This document shows positions 1 through 64,000 of a stretch of 64,000 nt of DNA, in pieces. The stretch's first letter is position 1; every line of letters begins with the position of its first letter. A program made the translations under genes and the position numbers. The notes below the pieces were generated by a model. The model had not been told where the DNA came from, did not search any database, and saw nothing but the letters and a program-made list of their open reading frames with translations. The stretch covers positions 1-64,000 of the forward strand of contig JASAMV010007680.1 of assembly GCA_030248065.1 (NCBI GenBank). Reading direction: 5' to 3'. The DNA comes from Rhynchonema sp. JSB1_4. Lineage: Eukaryota > Nematoda > Chromadorea > Monhysterida > Xyalidae.

Positions 1-432
1 TACAGTAACCCTCATGCCACATGTTTTGCTTGCCACATGGATCTATACAGTAATCTGTTTGCCACATGTCTTGCTGGGATCTACCTACAGTAATCTTTAT
101 GCCACATGTCGCTTGGATCTACAGTAACCCTCATGCCACATGGATCTATACAGTTATCTGTATGCCACATGCCTTGTTGGGATCTACCTGCAGCAATCTT
201 TATGCCACATGTCGCTTGAGTCTACAGTAACCCTCATGCCATATGTTTTGCTTGCCACATGGATCTATACAGTAATCTGTATGCCACATGTCTTGCTGGG
301 ATCTACCTACAGTAATCTTTATGCCACATGTCGCCTGGATCTACAGTAACCCTCATGCCACATGTTTTGCTTGCCACATGGATCTATACAGTAATCTGTA
401 TGCCATATGTCTTGCTGGGATCTACCTACAGT
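1..432. repeat. 119-bp-period minisatellite
   Basis: Almost four units with a period near 119 bp; units begin near 1, 120 (shorter), 222 and 341. Each unit is built from a degenerate element of about 40 bp containing TATGCCACATG and ATCTACAGTAA. All three forward frames stay open through it, so the ORFs here are by-products of the repeat. The array runs off the left edge of the window, so its full size is unknown. Confidence 0.9.
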
Positions 433-1190
433 ACTCGTGGTTTCTCTTGCATTTTCTTAAAAAGAACAAAGCAAGTCAGTGAAATTCAGGCAGTCTCTTC
501 TCAAGGTTGCATTTTGTCAGACGCGCATGCGCACACGAGTGCAAATCAGCAATTTCAATGTTTTCACAAGATTCATTCATTTCATAACCAATGTTCCTCT
601 AAGATAGTGTCACGGATATTTTTGTTGAGCTGGTCATGTTCAATCAGAATTGGATTGATTGGATCAGAATTGTCAAACCAGTGTTTGTTTGAACTTTTGA
701 GGATTAAGTATGCGAGAAATCGAGGGAGGTTTTGGAGAGCAAAATGAACCAGTTTAGGACTTAATTTTTAGGTTGTTGTTGAATTGCTTCTTGGTGTTAT
801 TCTTGTTGAAGTTCGTCAGCGCTTTTGTTTCATCAATGCGGTCAATTGGTCGAGTCGTGCTGAATTTACGTATGAATCGTTAAAAAATTATTTTGAGGAG
901 GAAATGACAGGCCAGGAAGCTAATGGGCATGATAACAAGGTGTCGTTTCGTCACTGTAAAATCTGACGCTGCTTCCTTTCGCAGCGCTACTATTTGTAAA
1001 CGTACACGCAATATCGTATTCAATGGATTTGATATGTAAATCGACCAACAGTCGCTTCGCTCCATTGAAAGAACGATGGCGTGTTCGAAGGCTTAGCGCC
1101 TGATCGTTTGGCGGCCTGAAATTAATAGAACAAGTTGGCTTACAATTTCTGGTTTGAATTCACTGATATCAGTTACCCGCGCAGGAAGAA
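433..1190. other. no recognisable gene
   Basis: Unique-looking sequence after the minisatellite. Short open frames are present, but none has a signal peptide, a recognisable motif or a convincing splice-site pair. Nothing functional could be assigned. Confidence 0.5.
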
Positions 1191-1195
1191 AACAA

Positions 1196-1264
1196 GCCAA
1201 AATTGGCCCGTTATTTAGAAAACGGGCCAGAATTGGCCCGTTTTGCTCTAAGCGGGCCAGAGTG
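1196..1264. repeat. GGCCCGTT short inverted/direct repeats
   Basis: Three alternating copies of AATTGGCCCGTT and its complement AACGGGCCA lie within 70 bp, so the segment can fold into a small hairpin. It looks like the core of a decayed foldback element. No gene is seen between here and 2295. Confidence 0.6.
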
Positions 1265-2294
1265 GCATCGGAAACACAACAATTGGGCACCAGTCTAGTG
1301 CTTCGCCGATGTATTACTCTACACCGGTTTCTCTCGCCGCCAAAGTGACTCAAGAAAAAGTGCTGGACCTCAGTTTTTTGAAGTGATGGGCCAATGCAAG
1401 CTTCTTCAACGGCACCGTAGTTTTCTATATTGTATCCCCACCAGTCGATCGAAACTGAGTTTTGGAGCATGTGAAGGCTAATATTTGTCAAACTCTATGT
1501 GTCTACAATTCAACGCAACAATGTGTTCAAAATTAAGGTATAGTGCTCTCAAACTCAAATACACGCTTCCTTGCTTGGCAAAAACTGGATCGGCCGCTGC
1601 TGGCATTATACGATGAAGGTTGCTCAAGATAAGATATGCAACAGATGGTACGAAAAACAAATTTTTATTGCGACAGCGTCAAGTCAAAATTTTGTAAAGA
1701 TGAGCCATTTGGTAACTGGATGGAAATATGTCCAAAAGTATGTACGAATAACAGGTCTGAGGTGTTCGTCAATATCCGGAGCCGTATCAACTCTGCGGGC
1801 AAGTGCTGCGACCGCGACAGCGGTTGGACTAGCTCTTGGCACAGGCAAATTTGTACTCGACAGACCCGTATTTTGAAATGCGAAACGGAACAACGTTTAC
1901 GTAAGTCCAATTTAGACAACCTATTTTAAATATATACATAGAATATACTTGATTCAAAAATTCGTCATATTATGTAACCTAGCGAGATTGCCCTCAAAGC
2001 ATACGCGGCCGATGGCACCCCGTAACCTGATCTCGAATCAGATATGGCGGATACTGTCGTATCCAAAAAAATTACTGAAAAATTTGAATTAAAACAAGAC
2101 CATCAGGTCACTTGTTTACATCGCAAGCTGTCGACAAACCAGGCTAAAAAACGAACATGTGACCAAGATGTGACACTTACACGCTATAACTACGAGGAAT
2201 ACTGTACGGATTGCGCATTCATTTTCTTGTCGTTTTCGAAACGTAGTCGGCCCGGCCCGTAGTCCTTGTCCTTGAGGACCGACGGCCCAACGCA

Positions 2295-2348
2295 ATGAAA
2301 CTGATCGTATCAATTCTGTGCTTACTTGGAGTCTTGGCATCGATTACG
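2295..2348 (+). CDS. signal-peptide first exon of a secreted protein (candidate)
   Basis: ATG followed by 17 codons encodes MKLIVSILCLLGVLASIT, a textbook secretory signal: Lys at position 2, then a Leu/Val/Ile core. It stops at a GTAACT splice donor in phase 0. The exon stands alone. The next plausible coding pieces are at 4228 (after a strong TTTTCAG acceptor, but in the wrong phase) and 5600 (phase 0). I infer a secreted protein, possibly the start of the Gly-Asn-Gln-rich gene downstream. The exon chain is not proven. Confidence 0.45.
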
Positions 2349-2420
2349 GTAACTTTTCAGTATGTCGCTTGCGTTTATACAAAATAATACATACCTTAAA
2401 GTGTGTGTCAAACGTCATCT

Positions 2421-2650
2421 ACCGCCATATTTTCGAAACGGTGTAAAGGTCAGGTGGGTGTAAAGGTCGGTGGAAAGCTCGGTCGACAGCTCAGTGTGAT
2501 AGACCTCGGTGTAAACTTGAAACATTCCACGTTAATAACAGGCAATGTTTCACGTTTACACCGAGCTACGCCGACCGAGCTTTCGACCGAACTTTACACC
2601 GACCTTTACGCCCAATTGACCTTTACACCGTTTCGAAAATTCCACCCTAT
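2421..2650. repeat. foldback MITE, family 1 (TTTTCGAAACGGTGTAAA ends)
   Basis: About 230 bp of inverted repeat. It begins TTTTCGAAACGGTGTAAAGG and ends with the complement followed by CCACCCTATG, with stem-forming copies of GACCTTTACACCG inside. Family members lie at 32189-32404, 41397-41622 and 48441-48656, with a degraded one near 39.7 kb. No coding capacity; a non-autonomous foldback element. Confidence 0.85.
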
Positions 2651-2663
2651 GTAGTTTCCTAAG

Positions 2664-2958
2664 GGCTCGGCCATACAGACCCGAAACACGAAACATAATT
2701 TTTTCTATGACCGTGTTTCGGGTTTCGAGTTTTGAAAAAAAATCCGAAACCCGAAACACAAAGCATAACATTCGAAAATGTTTCGGCTGACAGTATAATT
2801 GCTTCGCGTCAGACATTAGTCGCAAAACCGAAGCATTTTCGAATATCATGCCTTGTGTGTTTCGGGTTTCGTGTTGTTTTCAAAACCCGAAACACAGACA
2901 TAGAAATAATTATGTTTCGTGTTTCGGGTTTCGGGTCTACTGTATCTGGCCGAGCCCC
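2664..2958. repeat. foldback element rich in CCGAAACACGAAAC
   Basis: A roughly 295-bp inverted repeat bounded by GGCTCGGCCATACAG at the left and the near-complement CTGTATCTGGCCGAGCC at the right. The interior alternates GTTTCGGGTTTCG and CGAAACCCGAAAC, giving multiple nested hairpins. It abuts the family-1 MITE directly, which suggests serial insertion at one place. Confidence 0.85.
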
Positions 2959-2959
2959 A

Positions 2960-4190
2960 ATGAAACGCAGCACCCAACTGATAGTGTTTGCAAAAACCGC
3001 GTGAACACTCGCTCAGGGTGGAATTCACGAAAAGTTTTGAGTCCTCGCTCCTTTCGGACAGATTTAGTGAAGAACCTAACTTGGTGCCGATATTTGATAC
3101 TCCAACAAACGTTATCCCCCGATTTCGCGAGTTAGCTGGTTAAAAAGACTCGTCTTTTGGCTAATACTGATGGCGTACTTGCACGTTGTGCACACGAGTT
3201 GTACATAATAGCGCAAAGTTGAACATGCAGGCTCAAACGATCGCAAGAAGTTGCGCATTAAAGTTTACAACTTGCGTACATGACAATAAAAGCCGTTTAT
3301 TGCAATCAATGTCAACTCTGTGTTGTCGTTCATTTCCATACAAAAAAATGGGATCTCTGTCAGATGACGTTCGACATACATTGTAACAAATAAATACCCA
3401 GGTCCATGTACCACCAGCATAAGCGTTCTTTCAGCCTATGGCCACTGGACTTGGAGCTCAGCGAACACTAGACAAGAAGCTTATTACACTAGTAAAGCGT
3501 ATTGAATATGATTGTAAGTGGCAATTTTAAACGGTTCTAGATCAGAACGTGTTTGACTCTGTTGCACTTTTATGGGTTCGCAGTTGTTCCTTTGATAGAA
3601 GTCCCAAGCACCTCCTATTTCACGATCGGATTGTGTGATGTGACTAGGCATTCACATAACGTGATGCGATCGGATCTATTGGTCACAAAACAGCTGTTGC
3701 ACAAGCGGCTCAAAGTTTGTTTTCACGCCCGCCATGCGTGTCTATGGTTGGGTGTTGTGGGCTGTGCGCGCACTGGTTGAATACTGTGTGCGGCACACAC
3801 TCATTAGCATACAAACACACGCACATTGTCAGCTGGGCAATTTTATAAGCAGGGGTGTATTATGTAAAAACAATGTTATGCTGCAGCAATATAACGCGTC
3901 TGACTGCCTCTGTTCGTGGGCAAGCCAGATCACATCACGTGATGTGACTGCCCAGTCAGAACCAGTCACATAAGGTGATGTAACTACCCCAGTCACATCA
4001 CGTTGATGTGACCAGGTAGACTGATCCGATCCGATCGCATCTGATCACCAAGTTTGATATCGACCTACATCATTGCTCATTTGCCAAGCGCAAATATCCT
4101 AGCATCCAAGCTTTACGTTTGACTATTCACGATCCGAAAACCATGTTCAGCCGCATTACTTGCGTGCGACACCAAGCGTTTTTTCAACGT
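2960..4190. other. intergenic or intronic, with CACGTGATGTGAC repeats
   Basis: No convincing exon. Near 3920-4015 three copies of GTCACATCACGTGATG-like sequence alternate in both orientations, and GATCGGATC-type words flank them. The text CACCAAGTTTGATATCG (about 4047) recurs near 37277 and in complement near 44630, marking another dispersed repeat. Confidence 0.4.
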
Positions 4191-4227
4191 AGTATGTGTG
4201 TGTACAATGGCTTTATTGGTTTTCAGT

Positions 4228-4839
4228 ACGTGTGACGAAAATGCGACTGAACCGGACGCAAACACAATTACATCGAACACAAAAGCAAGTACGCCAGATG
4301 CAAGCGAAAGTGAGCTGGGCGCTAACGCGAGTAAATCGGACGCAAGAGCAAACACGCGCGACACGGAAGCAAGTGCGCCGGGCGCACGCGAACGTACGAT
4401 GGACGCAAGCGCAGGTACGCCTGACGCAAGCGCAAGTAAACCGAACGCAGACGCAAGTAGACTTGATGCAATCGGAAGTAAACCGGACGCAAGCGCAAGT
4501 AGACTTGACGCAATTGGAAGTAAACCGGACGCAAGCGCAAGTAGACCGGGCGCAGACGCAAGTAGACTTGACGCAATTGGAAGTAAACCGAACGCAAGCG
4601 CAAGTAGACCGGGCGCAGACGCAAGTGGACTTGACGCAATTGCAAGTGGACCTGACGCAAGCACAAACATCGTGTGAGGCGATGTTCTGGAAATGGTCGC
4701 TGACGGAGGATGGCCGCACCTCAACTACGGTTGACGCATCCAAAGTAAACTTTGTGTTCACCATGCAACGCGAGGAGGGGAAAACTTGTCATGATACTTG
4801 TGTCGCTGCTGCCAAGGTGCGTTGTGCTTGGTGCTGCTT
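4228..4839 (+). CDS. heptad-repeat, Gln/Thr-rich exon with Cys-containing tail (candidate)
   Basis: After a strong TTTTCAG acceptor, one frame stays open to a GTGCGT donor at 4840. It encodes about 150 residues built from the heptads VNRTQAQ and VDLTQLE, which derive from a 21-bp DNA repeat. A non-repetitive tail follows (SCEAMFWKWSLTEDG, then KTCHDTC). A second frame through the array (DASASRLDAIGSKP) is also open but stops at 4677, before the non-repetitive tail. That favours the heptad frame. The tail has the composition of an extracellular Cys-bearing domain that I cannot name. The phase at the acceptor does not match the 2295 exon, so the gene model is incomplete. The heptads could form a coiled coil. 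Confidence 0.35.
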
Positions 4840-5599
4840 GCAATGATTGATGTAAAGCTCTCCAGATAGTGCTGCGTTAAAAGAGGTGGAAACAATTTTT
4901 TAAATCATAAGATATGAATCTGGTCTTCCGATTTATTACTCAGATTTATTAACACCGACGTTTTGATCCCAAATCAAAAGAGTCCATTGTCAAGGTAACA
5001 CAAAAAAGGACGAGAAAATTGGTACTTGCAAAAACACACCAGATATAAAAAGATTAAATAAATATTGCAATGTGAGCGAGCTTAAGAGCGTGTGCCCAAC
5101 AATCAGACAAACGTAAACCACTGCAGTCATTTAGTTCGGGCCCCAAAGTCATTTGTGCGACCAATACCTGATTATGGTTGGTACTTATCGACCATTATAT
5201 AGCATGGTTTTCGTATCACCTGTGCTTCATATGCACCTAGAACACATTATGTAACAAAATACCCCTATTTTGTACCTGAGCGCTCATTTTTTCGTGTTGA
5301 GCAGATTTTGGCTGGAATAAAAAACAATTTTTTATAAAGAAATCTTTTTTTAAAATGGGGCTCGAATAAAACGTTTTTTTCATTAACCACTGACCAAGAC
5401 ACCATGGCAGGGTCAGGGGACCACAAGCGCAGTAATTTTTCGTAAAAAAGGATACCTTAAACTAGAAAAATTTTGGAATTTTGAAATGCTATGAAAAAAT
5501 TCGTTGGCCATTGGGACAAAGCTTTAAACGACATCTTTTTCAATAAAAACATAAATTAAACACCACTGTTTTACCTAGGAGATATGAAAACCGATGTAG
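4840..5599. other. probable intron, no feature recognised
   Basis: AT-rich sequence between the heptad exon and the Gly-rich exon. It contains runs of T and A but no repeat unit or motif I could identify. It ends at the acceptor GATGTAG just before 5600. Confidence 0.4.
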
Positions 5600-5987
5600 A
5601 AAGTTCTATCATGGTACCAACGGGGCAATCAGCGTGGAAACCGAGGTCCTCCAGGTGGAAACCAGGGCCCTCCTGGTGGAAACCAGGGTGGAAATCAAGG
5701 CCCTCCAAGAGGAAACCAGGGCCCTCCTGGTGGAAACCAGGGTGGAAACCAGGGCCCTCCTGGTGGAAATCAGGGCGGAAGCCAGGGCCCTCCTGGTGGA
5801 AATCAGGGCGGAAGCCAGGGCCCTCCTGGTGGAAACCAGGGTGGAAGCCAGGGCCCTCCTAGTGGAAACCAGGGTCCTGCAGGTGGAAACCAGGGTGGAA
5901 ACCAAGACGGTGGGAATCAGGTGTTCATCCATGGACCCACACCCCCGCCCGGTGCCGTTATCCTCCCGCGGGTCGTACACGGTCGTT
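5600..5987 (+). CDS. Gly-Asn-Gln-rich, collagen-like repeat exon (candidate)
   Basis: From the acceptor at 5597-5599 one frame reads KVLSWYQRGNQRGNRGPPGG and continues as tandem GPPGGNQGGNQ / GPPGGNQGGSQ blocks. It finishes with an HGPTPPPGAVILPRVVHGR tail before a GTAAGT donor at 5988. The GPP triplets resemble short collagen-like stretches but are interrupted by GGNQ, so this is a Gly/Asn/Gln low-complexity secreted or matrix-type protein rather than a true collagen. The donor is phase 1; joined to the acceptor at 6057 it would give an immediate TAA stop. The phase fits the donor of the preceding exon at 4839. The other frames (WKPGPSWWKP and its complement) are shadows of the repeat. Confidence 0.45.
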
Positions 5988-6164
5988 GTAAGTGCAGCTT
6001 TGTGTTCTCGCTTTTGGCTATTTCGAGTTTAAGCCGATCAAAAACGCCTTTTCAGAACCCGATAATGAAACTTTGATGCGAACTTGTGATTAAATGTGGA
6101 AAAAGAGCGAGCTGTTTTGAGGCCATGTGAAAATCCGTAACTACATAATACGTATATGAAATTA

Positions 6165-6262
6165 TGCTGTAACGCCAGGAGCGGCTGATGAGAATTTGAA
6201 CCCAACCTTGAGCTCAACCGAAATAAAAGTTCAGTTGCACCATTGTACTGTGTTTGCCGTGG
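6165..6262 (+). other. conserved 3'-end/polyadenylation block, copy 1
   Basis: GCCAGGAGCGGCT...TTGAAC, then AAATAAAAGTTCAGTTGCACC and CTGTGTTTGCCGTG. The same ordered words occur at 9035-9137 just after the stop of the thyroglobulin-1-like gene. Both copies contain an AATAAA signal about 10 bp before CAGTTGCAC. I infer homologous 3'UTRs, so the genes ending here and at about 9.1 kb are tandem duplicates at least in their 3' ends. Confidence 0.6.
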
Positions 6263-6462
6263 TCGGACAACGAACGAACACTTGCTGGACGCACAGCTCA
6301 GAAACCATGTATACTTGCACAGCGCCCTTGCATATCATATGCGCCTCCCTGCCACTCACTGCACTGTCTTGATATAGTTGCAGCTGGTGTGGCATTGATC
6401 AGGGTTGGACTGGGGGAAAACAGTGCCGACAGAGACTTGGTATCGATATTAGGAAATTACCG

Positions 6463-6626
6463 GTCGGGACTCGTGCCTACGGCCCGGCTACAGCGCCGCG
6501 CCCGTGCCGTGCCCCCCCCCCGAAGACCCGTTGGCGTACCCAAAGCTACCCTTGAAAATTGACCCGTCCGCCCTTCCGAGGGAGGGGGCCACACACATAC
6601 GTCTTACTGTTTTAGTAGTATAGATG
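6463..6626. repeat. truncated interspersed repeat (CGGCCCGGCTACAGCGCC ... TTTTAGTAGTATAGAT)
   Basis: About 160 bp shared with the ends of the 58705-59405 insertion: the GTGCCTACGGCCCGGCTAC block, a poly-C run, GAAGACCCGTT, GAAAATTGACCCGTC, then GGGAGGGGGCCACA and TTTTAGTAGTATAGAT. Here the purine-rich middle is missing, so this is a short internally deleted copy of the same family. The family is not identified; the terminal motifs are compatible with a Helitron-like or MITE relic but do not prove it. Confidence 0.65.
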
Positions 6627-7167
6627 ACTTGTTCTCGCATTACCATTGTTTTGGCGTTTAGTCTGATGTGACGTTGCAGGTACCCAAAAGCTCCGATGAT
6701 GCCCAGATACTCCACGAATATTGGTTGCGGGATTTGATCTTTCGCATAGCTTATCTTATTCGACGTTCATGTATTTTGTTCGCAGATAGTGGCTCGTAAC
6801 GAACCTGTATTTCAATGGCCAATCACTTCAAGCGCGCATTAACCCAAGAACATAAGGATGATCATTTCCTTCTAAAATTACTTTCGGAAACTAGGCTGTG
6901 GTTGCTGTGAGTGCACACAGAATAAATCGAAAAATAAAACATGTTGTGAAAATAACACAAGTGGAAATAATGCAACATAGACCAAGATGAGACTTTCTGC
7001 AGCTATTGCGTGGGTGTGATTTATTGAAGACGATACAAACGAAAATTATTTTTCTCCATTCGAAAATCGTATTTGTAGAAAGTTTCTTGTTATGTTTTTT
7101 CACTACGGGGATCTGAATATCATTGGGCTCGAACTTGACTATAATTGCGTTTGGACTATAATCAAAT

Positions 7168-8140
7168 ATGATTCTATGGACCATTGTTGCTGTGATTTGC
7201 TGGATGGCCGCAAGTCTGACACGGGAAGGTAAAAGGACACCGTGAACTTTTAAACAAAGAGATTAGTTTCCGCAGCTATGTAATTGTTCATTCGTCAACG
7301 CAAATCGTCAACACTGGTAATCAACTCAAAGCAGCCCTGAATCAGAAACTATATATATGGCAATAGTGTTGAGTTGACGACATGAATACCTGGAAGCCGG
7401 TTTTCCCGTGCTTTGACCAGGGTTGGGCAAAAAACGTTTTTTTTTAAATCGTTTATTTTAAAAACGTTTTTTTTAAAACGCCCAGATGATCAAAATATGC
7501 CCCCAAAAAATTGGAAAACGCTCATGTTGGGAAGAAAACGTGGTTAAATGAAGTCATTCTATGTGTTCTGAGGCAAAATAAACAGGTTTCAACCCTTTTC
7601 TAGCGAGTTGCTAAGATCCCATATCAGACCCGCATCGTGGGACCAACTTTGGCCGGGGTCATCACTGAAAGTCAAACTCCGTATATCGACGTATCTCGAC
7701 AAAGTAAAAATTGGTCGAAAATTTTTTGAAAAAAATGGGACAAAAAATTGATTTTCTTTGATAATCAGTGTACTTTCCCTGAAAAATCAGGGAAAATCAA
7801 GGAAATTCAGGATTTAAAAAAACGAAAAACGACCCAGGCGTTTTTTTTAAAAACGTCGTTGTTTTAAGAAAAAACGCCGTCGTTTTTTTGCCCAACCCTG
7901 GCTTTGACATCGCTGTTTCCATTAGCTTTTATTCCTCAACGTTTGATATCCAGTAACATCCGAATTATGGACATCGCCATGTTGGCACGCACTTTCCTTT
8001 CAGCATCAGGGATGCATGCATGTCGCAACGAGCACAAAGATTGTGGTTGGTGGGCAAGCAGGGGTGAATGCGCATCAAATCCACTGTACATGCATGTTAG
8101 CTGCAAACCAGCGTGTGGAAGATGTCCCCCGAAACGTTAG
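7168..8140 (+). CDS. small secreted ShKT-domain protein (two exons)
   Basis: Exon 1 (7168-7228) encodes MILWTIVAVICWMAASLTRE, a clear signal peptide, and ends phase 1 at a GTAAAA donor. Exon 2 (8004-8140) follows a CCTTTCAG acceptor and restores the frame exactly. It encodes a ShKT domain of about 36 residues with all six cysteines in canonical order: ACRNEHKDC, GWWASRGEC, NPLYM, SCKPACGRC. It ends RCPPKR and TAG. ShKT domains are short disulphide-rich modules found in secreted nematode proteins, channel-blocking peptides and extracellular enzymes; the domain alone does not make this a toxin. The exon could instead splice at AAAC/GTTAGT (about 8134) into the downstream thyroglobulin-1-like exons, making one multidomain protein. 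A hAT MITE sits in the intron. Confidence 0.7.
7418..7900. mobile_element. hAT-type MITE with 8-bp target duplication
   Basis: 483 bp beginning CAGGGTTGGGCAAAAAACG and ending with the complement. It is flanked by an exact 8-bp direct repeat GCTTTGAC (7410-7417 and 7901-7908). The CAGGG ends and 8-bp duplication are diagnostic of hAT. The interior contains the same AGCGAGTTGCTAAGATCCC region as the element at 17743-18254, in opposite orientation. No transposase; non-autonomous. It lies inside the intron of the ShKT gene. Confidence 0.95.
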
Positions 8141-8510
8141 TTGCCCACTCGGTCACAACCATTGTGTAGGCATTTCTTTGGCTGGAGAGACAACAATTGT
8201 GAAAGAAAAAATCAACTTTAGACGCAAGCGCAATATTTTAAAAACAATTCGTACACATTTGGTGTTTAACCACATGCCGCGCGACTATTCTGCCCGCCCG
8301 AAATTCAAATACACGGTGCGGAAAGGCAAATTCGGGTGCTGCGGTCAGGCTCAAGTCTACCACCGTAGACATATCGCGCTTCCTGCAATATAAGCCCGGA
8401 ATGACGCGGGTTGTAACTGTACCTTTGTGTTCATTGGCCTTTTTGAGGTCATGGCCGCTAATGGTGTTCGCATCGACGAGGCCTGGCATGTCGCCAGTCT
8501 GTGAAAACAG

Positions 8511-8976
8511 GCCGATACGGGCCAAACTCACCTCTGTTACGCTACCACCATCATCACAGCCGCACATTCAACGCCCAACTGCCAGCGAGCTGCAGAGGAA
8601 TCGATGAAAAGAAGTCGGGAAATGGTTCGCAACGGAGTGCAGGACATCGGCCTTGACTTTAACAAGCTGGAGTGTGCACCTGGTGGTTTGTCTGCCTTCA
8701 ATCTTGTGATGTGCAGTGCACACTCATTTGTTTTTCTTTCTGATGTTTTGATCAAGTTGGTATGGTATGTACGGTGTACGTTCGGTCAAACTGATATCTT
8801 TTCGTGTATTCACAGGTCACAAATTCAAACGGCTGCAAGTCTCGAGTATTCTCACCGGGAATGACTACTACTGCGTTCACCCAGATACCGGCCAACGCAC
8901 GAAAGATCTGATGTTTGTGACATGGGAAGAAGTTGCCCGAGTGAGGGTGCCAACAGAGGATTGGTGTCCGTATTAG
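8511..8976 (+). CDS. thyroglobulin type-1-like domain, last two exons (candidate)
   Basis: Exon 8511-8682 (acceptor AAAACAG, donor GTGGTT, phase 1) and exon 8817-8976 (acceptor TTCACAG, stop TAG) join in frame across a Gly codon. The product contains NCQRAAEESMKRS, LECAPGHKFKRLQ, YYCVHPDTGQ and ends TEDWCPY. Spacing and motifs match a thyroglobulin type-1 module: a C-x-R-A helix start, a Gly/Lys loop, then the (W/Y)CVxxxTG core. The usual third and fourth cysteines (QC and CWCV) are replaced by Val and Tyr, so one disulphide is lost as a pair. Such domains bind or inhibit cysteine proteases or act as matrix modules. The phase-0 start means an upstream exon is missing from my model; it may belong to the ShKT gene 370 bp upstream. 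Confidence 0.5.
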
Positions 8977-9034
8977 AAGTGGGATATGTCAATTGACAAG
9001 CACGTGAAAGTAAATAACGTTTCAAATGACGCAC

Positions 9035-9137
9035 CGTGACGCCAGGAGCGGCTAATGGGCGCTTGAACAAACTGTATTTCATATCTCCAGTAAAATAAAG
9101 GTCATCAGTTGCACATCCTTCCGTGTTTGCCGTGTCA
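9035..9137 (+). other. conserved 3'-end/polyadenylation block, copy 2
   Basis: Partner of the block at 6165-6262. It contains GCCAGGAGCGGCTAATGGGC, an AATAAAGG signal, CAGTTGCAC and CGTGTTTGCCGTG. It starts about 60 bp after the TAG at 8976, as expected for the 3'UTR and cleavage site of the thyroglobulin-1-like gene. Confidence 0.6.
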
Positions 9138-9630
9138 CACACCAAAAAACACGAAGCCGAATGCACAATGTTGAAACGCTGCAATTTTTGTAGCGATATG
9201 CTTCCAAACATATACACGATCATGTATACCTGCGTACATTCCTTAAATCTGAGATTCGCATTCAAAAGTATAAGCGGAAAAGAGTTGCACCTGACACCTG
9301 CGCTTTCGTAGAAGAAGGAGAAATTTTAGGTGATGATCCTTGTCTTCTGCAGTCGCTTTTTAGAAATCAGGTCAATCACTGGGTATGTTGGTGAACGTAC
9401 GCAAGCAAGAAGCTAAAAATAATGCAATTTGTGGAAATATGAATGTATTGCAACAGTACTTGACCTATGTACTATAGCGATCCATGGTGTTATTTGTTAG
9501 TACTAAAAATAAAAAAGGTATTAAATGTTTTCGTTGTTGTCAGAATCGTATTTATAGACCAATCATCCAATGGCGTGGTCATTATTTTGTTTTCAACACC
9601 ACTGAGCCACACTGCACTATTGCTGCAAAA

Positions 9631-10280
9631 ATGACTCTGTTGGCCAGTGCCGCTATGCTTTGCTGGATGACAACATGTTTGTGGCTGAAAGGTACGTATT
9701 GCCCAAAACGCTCTTGAATTGGTCGCACAATGACACATTTGATTTTGGGAGGAAAGTTTGATTTCACATTTGAATATAGTGCATAAGCATAGGAAAGTTT
9801 GAATATTGTCAAATGACTCTTTTTTTCCTATCTTTTACGTGTGTCAAATGACTCTCTGAAAAGTCTTCAAATGTTATTCAAATGTTGCTCCTGAGATTTG
9901 ACATTTGATCAAATGTCTTCAAACTTGCAATCAAATCTTGTCAAACTTGTCAAATGTTATTCAAACTTGTATTCAAACTTGTAAATATATTCAAACTTTC
10001 TTCAAATGTATTCAAATGTGTGTCAAATGTCAAATCTATCTAGTCAATGTTCTCAAATGTCTTTGGGCGGAATGTTTTTCTTCGCTGTTTAACTGTATGC
10101 GGCAATTCTGCTAGTCAATGACAATGTTCGAGAGGGTGTTTTCATGCAATTTGGGCACTCACAGTTCTGCAAACCGACCGTAAAGGTCAATACAATCCTG
10201 TCCATGGGTGTGGGCACGGATTGAACACAATGCGTCAGCAGACTCTGCGTGTGTATCATTCACACTTGCAGAGTGGTCAG
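9631..10280 (+). CDS. third secreted-protein gene, first two exons (candidate)
   Basis: Exon 1 (9631-9691) encodes MTLLASAAMLCWMTTCLWLK. Like the ShKT gene's first exon it is exactly 61 nt long, ends in phase 1 and carries a CW motif at a similar position, which suggests a tandem paralogue. A matching phase-1 open exon lies at 10165-10280 between a CACTCACAG acceptor and a GTTTAT donor. It reads LQTDRKGQYNPVHGCGHG and continues for 38 codons without a stop. I recognise no domain in it, and no terminal exon was found before the SINE-like block at 11 kb. The intron contains a TCAAATG array. Confidence 0.4.
9745..10065. repeat. TCAAATG/TCAAACT simple array
   Basis: About 320 bp dominated by irregularly spaced TCAAATG and TCAAACTT words, with few copies on the other strand. 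A mirror-oriented array of ATTTGA/CATTTGAA words is at 14665-14870. Probably the two ends or two copies of one low-complexity repeat family in opposite orientation. Confidence 0.75.
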
Positions 10281-11060
10281 GTTTATAACGTGGTTCGACC
10301 ATCTTAGTTCATTTTTGTTAATCCATCGACAGGCACTTTTGGCTCTTATAGCACTGTGCGTAAAACACGGAACACGGTGAAACAGTAGGTACAGTATGTA
10401 CATATACATAGCTAGAGTAGCTAACATGTACATACTGGCGAATAAACAACATGTCTGTACAGTGCATTGGCACTTGCGCATTTGTTGTCGCAAAGTTGCG
10501 TTATTGCTTGTCCAACGTAAAAGTCAAATCAATCTCTCAACCTCTCAGCATAGACGGCTAGCTGATGTTTCACATGTGGATATATCCTAAATGAAAAAAC
10601 TTTGACGTCACGCACATGTGAAACCTAGCCGATCATACAGTACGTCGATTTGTGCAACATCATGCCGGTCCCCACAGTGGTTGCTGACTGCGTCTCTTGC
10701 CAACCAGTGCACAGTGAGCACAACACGCGTGGCCAGCTGGGTCATGTTGCATGGAATCGTGTGTTATATGAAGACTAACTGCCACGTCCCTAAGCCACGT
10801 CAGAGACCCAACGGGACGGGACAAGACGGGACACGACTCTGTCGGGCTCGACACCGCCAGCTCAGTGATCAACGAGCTATGCGTGTCACAAACATCATGA
10901 CCAGACATAATCGGGTCACGACTTTAAAAATTACCGAATCGCAAAGCGGTTCGCATGTGGACTGGAAGTCTGCTAGCTAGCGCAACGTGTAGCGTGTGGC
11001 GTGCAAAGCAGTGTGTGTCTGCACGGTTGCATGGGTATAAGCGCAACTTTGAGCCGCAGC
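10281..11060. other. no gene recognised
   Basis: Contains TACATATACATAG and TGTACATACTGG words and GGGACGGGACAAGACGGGACACG near 10815-10840. No exon pair with convincing splice sites was found. Confidence 0.35.
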
Positions 11061-11068
11061 CAGACCGC

Positions 11069-11151
11069 GTTCCCGTAGCTCAGTTGGTAGAGCAACTGGC
11101 TGTCCAGGCCTGGTGGCTGGGAGGTCGGAGGTTCGAGTCCTTCCGGGAGCA
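11069..11151 (+). tRNA. tRNA-like sequence (pseudo-tRNA or SINE head)
   Basis: The 7-bp acceptor stem GTTCCCG/CGGGAGC, the D arm TAGCTCAGTTGGTAGAGCA (a good A box) and the T arm with GGTTCGAGTCC (a good B box) are all present. The 83-nt span has no clean 5-bp anticodon stem with a 7-nt loop. The best pairing is ACTGG/CTGGT around a 10-nt loop. No CCA is encoded, as normal in animals. The 3' flank (TTAAGACCTGGACCGGAAGC, then AATCGCCTTGAATCGG) recurs at 13258-13310, so the unit is more likely a tRNA-derived SINE than a working tRNA gene. Confidence 0.6.
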
Positions 11152-11300
11152 TACGTTTGGTATGGCGGCTCAGAGTTCACCGCAGGTTAAGACCTGGACC
11201 GGAAGCTTGAATTTTAAATCGCCTTGAATCGGTTCACCAGTCAGCTGTCAGGTTTTTTGACAGAATCGCTTAACTTCACAAAACAAAGTGAAACTCTCAG
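11152..11300 (+). repeat. SINE-like tail shared with 13210-13350
   Basis: Follows the tRNA-like head: GGACCGG-CGCTTGAATTT, AATCGC-TTGAATCGGT and CAGTCA-CTG-CAGGTTT recur in order in the 13.2-13.35 kb block. The repeated order of tRNA-like head plus constant body supports a SINE family. Confidence 0.5.
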
Positions 11301-11509
11301 TCAAGCTCAACGTCAAAGTTCCAAGTCAGATGTTCCGCACTCATGCTGGCTGATACATTGGACATGCTGGCTGATACATCGTATTATTGGGTTGTTGCGC
11401 ATGCATGGATTCATTTCTGGCCATAACATAACAAGAAGGAACTATGCCCTCAGGGCATAAAAGTACGATACCAAAAAAGTTTGGATTTCTTATTTCACCC
11501 TGTAGTCAA

Positions 11510-11590
11510 AAAGCAGCCTTTATTCAACATATTGGAAACAAGTGCCCCGCCCCTGTGTTTCCAGTATGCTGAATAAAGACTGCTTTTTTG
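11510..11590. repeat. short hairpin next to the satellite
   Basis: AAAAGCAGCCTTTATTCA and the near-complement TGAATAAAGACTGCTTTTT flank about 40 bp containing TTGGAAACAAG and its partial complement. It can fold into a long hairpin and marks the left border of the 137-bp array. Confidence 0.7.
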
Positions 11591-11609
11591 GCTACAGTGT
11601 GAAAATTCG

Positions 11610-13058
11610 AAATCCAAAAAATTGAGGAGTTTTGGCACATGTTACTCGCCAGCTGCGTGCTTGTTGGTCGAGCGAAAGCAAAGAACACTGAATAAATGTG
11701 GAGGGTTTGCATAGACCTCTTGATTGCCTGGTGTTAAGCGAGACTGAGGAACTGCGACAAATAAAGGATTTGGCACATGCTACTTGCAGCTGCGTGCTTG
11801 TGGTCGAGCGAGAGCAAAGAACTCTGGATAAATGTGGAGGGCTCGCATACACCTGTTGATTGCCTGGTGTTAAGCGAGACTGACCAACTGCAACAAAATG
11901 AGGCGTTTGGCACTTGTTTCTTGCAGCTGTGTGCTTGTGGTCGAGCGAGAGCAAAGAACGCTGAATAAATGTGGAGGGCTCGCATACACCTGTTGATTGC
12001 CTGGTGTTAAGCGAGACTGACCAACTGCAACAAAATGAGGCGTTTGGCACTTGTTTCTTGCAGCTGTGTGCTTGTGGTCGAGCGAGAGCAAAGAACGCTG
12101 AATAAATGTGGAGGGCTCGCATACACCTGTTGATTGCCTGGTGTTAACCGAGACTGACGAACTGCGACAAAGTGAGGAGTTTGGCACATGTTACTCGCAG
12201 CTGCGTACTTGTGGTCGAGCGAGAGCAAAGCACTCTGGATAAATGTGGAGGGCTCGCATACACCTGTTGATTGCCTGGTGTTAAACGAGACTGACCAACT
12301 GCAACAAAATTAGGCGTTTGGCACTTGTTTCTTGCAGCTGTGTGCTTGTGGTCGAGCGAGAGCAAAGAACGCTGAATAAATGTGGAGGGCTCGCATACAC
12401 CTGTTGATTGCCTGGTGTTAAGCGAGACTGACCATCTGCAACAAAATGAGGCGTTTGGCACTTGTTTCTTGCAGCTGTGTGCTTGTGGTCGAGCGAGAGC
12501 AAAGAACGCTGAATAAATGTGGAGGGCTCGCATACACCTGTTGATTGCCTGGTGTTAAGCGAGACTGACCAACTGCAACAAAATGAGGCGTTTGGCACTT
12601 GTTTCTTGCAGCTGTGTGCTTGTGGTCGAGCGAGAGCAAAGAACGCTGAATAAATGTGGAGGGCTCGCATACACCTGTTGATTGCCTGGTGTCAAAAAGA
12701 GACTGACCAACTGCAACAAAATGAGGCGTTTGGCACTTGTTTCTTGCAGCTGTGTGCTTGTGGTCGAGCGAGAGCAAAGAACGCTGAATAAATGTGGAGG
12801 GCTCGCATACACCTGTTGATTGCCTGGTGTTAAGCGAGACTGACCAACTGCAACAAAATGAGGCGTTTGGCACTTGTTTCTTGCAGCTGTGTGCTTGTGG
12901 TCGAGCGAGAGCAAAGAATTCTGAATAAATGTGGAGGGTTGGCGTAGACCTGTTGATTGCCAGGTGTAACGCGAGACTGAGGAACTGCGACAAATTAAGG
13001 AGTTTGGCACATGTTACTTGGAGTTGTGTGCTGTGGTCGAGCTACGGCAAAGAATAAA
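11610..13058. repeat. 137-bp tandem satellite, about 10-11 units
   Basis: The word AGCGAGAGCAAAG recurs at 11944, 12081, 12218, 12355, 12492, 12629, 12767 and 12904, a 137-bp step (138 once). Central units are nearly identical and edge units diverged, the pattern of unequal crossover. Each unit carries GAATAAATGTGGAGGG. Because 137 is not a multiple of three and the unit lacks stops on the minus strand for long stretches, overlapping reading frames of about 129 codons chain through all three frames. I treat these as non-genic. Confidence 0.95.
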
Positions 13059-13094
13059 TGGTATTACGTGTCCAGGATAACCACAAATAAAATC

Positions 13095-13165
13095 AATTCA
13101 AAGCAAAACCGGTCGGGATTCAAACCCCCAGGGGCACTGCATTTGATCACCAAGCCACAGCGATG
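13095..13165 (-). repeat. tRNA-like A/B-box relic (minus strand)
   Basis: On the minus strand GTGGCTTGGTGATCAAATG resembles an A box and GGGGGTTTGAATCCC matches the B-box consensus GGTTCGANTCC with one change. Spacing fits a polymerase III promoter. No full cloverleaf is evident; a SINE head fragment. Confidence 0.5.
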
Positions 13166-13476
13166 ATTGTGACCGGAGCTCGCTCGAAATTTGCTAGCTT
13201 GCTCAAAGTGTAGCGTTTCGCGACTTCAAAAGTTACGAAATGGAAAACCGTTTCGCAGGTTAGGGATTGGACCGGACGCTTGAATTTCAAATCGCATTGA
13301 ATCGGTACAACAGTCATCTGCCAGGTTTCTGGCTCAAGGTTCACACTCGTCAAAGGAGTGTGTTGTCTGTAATGCACATTGCTGAGCGCTTGTCTATGAT
13401 GCCTGTGTAGTACAAGCAAACAATCAGGGAATGCTTGAGGTAGCTTGCTCCATGCCCCGTATTGTCCTAAAGTAAA

Positions 13477-13581
13477 ATGTTAGTGAGTGCTGTAATGTTG
13501 GTCTGTTTCGTTCTGCTTTCGCAGTCAGACCGAGGCGCCAGGGCTCGTCAGTGGGAACGCCTCTGGTATTGCCTCTGAAAA
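13477..13581 (+). pseudogene. duplicated small secreted ORF, frameshifted copy
   Basis: ATG starts MLVSAVMLVCFVLLSQ, a strong signal peptide, then SDRGARARQWERLW and a stop after 34 residues. The copy at 13709 has the same signal, but here about 10 nt are missing right after the signal sequence, which shifts the frame relative to that copy. DNA similarity continues for about 230 bp on both sides, showing a tandem duplication. Either this copy is broken or the two encode different mature tails. Confidence 0.4.
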
Positions 13582-13708
13582 GCCCCGCCAACAGATCTTA
13601 TAGCTGGGCTGTAACATCACTGCGTGCAAACTCATAAATAGAGTTTCGTCACTTCTGTGCATAGCGAGCGCAGGAGCCACTACAAGCAGTGCACATGGTG
13701 AAGTAACA

Positions 13709-13861
13709 ATGTTACTGACTGCAGTAATGTTGGCCTGTTTCGCCCTGCTTTCGCAGATTTTCACAGATAGACCGAAGCACCAGGGCTCGCCAGTGCGAAC
13801 GGCTCTGGCAAATTATTGCCTCCAGAAAACCCCACCAGCAGATTTTATTGCTGGGATGTAA
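13709..13861 (+). CDS. small secreted protein of 50 residues (candidate)
   Basis: An uninterrupted ORF begins MLLTAVMLACFALLSQ (signal peptide with likely cleavage near SQ-IF) and ends DFIAGM and TAA. The mature part would be about 32 residues with a single Cys. It is a tandem duplicate of the ORF at 13477. TTTCGCAG inside the signal coding region also looks like a splice acceptor, so it could be an exon of something larger. No family recognised. Its position downstream of two other secreted-protein candidates suggests a local cluster. Confidence 0.35.
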   Translation: MLLTAVMLACFALLSQIFTDRPKHQGSPVRTALANYCLQKTPPADFIAGM

Positions 13862-14094
13862 CATCACTGCGCGCAAACTCATTAATATAGTTTTCGTCAC
13901 ATCTGTGCATGGCGAGGGCAAGAGTCACTACAACCAGTGGGCACCCTTAAAAACCGGAGCGTTGGCACCCCAGTTTTCTCTGCCACAGGGTTTCTGCATG
14001 AACAGCGCAAACAGCGAAAATGCTGAATGAATGAAAAGTATTGCTCATGTTTGTTCTCCACAACGGAACTTTATTGCCCGGTATTGCTCGGCTT

Positions 14095-14545
14095 TCGCAG
14101 CCACGTCCGAGGCCCTTGCCCTGGCCCCCACCCTGCTGTACATGGGCGCACCGACAGGGCCGAGGGATTTCCGAAACATTTTTCTGGCCAGGCGACGTTG
14201 AAACCACAGGGTTGGCAATGATTTAAGATTAGTTTCGTTGTTCGCGTTGAGTGTGCTATTGCCTGATAATCAAATGCACGGCCAATTTTAGCTCTGTTTT
14301 TCTTTATATTATACAAATTTGTTCAGCCAAGTTAACTTAAAACACTTTATTTTTGAATAGATATCTTTGGCAGCAGCACAAACAACGCGAACACAGACGC
14401 GCAGCTGCAAATACGAAACCAATTTATTGACAATCCTGCAACTGTGACGGCGCCTGGCCAAAAAAATGTTTCGCTTATGCCCCGGCCCTGGCCCTGTCGG
14501 TGTGCCCATGCAAATCAAGGCCGGGCGGGCGCGCCCTAACGTAGA
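14095..14545. repeat. inverted repeat pair, GGCCCTG-rich
   Basis: The block at 14095-14215 (ATGGGCGCACCGACAGGGCC, then AACATTTTTCTGGCCAGGCG) recurs as its reverse complement at 14440-14545. The roughly 220-bp spacer has no coding signal. Probably a foldback element. Confidence 0.7.
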
Positions 14546-14664
14546 GCAATCACTTCGTCCTCAAAGTGGCAGCATCATATCACAATTGCCTAGTGAGTCG
14601 CAAAAAACCACGGCAACAAGCAAAGGAAACTTCGCTGTTCGAGTCAATTACTCAGTCACTGCCA

Positions 14665-14875
14665 AAAATATGAGGAAGTTTGAACACATTTGAATAACAT
14701 TTGAAGACATTTGAATACATTTGACAAGTTTGAACACAGATTTGATTTGATTTGAAGAGAATGTCTGCATTTGATTTGACATTTGAATAGAGTTTGAATA
14801 TATTTGTCAAGTTTGATTTGACATTTGATCACATTTGAAGAGTTTTTTCTATTCAAATGTGTCAAATGCGTCTTG
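14665..14875. repeat. CATTTGAA array (mirror of 9745-10065)
   Basis: About 20 dispersed ATTTGA/TTTGAA words, orientation opposite to the 9.8-kb array. It ends just before the 14889 hAT element. Confidence 0.75.
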
Positions 14876-14888
14876 AATCGCTGTGCAC

Positions 14889-15337
14889 CAGAGGTGGGAA
14901 TCGGGCCGGCCGACGTTCGGGCCGGGCCGGGCCGAGGTTTCCGGCCCGAACGGTCGGGCCGGGCCGGGCCGGGCCGGGGTGGCCGGCCCGAAAAGGCCCG
15001 ACATGATCGAATTCCAATAAAAAATCGTGATTTTTTAGGCTAAATTTGCCAAAATTTCTCTCGATTCTGCAAATTAGTACCGACTTCCATGATTATCAGG
15101 TATTTTTAAACAAAAAACTGTAATTTTTGCACCAAAAAATTGCTTCAAAATATCATCAGAAAAAAACTCGGGCCGAAAAAATCGGGCCGGGCCGGGCCGG
15201 GCCGACTTTTTTCCAAGTCGGGCCGGGCCGGGCCGGACTTCCCGGCCCGAACTGTCGGGCCGGGCCGGGCCGGGCCGACCCCCGGACCTCGTCGGGCCGG
15301 GCCGGGCCGAGGTAACCCGGCCCGATTCCCACCTCTG
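14889..15337. mobile_element. hAT MITE with GGCCGGGCC-rich arms and 8-bp duplication
   Basis: Starts CAGAGGTGGGAATCGGGCC and ends with its exact complement. It is flanked by the perfect 8-bp duplication CTGTGCAC (14881-14888, 15338-15345). The arms are tandem GGCCGGGCC, so base composition is sharply different from its surroundings; the centre is AT-rich. A fragment of the same family is inside the TA-flanked element near 33470-33570. Non-autonomous. Confidence 0.95.
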
Positions 15338-15345
15338 CTGTGCAC

Positions 15346-15814
15346 CCGTACACTTCCCCCACGTGGTGTGGGTGCCTTGGTGTGGCTTTGTGACACTCAA
15401 GACGGCAAATTTGAGTGAAACTATTGCCTCTTGGTACACGACCAATGCAAATATGTGACAAACAGTGTAAATATAGAGTGAATATCACACCGAATCACTG
15501 CTTTCGGGTCTGTTGCATGGATAAATGCATGCCCACCCAGTCACATGTACATGTGTAATCATATGAGAGGCCATGTGAGTGTGTGCACTATGTCTAGATG
15601 CCACAAAACAACGATTATGGCACCCAATACACCCATGGTAGGGTCGGGTGATGTTAACAGTAGCAATTTTTATGCAAAAAATAGTACTTTTAGAGCAAAA
15701 AATAGAGAAATTTTCGAATTTTGAAATAATAAAAAAAAATTTTTTTTTAACTTTTGGAACGAATTTTTAAAAAAAAATTTTTTTAATAAAAAAAAATAAA
15801 ACCGCTGCGACTGA
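15346..15814. other. no feature recognised
   Basis: AT-rich intergenic sequence with T and A runs; nothing gene-like. Confidence 0.35.
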
Positions 15815-16012
15815 CTATCTTCTCACTACTATAGTAAATTACTAATTTCGTTGCCTCATACACTTCTACAGACGCAGGGAAACTGCGATTCGAAGTCGAG
15901 GTAGGCAACGAGCTCAACACACAGTCAACGAACCATGCAGCTGGCGCATGTTGGGAATAGCTAGTCCCGCCGGTGGAGGAACGTGCCCACTCCTCCGAAG
16001 TTAATTCCAAAG
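15815..16012 (-). repeat. foldback family 2, reverse half
   Basis: Contains TTTCGTTGCCTCATACACTT, CAGACGCAGGGAAACTGCG and GTCCCGCCGGTGGAGGAACG. The same text occurs in complement at 16690-16915, giving an inverted pair with a 680-bp spacer. A compact version of the family is at 52604-52880. Confidence 0.8.
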
Positions 16013-16689
16013 AACGGGCCCGAGAGCCGTTTCTGATTCTGGGGCCTCAGTGGCAGTGGAACCGCATAGTGTTTTATTTCGTTTTGAAATGAATGAATAC
16101 TGTAATGAAGTATAACTGCGAAATAACAGCCCCCCAAAATAGGCTAAATTTAGGCCTAAAACGCATTTTAGGCCAAAAATCGGTGATTGTTAGGTCAATG
16201 TTGTCGACTAATACAGGTGAAAACTTTCACCTTAAAAAGTGACTCTTTCCTGAACTTGGGTCTTCCCCTTCCCCCTCAGGGGTACACTATATTCCCCTTC
16301 AAAAAAAACGGGGGGTCCGTCCACCCCCCAGACTTCGGTTTGATAGCATGGCAAGGCCCACGTTTTCTGTTCCACTTGGTTTGCTCAGACCATCAAAACA
16401 TTTTCCTTCCCCAGAATTCACAAAATAACCAAAGCGGATTCGATTTTTGCGTGACTTTCACTCATAGGGTGGTTCAGTATCAGTTACTGTCAGACTCCAG
16501 AGATAAATATTTTACTCGGGCGGGCCAGGGCGGTGCAACATTTAAAAAGATAGATAAACAACACGTGCAATCCTAAGTTTTGATGTCGTCGTGTGATTAA
16601 AGGCGTGTGGATGTTTTGCTGTAGATCGTTACCAGATTTTAGCATTTTGGGCAAAAGAAAAAGTGACACCCGATCTCTTTAATTAGTTT
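16013..16689. other. spacer of the foldback pair
   Basis: No recognisable ORF with coding features. It includes GGGCGGGCCAGGGCGG and a short unrelated AT-rich tract. It may be the interior of a decayed larger transposon whose ends are the inverted pair. Confidence 0.35.
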
Positions 16690-16915
16690 CGGAGGAGTGG
16701 GCACGTTCCTCCACCGGCGGGACTAGCTATTCCCAACATGCGCAGCTGGCTCGTGTGCGTTTCGAATGTTTCAGTCACACAAGCTGGGTGTCAGCTGCGT
16801 GGCTTGTTGACTGTGTTGAGCTTGTTGCCTGCCTCGACCTCGAACGCGATGAGTTTCCCTGCGTCTGTAAGAATGCATGAGGCAACGAAATTAGAAACTT
16901 ACTATACTTTGTTTG
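16690..16915 (+). repeat. foldback family 2, forward half
   Basis: Complement partner of 15815-16012: GGAGTGGGCACGTTCCTCC, GGCGGGACTAGCTATTCCCA and CAACGAAATTAGAAACTTAC. It carries an extra internal inverted segment not present in the partner. Confidence 0.8.
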
Positions 16916-16945
16916 TTTGAAAGTGCATGTGCACGCTTCATACAT

Positions 16946-17222
16946 ATTGGTTGCACAATGACTTTATAAGAATTGGTCAAATTTTTTTTCCTGAATCGTA
17001 AAGAGGGAAAGTGACGGGATGGTGACGTTGCGTTGCGCAATCGCACATAATGCATGTGGTAAAGAGAATGTTTCAGACCTGCGGCAACGTGGTTGATCTG
17101 CTAGATTATTTTCAGGTGAAAATGTTTTGTGAGAATAACAAATAGCACAGTGGTTAACAGTGACTGAACGTGAAAATCAGGATAGATTTGATGAATTCTT
17201 ATATGGTCATTGTGCGACCAAT
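16946..17222. repeat. MITE family 3 (ATTGGTCGCACAATGAC ends)
   Basis: 277 bp beginning ATTGGTTGCACAATGACTTT and ending GGTCATTGTGCGACCAAT. Other members are at 34000-34269, 47666-47936 and 52176-52573. The interior TAGCACAGTGGTTAACAG resembles a polymerase III A box and is shared with the 52-kb copy. The target duplication is unclear. Confidence 0.85.
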
Positions 17223-17742
17223 ATCAATATGTAGCGAAGAACTGCGACAAAAATGAACATCCAAATAAATACCACACGTCAAAGCCAACAACGCAAACAA
17301 TATTACGAACTGAGTGCGTTTCCTACGCTTGGATCTTTTGCTCTCTGGGGTCTCTGAAAATATCCCACAGGCCACAACCCAGACAAAAGGTGCTTTACCA
17401 AACTGTCATTCATGGGTAAAACGCTCGAAGTAACCCTCTTACCTGTGGATCAGAGGAGTTTACGCAATTGGACACCTTGGACACATTCGTTGGGCAAACG
17501 TCGTGGTTCACGTGACAGTTACTGAATTGCAACAGACAGACAAAGAGACAAAAATAGACAAATAGGCAATAAATGCCCCCCCCCGATATTGGCGTTTGGG
17601 CATACGTTCGCGCAGGAGTCAGCAGGCCAGAGTTAAAAAGGACAAGGCATCCGTGTGATAAAAATTGTAAATTCGTTTGGAGAGTGGGTGTCAATTATTG
17701 ATTTTTATTAAATGGAATTTTACAAAAAAGGTTTGATACCGT

Positions 17743-18254
17743 CAGGGTTGGGCAAAAAAAACGACGGCGTTTTTTCTTAAAAAACGACGTTTTTTTAAAA
17801 AAAACGCCTGGGTCGTTTTTCGTTTTTTTTTAAATCCTGAATTTCCTTGATTTTCCCTGATTTTTCAGGGAAAGTACCCTGATTATCAAGGAAAATGAAT
17901 TTTTTGTCCCATTTTTTTCAAAAAATTTTCGACCAATTTTTACTTTGTCGAGATACGTCGATATACGGAGTTTGACTTTCAGTGATGACCCCGGCCAAAG
18001 TTGGTCCCATGATGCGGGTCTGACTTGGGATCTAAGCAACTCGCTAGAAAAAGGTTGAAACCCGTTTATTTTGCCACAGAACACATAGAATTACTTCATT
18101 TAACCACGTTTTCGTCCCAACATGAGCATTTTCCAATTTTTTTGGGGGCATATTTTGGTCATCTGGGCGTTTTAAAAAAACGTTTTTTTCAAAAAAAAAC
18201 GTTTTTTTTAAAAAAAAACGATTATTGAAAAAAAACGTTTTTTGCCCAACCCTG
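17743..18254. mobile_element. hAT-type MITE with 8-bp duplication, left-arm specific
   Basis: Starts CAGGGTTGGGCAAAAAAAAC and ends GCCCAACCCTG. It is flanked by exact GATACCGT duplications (17735-17742 and 18255-18262). It shares its interior with 7418-7900. The matching right-arm position (about 63.5 kb) has continuous sequence without the element. Confidence 0.95.
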
Positions 18255-18262
18255 GATACCGT

Positions 18263-19564
18263 AGGTGAGCATTAGATTAGGAACAAACATAATGTACAAT
18301 ACGTGCTTTTTTGTCATGTCTGTGTCTTATCAATCTTTGTAATCAGTCACAATGCTTCATCCTCTCCGCATTCCATATTGTTAATCACGGATGCACAGAG
18401 CCCAATTTTTGTAGATGACTGATCATAATTTCTCTCTGATAATCTTAGTGTATGTCGGGCGATGGTATAGCATACTTACATATACATCAATTTTATAACT
18501 ACTGTACCACACAGAATGTATTTGGGGATGATTGCAGTGAAAACGTTTTGTTTTGGGTGTGTGTGGTTGGCCTGGATAGGAGCAAAACCTCCAGTCCACC
18601 AAGGGTACTCTGAAATACATAATTGAATGCGGCACTAATGTCAAACCAAAGTCAAACTCCGACCCTGATACAGTATGTGAGCAAAATACAAATGCATATG
18701 TACATACGTAACCAGAATATGTGTACTGTGTGGACAACACAGACAAGACTACATTACAGAGTACGGTACCCATTTGGCTCGTCATCAGTGCACACCCAAA
18801 CACCGAATGCACATTTTTACCAACTTTGATAGCGCAACGCCACCTCAAGGCGCTTGCTTACTTACAAAACGTGTGTATATGCAGCAAGACAGCTGACACC
18901 CGACAGCTATGTAGATCACACCTTGGGGTGCGTGATGGTTTGACCCAATTTTTCTTTCCATCCTGGTTGTTTGGTTTTGGTTGTTGGGACACGAACCCAT
19001 AATAGGAATGTGGTAAGTAGTGCACAAAGTCAGCAATGGAACTTAGGCAAACAAGACTACACCGGGTTGTACGGCATTATTACACCGCAACAATAGGTAA
19101 CCGGGGTGACTCGCACACCTACATACATACATACATACGTGGGATAAGCTTTAACACCAAGAGTGGCCGCAATGTTACGTAACCTATTTTTATGCAGTGT
19201 GTGCGGTTTATGGTCTATTGGTTCCATAAGTGTGCGACCTAAGGGATCGGGATGGGATGGGAGCGCCGGCTGTTGTTGAAAACCAGAAAGTGTGGACTCT
19301 TTGTTTTTGGGTGTCGCACTGGAGCGCACGCTTTGCGACGTAGAATGTGTGGTACCCAATTTCCTACACCGAAAGCTGGCCCAAAATACCTGGGCGTTCT
19401 TTGGCGACTTGCATACCTTGTGGTGTCCCAATCTTGGACAGCGCCGAAAATTTTTGTTCCACTCATTTCAGCCTCCCGCTTTTGTTCTTTTTTGCTCTCA
19501 CTGGCGAAAGCTTTATCCTGAAAAGTCGACTTTTGCCCCGGTTGCCTAAATTTATTTGGTCATC
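18263..19564. other. upstream region of troponin T, mirrored in the right arm
   Basis: Non-coding sequence alignable in reverse complement with about 62.1-63.5 kb (shared words GTGGTTGGCCTGGATAGGA and CCGACCCTGAT). Contains a short CATA microsatellite near 19123-19139. No second gene is recognisable. The promoter of troponin T presumably lies near its right end. Confidence 0.5.
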
Positions 19565-19618
19565 CTTTTGTAAATAAAAGACCGAGATTCCTGACGATTC
19601 CATCAAAAGTGAAGCATC

Positions 19619-22600
19619 ATGGCTGACGACGAAGACTATGGCGATGAGACCGCGTACGTACGGCACACGCTTTAAACTTTAGATTTAGGATAACAACAGA
19701 AAAAAATTGTTCTTGTTTTGTTGAATAAACAGTGATTTACGGCATACATGAGATTAATAAAATTCAATCATCCAGTTTCATTTACATCCCAGGAACATGA
19801 CGGAAACCGAGAAGGCCCTGTTTGTAAGTTTCTGGTGCGCAAATCCATAGAGAAAATTAGTACAGGAGTTTTTCACGAGCCCCCTTAAAGGGCTCGGGAC
19901 ATAACCGAAGGAAGGGTAGCAGGACATATTGTTACATACCGTTGGAAAGCATTCCGACAGCCTATGTCACGCACAAATTTTAAGCTCCTTGGAAATTCGC
20001 TATCTCTTGGTAGAGCGACTTTTCGTTCCAGAAAAAAGTGAATTTTTGCACAAATTGGAACGACCGGTGCAGAAACCCCAAATGAGTTGAAGGTCAAGTA
20101 ACACGTGGATAAGATTACAACAGCTTCTGAGTAACTTACGATCACAACTTCAATCGCTCAAGGCATTGCTTCATACGGTGAGGGTGCGAAACGTTCCAAA
20201 AATCGGCCATATTTTTCGAGAACACAAGTTTGTCCCTAAATTTTGAGGCCACGCTTAGCGCTGCGGAAATAAGAATGCAATGGGGAAATAGAGCATCGTC
20301 GAAAGTACCAGAAAATAAGGTTTTTAAATTTTTTTAACTCATGGCTATCTCCGTGACAGGCCTAAAAATCCATTAAATTGCCGCTAAATTAGGTGGTTAC
20401 ATTCATCGCCAGAATTGTAACACATAAAGGCCACAGATTGTATCGGATTCTAAACAAAAAAATGAGAGAAACGTCTGTCTTAACAATCTATCAAGGTCCA
20501 AAGACCCCAAGGTCTACAGATCTCTCGGGGCAGCCATACTAACCTGAGTATGATATTCAGCTATAAATGCTTATTGTTAACAGCTATCGTAAATGTGATA
20601 GCACCAAACAATGTATCTCGGGATTAGCTTTCGAATGATATATAACAAGCCCCAATAAATTCTTACGCTTAAGGGCAGAGGTTGAAAAACTGCTTTTTTG
20701 ACGATTCTGGAATGAACCGTCACGTCCCCGTGCGCGAATTCGGAATTTTGACCGTTTCTTGTCCATAGTAAGAGATAGTATGGGCATGTTATATATCGTT
20801 CGATAGCTACGTTGAAGCTACATCGTTTGATGCTATTAAATGTAGAATAATCTTTAACAGTAACGACTTATAGCCAAATATCTTATCCAGGCTGGCGTGG
20901 CTGCAGCAGCCGGACCATGGGGGTTGAAGTCTTGAAACTTGTCTAGATTGTTGGACTGTGCGTTTATCTGACTTTCTCGTTTCCAATGCAATACAATACG
21001 TGGCTTATTTACATCACATTTCCGTCAATGAATGCAACTATACAGATTTGTGGCAATTTTTAGGTCTTTTTCAGCCTGTCACGCCACTATCTAAGTGTTT
21101 CCAAATTTAAAGACCTTATTTTCTGGTACTTTCGAAAATGCTCTATTTTTCTATTGCATTTTCATTTCTGCAACATGAAGCGCAGCCTCAAAATTTAGAG
21201 ACAAACTTGTGTTTTCGAAAAATGTGGCCGATTTTTGGAACAATTCGCACCCTCACCGAGTGAAGCAATGCTTTGAGCGACTGAAGTTCTCATGATAAGT
21301 TATCCAGAAGCTGTTGTAATCCTATCCACGTGTTACTTGACTTTCAACTTATTTGGGGTTTCTGCACCGGTCGTTTCAAGTTGTGAAAAAATTCACTTTT
21401 CTCTGGAACGAAATGTCGCTCTACCAAGAGATAGCGAATCTCTAAGGAGCTTAACATTTGTGCGTGACATATGCTGTCACAGCGCTTTCGAACGATGTAT
21501 AACACTGCGCTCTGCTGCCCTTCCTTCGGTTGTGTCCCGAGCCCTTTAACAGAGCCCCGAGGCGAAATACTCTTGACGACGATTTCCACAAACTGACGAA
21601 AAACAACCAACAAATTTTTTTACTAATCTGTCTTCATCGGTAAATTGCTTGAAACAAAAAGATTAATTTTTTCGAACATACATAGCCCTGGGCCTTCATA
21701 TGGAAAACTCCGGTACGTTGTAGATTAACGATATACAGTAGTCCGTGTGTCATGCATGCGCAAGAGTGTCCTGTGTTCGGTCTAAAAAATGCACAAATTT
21801 CCTTTTGACTCTATCAATCACGCAGCCTAAAATCTGCAGCTCAAAACATTTTTAAGATGGCCAAAAAGAAGCATGAGGCCGAGATGGAGCGTTTCATTGA
21901 AGAATGGAAAGTGCAGCGGGAGGAGGAGCGGCAGAAACTGGATGAGGAACTGGAAGAGCTCCGGGAACGACAGGTTGGCCGGTGTTTCAACTTGACGTTG
22001 GAACTTCTACTCAACTTATTGTCCCAACTAACCATCAAACTACAATTACTTGAAATATATACATAAGCCCCCTGGTTTTATCCTCTTTGTCGCCATGTAA
22101 TTATAGTATTCAATAGAAGAATCATTGTTTTTGTGTCAACACGAATATGTATGCACTAGATGGTCACGTGAGACCGAAAACACAAGCAGCTTTTATCTTG
22201 TCCTGGTTGTGCAAAAACGCGTAAACTTTGTCGGCATAACGGACAGCAGGGCACCGGCGGATCAAGTTTTGGGCAAGGGAGGGGCCAGATCCGAAAAGTC
22301 ATTTTTATCTGATGCGTGTTCCATTTTTTGAAAAGTCTTTATCTTTTGTATGCGTAGTTAGAACCGGCGTTTTTTACAATAATAAACCACACAAAACATC
22401 ACGCACGAGAAGTTTTGGCACTTTTTATTCAAGTATGTATGTATAACCGTATACGGATACGACCATTGCCGGAATCCCCCATGCATAGATATTTTGTCAA
22501 ACTCCTCACTTTCCACTCGCAGGCTCGACGTCTGGAGGAACGAATGGAAGACGAAGCGCGTATGAATGAAATGTTGCAATTGGCCGAGGAGCGACGCAAG

Positions 22601-25600
22601 ACTGAGGAGGTATGGGTGCACCGCTGAAGGGACGCTGTCAGATATTTGCTCAGACGCGGCCACAATTGCACCACGATATACAAATGACATCTTTGCATCT
22701 GCTCAAATACGTGCAGCTCTCCGAACCTAATGTATAAACAGGCGTGAACAAGCGTAACTAATAAGAACTGGTCTTCTGACTGTTCAGGAAGACCGCAAGA
22801 AGAAAGCTGAAGAGATCAAACGAAAAAAGGAGGCCGACCGAAAGAAGAAGCAGGCATTGATGCAGGGCGGTGCACTCATGGCTGCCGGGGATGGCAAACC
22901 GAATTATGTGTTGCCCGAAAAGGTAAAGCGTCACTGTACCGCAATGAGTCTGAATTATTTTGACAAGTGGTCATAGGAGAGCTTTTGACCAAAAAAAATT
23001 TTGGTACAAATTTGACTTGGCACGTCACACACTCTGAAAATGAGTATTACGAAAGCACCAGCTGCGCTGAACGTGCGTAACACATAATGAATTCAACTTC
23101 ACTGGAACTATCGGACATATACATACGTGTTGACGAATATTTCTCGCTTTCAAAGTCTATAAAAGGGACCACTCCAGAAAGATCCGGTGGGTTACTGTAC
23201 TCTTGGACTGGGTAAGAAATAATACTTTATGTATGAATGCATATTTTATGTACCCTTTACTCAAGTCCGTTTATGTACCCATATTGAAACATCTGGGGTG
23301 TGGAAATGTGACCCAGTATTCATACGGTTAGCAACATTAACCTGTAACATTGCGCAAACAGCATGCGCTTGTTTCCGGGATTTGTCTTGCCATTCTAGCG
23401 CGGCTGATATTGGTCCTCTGTCAAAATTTGAAACGTTTGTTTGATAAGTGAATATAAGGGTGGAAATTCATAATCGTTTCGGCGCCGCGTGCTTGTGTTA
23501 CACACTTTCCTGTGCATTAATTCAATTCCAATTGAATTCATTCCATGTATCAATTCAAATGTACATTTTAGCATTATTAAAAATTTTTTTCCCCTATGTT
23601 CTTCTGGCATTTGCGTCACACACATACAGTATGGACGTGGTATTTGTGGAATATATGTGCGAATCGAGCGCAAACATAGTGAACTCGAAGCACGGCTTAT
23701 ATGAATGTCGTCAACGCTCGTCGTCGCAACTCGCACCCCTATGTATATAATGCCATTACGTGCTGCTCGCGCTCAGTCCAAGTTGCTTGACCTTGTGACG
23801 ACCGGAGTTGACGATTTTATTTGACGGCTGAAATAATGAGCCCAAAGCGCAAGGCTGGCTGTAATTCCGGCCCTCTGCTGCGACGCTCACCGACAACTAT
23901 CCGCGCAGCAGAGAGTTTTGAAACACAAATTCAAAAGTAAATAAAGATTCGCCTTACTTTTTTCAGAAAGGCACAAAGTCCGACGAATCAACGGGCATCA
24001 AAGCGATGGGCGGCACTGGTGAAACGATTGAGGATTTTCAGAAGGCAAAGGCCGAATATTTGGAGCAAGTTGGTGTAGTTGAACTTGATGAATCAAGGGG
24101 CTTAGCTGGTTGGGAAACTGAAGCGCGGCAACATTTTCATTGATCTCTGATCGGGGGTCACACGATGTTAGTCAGTTTCTCGGCAAGGTTTTGTCGAATG
24201 TATAATTCTTAGGTCGTCCAGTAATCGCAGATTTAGACCAGCGGTTTGGAACAGAGAAACGCAAGACTTGACGCCATTCTCATTGATTTTCCCTGATGCA
24301 GCAAGGCAACAACGAAAAAACCTCTCCATCACAAATTTGAATTTGCCTATAAGCACTCGCTCGCTATATACGCGTTTCGAACATAGCGTACATACATATG
24401 TATGTATGCAGGTACTCTCATATGCGCACGGTCCCTGATATTACAAATGTTTCATCATTCATGTGCAGTACAAGAGCGACCCGCCCGGTCTAGATGAGTT
24501 GGACACCACCGCATTACGCCAACGTGTCAAGGCGTTGCACAAACGCATTTGTGAGCTGGAGGCCGTGCGTTACGACATGGAGCAACGCATGAACATACAA
24601 GAAATGGATGTGGGTTACGGTAGATTATTGGACACTTGGTTACTGTTTAAGTGTTTGACGACCAGTTGATGTTTCACATAATTGGGAATGAACACAGTTT
24701 ACCGTGCCCACACGACCGACCGGGACATGGAGCTGTTCGTCACTTTTTGAAGAACGTTAAAGGGTGTGTCTAACGTCTCCTAACCCCATGTTTTGTTGGG
24801 TGGAATTGAAAGATGCCCCCGAAAGGCCGCCGTGTGGAAAAAACCGCATCTTCTAACTCGCTAAATCGCGAAATCTTGAGGGTTACTTTTCGAATAAAAT
24901 CAATTTCCGGACACAAAATTCAGACTGAGCAGACGGAAAAGAGCTACGAAGCGAAACACACACAAACCAGCTTCTATGTGTTAAATGAAACATTCATTGT
25001 GTCCACAGTCAAGACAGCAGCCAGAGCGGTGTGTGTTGAGCGTCTACGTGCATTGTATAGGCGGCTGAGCCGCGCTTAAACATGCAATATGTTTCAGCAG
25101 AAAAACACCAAACGTGAGTAGCGCGCACTCAAAAGCGCCTGGAGTTTTGTGTCCGGAAATTGATTTAATTCGAAAAGTAACCCTCAATATTTCGCGATTT
25201 AGCGAGCTAGAAGACGCGGTTTTTTGCACACGGCGGCCTGTCGAGGTCATCTTTCGATTGCACCCAATAAAAAATGGGGTTAAGAGACGTTAGACACACC
25301 CTTTAAAGGGCTGGGGCTTGAATATACATACAGTACGTTCTACTTACAGTATACGCGGTTGCTGTAAAGGCCTAGCAGTGTACACTGTACACTGGGATGC
25401 AACAGTCTGTGCTTGTATGATTGTTGCTCTATGGTATGTATCAGACACAACAGTTTGTGGTCGAACAAGCAAGATTTACTCATCAACCACGACAATGAGC
25501 AGCAGAGAAACACTTGTCGGGTAGCTGAATCAGTCGTATCTGACCGACCCGACGGGTATGACATCGGAGTACCACGTAGGTACATGCACACTGTGTCTCA

Positions 25601-27979
25601 TGTATCACGGGAATGTACATATAATAACATCATTAGGGGCATATTAGGTACCTAATAAGTACATAATGCCTCCAAAGTGATTTGTGAAGAAAATTTTTCG
25701 ACACGAGAAAAAATGACAAAAAACCTCAAAAAGGCAATTTTTGGACGTTTCAGAGAATTTTTTACCCCGTTAAAAACAACTTTTAAAAAAATTTTCCCAA
25801 TCCTGATACAACGCTTGACAAACTGATGCTTTCAGATGCGCGAAATGCAGGAGCGCAAGAAACAGAAATTGCGTCAAATGGCGATGAAGAAGGGCCTGGA
25901 TCCGGACGCGTATGCCGCCGCCAAACATCCGGTTGGTTGATGTTTCACATGTTGTGCGTTGAACTTGGTAATTGGATCGCGTGACTGTTTTAATAGGTAT
26001 ATGGAGATGTTGAGAGATTTATTGACCGGACTTGAGATTTGTTGATGCTGCTTGTAGCCGATCTCACAATGTGCAGCGGATTTGCGGATTCAGCGGATTA
26101 GCGAGCCCGCTTTTCGAGCAAACCGATATTCCCTTTTTAACTCTCCGATCCGCTTGCATTCTCTGAGGTCTGCCTGCGTTCGATCTAACAGCCGTCTGAG
26201 GACAACTTTTGCGCTAAAAACTGTAGGCGAACTGTAACATCTCGAACACACAAAAATGCACAGGTCTTTTTTTAGTGTAGGGTAACGAACAAAGTCACAA
26301 GTCTTATAAGGAGACAACGAAAAAAAATTAACGACAAAATGCACAAACAAGTCACGCTGTTTGGCACCACACAATTTTCAGTTCAAAGTGTCCGTGGCCA
26401 GCGCTTATGATCGTCAAATCGATCGTCGCTCATATGGTGAACGCAAGGATGTGTATGCGGTGGGTTAATTTAATTAAAAGTTGCTATCTAATGTTAATTG
26501 GACATAATGTCCACACAGGCGTTGCGTTTCACCAGGGGAAAATTTCAACGTGGCCGTGAAACATCAGGAAGCAACCAATCGGCTCGCCAGATTAGGGTCG
26601 AGCAACGCGATGTCCAAGCTTTGTTTATATACATACATATGTACTACCCCCAAGATCAAGCGCGGTCGAAGGGTTGTTAACCAGCAGCTTTAGTTCCAAA
26701 GTGGATTGATGCAACCGCCCACTTTGCTTGCAGCCAAAAATGCGCAAAGCCAAAACAGTGTACCACGGTTCGGGCAGACCGCCCGGCGAGTGGGGACGCA
26801 CGCATTTGGAAGAGATTGAGATTCTGCGCAAACTAATGGAGGACAATCCGACCAAGTATGAGGAAGCGGTTAGTATGTGTGCGTCTCAAAGTCGATTGTG
26901 AAGCGAACGTGGATAGACTGAATTTGTTACTTGAATGTTTGCTTTTCAGCGTCGCGCCACAATTTCTTGCACTTGAAGGCCGATTTATTGGGCATTTGAA
27001 CAGTTTTGCTGGAGAAAAGCGCAGAAATTACCCACTCTGTTCATTTTTGTGAGCGAAATACACGGCGCTGGGCATCAAATGTTGACAGCACCTTTTACCA
27101 TAATAAGGCCCCCCGAGCGCTTTTGTCGGCAACATTTCTAAATGTAGCCCTCGAAAGCTCGGTTGGCGCGGGTGCCATGCATGCCAATAGGTACTGTGCT
27201 GAATCGGTACGGCAACAGATTAACTGTATGTAGCTCGCCCCAATGGTATTAGCGTAGGGTGGAGCTTAGACCTGCGCCAGGACTTGGCAGCCTGAAAGCC
27301 TAAGTCTGAGTCCAAGCGTAGGGTACTACTGGGGGCCGGGCAAGCAAATTTGTAGAACCGATGACGTGCGCATAAGCTCCATATTTCAAGCATGAATGTA
27401 CCCAAACTCGCAAACGGCGCACATTTCAGTGTCCAATGGAAAACCCACAACCGCCATTCAAGCCGATCCCAATGGTGGCGCCCGAAGGCGATGAGTGCGA
27501 TGCGCCCCCTGAACCGGACGCCGCACCGCCCGAGACCGGATCCGATTTTGTAAGTTTTTTGACTGTGGCTGTTTTTTTTTAAACTTTTAGTGGGATGCGT
27601 ACTGCCCTGCCACCTGGTTTTGGTGTCACTTTGGCCACCTGTTGCTTGCGCACTGACGAGCACCTGGTGCACCGTCCGTGTGCGAAACGGTTGAAACTCA
27701 CACTGCTGTGTGACATCGCATGAAGGCGGCAGATCGACGAGAATATACATAGCTTGAGAACGACGCTTTGGCCAAGCGTTTTTATGCTTCTTCAATTGGT
27801 ATGCATTTCTTCAGTTGCGGATATGAACTTCCTCGAAAATTATGAAACATTTCCACTTTCGCGAGTTTCGTAAGCTTGGTGGTGCTTTCTTTTTTCAGCA
27901 CAAAGAGGCAGCGCCGCCAGCTGAAGAGCCCGCGCCTGCGCCCGAACCTGAACCCGAGCCGGTCGCGGCCGAAGAATAA
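19619..27979 (+). CDS. troponin T, left-arm copy (complete, 12 coding exons)
   Basis: Troponin T anchors the troponin complex to tropomyosin on muscle thin filaments. Exons: 19619-19653, 19793-19823, 21857-21973, 22523-22609, 22788-22922, 23967-24068, 24469-24609, 25836-25931, 26382-26459, 26734-26868, 27430-27549, 27899-27979. All junctions are GT-AG and phases agree, giving about 385 residues. Order: acidic start MADDEDYGDETANMTETEKA; Lys/Glu-rich tropomyosin-binding coiled coil (RFIEEWKVQREEERQKLDEE, RRLEERMEDEARMN); NYVLPEK; C-terminal coiled coil (LCHKR-type region LRQRVKALHKRICELEAVRY); MKKGLDPDAYAAAKHP; DRQIDRRSYGERKD; HGSGRPPGEWGR; acidic Pro/Glu tail ending PVAAEE. The last blocks are typical of invertebrate, especially nematode, troponin T. 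Core residues equal the right-arm copy; differences cluster in the tail. Intron 2 holds a TTAA element absent from the other arm. Confidence 0.93.
19889..21545. mobile_element. TTAA-target foldback element in troponin T intron, left-arm specific
   Basis: 1.66 kb bounded by TTAA at 19885-19888 and 21546-21549. Ends AGGGCTCGGGACA and its complement; inverted arms of about 550-650 bp (GCTCTACCAAGAGATAGCGA and complement). The right-arm intron at the same place is only about 350 bp and reads GAGCCCTCTAACAGAGC, an unoccupied site. TTAA targets are typical of piggyBac-type elements, but no transposase is encoded. Confidence 0.85.
23178..23211 (+). other. 34-nt candidate alternative (poison) exon of troponin T, left copy
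   Basis: Between an ACTCCAG acceptor and a GTAAGA donor lies an identical 34-nt segment in both arms (right: 58071-58104, minus). It encodes KDPVGYCTLGL and resembles the KDPSFGL motif that follows the same place in insect troponin T. Being 34 nt it ends in phase 1. Joined to the next constitutive exon it shifts the frame and meets TGA after about 19 codons. Either it is an exon of a transcript with a different downstream partner, or a frame-breaking regulatory exon, or an evolutionary remnant. Confidence 0.4.
24761..25302. mobile_element. TTAA-target foldback element 2, left-arm specific
   Basis: 542 bp between TTAA (24757-24760) and TTAA (25303-25306). Ends AGGGTGTGTCTAACGTCTC and complement; inverted arms contain GGCCGCCGTGTGGAAAAAAC. 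The right arm at the matching intron reads GAACGTTAGGGCAGGGGCTT without the element, an empty site. The arms encode matching frames on both strands (TASSNSLNREILRVTFRIKS), which arise from the inverted structure, not from a gene. Confidence 0.88.
25310..25805. mobile_element. partial hAT-like element related to 59587-61122
   Basis: Shares GACCGACCCGACGGGTATGA, CACTGTGTCTCATGTATCAC and the TTTTTGGACGTTT region with the right-arm element in reverse complement. It ends CCCAATCCTGATAC near 25806. The left terminus is not resolved and no target duplication was found. It occupies a troponin T intron. Confidence 0.55.
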
Positions 27980-28116
27980 ACAAGAAATTAAAAACTGCTT
28001 TTTTCGTATCTTCAAATGTTTGTCGGTTTTTAAGTAGAATTTTTTCTGGACAATATGCGTTTCTTTAGTCACTCGTTACCAGTTCCTCCAAAGTTGTCGA
28101 TGCCGATGGTTTTCAA

Positions 28117-29321
28117 CAGTGTTCGAACGGGATCCCGATCCCGATCCCGATCCCGGGATCCCGGGCCCTTTTTCTGATCCCGATCCCGATCCCGATCCCG
28201 TCATTTTGAAAAAGTCAATCCCGATCCCGATCCCGATCCCGCCCAAAAAAGTACCGGGATCGGGATTAAGTTTTGAGAATAAAACGTAAAAAATTATGCA
28301 ATCATAATTCGCCAAGCTGTTGTAAGGGCGCGGCCATGCAAACGCGGGCGCGAGTAGCGGGTCAGAAAAATACTCTGTATGTCCAACAACCGCCCCGTGT
28401 TTGCATGCCGCACTTGCGGGTCGCGGTTTGCGGGTCACTTGAAACATTTGTTTGACTGCAACACACAAAAATTAACCAATCCGCGTCCAGCCAACGTCGC
28501 AGACTGCCGTAACATAGCGCTGATTGGTTCATTTTTGTGTGTGATGGCTAAATAAATGTTTCAAGTGACCCGCAAACCGGCGCGACCCGCAAGTGCGGCC
28601 ATGCAAACGCGTGGCGGTCATTGGACATAGAATTATTGCTGACCCGCGGCCCACAATCGTGTTTGCGTGGCCCCGCCCCTAAGAGGTGCTCGACGGCTGA
28701 TTCCAAGCATGATGAAACCGCAAGCACCACCACACGCGAACAAGTCGAGCTAGAACTAAACGGTTACACAAAGTTGCATCGAACGAAAGGGACTCAGTTT
28801 CGAGGAAATGTTGTCATGGTGGGCAACAAATGAGACAAAGTTTCCGCGACTGGCACGTCTAGCTTCCAAATATCTAAGCGCTCCGTTTACGAGCGTGCCT
28901 TCTGAACAGCTCTTTTCCAGTGCAGCTGATTTGTTTGATGACAAAAGATACTGTTGAAACCAGAAAATGGTGAAATGCTTGTCTTTTTGTCACGGGCTTT
29001 GCCATTGATCGACTACAATTATGATCTTTGATATCCGTCATCAGCTATTCTCGATTTTCAATCGGCTTTAATCAATGTTCCGGCGGGTGTTTATCCATGT
29101 GTGATAAACATGTTTCATGGTTGTCTGTGACATTAACGTGCATCTTATGCATAAAATGATGAAAACTATTGCCTTTGGACTATCTGGTCAATCCCGATCC
29201 CGATCCCGGGATCCCGGGTTTTCAAAACCGGGATCCCGATCCCGATCCCGGTCCCGACAATTTCTTGATCCCAATCCCGATCCCGATCCCGGGATTAAAA
29301 ATGAATCCCGTTCGAACACTG
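28117..29321 (+). mobile_element. hAT transposon relic with 8-bp duplication, left-arm specific
   Basis: 1.2 kb. Ends CAGTGTTCGAACGGGATC and complement; flanking exact 8-bp duplication GTTTTCAA (28109-28116 and 29322-29329). Subterminal arrays of GATCCC repeats give long foldback arms. The interior keeps a transposase C-terminal remnant (separate entry). It sits 140 bp after the troponin T stop codon. The right arm at the same place (about 51.68 kb) is an empty site. The same family occurs at 53915-55096 and 57236-57368. Confidence 0.95.
28802..28957 (+). pseudogene. hAT transposase C-terminal dimerisation (hATC) remnant, left
   Basis: The frame reads EEMLSWWATNETKFPRLARL, then a stretch with TSVPSEQLFSSAADLFDDKR before a stop. 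This is the hATC signature (P-x-TSVPSERxFSSA-G). Upstream coding is frameshifted and the DNA-binding and catalytic parts are absent, so the copy cannot make a transposase. The right-arm relative at 54579-54824 is broken differently, by a 2-nt insertion. Confidence 0.8.
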
Positions 29322-29591
29322 GTTTTCAAAGCCAGTAGAGGTCGTTTCCGTAACTCGGTCTGAAATTATCCGGTGATCTATGTATTTTACATTGAATCGT
29401 AGTTTAGGATCCACTAAAAATTTAAATATTAGCGCGGACTGCTGTTTTCAAAATACAATTTTCAGCCAATAGTGCAGCATATGCAAACCCTTTTACTTAA
29501 TTACGTACACGTGTGTGTCTGAATGTTTTTTTTGGAAATGTTTCAATAAAATATGGCGATGCGAAACGAAATGATAGATGGACACGGACGT

Positions 29592-30006
29592 GGTTCGAAC
29601 GGGATTGCTCAAAGGGAATGCGATCCGGAAAATTAATCGGGATCGGGATTTCTTAAAGGGATTGGAACTTTCCGGATCGGGGTCGGAATTGAAAACCGGA
29701 ATCGGGATTGCAGTTTTTGATCACCACTAATCATACTGCTGAAGAAGTTTCATTTTGATTCAGCGCAGTCGGGCTACAAAACACGACCAGAAAAATTACG
29801 TCAGATGGTACTGAGAAACTCGGCCGTTTTTTTTCACATTTCTGTGGTCATATGTACACACATACATACATTATGTTTGTATCATACAAAACTGATACAG
29901 CTCCAATTTTTAGAAGCGCCATAACCCCGACAGCGATCGGGATCGGGAAATAAAATCGGGATTTCGGGATTTCATCGGGATGGAAATTTTCCGATCGAGC
30001 ACTGGA
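29592..30006. mobile_element. degenerate GATCCC-type element, shared by both arms
   Basis: GGTTCGAACGGGATTGCTC at the left and CGATCGAGCACTGG at the right, with GGGATCGGGATT words between. Its counterpart at 50737-51160 has TGCACGAACGGGATCCCG and AATCCCGTTCGAACAACG. Because both arms carry it, insertion predates their divergence. Confidence 0.6.
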
Positions 30007-30715
30007 CAAGGGTTGTTTTCCGCCGCGTGGCACCACACAACGATGGGTGTTTCAGCAAGGTGGCGGTCGATCTTGCTTGGCGTTATGATTTAATTTAATT
30101 GAATCTGAATTTAATCTGATTTAATTGTTGGCACTGGATCTCATCAATATCATCGTTTTATGCTTCACATGAAATCTGGAACAAAACGGTGCAAACGCGT
30201 GAGTGCGACCATCCGTACGCGAAGAAGGATATCACCTCAACTGGTCCACTAGGTCCACATAACCGTTATTTCTACTAATAGAAACCCTACGTGGGTTTCA
30301 GCCATGCCTTTGTGGGGCCTCCATGGGACTTCTACTGGGAATGGTTTCAATTTTTTCAGGTGTGATTGGTGAAAAAATAACCTGATTCATTGCAGTAACA
30401 ACAACAAGAGAACTAAAATCTGCACAATAATAAAGGAAAGAGTGTTTGGTGACTAGGAACTGATCAAAAAAAACAGACCAGAATTGGGTTGTGTGGCGGT
30501 GCTGTAACTTCTCTCAATTTGCGTGGTGGTTACCGTTTGTGAAGCTATGTAGGATGTGATTTTTTCTTTCATCTGTTTTCCCCATAATTTTTTGGGCCCG
30601 GCCGTGGTGCGCAAGCATCAGCCATCAGGCGTCAGGAATAAAAATGTTCTAGAACATCGGCCGATACAATATCAATACTTTGGATCTTCATTTTTCCGAT
30701 AACATGTAAAATACT
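30007..30715. other. intergenic, alignable to 50040-50690
   Basis: Non-coding sequence between the troponin T and KCC 3' ends, conserved between arms (ATGGGACTTCTACTGGGA and complement). The two genes converge, so this is a shared 3' intergenic zone. Nothing gene-like. Confidence 0.5.
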
Positions 30716-30898
30716 TTATACTCTGACAATACTTTTGGGAGAAACTTTTCAACCGCGTTGCCTGATCCGTAAAGCGCGGCATTATGCGTGCACTGGCTAC
30801 AGAAGTCACGTGACCGCTATAGCCAGTGCACGCATCATACGCTTTACGGATCAAGCAACGCGTTTGAAAAGTTTCACCCAAAAGTATTGTCGGAGTAT
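30716..30898. mobile_element. 183-bp foldback MITE, left-arm specific
   Basis: Nearly the whole segment is one hairpin: CCGTAAAGCGCGGCATTATG and CAGTGCACGCATCATACGC arms around GAAGTCACGTGACC, ends TGACAATACTTTTGGG and CCAAAAGTATTGTCGG. The right arm at 49940-49960 lacks it. Confidence 0.85.
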
Positions 30899-31484
30899 AC
30901 ATATATCTTGCTCTTGATCGTGTCTCACAATCTTCTTTTTATTGAACAATATACTTTATAGTGTGTAAGATATGAATAAAAAATGCTGCGTATATTTTGT
31001 TGAAAAATTGGCTTATCAAAGAGGAATGCAGACAATGCGAAATAACTAGAGATAAATGTTGAGATAAGTATTTTTAAACAGCTCAAGTATTTGCAATATC
31101 AAGCGCCCAATTATCATGTCAAGTTAGTTGTACCGGGAGTCTCGTCATTCAGAATACAGTATGATAATCACGAATGTTTTCGTGACAAGTGTGGCTGCAG
31201 AATGGCGCTGAATTGCACGGATATCTGCCATGAAGTATGCAGCTCATTGTGAAACATCACTTGTGATGTGTGAACGTGTAACGGCTGATGCACGTAACCG
31301 AGTGTGTTGAACAATGTTCGAGTCACTGGAGTAGCAGATGTTTCACAGCGTGCAGCACTGCCTAACAGCATCACTTTCCGTAACGTAGGTAGCTACATAT
31401 GTATCTAAGTGCTTGACACCGAAAATTAATATGTGTTTCGAACCGGACCACACCTGGCTTTTCAGCACACCTCAAAACACATTA

Positions 31485-34400
31485 TTACGCATAGAGTGTC
31501 ACAACTTCAGCACCGGTGCCTTTGATCAGCAACACGCGTTGCAGGCCCTCGGTCAGGGCTTCGATGAATTCCATGTCTGAAATTTCGAAAACGGTACCCA
31601 TTTTTTTTTTGAAAAAAGTCAGGATCATAACAAAAACAAAGTCTGCGACTCACAAAATTGTTCGTTCTTCTTCTGCGTCGGTCCGGGAAGATTCACGATC
31701 ACCAAATCGGCGTTGGAGGACTTTTTGCGCATTTCCTGCAACGTTTGTATTTTAGAAATTGGAAAACAAGAAATTTGTTTCGACCTTTTTGTTTCAAACG
31801 CGAGGAATTTTAGTGCTCGCATGCATATAAACAGGTGGACCCGCAGGAAGTCCAACCCTACATGACAGAATTTGAAATCAGACAGTTTCGAATCTAATGT
31901 TTATATGCACGGTAGGTATAAATATTCGTTTTATTAATTCCCAAAACTCCCACCTCATTCAGCCGGACAGCAGTGTGCATGCGTCGAATATTCTGCGATT
32001 CGCTGCTTATGAAAGTGTCGCGCCAATCGTCTTCTGCAAAAAAATAATTTTCTCCTCCCATTAATTTGTCAATGCAATTGAAGAGAAACGCGTTTCTAAC
32101 TTCCTAAATAGCCTTTAGTTTTCGATCGCAAGAATGTTATACTCATTAGCGTGAGATAAAGCCCGTCAGTCATACAGGATGTCGCTATGGGTGGCATTCA
32201 TGAAACGGTGTAAACGTCAGTTGGGCGTAAAAGTCAGTGTAAGCTCGATCGAAAGCTCGGTCGATGTAATCTCGGTGTAAACAAAACATTCCACGTGAGC
32301 AGCAGATAATGTTTCATGTTTACACCGACCGAGCTTTCGACCGAGCCGACGCCGACCTTCCCGCCCAACTGACGTTTATACCACCGTTTCGAAAATTCCA
32401 TCCTATGAATACATGGAGGCTGGAACTTACCATTAGACTGTGTCGACATTTCGCTGGTCTGGCGGTCGACATTATTTGCTTTCCCGTCCTCTCCGTCTGG
32501 CACCGGTTCATTCGATTTCGCCTGCAGCAGACGGCCGTCCGACGACGCTTTTCGGTGTAGCGCCTGGAATGTGCCATAATTCTGTATCATAAATTTTGGA
32601 ATAAATACGCGATGTAGAATGACACTGTTCTTGTGGTTTTTGCGTGTTTTCCTGTCGATCGATTACAATCTAACAATGGTGATATACACTCGAAACGGCA
32701 ACATCGGGAAATCATATTGATCAAATCAAGACACTCAAAATTTGATCCAACCTAAATTTGCTGCACACAAAATGTGAGTTTGTCTCATAATATTTTGAGT
32801 TTGTGTCCAAGTTTCAAATCTGAAGCTGAAATTCTGATATACAGTATATATACTGTATATATGTATCGTCGGTATCAGTAAAATTAAGACCAACCCCCAC
32901 CAAAAGACCAACCCCCTTTTTGTGTGCAGCGTGTAGCTGGCAAACTATTCTAAACATTCACCAAAAATTTTGTCTCAAAACGCTATGTACATTGAGTTAC
33001 AGCCTGTTGAAAACACCTGCTAGTTCCGGTTGGGGGTTGGTCTAGTTTCTTGTTTTTGAAAAAGAAACCCAAGTTGCTTGGCGGAGCAATTTTCGCGGAC
33101 AAAAAAGACCAAGCCCCAAAGCACGCGACCCCAACACACACACACACACACAAGATTGCTTCAGCACATGATTGTTGCATAATACCCCAGCTGTGTGTGT
33201 GTGTTGTATTAGGGACTTTACGCTCTCTCGGTGAGTGCGTCGCTGCTGGCCCGATCATTACGTTTATAATGTATCGTAAGGCGGCTTGGCTGTCGGCGTC
33301 TTTAGCACAGTGGCAAGCATATCTGACTGTGGTTGTGAGAGCCACGAGTTCGAAGCTTCTCACAGACAAGCTTTTTGATGTTTTTCTTTATGTTTTCAAT
33401 GTGTAAATATCAATGATTTCAACAAACAGAAACCAATCGCTTCACACCCGACGTTTGCTTCAAAATACAATCAGAAAAACCCGGCCCAAAAAATCGGGCC
33501 GGATAGGACCGGGCTGACTTTTTCTGAATCCGGCCATGCCGGACCGAGGTAACCCGATTCCCACCTCTGTAACAAGCATTTTGAATGATAATGCTGCATT
33601 TAAGACGTTTTCATGAACCCCGTATTGAATCATTTTCAAGCAGGCTAAAAATAAATGGCAGAGAAAATGGGGGTTGGACTTTTTTTCGGTTTTCAACTGC
33701 TCCGCCAAGGGGCTTGGTCTATATTTATTTTTTTGTCAACTAAAACCAACCGACAAATAGCTTTGTTTTTACTTGGATATGATGATTCAAAGTCTAGTTT
33801 TGTTTCTATGATGATCAGCATGCTCCCTTTCGTAGACATGCCAAACATCAGCCTACCGAACCAAACCGTGTTGGAAATGCGGTCAGGCCAACTTCAAACG
33901 CTTTTTTCTCGAAAAAGTGGTTTGGGGGTTGGTCTTATTTTTACTGATACCGACGGTATGTAAGGACGTGGGAAAAGACGCCAAACACGTCACGCTGATA
34001 TTGGTTGCACAATGACTATATAAGAATCCATCCAAAAATTTCCTGAATGGTAAGGCACGTCTCGCTGCAGATCACAAGCGTTATATTTATATTTTTTCCA
34101 AAACATTTCTGGCGATATTACAGTGAAGCTGCTTGAACACAGTGAGCGTGATATCGGCAGAAATGTTTCGGAAAAATATAAATAGACCGCTTGTGATCTG
34201 CAGCGAGACGTGCCTTACCATTCAGGAAAATTTTTGGATGGATTCTTATATAGTCATTGTGCGACCAATACACTGATGCTTCACAAACACTAAACACCAA
34301 CCGTCGTCTCATCCACACTGGTCTTTGGCGTCTTGAATTCATCGTCAACTGCTGCATCTGGGTTGGGATCTCGGTCGAAATCGAAATTGTCAAGCAGACC

Positions 34401-36196
34401 AGTGCCGCCAACTGGAAAATATTGGAGGATTTATATTGGGACTGTGAATTTCGATTAAGGCAAAGCCACATACATATAAGGTCACAGTGTAAGCTTTTTG
34501 GCAAGTTTCCGAATGAACCCCCTGGGGCTTTTTAGGTTTAAAAATGTTTAGCATAGCGCGATAAAGGTCTCATTAGAATATGTGCGTGTTGTCTTTGTCA
34601 TACAATCACAAAAATTTGTGCGTGCAATCAGCACTCTCAAAGACAACAATGGTAATTAAATGCCAATTAAAGGAAAAGGCAATATAATTAAGATTTGCGA
34701 TTAACATTATTCTCTCACCCAGAGATTTCCTCCTCTGCGTGCGTCTGTCAATGACAGCCACTTGCGGATCCAATTTCGCCTTTCCGGCCCCGATGTGCAG
34801 GGCCCTCATCAGTCGCACCCGTTGTTCCATTCGCATTGTGCGCTCGTACGTGTACTCGCTGATGTCGCTGTCTTGCTGAAGGTGGCGAAATGGGGGGATG
34901 AATGGGTTATGCAGTTCGTATGCAGGAATATTTTCGATTATGATCATGGGCCCTGGAATATTCCTGGAACATTCGAGCTGTGTTAGGTGAATTGATATTT
35001 GTGATCAACTCAGATCCTCTACCAAGGGCGTCAACCCAAAGCAGCCTTGTGTGTGAGCGCGCGGGAATTCGGCGTGAGTTACTGACGATAAGCAAGCAGT
35101 TATTGATTCAAGTAGATCTATCGCAGCTATGTGTAGTGCCTGTTGACTTCTGAGGCCTACAACACCACATACCGCACAGTCGGTCTTGAACTTCCTGGGT
35201 TTGTTGAATATAGTGTACATTACTAAGAGCGTGAACACTGTCTACAATTAGTTTTAGTTTTTAGTATAGTACTCATGATAAGAAATTAATTGTGAGCATT
35301 TTTAATGGCATGCTGTGGCTGTGGCTAACAGGCACAACTTGAAACATCACCAAGCTCACTAACACATACCATTTCAATCACATCCACCACAGCATTGATT
35401 CGCAAATGATACAGGAACGTCTTCAACTCTTCCTTCATTGTCACACTGTTATCGCCGACTTGCGCCACCTTTGTTGGGAGGGGGCGTGTTTGGAAATATT
35501 TCCACTTTCTTTGCAAAACAATTGACACAGAAATCTACAAAACCGTAAAAATCCGCAGTTCGGCCGTGCGCCACGTGCGATGTTGCTGTAGTAGGAAGGG
35601 CAACAGAACGAGCATGCCACCATCATTCAGAATCCACCAAACGTCCAGCGTTCCGGTCATCTAAAATTACATAATTTTGAAAAGAATTTTTATTTTCTGA
35701 AACGAATTTCGTGACTCCACAACCACGAAATAAACTATATTTCTCATGAAGAATGTCATAGCGCGCCGACCCACCCGTTCCTTCGGCAGAGGAAACAACT
35801 GCACATTCTTCAGCAACAAGATCGCGCAATGAGCTGCTGATGCGACGCGAATTGTGTCTAGAATTCAGGTAGAAATCTTGGTTTTCTAATAGGGCTAAAA
35901 TTCAATTGAGCCATGTTTCACCAACCGACATACTGTCGCACAAATTCCCACGATCGCTCCTCCTCTCTCCAGTTCTCCGGCCACGCCTGTACCAAAGTGT
36001 TGTGACGCAGGGCACCGAGCCCAGACGTCTACAAAGAAATGAGTGTTTTTGTGTAATTGTTTTGCATTTATTTTTTCGTGAGGTGTCTATATATTTTAAC
36101 CTGAATCAGGCAAGATATGCCCTCTGTCGGGTCGCGTGTCACGCAAACGTCGCAGAAGCCGCGCACCTTGTGACGTTTCATCAGCGTGCGCATTAT
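31485..36196 (-). CDS. K-Cl cotransporter (KCC) C-terminal exons, left-arm copy, 5'-truncated
   Basis: KCCs export K+ with Cl- across the plasma membrane. Minus-strand exons in coding order: 36101-36196, 35926-36028, 35775-35857, 35544-35660, 35370-35468, 34719-34875, 34302-34411, 32431-32563, 31954-32033, 31654-31735, 31485-31576 (stop TAA). Phases match throughout. Only the cytoplasmic C-terminal domain is present: [96 protein letters not shown] and the terminal [17 protein letters not shown]. The MHTAV threonine corresponds to a WNK/SPAK-regulated site known in KCC3. All 12 transmembrane segments are missing because the palindrome turns back. The exon present at 40427-40605 has no partner here. 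Confidence 0.92.
32189..32404. repeat. MITE family 1, in KCC intron (left)
   Basis: Inverted repeat with ATGAAACGGTGTAAACGTC and ACCGTTTCGAAAATTCC ends. The mirrored copy at 48441-48656 is in the same intron of the right arm, so insertion predates arm divergence. Confidence 0.85.
33300..33375 (+). repeat. tRNA-like relic inside the TA element
   Basis: TTTAGCACAGTGGCAAGCAT resembles an A box and GAGTTCGAAGCTTC a B box, with GTTGTGAGAGCCAC between. Typical of a SINE head captured by or inserted into the TA element. Confidence 0.45.
33470..33575. repeat. fragment of the GGCCGGGCC hAT family
   Basis: ATCGGGCCGG, GACCGAGGTAACCCGATTCC and CACCTCTG match the right end of 14889-15337. One end only. 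Confidence 0.7.
34000..34269. repeat. MITE family 3, in KCC intron (left)
   Basis: ATTGGTTGCACAATGACTAT at the left, complement ending GCGACCAAT at the right; long inner stem CTCGCTGCAGATCACAAGCG and complement. The partner at 47666-47936 is in the same intron, so it is ancestral to both arms. Confidence 0.9.
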
Positions 36197-37976
36197 CTGA
36201 AATTGGAATTCAGGACCTCAGTCCAGGATCAAAAAAGGTTATCGATCTGCTATTCGAATAATCTGACTGAACTAAATTTGCACTGGCCATGGCTGGCTGG
36301 TTCACAGCTGCAACAAGTTCGATTTCATCCAAAACTTTGTTCAGTTTTCAGTTTCATTCATTTTTACCCAGGATCAAACACTGTGACAGCATCACAACAG
36401 GAAAGGCGTGAAAGACGCCTGTTAAAAAACAACAACAACAACAACAAAAGGCTTTAAAAATTACAAAATCACGGAAACCAAAGTCATAGACACAGCAAAA
36501 ATAAAAGAAGCAAACATTTTTAAACATCCAGTTCTTGAAACAACAGCACAAGATAAGATTGACATGAGCGTTCCATAAAGCGTGTTATCCAGTTGTGGAG
36601 AACCGGCAGTTCTCCATGAAACGGCATGGTGTTCTTGAGCATGTGATTTCTAAAGAGCATGTTTTGGCTGAATAATGAATGTGTAATGCTGCTGATAAGC
36701 TGACGGTCTGTTCTGTCTGTGTGTGCTTTACATTCTGTTTTCACTGTTCAGATTGAGACTTTGTGTGTCGGTTTAATATTGAGCTGTATTACATTTCTGA
36801 CGTAATGAATCTCGTATTATTGAGCATCGGAATATTGAGTTATCGGAACTTGCAATATTGAATCTAAACTACAACGGACATCCAATCACGCTAAACGACA
36901 TCACTCAACCAAACGCCACACAATGCCATGAGCTGACTTTCCCTGTGCCTAATCGCTTCCGCGATACCAGTTACCCAAAATACATACGTTTAGTCAACTA
37001 CATACTTTTGAGCTGGGAGTTGCTGTGAAATTTTCGTGTGGTGCGCCATCAGTTGATAATTTACGTTTAAAGTTACTCCAGCTTCAGGCCTTTATGACGC
37101 AGGCAAGAAAGCGCACGTATGGAATGTCGCCTTTGCATTCGTTACACTGTTTCACGGGCCAATCAATTTCAAGCCGTTGTGTTCCCCGACCTGAAATGAA
37201 TAACTAACAAGCTGGACGAAATTAGTGGCTCCGATAAATTTTTCAATATCCTTGACGCAAGGCAAGTCACTTCCGATCACCAAGTTTGATATCGCTCAAT
37301 ATAATCATGCTAAAGTACTCACCAGCTAGCGAAGTGCAAGCTGAACCTAGCCCGCAGAAAAAGCCGAGTTGTGCATGCCATGGTAAAGACTTTGTGGTGG
37401 CCCTCTGAATCAAAGTGCGGTTGCCCAGACTTCCGGCTCAAACGCAAGCCAACTTTGCATTCTTTTAATCAAAACGTATGCCCAGTTTTCAAACCTTTCA
37501 TGTTACTTGGGTGGAGCACGTCTCGGACTTTTGAAGCTGGGTCAATTACTGCCCTTTATTGGCATATTATACCATACTAGGTACACACATAAAAGCGCTC
37601 CCAACTTGTACACAAAAATACTCCAATCTCACTGACTACTAATTCAGCCAGTGCTAAAGCTTCAACAAGCACATAAAGCAAACGCTAATTCTAACGTGTT
37701 GCTGGGATACGATATGCAAAGAGTTTGCCTTCTGGTTCCATGACCAGCCCAACGCAGATGTTTCCAGCGAACCACAACTGGCCAGGTTTGCAGGGCTTGT
37801 GCCACGTATTTTGTAGTTTTCATGTTGGCTTGGCTACCACTGTCACATTTTACTTGTGTTTTTTTTATTTTTTTTGCCGAATTTACCCACCATAGTTACT
37901 TGCCATTCAGGAATATCATTAGATTTTGCCGCGCAAGTCGCAATCTTCTTAAAACCAAAGCCACCATAGTGCAAAT

Positions 37977-39486
37977 ATGACCAGCGATTCGGATAGGATT
38001 CGTTTGAATATCGGCGGTCGACAATTCGAAACGACCAGAAGGACATTGGGCTCGGAGGGATTATTGGCTAAATTGAGCAGGTCAGTCATCAGGTTAAATG
38101 AGATTTTTTCATCTCATCGCCTCTAAACGAAGCTTAGTCTGAGCAGCTGACAGACAATCCAGAAGACGCTTAGGTCTAGCTGGTTTTCATACGACTGGGG
38201 TTGGCTTTTTCTGGACAGAGAAATCTGAATAAATCTTTTTATATAAAGCTTTTTGTGTGTCCTACCGCGCTGATGGGCACTAGAACTAATTAAAACCAAA
38301 GTGCGCGAAAGGCCCGCAACGAACACTCCCTAAGCCCCCCATCCCGTTTTTCGACCTATCTACTTTCGAGTTTCTCATTTCTACACGGATTGTGCATAAT
38401 CGAACCTTGCTAATCGCCGGAACAGTTTATTCAACTGCCATATTAAAAACAACCCAATTAAGCAACATCTTCTTTAGTCGCTTCTTTCTTCGGAAGATTT
38501 ATTTTTAGTTCTACCAGCTGCCATCCCTATCAAGGTATTGACTCAATTGGATCAGTGTTTTGAACTTTCGACATGCGGAATCAACATTACGCACTAATCG
38601 TGTCGTATGATTGATGGTGTGAACACGATTTTACGACAGTATAGTATCTCATGTCTCACCAAAGCTGACATCTTCATATGTAAGTCTACCGAGTTTGCCA
38701 CTTAAACACCCTTACGCCTCCCTCTGAACTTCCCTTGTCCCGCTCTAATTGGATTTTCCTGTCAACCGTAACCTGCCCAACCGTTCAGTAGATATGTAGC
38801 TACTAAAACTTTCCTTTTCTTCTGTTTTACCCTCATAACGCATCAATAGCAGACAAAAGCTCGTATAGAAATCTAACCAAAAGTCTTCCCTTGCATAAAA
38901 GTTTCACTAAAAGCCCCCATTCTAACTGATTTTTCTTTTCTATGTTTGAAACCCTTAATCCCCACTTCGTAAACTTGTACTTTCCTTTCTTTTCAAGATA
39001 TCCTAGAGGTCATAATTTCCCCATAATACCCTCATATAACGAGCTTTACACCCATGTCAGAATAAGGAAGGGGATATGTGGCGGTAGTTTGACGAAATCT
39101 GGATATATGTATATATGTATTGGTTACTTGTTTAGTAAGTGTCCGGATTCCGAGTGACTAATGATTGTCGTATTGCCAAACGCCTCCAAGACAAAAAAGC
39201 AGCATAAAACTAAACATTACATTATGTAAAACATGCACCATCGAGTGCACTTGAGGAAATGAGCTTTTTCAACGACAAACAAGACCCTTTTATACGCTTG
39301 CAATCTCATACCAGAGCAATTCGTCATTTCAGCACTCTTGATCGAAATTAGCCTACACCATAGCCTTCTACAACTTAGAACTTCCTTTCAGATCTACTGA
39401 ATAAGATCCCCTTATGACACAATCGAAACACATCAACAACAAAACATCTGCGATATTTGAGAAAATCGATGATTGATATATGTACA
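37977..39486 (+). pseudogene. KCTD-like gene, left-arm copy, exon 1 intact then riddled with deletions
   Basis: Exon 1 (37977-38080) is identical to the right-arm exon and encodes [20 protein letters not shown], the start of a BTB/T1 domain. From about 38170 the alignment to the right arm shows frequent 1-5 base losses that destroy every later exon (for example the exon-3 equivalent near 38510-38650). Final remnants near 39460 still show ATTTGAGAAAATCGATGATTGA-like text with a lost base. Frames cannot be rebuilt from this strand. I read the damage as poor consensus sequence rather than natural decay. Confidence 0.7.
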
Positions 39487-40180
39487 TACACCACGCATTT
39501 TTGCATGCGCAAAGCCTGCCCCCTAGCATAAACAAATCGCCTGCCGCGCCTCAGGCTTGAGCTATCATAAGCCATACGCCTGCCGCGCCTGTGGTGATAT
39601 TCCTTCTTTTTTTGACATTTACTTTCTTTTATGGATATTTCAACGTTAAAGCAGTTGGGTTAAAGTCGTAAAGCTTCACAGCTCAGTGTATAACCTCTAT
39701 ACATTCCACGTTAAACAGGCAATTTTCACGTTTACACCACCACGCCACCACACACCGACCTAGCAGACTTTACTTCCCCCTATTCTTTCTCGTTTTTCCC
39801 TTCGCAAATGCCTTGCAACGAACAAATCCTCATTTCATCAACCCTTTTCCACCCTACGTTTTTTTGTTCCGAAGACCAAACACTCAAAAAGCGAGACTCA
39901 ATAGGACAAAAAAAAAACATACAAAACATAAGAAACCTAACAAACACGAGCCCAAACCCATTCCAACCAAAAATTCACTGTAAGATTGTTCAAACTGTGA
40001 TTCACTTGACTTCTTTTTTATATATGAACTTTTCATATTACTCACTTCTTTCTCAATCTTCATACAAGCTTGGTGTAGTCAATTTTATAAACGAGCCTGT
40101 GCGGAGGACAAGCCAGTACACAATCTCTATGGACGGTTTTTTCAATTTCCTTTCCTTTTGCGTACACAGGTACATCCCCA
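38170..40180. other. low-accuracy, deletion-rich segment at the palindrome centre
   Basis: About 2.0 kb aligns in reverse complement to about 3.1 kb (40650-43755). Differences are dominated by missing bases, often G, plus collapsed homopolymers: TAGGTCTAGC for TAGGTGCTGAGC, CCCTATCAAGGTATTG for CCCTGATCAAGGTGATTG. Outside it the arms match closely. Such a profile fits uncorrected single-molecule reads. Confidence 0.8.
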
Positions 40181-40426
40181 GAGATCAGGTTAGCAAGAAA
40201 GTATTTTCGCTGGGGCGGGGGTGGGGGGATGGTGCGTACGATTTTTTCTTTTTGTCTTCTGGGCGTTTTCGTGTTTTTTTTAAGGTATTTAAGTTACCTA
40301 CAGCTACTGTAAATATGTGGTGACAAGAGCCCATATATCGCAATAATTCTAACGCATTCATATAAAACCGCGCGGTTGCATAGTCAAAAATTCCTTCCAC
40401 GAATATACACACCCTCCCATTTGGCA
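40181..40426. other. palindrome loop, unpaired side
   Basis: Sequence between the last alignable left-arm base and the KCC exon. It contains GGGGCGGGGGTGGGGGG and T-runs and has no partner in the right arm. It ends in the acceptor TTTGGCAG of the exon at 40427. Confidence 0.5.
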
Positions 40427-43400
40427 GACCCCAACTGCTCGTGTTGTGCCACAAGAATATCACAGTTGATGAGAACACGGTTCGTGCCGAACACATGGTG
40501 GCGTTTGTGGCACAACTCAAGGCCGGCAGGGGCTTGACCGTTTTAGCATCTGTAATTGCCGGGAAATTGGACGATTGTCAAGCGACTGTGAATGACACGA
40601 GAGAGGTACGGGGGGATTCAACAATAAAAACTTTGTTGTTTTACCTGCGTGGGTGTACCAGCACAAAAAGGAAAGGAAATCTCATGAAAAAACCGTCCAT
40701 TAGCAGATATGTGTGACTGGGCTGTGTTCCGTCCGCCAAAACAAGAGGATAGGCTCGTTTTATAAATCATTGGACTACACCAAGCGTTGTCAATTCAGAA
40801 AGATACTTGACAAAGAGGAGACAAACATGGCAGTTATGACATAACAGGTGTAGCATCACTGAGAATTGAACGCAACATCAAATGGAAAAGTTCTTTCCAA
40901 ATGACTTGAAAAATGCAATGCACAAATGAAGCAAAAAAAACTTTTTTGCAGCTCACAATGAATCACAATGTTTTTGAACAACTGCTGTACCAGCTGCAAT
41001 TTTTGGCTGATTGGCGGCAAAGCCTGCCGCGCCTGCAGGCTTTGCAGGCTCAGTGCATAAGCGGTCGCATACGAGCCTGCCGCGCCTGCGCAGGCGCGGC
41101 AGACGCGGTGGGTGCACTACTGCGCTTGCTTGTTTGTGTGACATTTAGGTTTCAACATATTATGTCTTTCTGCGATATTGGTCCGCTTGTGTTTTTTTGT
41201 CCGTTCAGCTATCTTAGTATGAGCTTGTCTGCGCTTTTTGAGTGTTTGGTCACTTTTCGGAACATGAATAAAACGTCAAAAGTGGTTTGTTTGTCAAAAG
41301 CAGCGATGTGGATGAAATGTGACTTTGGTTACAGTTTTATTGTTCGTTTTTGCAAGGCATTTGATCGGACAAGCGGACAAATATCGCAGAAAGACATAGG
41401 GTGGAATTTTCGAAACGGTGTAAAGGTCAGTTGAGCGTAAAGGTCGGTGTAAAGTTCGGTCGAAAGCTCGGTCGGCGCAGCTGGGTGTAAACGTGAAACA
41501 TTGCCTGTTATTAACGTGGAATGTTTCAAGTTTACACCGAGGTCTATCACACTGAGCTGTCGACCGAGCTTTCCACCGACCTTTACACCCAACTGACCTT
41601 TACACCGTTTCGAAAATATCACCCATAAAATGTTGAAACGTAAATGTCACACAAACAAGCAAGCGCAATAGTGCACCCACTGCGCAGGCGCGGCAGGCTC
41701 GTATGCGACCGCTTATGCACTGAGCCATCAAAGCCTGCAGGCGCGGCAGGCTGCCATCTTTTGTATTGAGCCTGCGCCTGCAGGCGCGGCAGGCTTTGCC
41801 GCCAATCAGCCAAAAATTGCAGCTGGTGTATGTACATATATCAATCATCGATTTTTCTCAAATATCGCAATGGGATGTGTTTGTTACGTTCCGCATGTGT
41901 GTCATCGATTGTGTCCATGAACACACTGGCGCATTTCGGAACATCGTTATTCAAGTAGATCTGAAAGGAAGTTCAATGAAGTTCGTTTAGAAGGCTATCG
42001 CGCGATTCGTGAGGCCACAATCGAAACTTTTCGCAGTCATCAGCAGTGCATTGAAATGTACCAGTCGATAAGATTGTGCTTCCTGACTGTGTAGTTGATA
42101 CAAATCAAGCAGGAATGAGTGCTAAAGCCTTGTATAAACAGTTGGTCGTCATTCGTTTGCAATTCGTTGAAAACAGGGCTCAATTGAGTCGTCCTTCCAC
42201 CAACGCTGCCACTCGATGGTGCACCATCAGTTTTACATAATGTGCAATGTTTCAGTTTTATGCTGCTTTTTTGTCTATGGAGGCGTTTGGCGAATACGAC
42301 CGAATTCCATTAGTCACTCGGAATCCGGACATTTACTAAACACAGTAACCAATACATATATACATATATCCAGCATTTCGTCACAACTGACCGTTTCCAC
42401 ATATCCCCTTCCCTTATTCTGCACATGCGGGTCGTAAAGCACTCGGCTCAGATATCCATCGACGCGTTGTATGTCTGACAGCATGCTGACGCTCAGACCC
42501 GGGGCACCACAGACTCGGCACAGGTAAAAGTCGCCATCTCGTTTGTGCCAATGCAACTCTCTGTAGCCATTGATGTAATGGTCGATTTTGTCTGAAAAGT
42601 TACACCAGGAGGTTTTTTGCAAATTTAGTTCCATATACTGAAGTTTTTTTTCACGCAACGCCTCGGGGATCTAACCGACAAGCGGTTTCAAATGGACCAT
42701 CAGACAAAAAAGAAAAAATCCAGTTAGAACACTGGGGGCTTTTAGTGGAAACTCTTTTATAGTAGAGCTGGATGCTTTCAGTCTGGTGGTTGAGGACTTT
42801 TTCTATACGAGCTTTTGACACTCTTGGACCATACTTGAACAATGCGCAATTATGACGCGGTAAAACACCCGAAGAAAACAACGGAAATCTACGAGATTTT
42901 AGTCAGTACTACATACTCTACTTGAACGGTTTGGGCAGGTTTACCACGGGTTGAACGTTGATTTTGGACAAGGAAAAATCCAATTAGAGCCCCGGTGCAA
43001 CAAGGGGAAGATTTTCCATAGTTAGGGCCCCGAGGGAGGCGCTAAGGGGTGTTTTAAGTGGCAAACTCGGTAGATCTTGACATATGAAGATGTGCCAGCC
43101 TTTGGTCAGCAGACATGAGAATACACTATATTCTGTCGTAAAATCGCATGTTCACACCTTCAATCATGACGACACGATCTAGTGCGTCGAATTCCGTTGA
43201 TTCCGCATGTCGAAAGTTCAAAACACTTGATCCAATTGAGTCAATCACCTTGATCAGGGATGGCAGCTGGTAGAACTGAAAAATAAATGCTTCCGAAGAA
43301 CAGAAGCGACTCAAAGAAGATTTGGTTGCTTAATTTGGGTTGAATTTTTAATATGGCAGTTGAAATCTAAAGACCCACAAACCTCGGCTTCCCGGCGCAA

Positions 43401-46400
43401 CTGTTTGAGCAAGGTTCGATTCTCACTGGTGGTGATGCACAAATCTCCGTCTCGTAGGAAATCGAGCACAAACTCGAACAGTCGAGCATTACGGTCGAAA
43501 AACGGTGGATCGGCCGAGGAACGGCTACAATTGGTTCGTATTTATTGAAGGCCTGAGTTGTTGCTTTCACGTCTTGTTCGCAGCAGCGTTGCCACCTTTC
43601 GCGCACTTTGGTTTCTAAATCTGAGCGCTTCGCATACGTGCCCATCCAGCGCGGTAGGACACACAAAAAGCTTTATATAAAAAGATTTATTCACGATTTC
43701 TCTGTCCAGAAAAAAGCCAACCCCAGTCGTATGAAAACCAGCTCAGCACCTAAGCGTCTTCTGGATTGTCTGTCAGCTGCTCAGACTAAGCTTCGTTTAG
43801 AGGCGATGAGATGAAAAAATCTCATTTAACCTGATGACTGACCTGCTCAATTTAGCCAATAATCCCTCCGAGCCCAATGTCCTTCTGGTCGTTTCGAATT
43901 GTCGACCGCCGATATTCAAACGAATCCTATCCGAATCGCTGGTCATATTTGCACTATGGTGGCTTTGGTTTTAAGAAGATTGCGACTTGCGCGGCAAAAT
44001 CTAATGATATTCCTGAATGGCAAGTAACTATGGTGGGTAAATTCGGCAAAAAAAATAAAAAAAACACAAGTAAAATGTGACAGTGGTAGCCAAGCCAACA
44101 TGAAAACTACAAAATACGTGGCACAAGCCCTGCAAACCTGGCCAGTTGTGGTTCGCTGGAAACATCTGCGTTGGGCTGGTCATGGAACCAGAAGGCAAAC
44201 TCTTTGCATATCGTATCCCAGCAACACGTTAGAATTAGCGTTTGCTTTATGTGCTTGTTGAAGCTTTAGCACTGGCTGAATTAGTAGTCAGTGAGATTGG
44301 AGTATTTTTGTGTACAAGTTGGGAGCGCTTTTATGTGTGTACCTAGTATGGTATAATATGCCAATAAAGGGCAGTAATTGACCCAGCTTCAAAAGTCCGA
44401 GACGTGCTCCACCCAAGTAACATGAAAGGTTTGAAAACTGGGCATACGTTTTGATTAAAAGAATGCAAAGTTGGCTTGCGTTTGAGCCGGAAGTCTGGGC
44501 AACCGCACTTTGATTCAGAGGGCCACCACAAAGTCTTTACCATGGCATGCACAACTCGGCTTTTTCTGCGGGCTAGGTTCAGCTTGCACTTCGCTAGCTG
44601 GTGAGTACTTTAGCATGATTATATTGAGCGATATCAAACTTGGTGATCGGAAGTGACTTGCCTTGCGTCAAGGATATTGAAAAATTTATCGGAGCCACTA
44701 ATTTCGTCCAGCTTGTTAGTTATTCATTTCAGGTCGGGGAACACAACGGCTTGAAATTGATTGGCCCGTGAAACAGTGTAACGAATGCAAAGGCGACATT
44801 CCATACGTGCGCTTTCTTGCCTGCGTCATAAAGGCCTGAAGCTGGAGTAACTTTAAACGTAAATTATCAACTGATGGCGCACCACACGAAAATTTCACAG
44901 CAACTCCCAGCTCAAAAGTATGTAGTTGACTAAACGTATGTATTTTGGGTAACTGGTATCGCGGAAGCGATTAGGCACAGGGAAAGTCAGCTCATGGCAT
45001 TGTGTGGCGTTTGGTTGAGTGATGTCGTTTAGCGTGATTGGATGTCCGTTGTAGTTTAGATTCAATATTGCAAGTTCCGATAACTCAATATTCCGATGCT
45101 CAATAATACGAGATTCATTACGTCAGAAATGTAATACAGCTCAATATTAAACCGACACACAAAGTCTCAATCTGTACAGTGAAAACAGAATGTAAAGCAC
45201 ACACAGACAGAACAGACCGTCAGCTTATCAGCAGCATTACACATGTGTTATTCAGCCAAAACATGCTCTTTAGAAATCACATGCTCAAGAACACCATGCC
45301 GTTTCATGGAGAACTGCCGGTTCTCCACAACTGGATAACACGCTTTATGGAACGCTCATGTCAATCTTATCTTGTGCTGTTGTTTCAAGAACTGGATGTT
45401 TAAAAATGTTTGCTTCTTTTATTTTTGCTGTGTCTATGACTTTGGTTTCCGTGATTTTGTAATTTTTAAAGCCTTTATACCAGTTGTTGTTTTTTTAACA
45501 AGCGTCTTTCACGCCTTTCCTGTCGTGATGCTGTCACAGTGTTTGATCCTGGGTAAAAATGAATGAAACTGAAAACTGAACAAAGTTTTGGATGAAATCG
45601 AACTTGTTGCAACTGTGAACCAGCCAGCCATGGCCAGTGCAAATTCAGTTCAGTCATATTATTCGAATAGCAGATCGATAACCTTTTTTGATCCTGAACT
45701 GAGGTCCTGAATTCCAATTTCAGATCATGCGCACGCTGATGAAACGTCACAAGGTGCGCGGCTTCTGCGACGTTTGCGTGACACGCGACCCGACAGAGGG
45801 CATATCTTGCCTGATTCAGGTTAAAATATAGACACCTCACGAAAAAATAAATGCAAAACAATTACACAAAAACACTCATTTTTTTGTAGACGTCTGGGCT
45901 CGGCGCCCTGCGTCACAACACTTTGGTACAGGCGTGGCCGGAGAACTGGAGAGAGGAGGAGCGATCGTGGGAATTTGTGCGACAGTATGTCGGTTGGTGA
46001 AACATGACTCAATTGAATTTTAGTCCTATTAGAAAACCAAGATTTCTACCTGAATTCTAGACACAATTCGCGTCGCATCTGCAGCTCATTGCGCGATCTT
46101 GTTGCTGAAGAATGTGCAGTTGTTTCCGCTGCCGAAGGAACGGGTTGGTCGGCGCGCTATGACATTCTTTATGAGAAATAGTTTATTTCGTGGTTGTGGA
46201 GTCACGAAAATCGTTTCAGAAAATAAAAATTCTTTTCAAAATTATGTAATTTTAGATGACCGGAACGCTGGACGTCTGGTGGATTCTGAATGATGGTGGC
46301 ATGCTCGTTCTGTTGCCCTTCCTACTACAACAACATCGCACGTGGCGCACGGCCGAACTGCGTATTTTTACGGTTTTGTAGATTTCTGTGTCAATTGTTT

Positions 46401-49357
46401 TGCAAAGAAAGTGGAAATATTTCCAAACACGCCCCCTCCCAACAAAGGTGGCGCAAGTCGGCGATAACAGTGTGACAATGAAGGAAGAGTTGAAGACGTT
46501 CCTGTATCATTTGCGAATCAATGCTGTGGTGGATGTGATTGAAATGGTATGCGTTGGTGAGCTTGGTGATGTTTCAAGTTGTGCCTGTTAGCCACAGCCA
46601 CAGCATGCCATTAAAAATGCTCACAATTAATTTCTTATCATGAGTACTATACTAAAAACTAAAACTACTAAAACTAATTGTAGACAGTGTTCACGCTCTT
46701 AGTAATGTACACTATATTCAACAAACCCAGGAAGTTCAAGACCGATTGTGCGGTATGTAGTGTTGTAGCCCTCAGAAATCAACAGGCACTATACATATAG
46801 CTGCGATAGATCTACTTGCATCAATAACTGCTTGCTTATCGTCAGCAACTCACGCCGAATTCCCGCGCGCTCACACACAAGGCTGCTTTGGGTTGACGCC
46901 CTTGGTAGAGGATCTGAGTTGATCACAAATATCAATTCACCTAACACAGCTTGAATGTTCCAGGAATATTCCAGGGCCCATGATCATAATCGAAAATATT
47001 CCTGCATACGAACTGCATAACCCATTCATCCCCCCATTTCGCCACCTTCAGCAAGACAGCGACATCAGCGAGTACACGTACGAGCGCACAATGCGAATGG
47101 AACAACGGGTGCGACTGATGAGGGCCCTGCACATCGGGGCCGGAAAGGCGAAATTGGATCCGCAAGTGGCTGTCATTGACAGACGCACGCAGAGGAGGAA
47201 ATCTCTGGGTGAGAGAATAATGTTAATCGCAAATCTTAATTATATTGCCTTTTCCTTTAATTGGCATTTAATTACCATTGTTGTCTTTGAGAGTGCTGAT
47301 TGCACGCACAAATTTTTGTGATTGTATGACAAAGACAACACGCACATATTCTAATGAGACCTTTATCGCGCTATGCTAAACATTTTTAAACCTAAAAAAG
47401 CCCCCAGGGGGTTCATTCGGAAACTTGCCAAAAAAGCTTACACTGTGACCTTATATGTATGTGGCTTTGCCTTAATCGAAATTCACAGTCCCAATATAAA
47501 TCTCCAATATTTTCCAGTTGGCGGCACTGGTCTGCTTGACAATTTCGATTTCGACCGAGATCCCAACCCAGATGCAGCAGTTGACGATGAATTCAAGACG
47601 CCAAAGACCAGTGTGGATGAGACGACGGTTGGTGTTTATATATAGTGTTTGTGAAGCATCAGTGTATTGGTCGCACAATGACTATATAAGAATCCATCCA
47701 AAAATTTTCCTGAATGGTAAGGCACGTCTCGCTGCAGATCACAAGCGGTCTATTTATATTTTTCCGAAACATTTCTGCCGATATCACGCTCACTGTGTTC
47801 AAGCAGCTTCACTGTAATATCGCCAGAAATGTTTTGGAAAAAATATAAACATAACGCTTGTGATCTGCAGCGAGACGTGCCTTACCATTCAGGAAAATTT
47901 TTGGATGGATTCTTATATAGTCATTGTGCAACCAATATCAGCGTGACGTGTTTGGCGTCTTTTCCCACGTCCTTACATACATATATACAGTATATATACT
48001 GTATATCAGAATTTCAGCTTCAGATTTGAAACTTGGACACAAACTCAAAAAATTATGAGACAAACTCACATTTTGTGTGCAGCAAATGTAGGTTGGATCA
48101 AATTTTGAGTGTCTTGATTTGATCAATATGATTTCCCGATGTTGCCGTTTCGAGTGTATATCACCATTGTTAGATTGTAATCGATCGACAGGAAAACACG
48201 CAAAAACGTACAAGAACAGTGTCATTCTACATCGCGTATTTATTCCAAAATTTATGATACAGAATTGTGGCACATTCCAGGCGCTACACCGAAAAGCATC
48301 GTCGGACGGCCGTCTGCTGCAGGCGAAATCGAATGAACCGGTGCCAGACGGAGAGGACGGGAAAGCAAATAATGTCGACCGCCAGACCAGCGAAATGTCG
48401 ACGCAGTCTAATGGTAAGTTCCAGCCTCCATGTATTCATAGGATGGAATTTTCGAAACGGTGGTATAAACGTCAGTTGGGCGTGAAGGTCGGCGTCGGCT
48501 CGGTCGAAAGCTCGGTCGGTGTAAACATGAAACATTATCTGCTGCTCACGTGGAATGTTTTGTTTACACCGAGATTACATCGACCGAGCTTTCGATCGAG
48601 CTTACACCGACTTTTACGCCCAACTGACGTTTACACCGTTTCATGAATGCCACCCATAGCGACATCCTGTATGACTGACGGGCTTTATCTCACGCTAATG
48701 AGTATAACATTCTTGCGATCGAAAACTAAAGGCTATTTAGGAAGTTAGAAACGCGTTTCTCTTCAATTGCATTGACAAATTAATGGGAGGAGAAAATTAT
48801 TTTTTTGCAGAAGACGATTGGCGCGACACTTTCATAAGCAGCGAATCGCAGAATATTCGACGCATGCACACTGCTGTCCGGCTGAATGAGGTGGGAGTTT
48901 TGGGAATTAATAAAACGAATATTTATACCTACCGTGCATATAAACATTAGATTCGAAATTGTCTGATTTCAAATTCTGTCATGTAGGGGTTGGACTTCCT
49001 GCGGGTCCACCTGTTTATATGCATGCGAGCACTAAAATTCCTCGCGTTTGAAACAAAAACGTCGAAACAAATTTCTTGTTTTCCAATTTCTAAAATACAA
49101 ACGTTGCAGGAAATGCGCAAAAAGTCCTCCAACGCCGATTTGGTGATCGTGAATCTTCCCGGACCGACGCAGAAGAAGAACGAACAATTTTGTGAGTCGC
49201 AGACTTTGTTTTTGTTATGATCCTGACTTTTTTCAAAAAAATGGGTACCGTTTTCGAAATTTCAGACATGGAATTCATCGAAGCCCTGACCGAGGGCCTG
49301 CAACGCGTGTTGCTGATCAAAGGCACCGGTGCTGAAGTTGTGACACTCTATGCGTAA
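40427..49357 (+). CDS. K-Cl cotransporter (KCC) C-terminal exons, right-arm copy, 5'-truncated
   Basis: Plasma-membrane K+/Cl- symporter of the SLC12A4-7 type. Exons: 40427-40605, 45724-45819, 45890-45992, 46061-46143, 46256-46372, 46448-46546, 47052-47208, 47518-47627, 48281-48413, 48811-48890, 49110-49191, 49266-49357 (TAA). All phases agree. The first exon encodes [30 protein letters not shown], matching the start of the KCC cytosolic domain (RPQLLVL...SQLKAGKGLT). Then come [76 protein letters not shown] and [17 protein letters not shown]. No transmembrane exon occurs upstream, because the sequence folds back at about 40.4 kb. A KCTD-like gene lies antisense in the 5.1-kb first intron. 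Family-1 and family-3 MITEs sit in introns 7 and 8. Confidence 0.93.
40985..41830. repeat. foldback element with GCCTGCCGCGCCTGCAGG arms, hosting a family-1 MITE
   Basis: CAGCTGCAATTTTTGGCTGA at the left and its complement at about 41805-41825 at the right. The arms contain several GCCTGCCGCGCCTGC copies and a CATAAGCGGTCGCATACGAG block in both. A family-1 MITE (41397-41622) sits at the centre. It lies immediately after the last exon of the KCTD-like gene. Confidence 0.85.
41397..41622. repeat. MITE family 1, nested
   Basis: AGGGTGGAATTTTCGAAACG at the left and TTTCGAAAATATCACCC at the right, nested in the GC-rich foldback. Same family as 2421-2650. Confidence 0.88.
41841..43946 (-). CDS. 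KCTD-like BTB/T1-domain protein, nested antisense in a KCC intron
   Basis: Five minus-strand exons with matching phases: 43843-43946, 43383-43524, 43158-43275, 42392-42591, 41841-41960 (stop TGA). About 228 residues. Exon 1 reads [20 protein letters not shown] and [11 protein letters not shown]. Exon 2 reads [20 protein letters not shown], then LKQLRREAE; exon 3 starts [12 protein letters not shown]. These are the hallmarks of the KCTD/T1 fold: (L)NxGG..F.TT, FFDRD...F..VL.FLRDG, L..EA.FY.L. KCTD proteins oligomerise and often act as Cullin-3 adaptors or bind other partners; the partner here is unknown. Exon 4 has a Cys pair ([10 protein letters not shown]) of unknown role; the tail ends LRYLRKIDD. 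The start ATG is the first in the T1 frame. Confidence 0.8.
47666..47936. repeat. MITE family 3, in KCC intron (right)
   Basis: Mirror of 34000-34269. ATTGGTCGCACAATGACTAT at the left and complement at the right, with the same CTGCAGATCACAAGCG inner stem. Confidence 0.9.
48441..48656. repeat. MITE family 1, in KCC intron (right)
   Basis: Mirror of 32189-32404, in the intron between the exons ending 48413 and starting 48811. Confidence 0.85.
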
Positions 49358-50736
49358 TAATGTGTTTTGAGGTGTGCTGAAAAGCCAGGTGTGGTCCGGT
49401 TCGAAACACGTATTAATTTTCGGTGTCAAGCACTTAGATACATATGTAGTGATGTGATACTACGTTACGGAAAGTGATGCTGTTAGGCAGTGCTGCACGC
49501 TGTGAAACATCTGCTAGTCCAGTGACTCGGACATTGTTCAACACACTCGGCTACGTGCATCAGCCGTTACACGTTCACACATCACAAGTGATGTTTCACA
49601 ATGAGCTGCATACTTTTGTCATGGCAGATATCCGTGCAATTCAGCGCCATTCTGCAGCCACACTTGATACGAAAACATTCGTGATTATCATACTGTATTC
49701 TGAATGACGAGACTCCCGGTACAACTAATTTGACGTGATAATTGGGCGCTTGATATTGCAAATACTTGAGCTGTTTAAAAATACTTATCTCAACATTTAT
49801 CTCTAGTTATTTCGCATTGTCTGCATTCCTCTTTGATAAGCCAATTTTTCAACAAAATATACGCAGCATTTTTTATTCATATCTTACACACTATAAAGTA
49901 TATTGTTCAATAAAAAGAAGATTGTGAGACACGATCAAGAGCAAAATATATATACAAGTACATGTTATCGGAAAAATGAAGATCCAAAACATTGATACTG
50001 TATCGACCGATGTTCCAGAACATATTTATTCCGCCTGATGCCTGATGACTGATGCTTGCGCACCACGGCCGGGCCCAAAAAATTATGGAGAAAACAGATG
50101 AAACAAAAAATAACATCCTAGCTTCACAAACGGCACCACGCAAATTGCCAGAAGTTACAGCACCGCCACCCAACCCAAAAAAGACCGTGCTTTATTCCAT
50201 GGTTAGTGTTCGTTTATTGTAACACTCATGTTGACTGACTGCAATTCTGGTCTGTTTTTTTTATCAGTTCTTAGTCACCAAACGCTCTTTCCTTCATTAT
50301 TGTGCAGATTTTAGTTCGCTTGTTGTTGCTACTGCATTGAATCAGGTTATTTTTTCACCAATCACACCTGAAAAAATAGAAACCACTCCCAGTAGAAGTC
50401 CCATGGAGGCCCCACAAAGGCATGGCTGAAACCCATGTGGGGTTTCTGTTAGAGGAAATAACGGTTATGTGGACCTAGTGGACTAGTTGAGGTGATATCG
50501 TTCTTCGCGTACGGATGGTCGCACTCACGCGTTTGTACCGTTTGTTCCAGATTTCATGTGAAGCATAAAACGATGATATTGATGAGATCAGTGCCAACAA
50601 TTAAATCAGATTAAATTTAAATTCAGATTCAATTAAATATTAAATCATAACACCAAGCAAGATCGACCGCCGCTTTGCTGAAACATCCATCGTTGTGCGG
50701 TGCCGGTGCCACACGGCTAAAAACACAACCGTGTCC
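49358..50736. other. intergenic between KCC and troponin T (right arm)
   Basis: Aligns in reverse complement to about 30.05-31.48 kb without the 183-bp foldback. No gene. The two genes are convergent. Confidence 0.5.
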
Positions 50737-51160
50737 AGTGCACGAACGGGATCCCGATCCCGATTCGGAGAATTTCCATCCCGATCCCGATTATATTTCC
50801 GGATCCCGATCGCTATCTGGCACTCTTATCGAGATCATGGCGCTTCTAAAAATTGGAGTAGTCTATCACTTTTGTATGATACAAACATATGTACAGTATG
50901 TACATATGACGACAGAAATTTGAAAAAATGGCCAAGTTCCAGTACCATTTGACGTAATTTTTACTGCTCGTGTTTTGTAGCCCCACTGCGCTGAATCAAA
51001 ATGAAACTTATTCATCAGTATGATTAGTATTGACCAAAAACTGCAATCCCGATCCCGGTTTTCAATCCGGACCCCGATTTCAATCCCTTTAAGAAATCCC
51101 GATCCCGATTAATTTTCCGGATCGCATTCCCTATCAGCAATCCCGTTCGAACAACGTCCG
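50737..51160. mobile_element. degenerate GATCCC-type element, shared copy (right)
   Basis: Partner of 29592-30006; better preserved, with GAACGGGATCCCGATCCCG at the left and CAATCCCGTTCGAACAACG at the right. No target duplication could be read. Confidence 0.6.
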
Positions 51161-51228
51161 TGTCCATCTATCATTTCGTTTCGCCGTGTTTTATTGAAAC
51201 ATTTCCAAAAAAACATTCACACACACGC

Positions 51229-51509
51229 GTGTAACGGCAAAGCAGCCGTGCTTTGCAGACCTAGACCATACACTATCACCCTGAATTCTTACGCACTTAA
51301 AATGTTTCGGGTTACTGTAGCCACGTCTCGCGCAGTTAGCCGATAAACAACACACACAAACGCAACCTAAATGTTTCATGATCTTGGCTCTTTCACACGC
51401 AAGCCACGCGCGACGTGGCTACAGTACCCCGAAACATGTCAAGTGTGTAAGAATTCAGGGTGATGGTATGGTCTAGGTCTGCAAAGCACGGCTGGTTTGC
51501 CTTTACGTA
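51229..51509. mobile_element. 281-bp foldback MITE, right-arm specific
   Basis: Arms TGCTTTGCAGACCTAGACCA, CACCCTGAATTCTTAC and GCCACGTC are each matched by complements to the right, around GATCTTGGCTC. The left arm at about 29.5 kb lacks it. Confidence 0.85.
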
Positions 51510-51822
51510 ATTACATAAATGGCTTGCATATATGCTGCACTATTGGCTGAAAATTGTATTTTGAAAACAGCAGTCCGCGCTAATATTTAAATTTTTAGTG
51601 GATCCTAAACTACGATTCAATGTAAAATACATAGATCACCGGATAATTTCAGACCGAGTTACGTAAACGATCGCTACTGGGTTTGAAATAAACCATCGGC
51701 ATCGACAACTTTGGAGGAACTGGTAACGAGTGACTAAAGAAACGCATAGTGTCGAGAAAAATTCTATTTTAAAAACCGACAAACATTTGAAGATACGAAA
51801 CAAGCAGCTTTTAATTTCTTGT

Positions 51823-54800
51823 TTATTCTTCTGCCACGACCGGCTCAGGTTCAGTTTCGGGCGCAGGCGCGGGCTCTGCCGCCGGTGGCGCTGCCTCTTT
51901 GTGCTGGAAAAGGAAAGCACCGCCAAACTTACGAAACTCGGGAATGTGGAAATGCTTCAAAAATTTCGAGAAAGTTCATTTCCGGAACTAGAATAAATGT
52001 ATCAATTGGAGAAGCATATAAAAAAACTTGGCCAAAGTGTCGTTCTCAAGCCATGTTCCCGCGATCTGTTATTTTTTCATGCGATGTCACACAGCAGTGT
52101 GAGTTTCAACCGTTTCGCACGCAGACAGTGCACCAGGTCATCGTCAATGCGCAAGCAACAGATGGCCAAAGTGATATTGGTCGCACAATGACTATATAAG
52201 AATTCATCAAATCAACCCTGATTTTTCACGTTCAGTCACTCTTAACCACTGTGCTACATGTATCTTTGATGTTGCCGGGATGGCAGTGCCGTGATGCAAT
52301 CATGTTGTTGTGTGTCTTTGAGAGACGAACAGCACCACGGGACTGGGTGCTGTTCGTCTCTCAAAGACACACAACAACATGTGCTACATGTGATTCTCAC
52401 AAAACATTTTCAGCTGAAAATAATCTAGCAGATCAACCACGTTCTGAAACATTCTCTTCACTACATGCTTTGTGTGCGATCACGCAACGCAACGTCACTG
52501 TCCCGTCCCTTTCCCTCTTTACGATTCAGGAAAAAAATTTGACCAATTCTTATAAAGTCATTGTGCGACCAATATATACCAAAATCAGGTGGCAGTGCGC
52601 ATCCTATAGTAAGTTTCCAATTTCGTTGCCTCATGCATTTTTTACAGACGCAGGAAAACTCCAGTTCAAAGTCGAGGCAGGCAACAAGCTCAACACACAG
52701 TCAACAAGCCACGCAGCTGACACGCACACAGCTTGTGTGACTGAAACATTCGAAACGCATACGAGCCAGCAACGGGGCTTGTTGACTGGAGTATTGCGCT
52801 TGTTGCCTGCCTCGACTTCGAACGGCAGTTTCCCCGCATCTGTAAAAATGCATGGGACTACGAAATTAGAAATTTACTATACCAATACCATCAGTGCCAA
52901 GGTAAGAAACAGGCAGGCCACAAGACAACAGTACACTGTTAGTATTCCAATATTTCATAAACCAGCCACATGGTCAAAAAACTTACAAAATCGGATCCTG
53001 TCTCGGGTGGAGCGGCGTCAGGTTCAGGGGGTGCTTCACACTCATCTCCTTCGGGCGCCACCATTGGGATCGGCTTGAAGGGAGGTTGTGGGTGTTCCAA
53101 TGGACACTGAAATGTGCGCAGTTGCGAGTTTGGGCACATTCGTGTTTGAAATATGTATATGGAGCTTATGCGCACGTCACCGGTTCTTTAGATTGGCTCG
53201 CCCCCCAATGGTGTGCAGCTTAGGCTTGGGTTTGGGCTTGCACTCAGGCTTAGGCTTTCAGGCTGCCTAGCCTTAGTGCAGGCCTAAGCTCAACCCTAAA
53301 GCTTAAACCATTGCGGCGAGCTATAGTTAATCTGTTGCAGTACCGATTCGGCAAATTCAGTTCAGCAGCGCAGTACCTATATTGTCATGTATGTAAAGTA
53401 TACAGCCCGGCCAACGCAGACTTCAAGTGCTATATTCGGAAGCATTGCCGAAAACAGCGCGGGTATGGGTAGAAAGTGGTGACAAAATTTGATTAGCGGT
53501 GGTGTGTATATCGCTCACAAAAATGAAAAGTGCGGTGATTTTCACGCTTTTCTCCAGCAAAACTTTTGAAATGCCCAATAAATCGGCCTGCAAGTCCAAG
53601 AAATTATTTGTGGCGCGGCGATGAAAAGCGAAAACATTCAAAAGACAAACATTCAGTCTCTCTATCCACATTCTTTTCACTATCAACTTTGAGACACACA
53701 CACACACTAACCGCTTCCTCATACTTTGTCGGATTGTCCTCCATCAGTTTGCGCAGAATCTCAATCTCTTCCAAATGCGTGCGACCCCACTCGCCCGGCG
53801 GTCGGCCCGAGCCGTGGTACACCGTTTTGGCTTTGCGCATTTTCGGCTGCAAGCAAAGTTGGCGATTGGACCAATCAAATTTGGAATTTACCCGTTTTCA
53901 AAATAAAGTCACGGCAGTGTTCGAACGGGATCCCGATCCCGATCCCGGGATCCCGGGCCCTTTTGCTGATCCCGATCCCGATCCCGTCATTTTGAAAAAG
54001 TCAATCCCGATCCCGATCCCGATCCCGCCCAAAAAAGTACCGGGATCGGGATTAAGTTTTGAGAACAAAAAGTTAAAAAATTATGCAATCATAGCTCGCC
54101 AGCTGTTGTAAGGGCGCGGCCATGGAAACGCGGGCGCGGGTCGCGGGTCAGAAAAATATTCTATATGTCCAACAACCTCCCCGCGTTTGCATGGCCGCAC
54201 TTGCGGGTCGCGGTTTGCGGGTCACTTGAAACATTTATTTGGCTGCAACACACACAAATTAACCAATCAGCGTCCAGCCAACGTCGCAGACTGCCGTAGC
54301 ACAGCGCTGATTGGTTCATTTTTGTGTGTAATGGCTAAATAAATGTTTCAAATGACCCGCAAACCGCGACCAGCAAGTGCGGCCATGCAAACGCGGGACG
54401 GTCATTGGACATAGAATTATTGTTGACCTGCGGCCCACAACCGTGTTTGCGTGGCTGCGCTCCTAAGAGGTGCTCGACGGCTGATTCCGAGCGTGATGAA
54501 ACCGCAAGCACCACCAATCGCGAACAAATCGACCTCTAGAACTGAACGGTTACACAAAGTTGCATCGAACGAAGGGACTCAGTTTCGAGGAAATGATGTC
54601 ATGGTGGGCAACAAATGAGACACAAAGTTTCCGCGACTGGCACGTCTAGCTTCCAAATATCTAAGCGCTCCGCCTACGAGCGTGCCTTCTGAACAGCTCT
54701 TGTCCAGTGCAGTTGATTTGTTTGATGACAAAAGATACTGCTCGAAACCAGAAAATGGTGAAATGCTCGTCTTTTTGTCGAAGGCTTTGCTATTGATCGA

Positions 54801-57800
54801 CAACAATTATGATCTTTGAACTTATCCGTCATCAGTTATTCTCGATTTTCAATTGGCTTTATCACTGTTCCGGGTGTTTATCCATGTGTGATAAACATGC
54901 TTCATGGCTGTCTGTGACATTAACGTGCATCTTGTGCATAAAATGATAAAAACTATTGCTTTTGGACTATCTGGTCAATCCCGATCCCGATCCCGGGATC
55001 CCGGGTTTTGAAAACCGGGATCCCGATCCCGACACTTTCTTGATCACAATCCCGATCCCGATCCCGGGATTAAAAATGAATCCCGTTCGAACACTGCGAC
55101 GTGAGACAAGACGATAATATGACCGGCACGCATGTTGAAACTTTTTTAGAATTTTGGCAGCGAAAAGATGCAGCCACCTCCCAGAAAAGTCTAGCCCCAT
55201 CCAAAAATAATCCCCCTGAAAAGGGCCAGTGAAAAAACACAGCCCTGTTGTATCATGGTAGGTTTTGCAGTGTACACGTCCTGGTTGGCGGGTGATCGTA
55301 TCTCCGCGACGGGTCGTGTGTTGGTATAATCGCACATCACGTGACGTCATCTAGCCTTGCCCACAAAAACAGAAGCAGCAGCGGTCGTCTGACCCGCGTT
55401 ACCAGCCAAAAACATTGTTTGTGTGTGGACATTATGTCCAATTAACAGAAGATGATAGCAACTTTTTGCCCAACGCACCGCATACACATCCTTACGTTCA
55501 CCATATGAGCGACGGTCGATTTGACGATCGTATGCGCTGGCCACGGACACTTTGAACTGAAACAGCGTGTGGTGTGCCAAACGGCGTGACTTGTTTACAC
55601 ATTTTGTCGTGTTAACTTCTTTTCGTTATCTCCCTGTGACTTTGTTCGTTACCCTACACTAAAAAAAGACCTGTGCATTTTTGTGTGTTCGAGATGTTAC
55701 AGTTCGCCTACAGTTTTTAGCGCAAAAGTTGTCCTCAGACGGCTGTTAGATCGAACGCAGGCAGACCTCAGAGAATGCAAGCGGATAGGAGAGTTAAAAA
55801 TTGAATATCACTTTGCCTGAAAAGCGGAATCGCTAATCTGCTGAATCCGCAAATCCGCTGCACTTTGTGAAATCGGCTACAGCAGCATCAACAAATCTCA
55901 AGTCAGTCAATAAATCTCTCAACATCTCCATACCTATTTTTTAATAGGATCCACAGTCACGCGATCCCATCACCAAATTCGACACACAAGATGTGAAACA
56001 TCAACCAACCGGGTGTTTGGCGGCGGCATACGCGTCCGGATCCAAACCCTTCTTCATCGCCATTTGACGCAATTTCTGTTTCTTGCGTTCTTGCATTTCG
56101 CGCATCTGAAAGCACCCGGCGTTTGTCAAGCACGAAGCGTGTTGCGTGCCGCATTGGTGCATCTCTTGTTCTCTGCGAGAACACAGAGCAAAAGTTTCCC
56201 ACAATCTGAGGGGTTCTTTTCACTAATTCTTCAGCAAATCATTGTGCGAGAATTTGTTCTCTGTTCCGTCAGGGAACGATACATAAGTATAATAAATCTA
56301 CACTAGGTCTTTACAGTAACCGAGTTTACTGTAAGTACATCGTATTCAAGCCCCTGCCCTAACGTTCTTCAGAAGGTGACAAACAACTCCATGTCCCGGT
56401 CGTTTCACTACGGTAAACGTGTTTATTCCCAATGTCAACTTGTCGTCAAACACTTATCATTATAACAGTAACCAAGTGTTCAATGATCCACCGTAACCCA
56501 CATCCATTTCCTGTATGTTCATGCGTTGCTCCATGTCGTAGCGCACGGCCTCCAGCTCACAAATGCGTTTGTGCAAGGCTTTGACACGTTGGCGCAATGC
56601 GGTGGTGTCCAATTCATCCAGGCCGGGCGGGTCGCTCTTGTACTGCGCATATGGATGAAACATTAGTAATATTAGTGCCGTGCGCATATGAGAGTGCCTG
56701 TATACATATGCTGTACTCGGAACGCGCATAGCGAGCGAGTGCTTACAGGCAGATTCAAATTTGTGATGAAGGTTTTTTCGTTGCTGCCTTGCTGCATCAG
56801 GGAAAAATCAAGGAAAATGTCGTCAAGTCTTGCGTTTCTCTGTCCCAAACCTCAGGTCTAAATCTGCAGTTACTTTTTCGTGTCTTCCCTGGTAATACGA
56901 TAAGACCCAAAAATTACATTCCACAAAGTACGTACCATGCCTCTAAACCTTGCCGAGAAACTGACCAACTGCATCCGTAGGTGGCCCCCGATCAGAGATC
57001 TATGAAAATATTGCCGCGCTTGCATTTCCCACCCAGCTGAACCCCTGATCTATCAAGTTCAACGACACGAACTTGCTCCAAATACTCGGCCTTTGCCTTC
57101 TGAAAGTCCTCAATCGTCTCGCCAGTGCCGCCCATCGCTTTGATGCCCGTTGATTCGTCGGACTTTGTGCCTTTCTGAAAAATATAAAACGGATATCTTT
57201 ATTTATATTTGAATTTGTGTTTCAAAACTCTCTACCAGTGTTCGAACGGGATTCCGATCCCGATTCCGGGATCCCGGGCCCTTTTTCTGATCCCTATCCC
57301 GATCCCCCGTCATTTTGGAAAAGTCAATCCCGATCCCGGGATTAAAAATAAATTCCGTTCGAACACTGCTCTCCACTGCGCGGATACATAGTTGTCGGTG
57401 AGCGTGTTCGTACTTTCCTGCAGCCGAGGGCCGGAATTACACAGCCTTGCGCTTTGGGCTAATTGTTCGGTCGTCAACTCAAGTCGTTAACCCTGGTGGT
57501 CAGGTCAGGCAACTTTGACTGAGCGCGAGCAGCATATAATGGCATTATACATAAGGGCGAGTCGGCGACGAGCGTTAACGGCTTAAGTTGACGACATTAA
57601 TATAAGCCGTGCTTTGAAGTCATATGTTTTGCGCTCGCTCCACAAATATTCTTCAAACACCACGTACCGTAGTGTGAAACAAATATGCGGTATGTAAAGA
57701 ATAACGAGAAGAACCGCGAGGGAAAAATTTTAATTAATGTACATAGGGACTTGCATTAATACATACGAAAGTGTGTAATACAAGCACGCGGCGCCGAAAC

Positions 57801-60800
57801 GACTATGAATGTTCCTCTCCTTATATTTTACTTATCTGACAAACGTTTCAAATTTTGGCAGAGAACCAACATCAGACGCGCTAGAAGGGCAAGACAAAAT
57901 CCCGGAAACAAGCGCATGCTGTTTGCGCAATGTTGCAGGTTAATGTTGCTAACCGTATCAAGACTGGGTCACATTTCCATACCCCAGATGTTTCAATAAG
58001 GGCACATAAACGGACTCGAGTAAAGGGTACATAACAATAATTCATACTACGGTATTACGTTCTTTCTTACCCAGTCCAAGAGTACAGTAACCCACCGGAT
58101 CTTTCTGGAGTGAGTCACTTTTCCGACTTTGAAAGCGAGAAATATTCGTCAACACATATATACGTAATTCCGATTATTTGAGTGAAGTTGGATTAATTGT
58201 GTTGCGCGCGAATCAACGCGGCTGGTGCTTTTCGTAATTATACGCGGAATATCACTACTATGCTGTGCCAAGTCAAACTTGAACAAAAAAATTTCTTGTC
58301 GACAATATTCTCCTATGACCACATTGTCACAGTAACAGAGACTCAACGCACGTATTGATACGTACATATAGTGACGCTTGGTTCCCACACCACAAGCGGC
58401 ACTAATTATTCAAAATTGATCATTATCACCTTTTCGGGCAACACATAATTCGGTTTGCCATCCCCGGCAGCCATGAGTGCCCCGCCCTGCATCAATGCCT
58501 GCTTCTTCTTTCGGTCGGCCTCCTTCTTTCGCTTGATCTCCTCAGCTTTCTTCTTGCGGTCTTCCTGAACACTCAAAAGATTTAGTTATCTTATTTTGCT
58601 GCTTCACGCCAGTCTATAGGTTCGGTGAGCAGATGCAAAGATGACATTCCTATTGCTGTATGTATATCGTCGTGCAATTGTGGCCACGTCTGATACATAA
58701 TATATACTAGACGGGACCCGTGCCTACGGCCCGGCTACAGCGCCGCGCCCGTGCCCCCCCCCCCCCCCGAAGACCCGTTAGCATACCCAAAGCTACCCGT
58801 GAAAATTGACCCGTCATAGACGGCAGGCAGCGGTCAATGGAGTGAAGCGTGGTGGAAAAGAAACGGAAGATAACAAAGGGGAAACTGAGTTAAAAATAGG
58901 AGGGGGAGAGTGGAAAATGGGCTTGAGAAAGGTGGGAGGGAAGGGAAAGAGGAGGGGAGGTCAAGAAGGGGGAAAAGGGAATTGGAAAAAAGAAGGAAAG
59001 AGAAGAGAAAATGGAAGGAAGGGGGGAAACGGAATTAAAAATAGGAGGGGGAGAGTGGAAAATGGGCTTGAGAAAGGTGGGAGGGAAGGGAAAGAGAGGA
59101 GACTGGCCTGAGAAGGACGGAAGAAAAAAGAGGAGGGGAGGTCAAGAAGGGGGAAAAGGGGAATTTGAAAAAAGAAGGAAAGAGAAGAGAAAAGGGAAGG
59201 AAGGGGGGAAAGAAAAAAGGAGGGAAGGAAGGGAAAGAGAGGAGAGTGAAAATTGGAAAAAGAAGGAAAGAGAAGAGAAAAGGGAAGGAAGGGGAAAGGA
59301 AAGAAAAAAGGAGGGAGGGAAGGGAAAGAGAGGAGAGTGAAAAGAGAGGGAGGGGGCCACAGACAGACAGACATACATACGCCTTCCTGTTTTAGTAGTA
59401 TAGATTATATGTATGACGAAGACAGCGTTCCTTCGGCGGTGCACCCGTACCTCTTCAGTCTTGCGTCGCTCTTCGGCCAATTGCAACATCTCATTCATGC
59501 GCGCTTCGTCTTCCATTCGTTCCTCCAGACGTCGAGCCTGCGTGAAGAGTTTGACAAAATATCTATGCATGGGGGATTCCGGGAATCAGGGTTGGGCAAA
59601 AAAAAAATTTTTTAAAAAAAAAGCTTTTTGAAATTTTTTTAAAAAAAAATTTTTTTTTAAATTTTTCTGGGGAAGAAAATGTTCTAAAACGTCCAAAAAT
59701 GGCCTTTTTGGGGGTTATTTTTTGTCATTTTTTCTCAAGGGTCGAAAAATTTTCTTCACAAAATCACTTTTGGGGCATGTATTTGGTATCTAAGATGCCC
59801 CAAATGATGTTATTATACTTCCCCGTGATACATGAGACACAGTATGCATGTACTTACATAGTACTTTGATGTCATACCCCATCGGGTCGGTCATATACGA
59901 CTGAGTCAGCGACCCGACAAATATTTCTGCAGCTTATATTCTCAATTCTGTATGGTTTATGAGTAGTGATGGGCTCGCTCCCAATTTTTTCCCTCGCTCG
60001 CTCTTCGCTCTAAGAGCGAAGAGCGAAATCGCTCTTCGCGCCCAGGCGCGAAATTGAAATTTGAGTTCGCTCGCTCTTCGCTCTAAGCGCGAAGAGCTAT
60101 TTCGCTCTTTCGCTCTTTGCCGCGCTTTCGTTCGCGCCCGAGCGTTTCGCTCTTTTTTTCGCGCTTTCTTGCTTTGATGCGTTTGAACAAAAAATCTTTT
60201 GTAAATTATTCAGAAATGTTGTTAATGTTTATATCCAGAGAAAGAATCATTATTCTTTCAGTTCAGAGAAGAAGAACGACAATATGGCGTGGCGACAATC
60301 ATGTGTTCTGACAATCATGATTGAACATGCATGTGTTCTGTTCTGTTGCTCATCAGTTTTGCCCTGTTCTATTTTGTTTTGTTGTATTGTAGTGTGGCAC
60401 GGACATAATCAGGTGCTTGTAAGTTGTAAGTGTATCAGTGTGCGTCAATATCAATGTCTGGTTCAAAATTCAATGATCAAAATTGAAGTAAACGGAACAT
60501 AAAGGTATTTTATTTACCATTCCGATGCGATATTGGAAACAGAGCACTCATGCATGGGCTGGGCAGTGTGACTCGCCCATTGTGCGACTGAGTGTGAGAC
60601 CAATAACTGTTCTGCACTCCTTTTTTGATGAAAGCACAAAATTCTGGCCTGTTGCTATTCACAGTATCAAAGAGCGAAATTTGTAAAAAAGTTTCGCTCG
60701 CTCTTCGCTCTAAGAGCGAAGAGCGAAATCGCTCTTCGCGCCCAAGCGCGAAATTGAAATTTGCCTTCGCTCGCTCTTCGCTCCGGGCGCGAAGAGCGAA

Positions 60801-62052
60801 GAGCGAAAAAAAGAGCGAAATTTTCAGGCGCGAGCCCATCACTATTTATGTGTGAATCTTGCTTATTCGACCACAAACTGTTGTGTCTGATACCACAGAG
60901 CAGCAATCATAGGTCCATAACAAGCACAGACTGTTGGATCGCATCGAAATGACGTAAACACCCTTCATAAGTGATGCAAACCAAGTCACAAAAGTGACTC
61001 GTCAATTAAAGTTGCATTTTTTCGCGATTTTGCGCGTTTTTTAGGCAAATTTGGTAAAATTTCCCCGAATCTGAGACTTTTTAAAAAAAAACTTGTTTAA
61101 AAAAATTTTTTTTCCAACCCTGCCGGGAATAATCGTATCCGTATGGCTCAATGCATACTTGAATAAAAGTGCCAAAACTTCGCGTGCGTGATGTTTTGCG
61201 TGGTTTATTAGTGTAAAAAACGCCGGTTCTAACCACACAATAGATAAAAATGACGTTTCAAAAATAATGAACAAGCACTGGATAAATATGACTTTTCGGA
61301 TTTACCCTTCCCTTGGCCAGTTGATGGGTGGTTGGAATAATAAGTTGAGTTGAAGTTCCAAGTTGAAACATCAGCCAACCTGTCGTTCCCGGAGCTCGTC
61401 CAGTTCCTCATCCAGTTTCTGCCGCTCCTCCTCCCGCTGCACTTTCCATTCTTCAATGAAACGCTCCATCTCGGCCTCATGCTTCTTTTTGGCCATCTGG
61501 AAATGTTTTGAGCTGCAGATTCAAGCTGTTCGATTAATAGAGTCAGAAGGAAATTTATTGTATTTTTTAGACCAAGCACAGTTGACACTCTTGAGCATGC
61601 ACACGACAACAACGTACCGAAGTTCTCCATATGAAGGCCCCAGGGCTATGTTCGAACAAGTTAATCTTGTTAATTTTGTTTCAAGCATATTTCCGAAGGA
61701 GACAAATCTTTTTGCAAAAAAATTTTTGTTGGTTGGTTTTTGTCATTTTGTGAAACTCATGTCCTTCGCCACGGTGCTCTGTTAGAGGGCTCTATGTGAA
61801 AAACTCCGGTGCTAATTGTTTATATGGATTGCGCACCAGAAACTTACAAACAGGGCCTTCTCGGTTTCGGTCATGTTGCTGGAATATGTAAATGAAACTG
61901 GATTATTGAATTTTATTTTTAATCTCATGTATGCCGTAAATCACTGTTAGCAAAACAAGGGCAATTTTTTTCTGTTGTTATCCTACATCTAAAGTTTAAA
62001 GGGTGTGTCGTACGTACGCGGTCTCGTCGCCATAGTCTTCGTCGTCAGCCAT
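51823..62052 (-). CDS. troponin T, right-arm copy (complete, 12 coding exons)
   Basis: Exons in coding order: 62018-62052, 61848-61878, 61380-61496, 59451-59537, 58430-58564, 57073-57174, 56502-56642, 56010-56105, 55479-55556, 53712-53846, 52987-53106, 51823-51903. Same exon lengths and phases as the left copy, so an intact frame of about 385 residues. Most exon differences are synonymous (for example none changes MKKGLDPDAYAAAKHP or HGSGRPPGEWGR). Amino-acid changes cluster in the last two exons: CPLEHPQPP against CPMENPQPP, DECEAPP against DECDAPP, and EPVVAEE against EPVAAEE. That pattern is what purifying selection on the tropomyosin- and troponin-binding core would leave. Introns carry several right-specific transposons. 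Confidence 0.93.
52176..52573. mobile_element. MITE family 3 with internal perfect hairpin, right-arm specific
   Basis: ATTGGTCGCACAATGACTAT at the left and complement GTCATTGTGCGACCAAT at the right. It interrupts a troponin T intron that is continuous in the left arm (about 27.63 kb). A second, perfect 36-bp hairpin lies in its centre (52301-52381). Confidence 0.9.
52301..52381. repeat. perfect 36-bp inverted repeat with 9-nt loop
   Basis: CATGTTGTTGTGTGTCTTTG at 52301 is followed by AGAGACGAACAGCACC, a 9-nt loop ACGGGACTG, and then the exact complement to 52381. No mismatch in 36 pairs. Confidence 0.95.
52604..52880. repeat. foldback family 2, compact copy
   Basis: TATAGTAAGTTTCCAATTTC at the left and GAAATTAGAAATTTACTATA at the right. 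It includes GACTTTGAACTGG-type arms (GTCGAGGCAGGCAACAAGC and complement). Related to 15815-16012 and 16690-16915. Confidence 0.85.
53915..55096 (+). mobile_element. hAT transposon relic (GATCCC family), right-arm specific
   Basis: 1.18 kb with CAGTGTTCGAACGGGATC and complement ends, co-linear with 28117-29321 but at a different, non-mirrored locus inside a troponin T intron. The hATC segment (54579-54824) retains TSVPSEQLLSSAVDLFDDKR but is frameshifted. Unlike the other copies I could not see an 8-bp duplication (AGTCACGG against CGACGTGA), so one flank may have been rearranged. Confidence 0.88.
54579..54824 (+). pseudogene. hAT transposase hATC remnant, right
   Basis: Two frames are needed: EEMMSWWATNETQSF before a frameshift, then SKYLSAPPTSVPSEQ and DDKRYCSKPENGEMLVFLSK. 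It extends further 3' than the left relic, which stops earlier. Non-functional. Confidence 0.75.
57236..57368. mobile_element. 133-bp hAT MITE (GATCCC family), right-arm specific
   Basis: CAGTGTTCGAACGGGATTCC and complement ends. Flanks CTCTCTAC (57228-57235) and CTCTCCAC (57369-57376) form an 8-bp duplication with one mismatch. The left arm at about 23.91 kb is an empty site (GCAGAGAGTTTTGAAAC). Confidence 0.92.
58071..58104 (-). other. 34-nt candidate alternative exon of troponin T, right copy
   Basis: Identical base for base to 23178-23211, with CACTCCAG acceptor and GTAAGA donor on the minus strand. Flanking intron sequence differs between arms more than this segment does. Confidence 0.4.
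58705..59405. mobile_element. interspersed repeat with purine-rich core, right-arm specific
   Basis: Ends TAGACGGGACCCGTGCCTAC and TTTTAGTAGTATAGAT. The middle (58850-59350) is an almost pure A/G strand made of 130-200-bp imperfect repeats (GGAGGGGAGGTCAAGAAGGG, GGAAAGAGAAGAGAAAA). The left arm at about 22.64 kb has no insertion. Reading frames over 100 codons here are low-complexity artefacts. Same family as 6463-6626. Confidence 0.85.
59587..61122. mobile_element. 1.5-kb hAT element with nested second element, right-arm specific
   Basis: CAGGGTTGGGCAAAAAAAAA at the left, TTTTTCCAACCCTG at the right, exact 8-bp duplication CCGGGAAT (59579-59586, 61123-61130). The left arm has the unoccupied ATTGCCGGAATCCCCC (about 22472). 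No transposase seen. Another element (59964-60844) is nested inside. Confidence 0.94.
59964..60844. mobile_element. nested hAT-type element with TAGTGATGGGC ends
   Basis: TAGTGATGGGCTCGCTCCC at the left, GCGCGAGCCCATCACTA at the right; flanks TTTATGAG and TTTATGTG give an 8-bp duplication with one mismatch. The arms are built of GCTCGCTCTTCGCTCTAAGA foldback repeats. It inserted into the 59587-61122 element. Confidence 0.9.
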
Positions 62053-63590
62053 GATGCTTCACTTTTGATGGAATCGTCAAGCCCTTTATTTGAAAAAAAA
62101 TGACCGAATATACAGTATTCAGGCAACCGGAACAAGAGTTGAGTTTTCAGGATAAAGCTTTCCGCCAGTAACTAAGCGCGGAAGCGGTTGAAATGAGGAG
62201 AACAAAAATTTTCGGCGATGTCCAACACTGGGACACCTTAAGGTATGGGGGTCACCAAACAACGCCCAGGTATTTTAGGGCAGCTTTGGGTGTGTAGGAA
62301 AATGGGTACCACATTCTGTACGTCGCAACAAAGCGTGCAGTACATAATGCGACACCCAAAAATAAAGGATCTGGTTTTCAACAACAGGCGCTCCCATCCC
62401 GACACCCCAAGGTCGCACACGTCTGGAACCAATATACCATAAACCGCACCACACTACATAAAAATAGGTTACGTAATATTGCGGCCGCTCTTGGTGTTAA
62501 AGGTTAGTGGTATCGTGCGACGGGTCAGTCCCGAGGCACAGGTTCAGGCCCTGCCGATTCAGGCCCGGATGGAGCCTACTTAAGCCTAAGCCGAATGGGT
62601 CAAATATGCTGCGCCTGAATCGGCCGGGCCTGAAAAACTGGGCCTGAAAAGGTCGGGCCTGAACTTCCGGGCCTGAAAAGTCGCGGAATAGTGCTAGTCG
62701 TCCCAGCTACTATTGTTGCGGTGTAACAATTCCGTACAACCCGGGGTAGTCTCGTGTACCTTATGTCCATCGTTGACTTTGTGCACGAAACTGCATTCCT
62801 ATTATGGGTTCGTGTCCCAATAACAAAACCAACAACCAGTCTTGAAAAGAAAAATTGGGTCAAACCATATCACGCCAGCCCAAGGTCTGATCTACATAGC
62901 TGTCGGGTGTCAGCTGTCTTGCTGCATACACGTTTTGTTGGTGGCGAGCGCCCTGAGGTAATGTTGCGCTATCAAAGTTGGTAAAAATGTGCACTGCGTG
63001 TTTGGGTGTGCACTGATGACGAGCCAAATGGGCACCGTATTCTGTAATGTCTTGTCTGTGTTGTCCACACAGTACACATACTGGTTACGCAACGCATTTG
63101 CATTTTGCTGACAAATCAGGGTCGGAGTCTGACTTTGGTTTGACGTGGTTTGGCATTTAATTTTGTGTTTTCGTACCCTTGATGGACTGGAGGGTTTGTT
63201 CCTATCCAGGCCAACCACATATACAACCAAACAAAATGTGTTTTTACTGCAAACACTCCAAATTATGTACATTCTGTGGACAGTTATGAAATTGGTGTAA
63301 GTTTACAGGCGACCGTATGCAACCCTCATCCGACATACAGTACACTGAAAATACATACCACAGAGAAATTACGATCAGACATTTACAAAAATTGAGCCCT
63401 GTGCATCCGTGGTTTGCAATATCGAATGTGGTGAGGATGAAGCGTTGTGTGTGACCGATTATACAAACATTGACATGACACGGCACGGGCATGACATAAA
63501 AGTACCTTTGATATAATGCTCACTTACAGTATAGAACAGATCAATCATTTTCGTAAAATTCCATCGGATTTTGAAAAAAAACATATACGT
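62053..63590. other. upstream region of right troponin T
   Basis: Aligns in reverse complement to about 17.6-19.6 kb. A GGCCTGAA-rich cluster (62540-62690) with GGGCCTGAAAAGGTCGGGCC is present only here and looks like another foldback remnant. No coding gene recognised. Confidence 0.5.
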
Positions 63591-63889
63591 ATACTTTGCC
63601 CAATATCTCACCCAACCGACAAAAGAATTTATAATTTTTATCATATGGATGCGCCATGTACTTTGAATCGGTCCTGCTAACACGCTTCAAGCTGTATGTA
63701 TGTACAATATCAATCAACCACGGCGTGATATTTCTTTTATTTTTCTTTTGCAAATTTGCAAAAAGTACTCTTCTTCAGACAGAATTGACCATGAAGTGGA
63801 TCCGTACTCAAATGCTCTTCATACCAGCACCGCGCACGTCAAAAGGGCAATGCAGTGTATGTACATATGTATGTATTCGGGGGGAGGGA

Positions 63890-64000
63890 AGAGAACCTTT
63901 GTTCGACAAACGTTCAAATCTTGAGAAGGTTCACAGCAGCGACATCAACCGACTGGTGACCTATGACTTTGTGCATCGGGAGGATCCGTATGCATTTCAA
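63890..64000 (+). CDS. possible exon of an unidentified gene, cut by the window edge
   Basis: One frame is open to the window end and reads FDKRSNLEKVHSSDINRLVT, then YDFVHREDPYAFQ, a normal mixed protein composition unlike the surrounding repeats. No acceptor is certain upstream; a poly-G/A tract precedes it. The product is not recognised. Confidence 0.35.

Follow-up and report, generated by a model that had tools for sequence, protein, structure and literature searches.

A troponin–KCC–KCTD locus occurs twice, head to head, in a single contig of the Rhynchonema sp. JSB1_4 assembly, which raises the question of whether this mirror-image arrangement belongs to the genome or was made during assembly. 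The preliminary description of the locus had named both possibilities: a real palindrome with central gene conversion, or two haplotypes falsely joined.

Extent and identity profile of the inverted repeat

The window analyzed here (the whole stretch of 64,000 bases) comprises bases 1–64,000 of contig C4727, which is 75,220 bases long and contains no N. The assembly searched has 203,913,205 bases in 5,747 contigs. Self-comparison of the window bore out the mirror-image homology that had been described, with positions 18,288–39,738 (left) collinear and inverted with respect to 63,518–41,484 (right). The outer limits first proposed, 17,400 and 64,000, have to be drawn in, as the repeat stops at 18,288 and 63,518 and only one short repeat match (16,945–17,090) lies beyond them. 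The window is divided as follows.

1–18,287 (no strand): left flank, outside the repeat; repeat-rich, with portions also on other contigs
18,288–36,748 (+): left arm proper; its differences from the right arm are ordinary substitutions and indels
36,749–38,174 (+): stretch of 1,426 bases that matches the right arm throughout (arm alignment)
38,175–40,155 (+): seam, in which the right arm is echoed in shredded form; differences set in at 38,175, and the end was placed by eye on the alignment
40,156–40,307 (+): turn, without a match to contig C2471 before 40,308
40,308–40,990 (+): innermost DNA of the right part, with copies of 98–100% identity on C2471
40,661–43,596 (−): inner right arm, the clean original of the seam, with a BTB/KCTD exon at 43,505–43,380 (alignment, Pfam)
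43,597–63,518 (−): right arm proper, with the first BTB exon, KCC and troponin (self-comparison, Pfam, PDB)
63,519–64,000 (no strand): right flank, running on to 75,220 beyond the window; second copy on contig C4726

The observation that identity falls outward was confirmed at several scales. BLAST identity between the arms rises from ~80% outside to 98% inside. Per 250 aligned bases, it is 56–94% at 18.3–28 kb, 88–94% at 28–31 kb and 97–100% at 31–38.07 kb. When gaps are disregarded, base identity across 18 blocks of the alignment is 0.868 outermost and reaches 0.991 in the core; in the left arm proper ~13% of aligned bases differ from the right arm at the outer end and 1–2% inward, with 4–13% differing in the outer blocks. 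Divergence in the outer arms is of an ordinary kind, as four blocks aligned at unit costs each contained 47–59 substitutions, 14–21 deletions and 8–26 insertions, with indels in both directions. Many gaps of at least 40 bases also separate the arms, and stretches found in one arm only reach 1,659 bases. The largest of these, taken from the gaps in the arm alignment, are listed below.

19,878–21,536, 28,113–29,322 and 32,863–33,955: extra DNA in the left arm
59,587–61,130: extra DNA in the right arm

Several repetitive elements were noted in the window. A 1.66-kb element at 19,885–21,549, present in the left arm only, consists of two inverted halves of ~770 bases each with 79% identity. Short elements at 24,757–25,306, 36,593–36,969 and 41,399–41,624 have many genome copies at 82–99% identity among the best 40 matches of longer lists, the copy evidence for 41,399–41,624 coming from its relative at 2,427–2,652. 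We label these short multicopy elements as much like MITEs; the element at 36.6 kb is common to both arms, and that at 24.8 kb is confined to the left. In the left flank, offsets of self-matches outline a tandem array with a period of ~137 bases at 11,608–13,055.

Genes carried by the two arms

The initial assignment of troponin, KCC and KCTD-like genes to the arms is upheld by Pfam and PDB matches, some of them weak. The troponin exon of the right arm matched PF00992 (E = 1.7e-5) with 25.6 bits, slightly below the Pfam cut-off of 26.2. The C-terminal piece of KCC matched 13 PDB sequences of KCC1–4 (E = 1.8e-4 to 3e-3), and an NCBIfam search of this piece gave no match. Two BTB_2 pieces of the KCTD-like gene scored 26.2 bits (above the cut-off of 21.4) and 19.4 bits (below it), and the top PDB match of this gene was a weak one to KCTD16 (E = 0.053). 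A troponin family search of the assembly matched only contig C3841 and missed even the window's own exon; single exons probably score low.

On our reading of the sequence, the troponin would be T, not I, and the neighboring conserved frames would be its further exons. The left arm contains a frame that corresponds to the troponin exon recognized on the right.

24,463–24,645 (+): left-arm frame matching the right-arm troponin exon (arm alignment; the Pfam match belongs to the right-arm copy)

This frame, which extends beyond the exon, differs between the arms by eight silent and four replacement changes in 61 codons. Across the putative troponin exon frames, silent differences per site (pS) are 0.16–0.25 and replacement differences (pN) 0–0.06, a biased sample in that the frames were chosen for low replacement relative to silent change. 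Because amino acid changes are few compared to silent differences in these frames, selection seems to have acted on both copies as coding DNA. Each arm has the look of a real copy of the locus.

The innermost left arm is a deletion-riddled echo of the right arm

Identity between the arms had been described as near complete at the center. This does not hold inside 38,310 and 43,597, where the match is riddled with deletions, and at 40,181–40,310 no match exceeds that of shuffled sequences. Arm identity breaks at ~38.2 kb, 2 kb short of the turn, and does so in one arm only. Aligned at unit costs with the right arm as reference, the seam at 38,310–40,155 (1,846 bases) contains 1,838 bases that match positions 43,596–40,661 (2,936 bases) in order. 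The alignment required 498 deletion events (1,090 bases), eight substitutions and no insertion. Under two alternative scoring schemes, 362–372 deletions, one insertion and 9–14 substitutions were counted. The edit distance of 1,098 is close to the minimum possible of 1,090, while 30 shuffled seams all gave at least 1,536.

In total, 37% of the bases are lost in the seam, and the loss is uneven among bases. G was lost almost twice as often as the others, at a rate of 0.59 (371 of 633) compared to 0.31–0.32 for A (253 of 801), C (218 of 689) and T (249 of 813). The same tendency is visible at the border, as the last twelve differences before 38,310 consist of eleven bases absent from the left copy and one substitution. 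When the alignment was widened through the turn to 40,400, the pattern became less pure, with 19.7 deletions, 0.8 insertions and 2.0 substitutions per 100 pairs. The BTB exon at 43,505–43,380 is open on the right and broken by deletions in the left copy. No other near-full copy of the inner right arm (41,830–43,600) was present among the best 40 of 209 candidates in the assembly, in which partial matches elsewhere extended to at most 315 bases at 67–86% identity. To our knowledge, no process of mutation or gene conversion deletes a third of one arm while hardly substituting it and inserting nothing, and spares the 1.4 kb beside it.

An identical stretch adjoins the seam

Directly outward of the seam, positions 36,749–38,174 are identical to the right arm, and the adjoining 2.8 kb farther out contains 54 difference positions. 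At that density, an identical run of 1,426 bases would arise by chance with a probability of ~e^-27 if differences were independent, which they may not be. Identity is uneven in this region, and other 250-base windows at 31–35 kb are also 100% identical. The stretch probably echoes the right arm after polishing.

The turn and its relation to contig C2471

Between the seam and the right part, positions 40,181–40,310 scored 38 against the mirror arm; 50 shuffles averaged 45 and peaked at 57. The end of the junk at the turn was set by the start of the C2471 match, so that the coincidence of the two is circular and carries no argument. On C2471, the DNA of 40,308–40,990 is split into two pieces that overlap by four bases (40,406–40,409) and have ~1,018 extra bases between them. 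C2471 is itself palindromic at 4,127–8,424 about position 6,275, and this palindrome is built of the same innermost DNA at 98–100% identity. C2471 may be a further product of fold-back, or may carry an insertion with target duplication.

A probable false join made by a fold-back read

Inverted homology, a one-sided and nearly deletion-only seam, an identical stretch beside it and an abrupt border at ~38.2 kb are observed in the contig. With a probability of roughly 85%, we regard contig C4727 as a chimera in which the head-to-head arrangement is a false join made by a fold-back read. The error pattern points to nanopore reads. The right part, from ~40.3 kb to 75,220, would be a single copy of the locus, in which one or a few fold-back reads would have begun. 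These would have reached ~40.3 kb, turned and returned along the complementary strand. The second pass would have lost more than one third of its bases and remained almost unpolished at ~38,175–40,155. Farther out, good reads of the same copy would have polished it, giving 36,749–38,174. There the two locus copies are ~99% alike outside gaps, and the assembler would then have continued leftward from 36,748 in the other copy.

A clean first pass followed by a noisy second pass would leave a seam on one side only, and polishing by reads of the same copy would leave an identical stretch. The false join is favored because only one arm is noisy, for 2 kb only and with an abrupt end. The noise alone is insufficient as proof because base loss is reported equally for real inverted duplications in the account of Spealman et al. 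(PMC7229812). It also counts against the false join that the left arm's true inner continuation did not turn up on other contigs among the best 40 of 209 candidates of the inner-arm search. No third copy of the arms appeared among the matches listed in the DNA searches of arms, seam and center, several of which covered the best 40 of 390, 1,836, 209 and 1,611 candidates; weak copies could be missed at this depth, and the search giving 1,836 candidates left out even the known right-arm copy from its best 40.

Comparison with known artifacts and palindromes

The closest parallels are fold-back (inverted-duplicate) artifacts of long reads. According to the account of Spealman et al. (PMC7229812), nanopore reads of inverted duplicates cross the pore too fast past the junction, so that bases are missed and the post-junction region is consistently, slightly shorter than the preceding one; this was seen in real inverted duplications. 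Heinz et al. (PMC12870357) report fold-back artifacts in ~0.55–0.6% of ONT genomic reads, virtually absent in PacBio HiFi, and state that fold-backs can tangle assembly graphs. The C4727 seam resembles such reads in being a mirror sequence about a turn point, with 38,310–40,155 echoing 43,596–40,661, and, as described in PMC7229812, in a putative second pass that is short and inaccurate, its 1,846 bases standing for 2,936. It differs in lying inside a finished contig, in leading into another copy of the locus and in having outer arms with ordinary substitutions.

Two points in these reports count against the false join. The loss of 37% in the seam is heavier than in the reads of PMC7229812, whose post-junction regions are only 'slightly' shorter, and the artifacts characterized in PMC12870357 are described as having no notable signal difference around the breakpoint. 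The latter runs counter to the expectation from PMC7229812.

Artificial palindromes also arise after whole-genome amplification, as reported with Pacasus (PMC6218980), and are similarly laboratory-made inverted duplications that enter an assembly. Their arms, presumably coming from one molecule, should be near-identical, whereas the outer blocks of C4727 differ by 4–13%. Among palindromes in animal assemblies, those reported in the parthenogenetic Adineta vaga and Folsomia candida share with C4727 gene-bearing inverted arms on one contig. The passages of the review that treat them (PMC7953838) mention no shredded center, and they note that erroneous scaffolding can generate palindromes.

Haplotypes or paralogues

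If the join is false, the arms come from two copies of the locus, and the preliminary suggestion of two haplotypes falsely joined is supported as to the join by the evidence of the seam. That the arms are haplotypes is plausible only, as the outer flanks are unrelated and contig C4726 is not among the outer-arm matches listed. We lean toward deeply diverged haplotypes rather than paralogues. The inward rise in identity fits haplotypes that are alike in the KCC–KCTD part and diverged in the troponin region, and an assembler could cross from one to the other in the part that is alike. Paralogues from two places in the genome, also falsely joined, are a variant of this best explanation, with odds that overlap its own; we hold this reading tentatively, as a possibility well short of even odds.

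The divergence of the arms bears on the choice. Silent differences of 0.16–0.25 per site in the selected troponin frames are high for alleles and would suit paralogues, while only two core copies were found among the best 40 of 390 candidates, which argues against them. The flanks also bear on it. Haplotypes would be expected to share flanks, and the left and right outer flanks have in common only the short repeat match at 16,945–17,090; that the left arm adjoins a different flank favors paralogues. A large insertion, another false join (at 18.3 kb) and paralogy could each account for the unrelated flanks.

C4726 carries a second copy of the right flank, at 84% identity for 64,001–65,807 and 92% for 66,109–69,900. 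C4726 was not among the best 40 of 1,611 candidates for the outer arm (61,130–63,700), and this absence of the other right-flank copy again favors paralogues. In the left flank, positions 440–5,600 also occur, among the best 40 of 2,642 candidates, on C5144 (97%), on C5126 (99% over the first 4,101 of 5,161 bases and 89% over the rest) and partly on C4213, giving three or more copies in the assembly. Positions ~5.6–9.7 kb occur on C4377 at 93–95% (BLAST), or 96–97% outside gaps. Second copies of the flanks at 1–16% difference on other contigs indicate that the assembly retains divergent second copies, which speaks against paralogues. As a single-copy control, RNA polymerase gave ten matches on three contigs only (C3045, C950 and C5485), which suggests no general doubling of the assembly and counts for paralogues; the three matched contigs may carry different polymerases.

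C4377 was considered as the second haplotype of the left flank and rejected, having only 5.6–9.7 kb and repeats in common with C4727. It contains an inverted repeat of its own at 3,120–5,658 and 16,270–18,904, with arms of ~2.5 kb at 88–92% identity that lie ~10.6 kb apart and form no head-to-head seam. A frame at 7,868–8,140 of the window encodes a ShK domain (PF01549, E = 3.1e-6), mostly in the stretch common to C4377. The C5126 copy of 440–5,600 begins 462 bases from the contig end, much as in C4727. In the right flank, low-density lipoprotein receptor class A and trypsin-inhibitor-like domains are encoded at 66.8–68.4 kb of the contig.

A real palindrome or a decayed copy

A real inverted duplication, with its center kept alike by gene conversion and the shredding due to nanopore failure at real inverted repeats, is improbable in our judgment. 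It would account for ~20 kb of collinearity between arms that both conserve coding frames, for identity that climbs toward the center and for unrelated outer flanks, as one duplicated segment would give. Such noise does arise at real inverted duplications, as described in PMC7229812. The argument against it rests on the sidedness and abrupt end of the seam. Reads entering a real palindrome from the left should cover 38.2–40.2 kb cleanly, and clean sequence ends at ~38.2 kb on that side only. Over its innermost 2 kb, one arm echoes the other in degraded form, with a bias toward loss of G and almost nothing but deletions. The 1.4-kb identical step between 98–99% and shredded sequence also argues against a real palindrome, as does the different arrangement of the innermost DNA on C2471. 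That contig, which shares the innermost 0.7 kb and is itself palindromic, could in turn be read as real palindromy at the locus. Slightly more improbable still is the full version of this explanation, a real 45-kb head-to-head palindrome with muscle and ion-transport genes, a gene-conversion tract at 31–38 kb in arms that are strongly different elsewhere, and a center misread through too-fast nanopore passage of self-complementary DNA.

A further reading takes the seam for a pseudogene, a real copy of the inner right arm that decayed and shrank over time through numerous small deletions. This would explain the unreadable second BTB exon of the left copy, yet it is scarcely credible in view of 498 deletions against eight substitutions and no insertion, the strand-asymmetric loss of G and the identical sequence adjoining. 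No neutral decay known to us has a spectrum of this kind.

Implications

As far as the evidence goes, the inverted repeat very probably belongs to the assembly rather than to the genome. The distinction matters beyond this contig, as gene-bearing palindromes in animal assemblies have prompted the hypothesis, recounted in PMC7953838, of a role for them in assisting gene conversion in asexual animals. A one-sided, nearly deletion-only central echo adjoining an identical stretch is a signature by which a false palindrome can be flagged without reads. For this nematode, C4727 is unfit as a basis for claims that troponin, KCC or KCTD genes are duplicated in inverted orientation in the genome.
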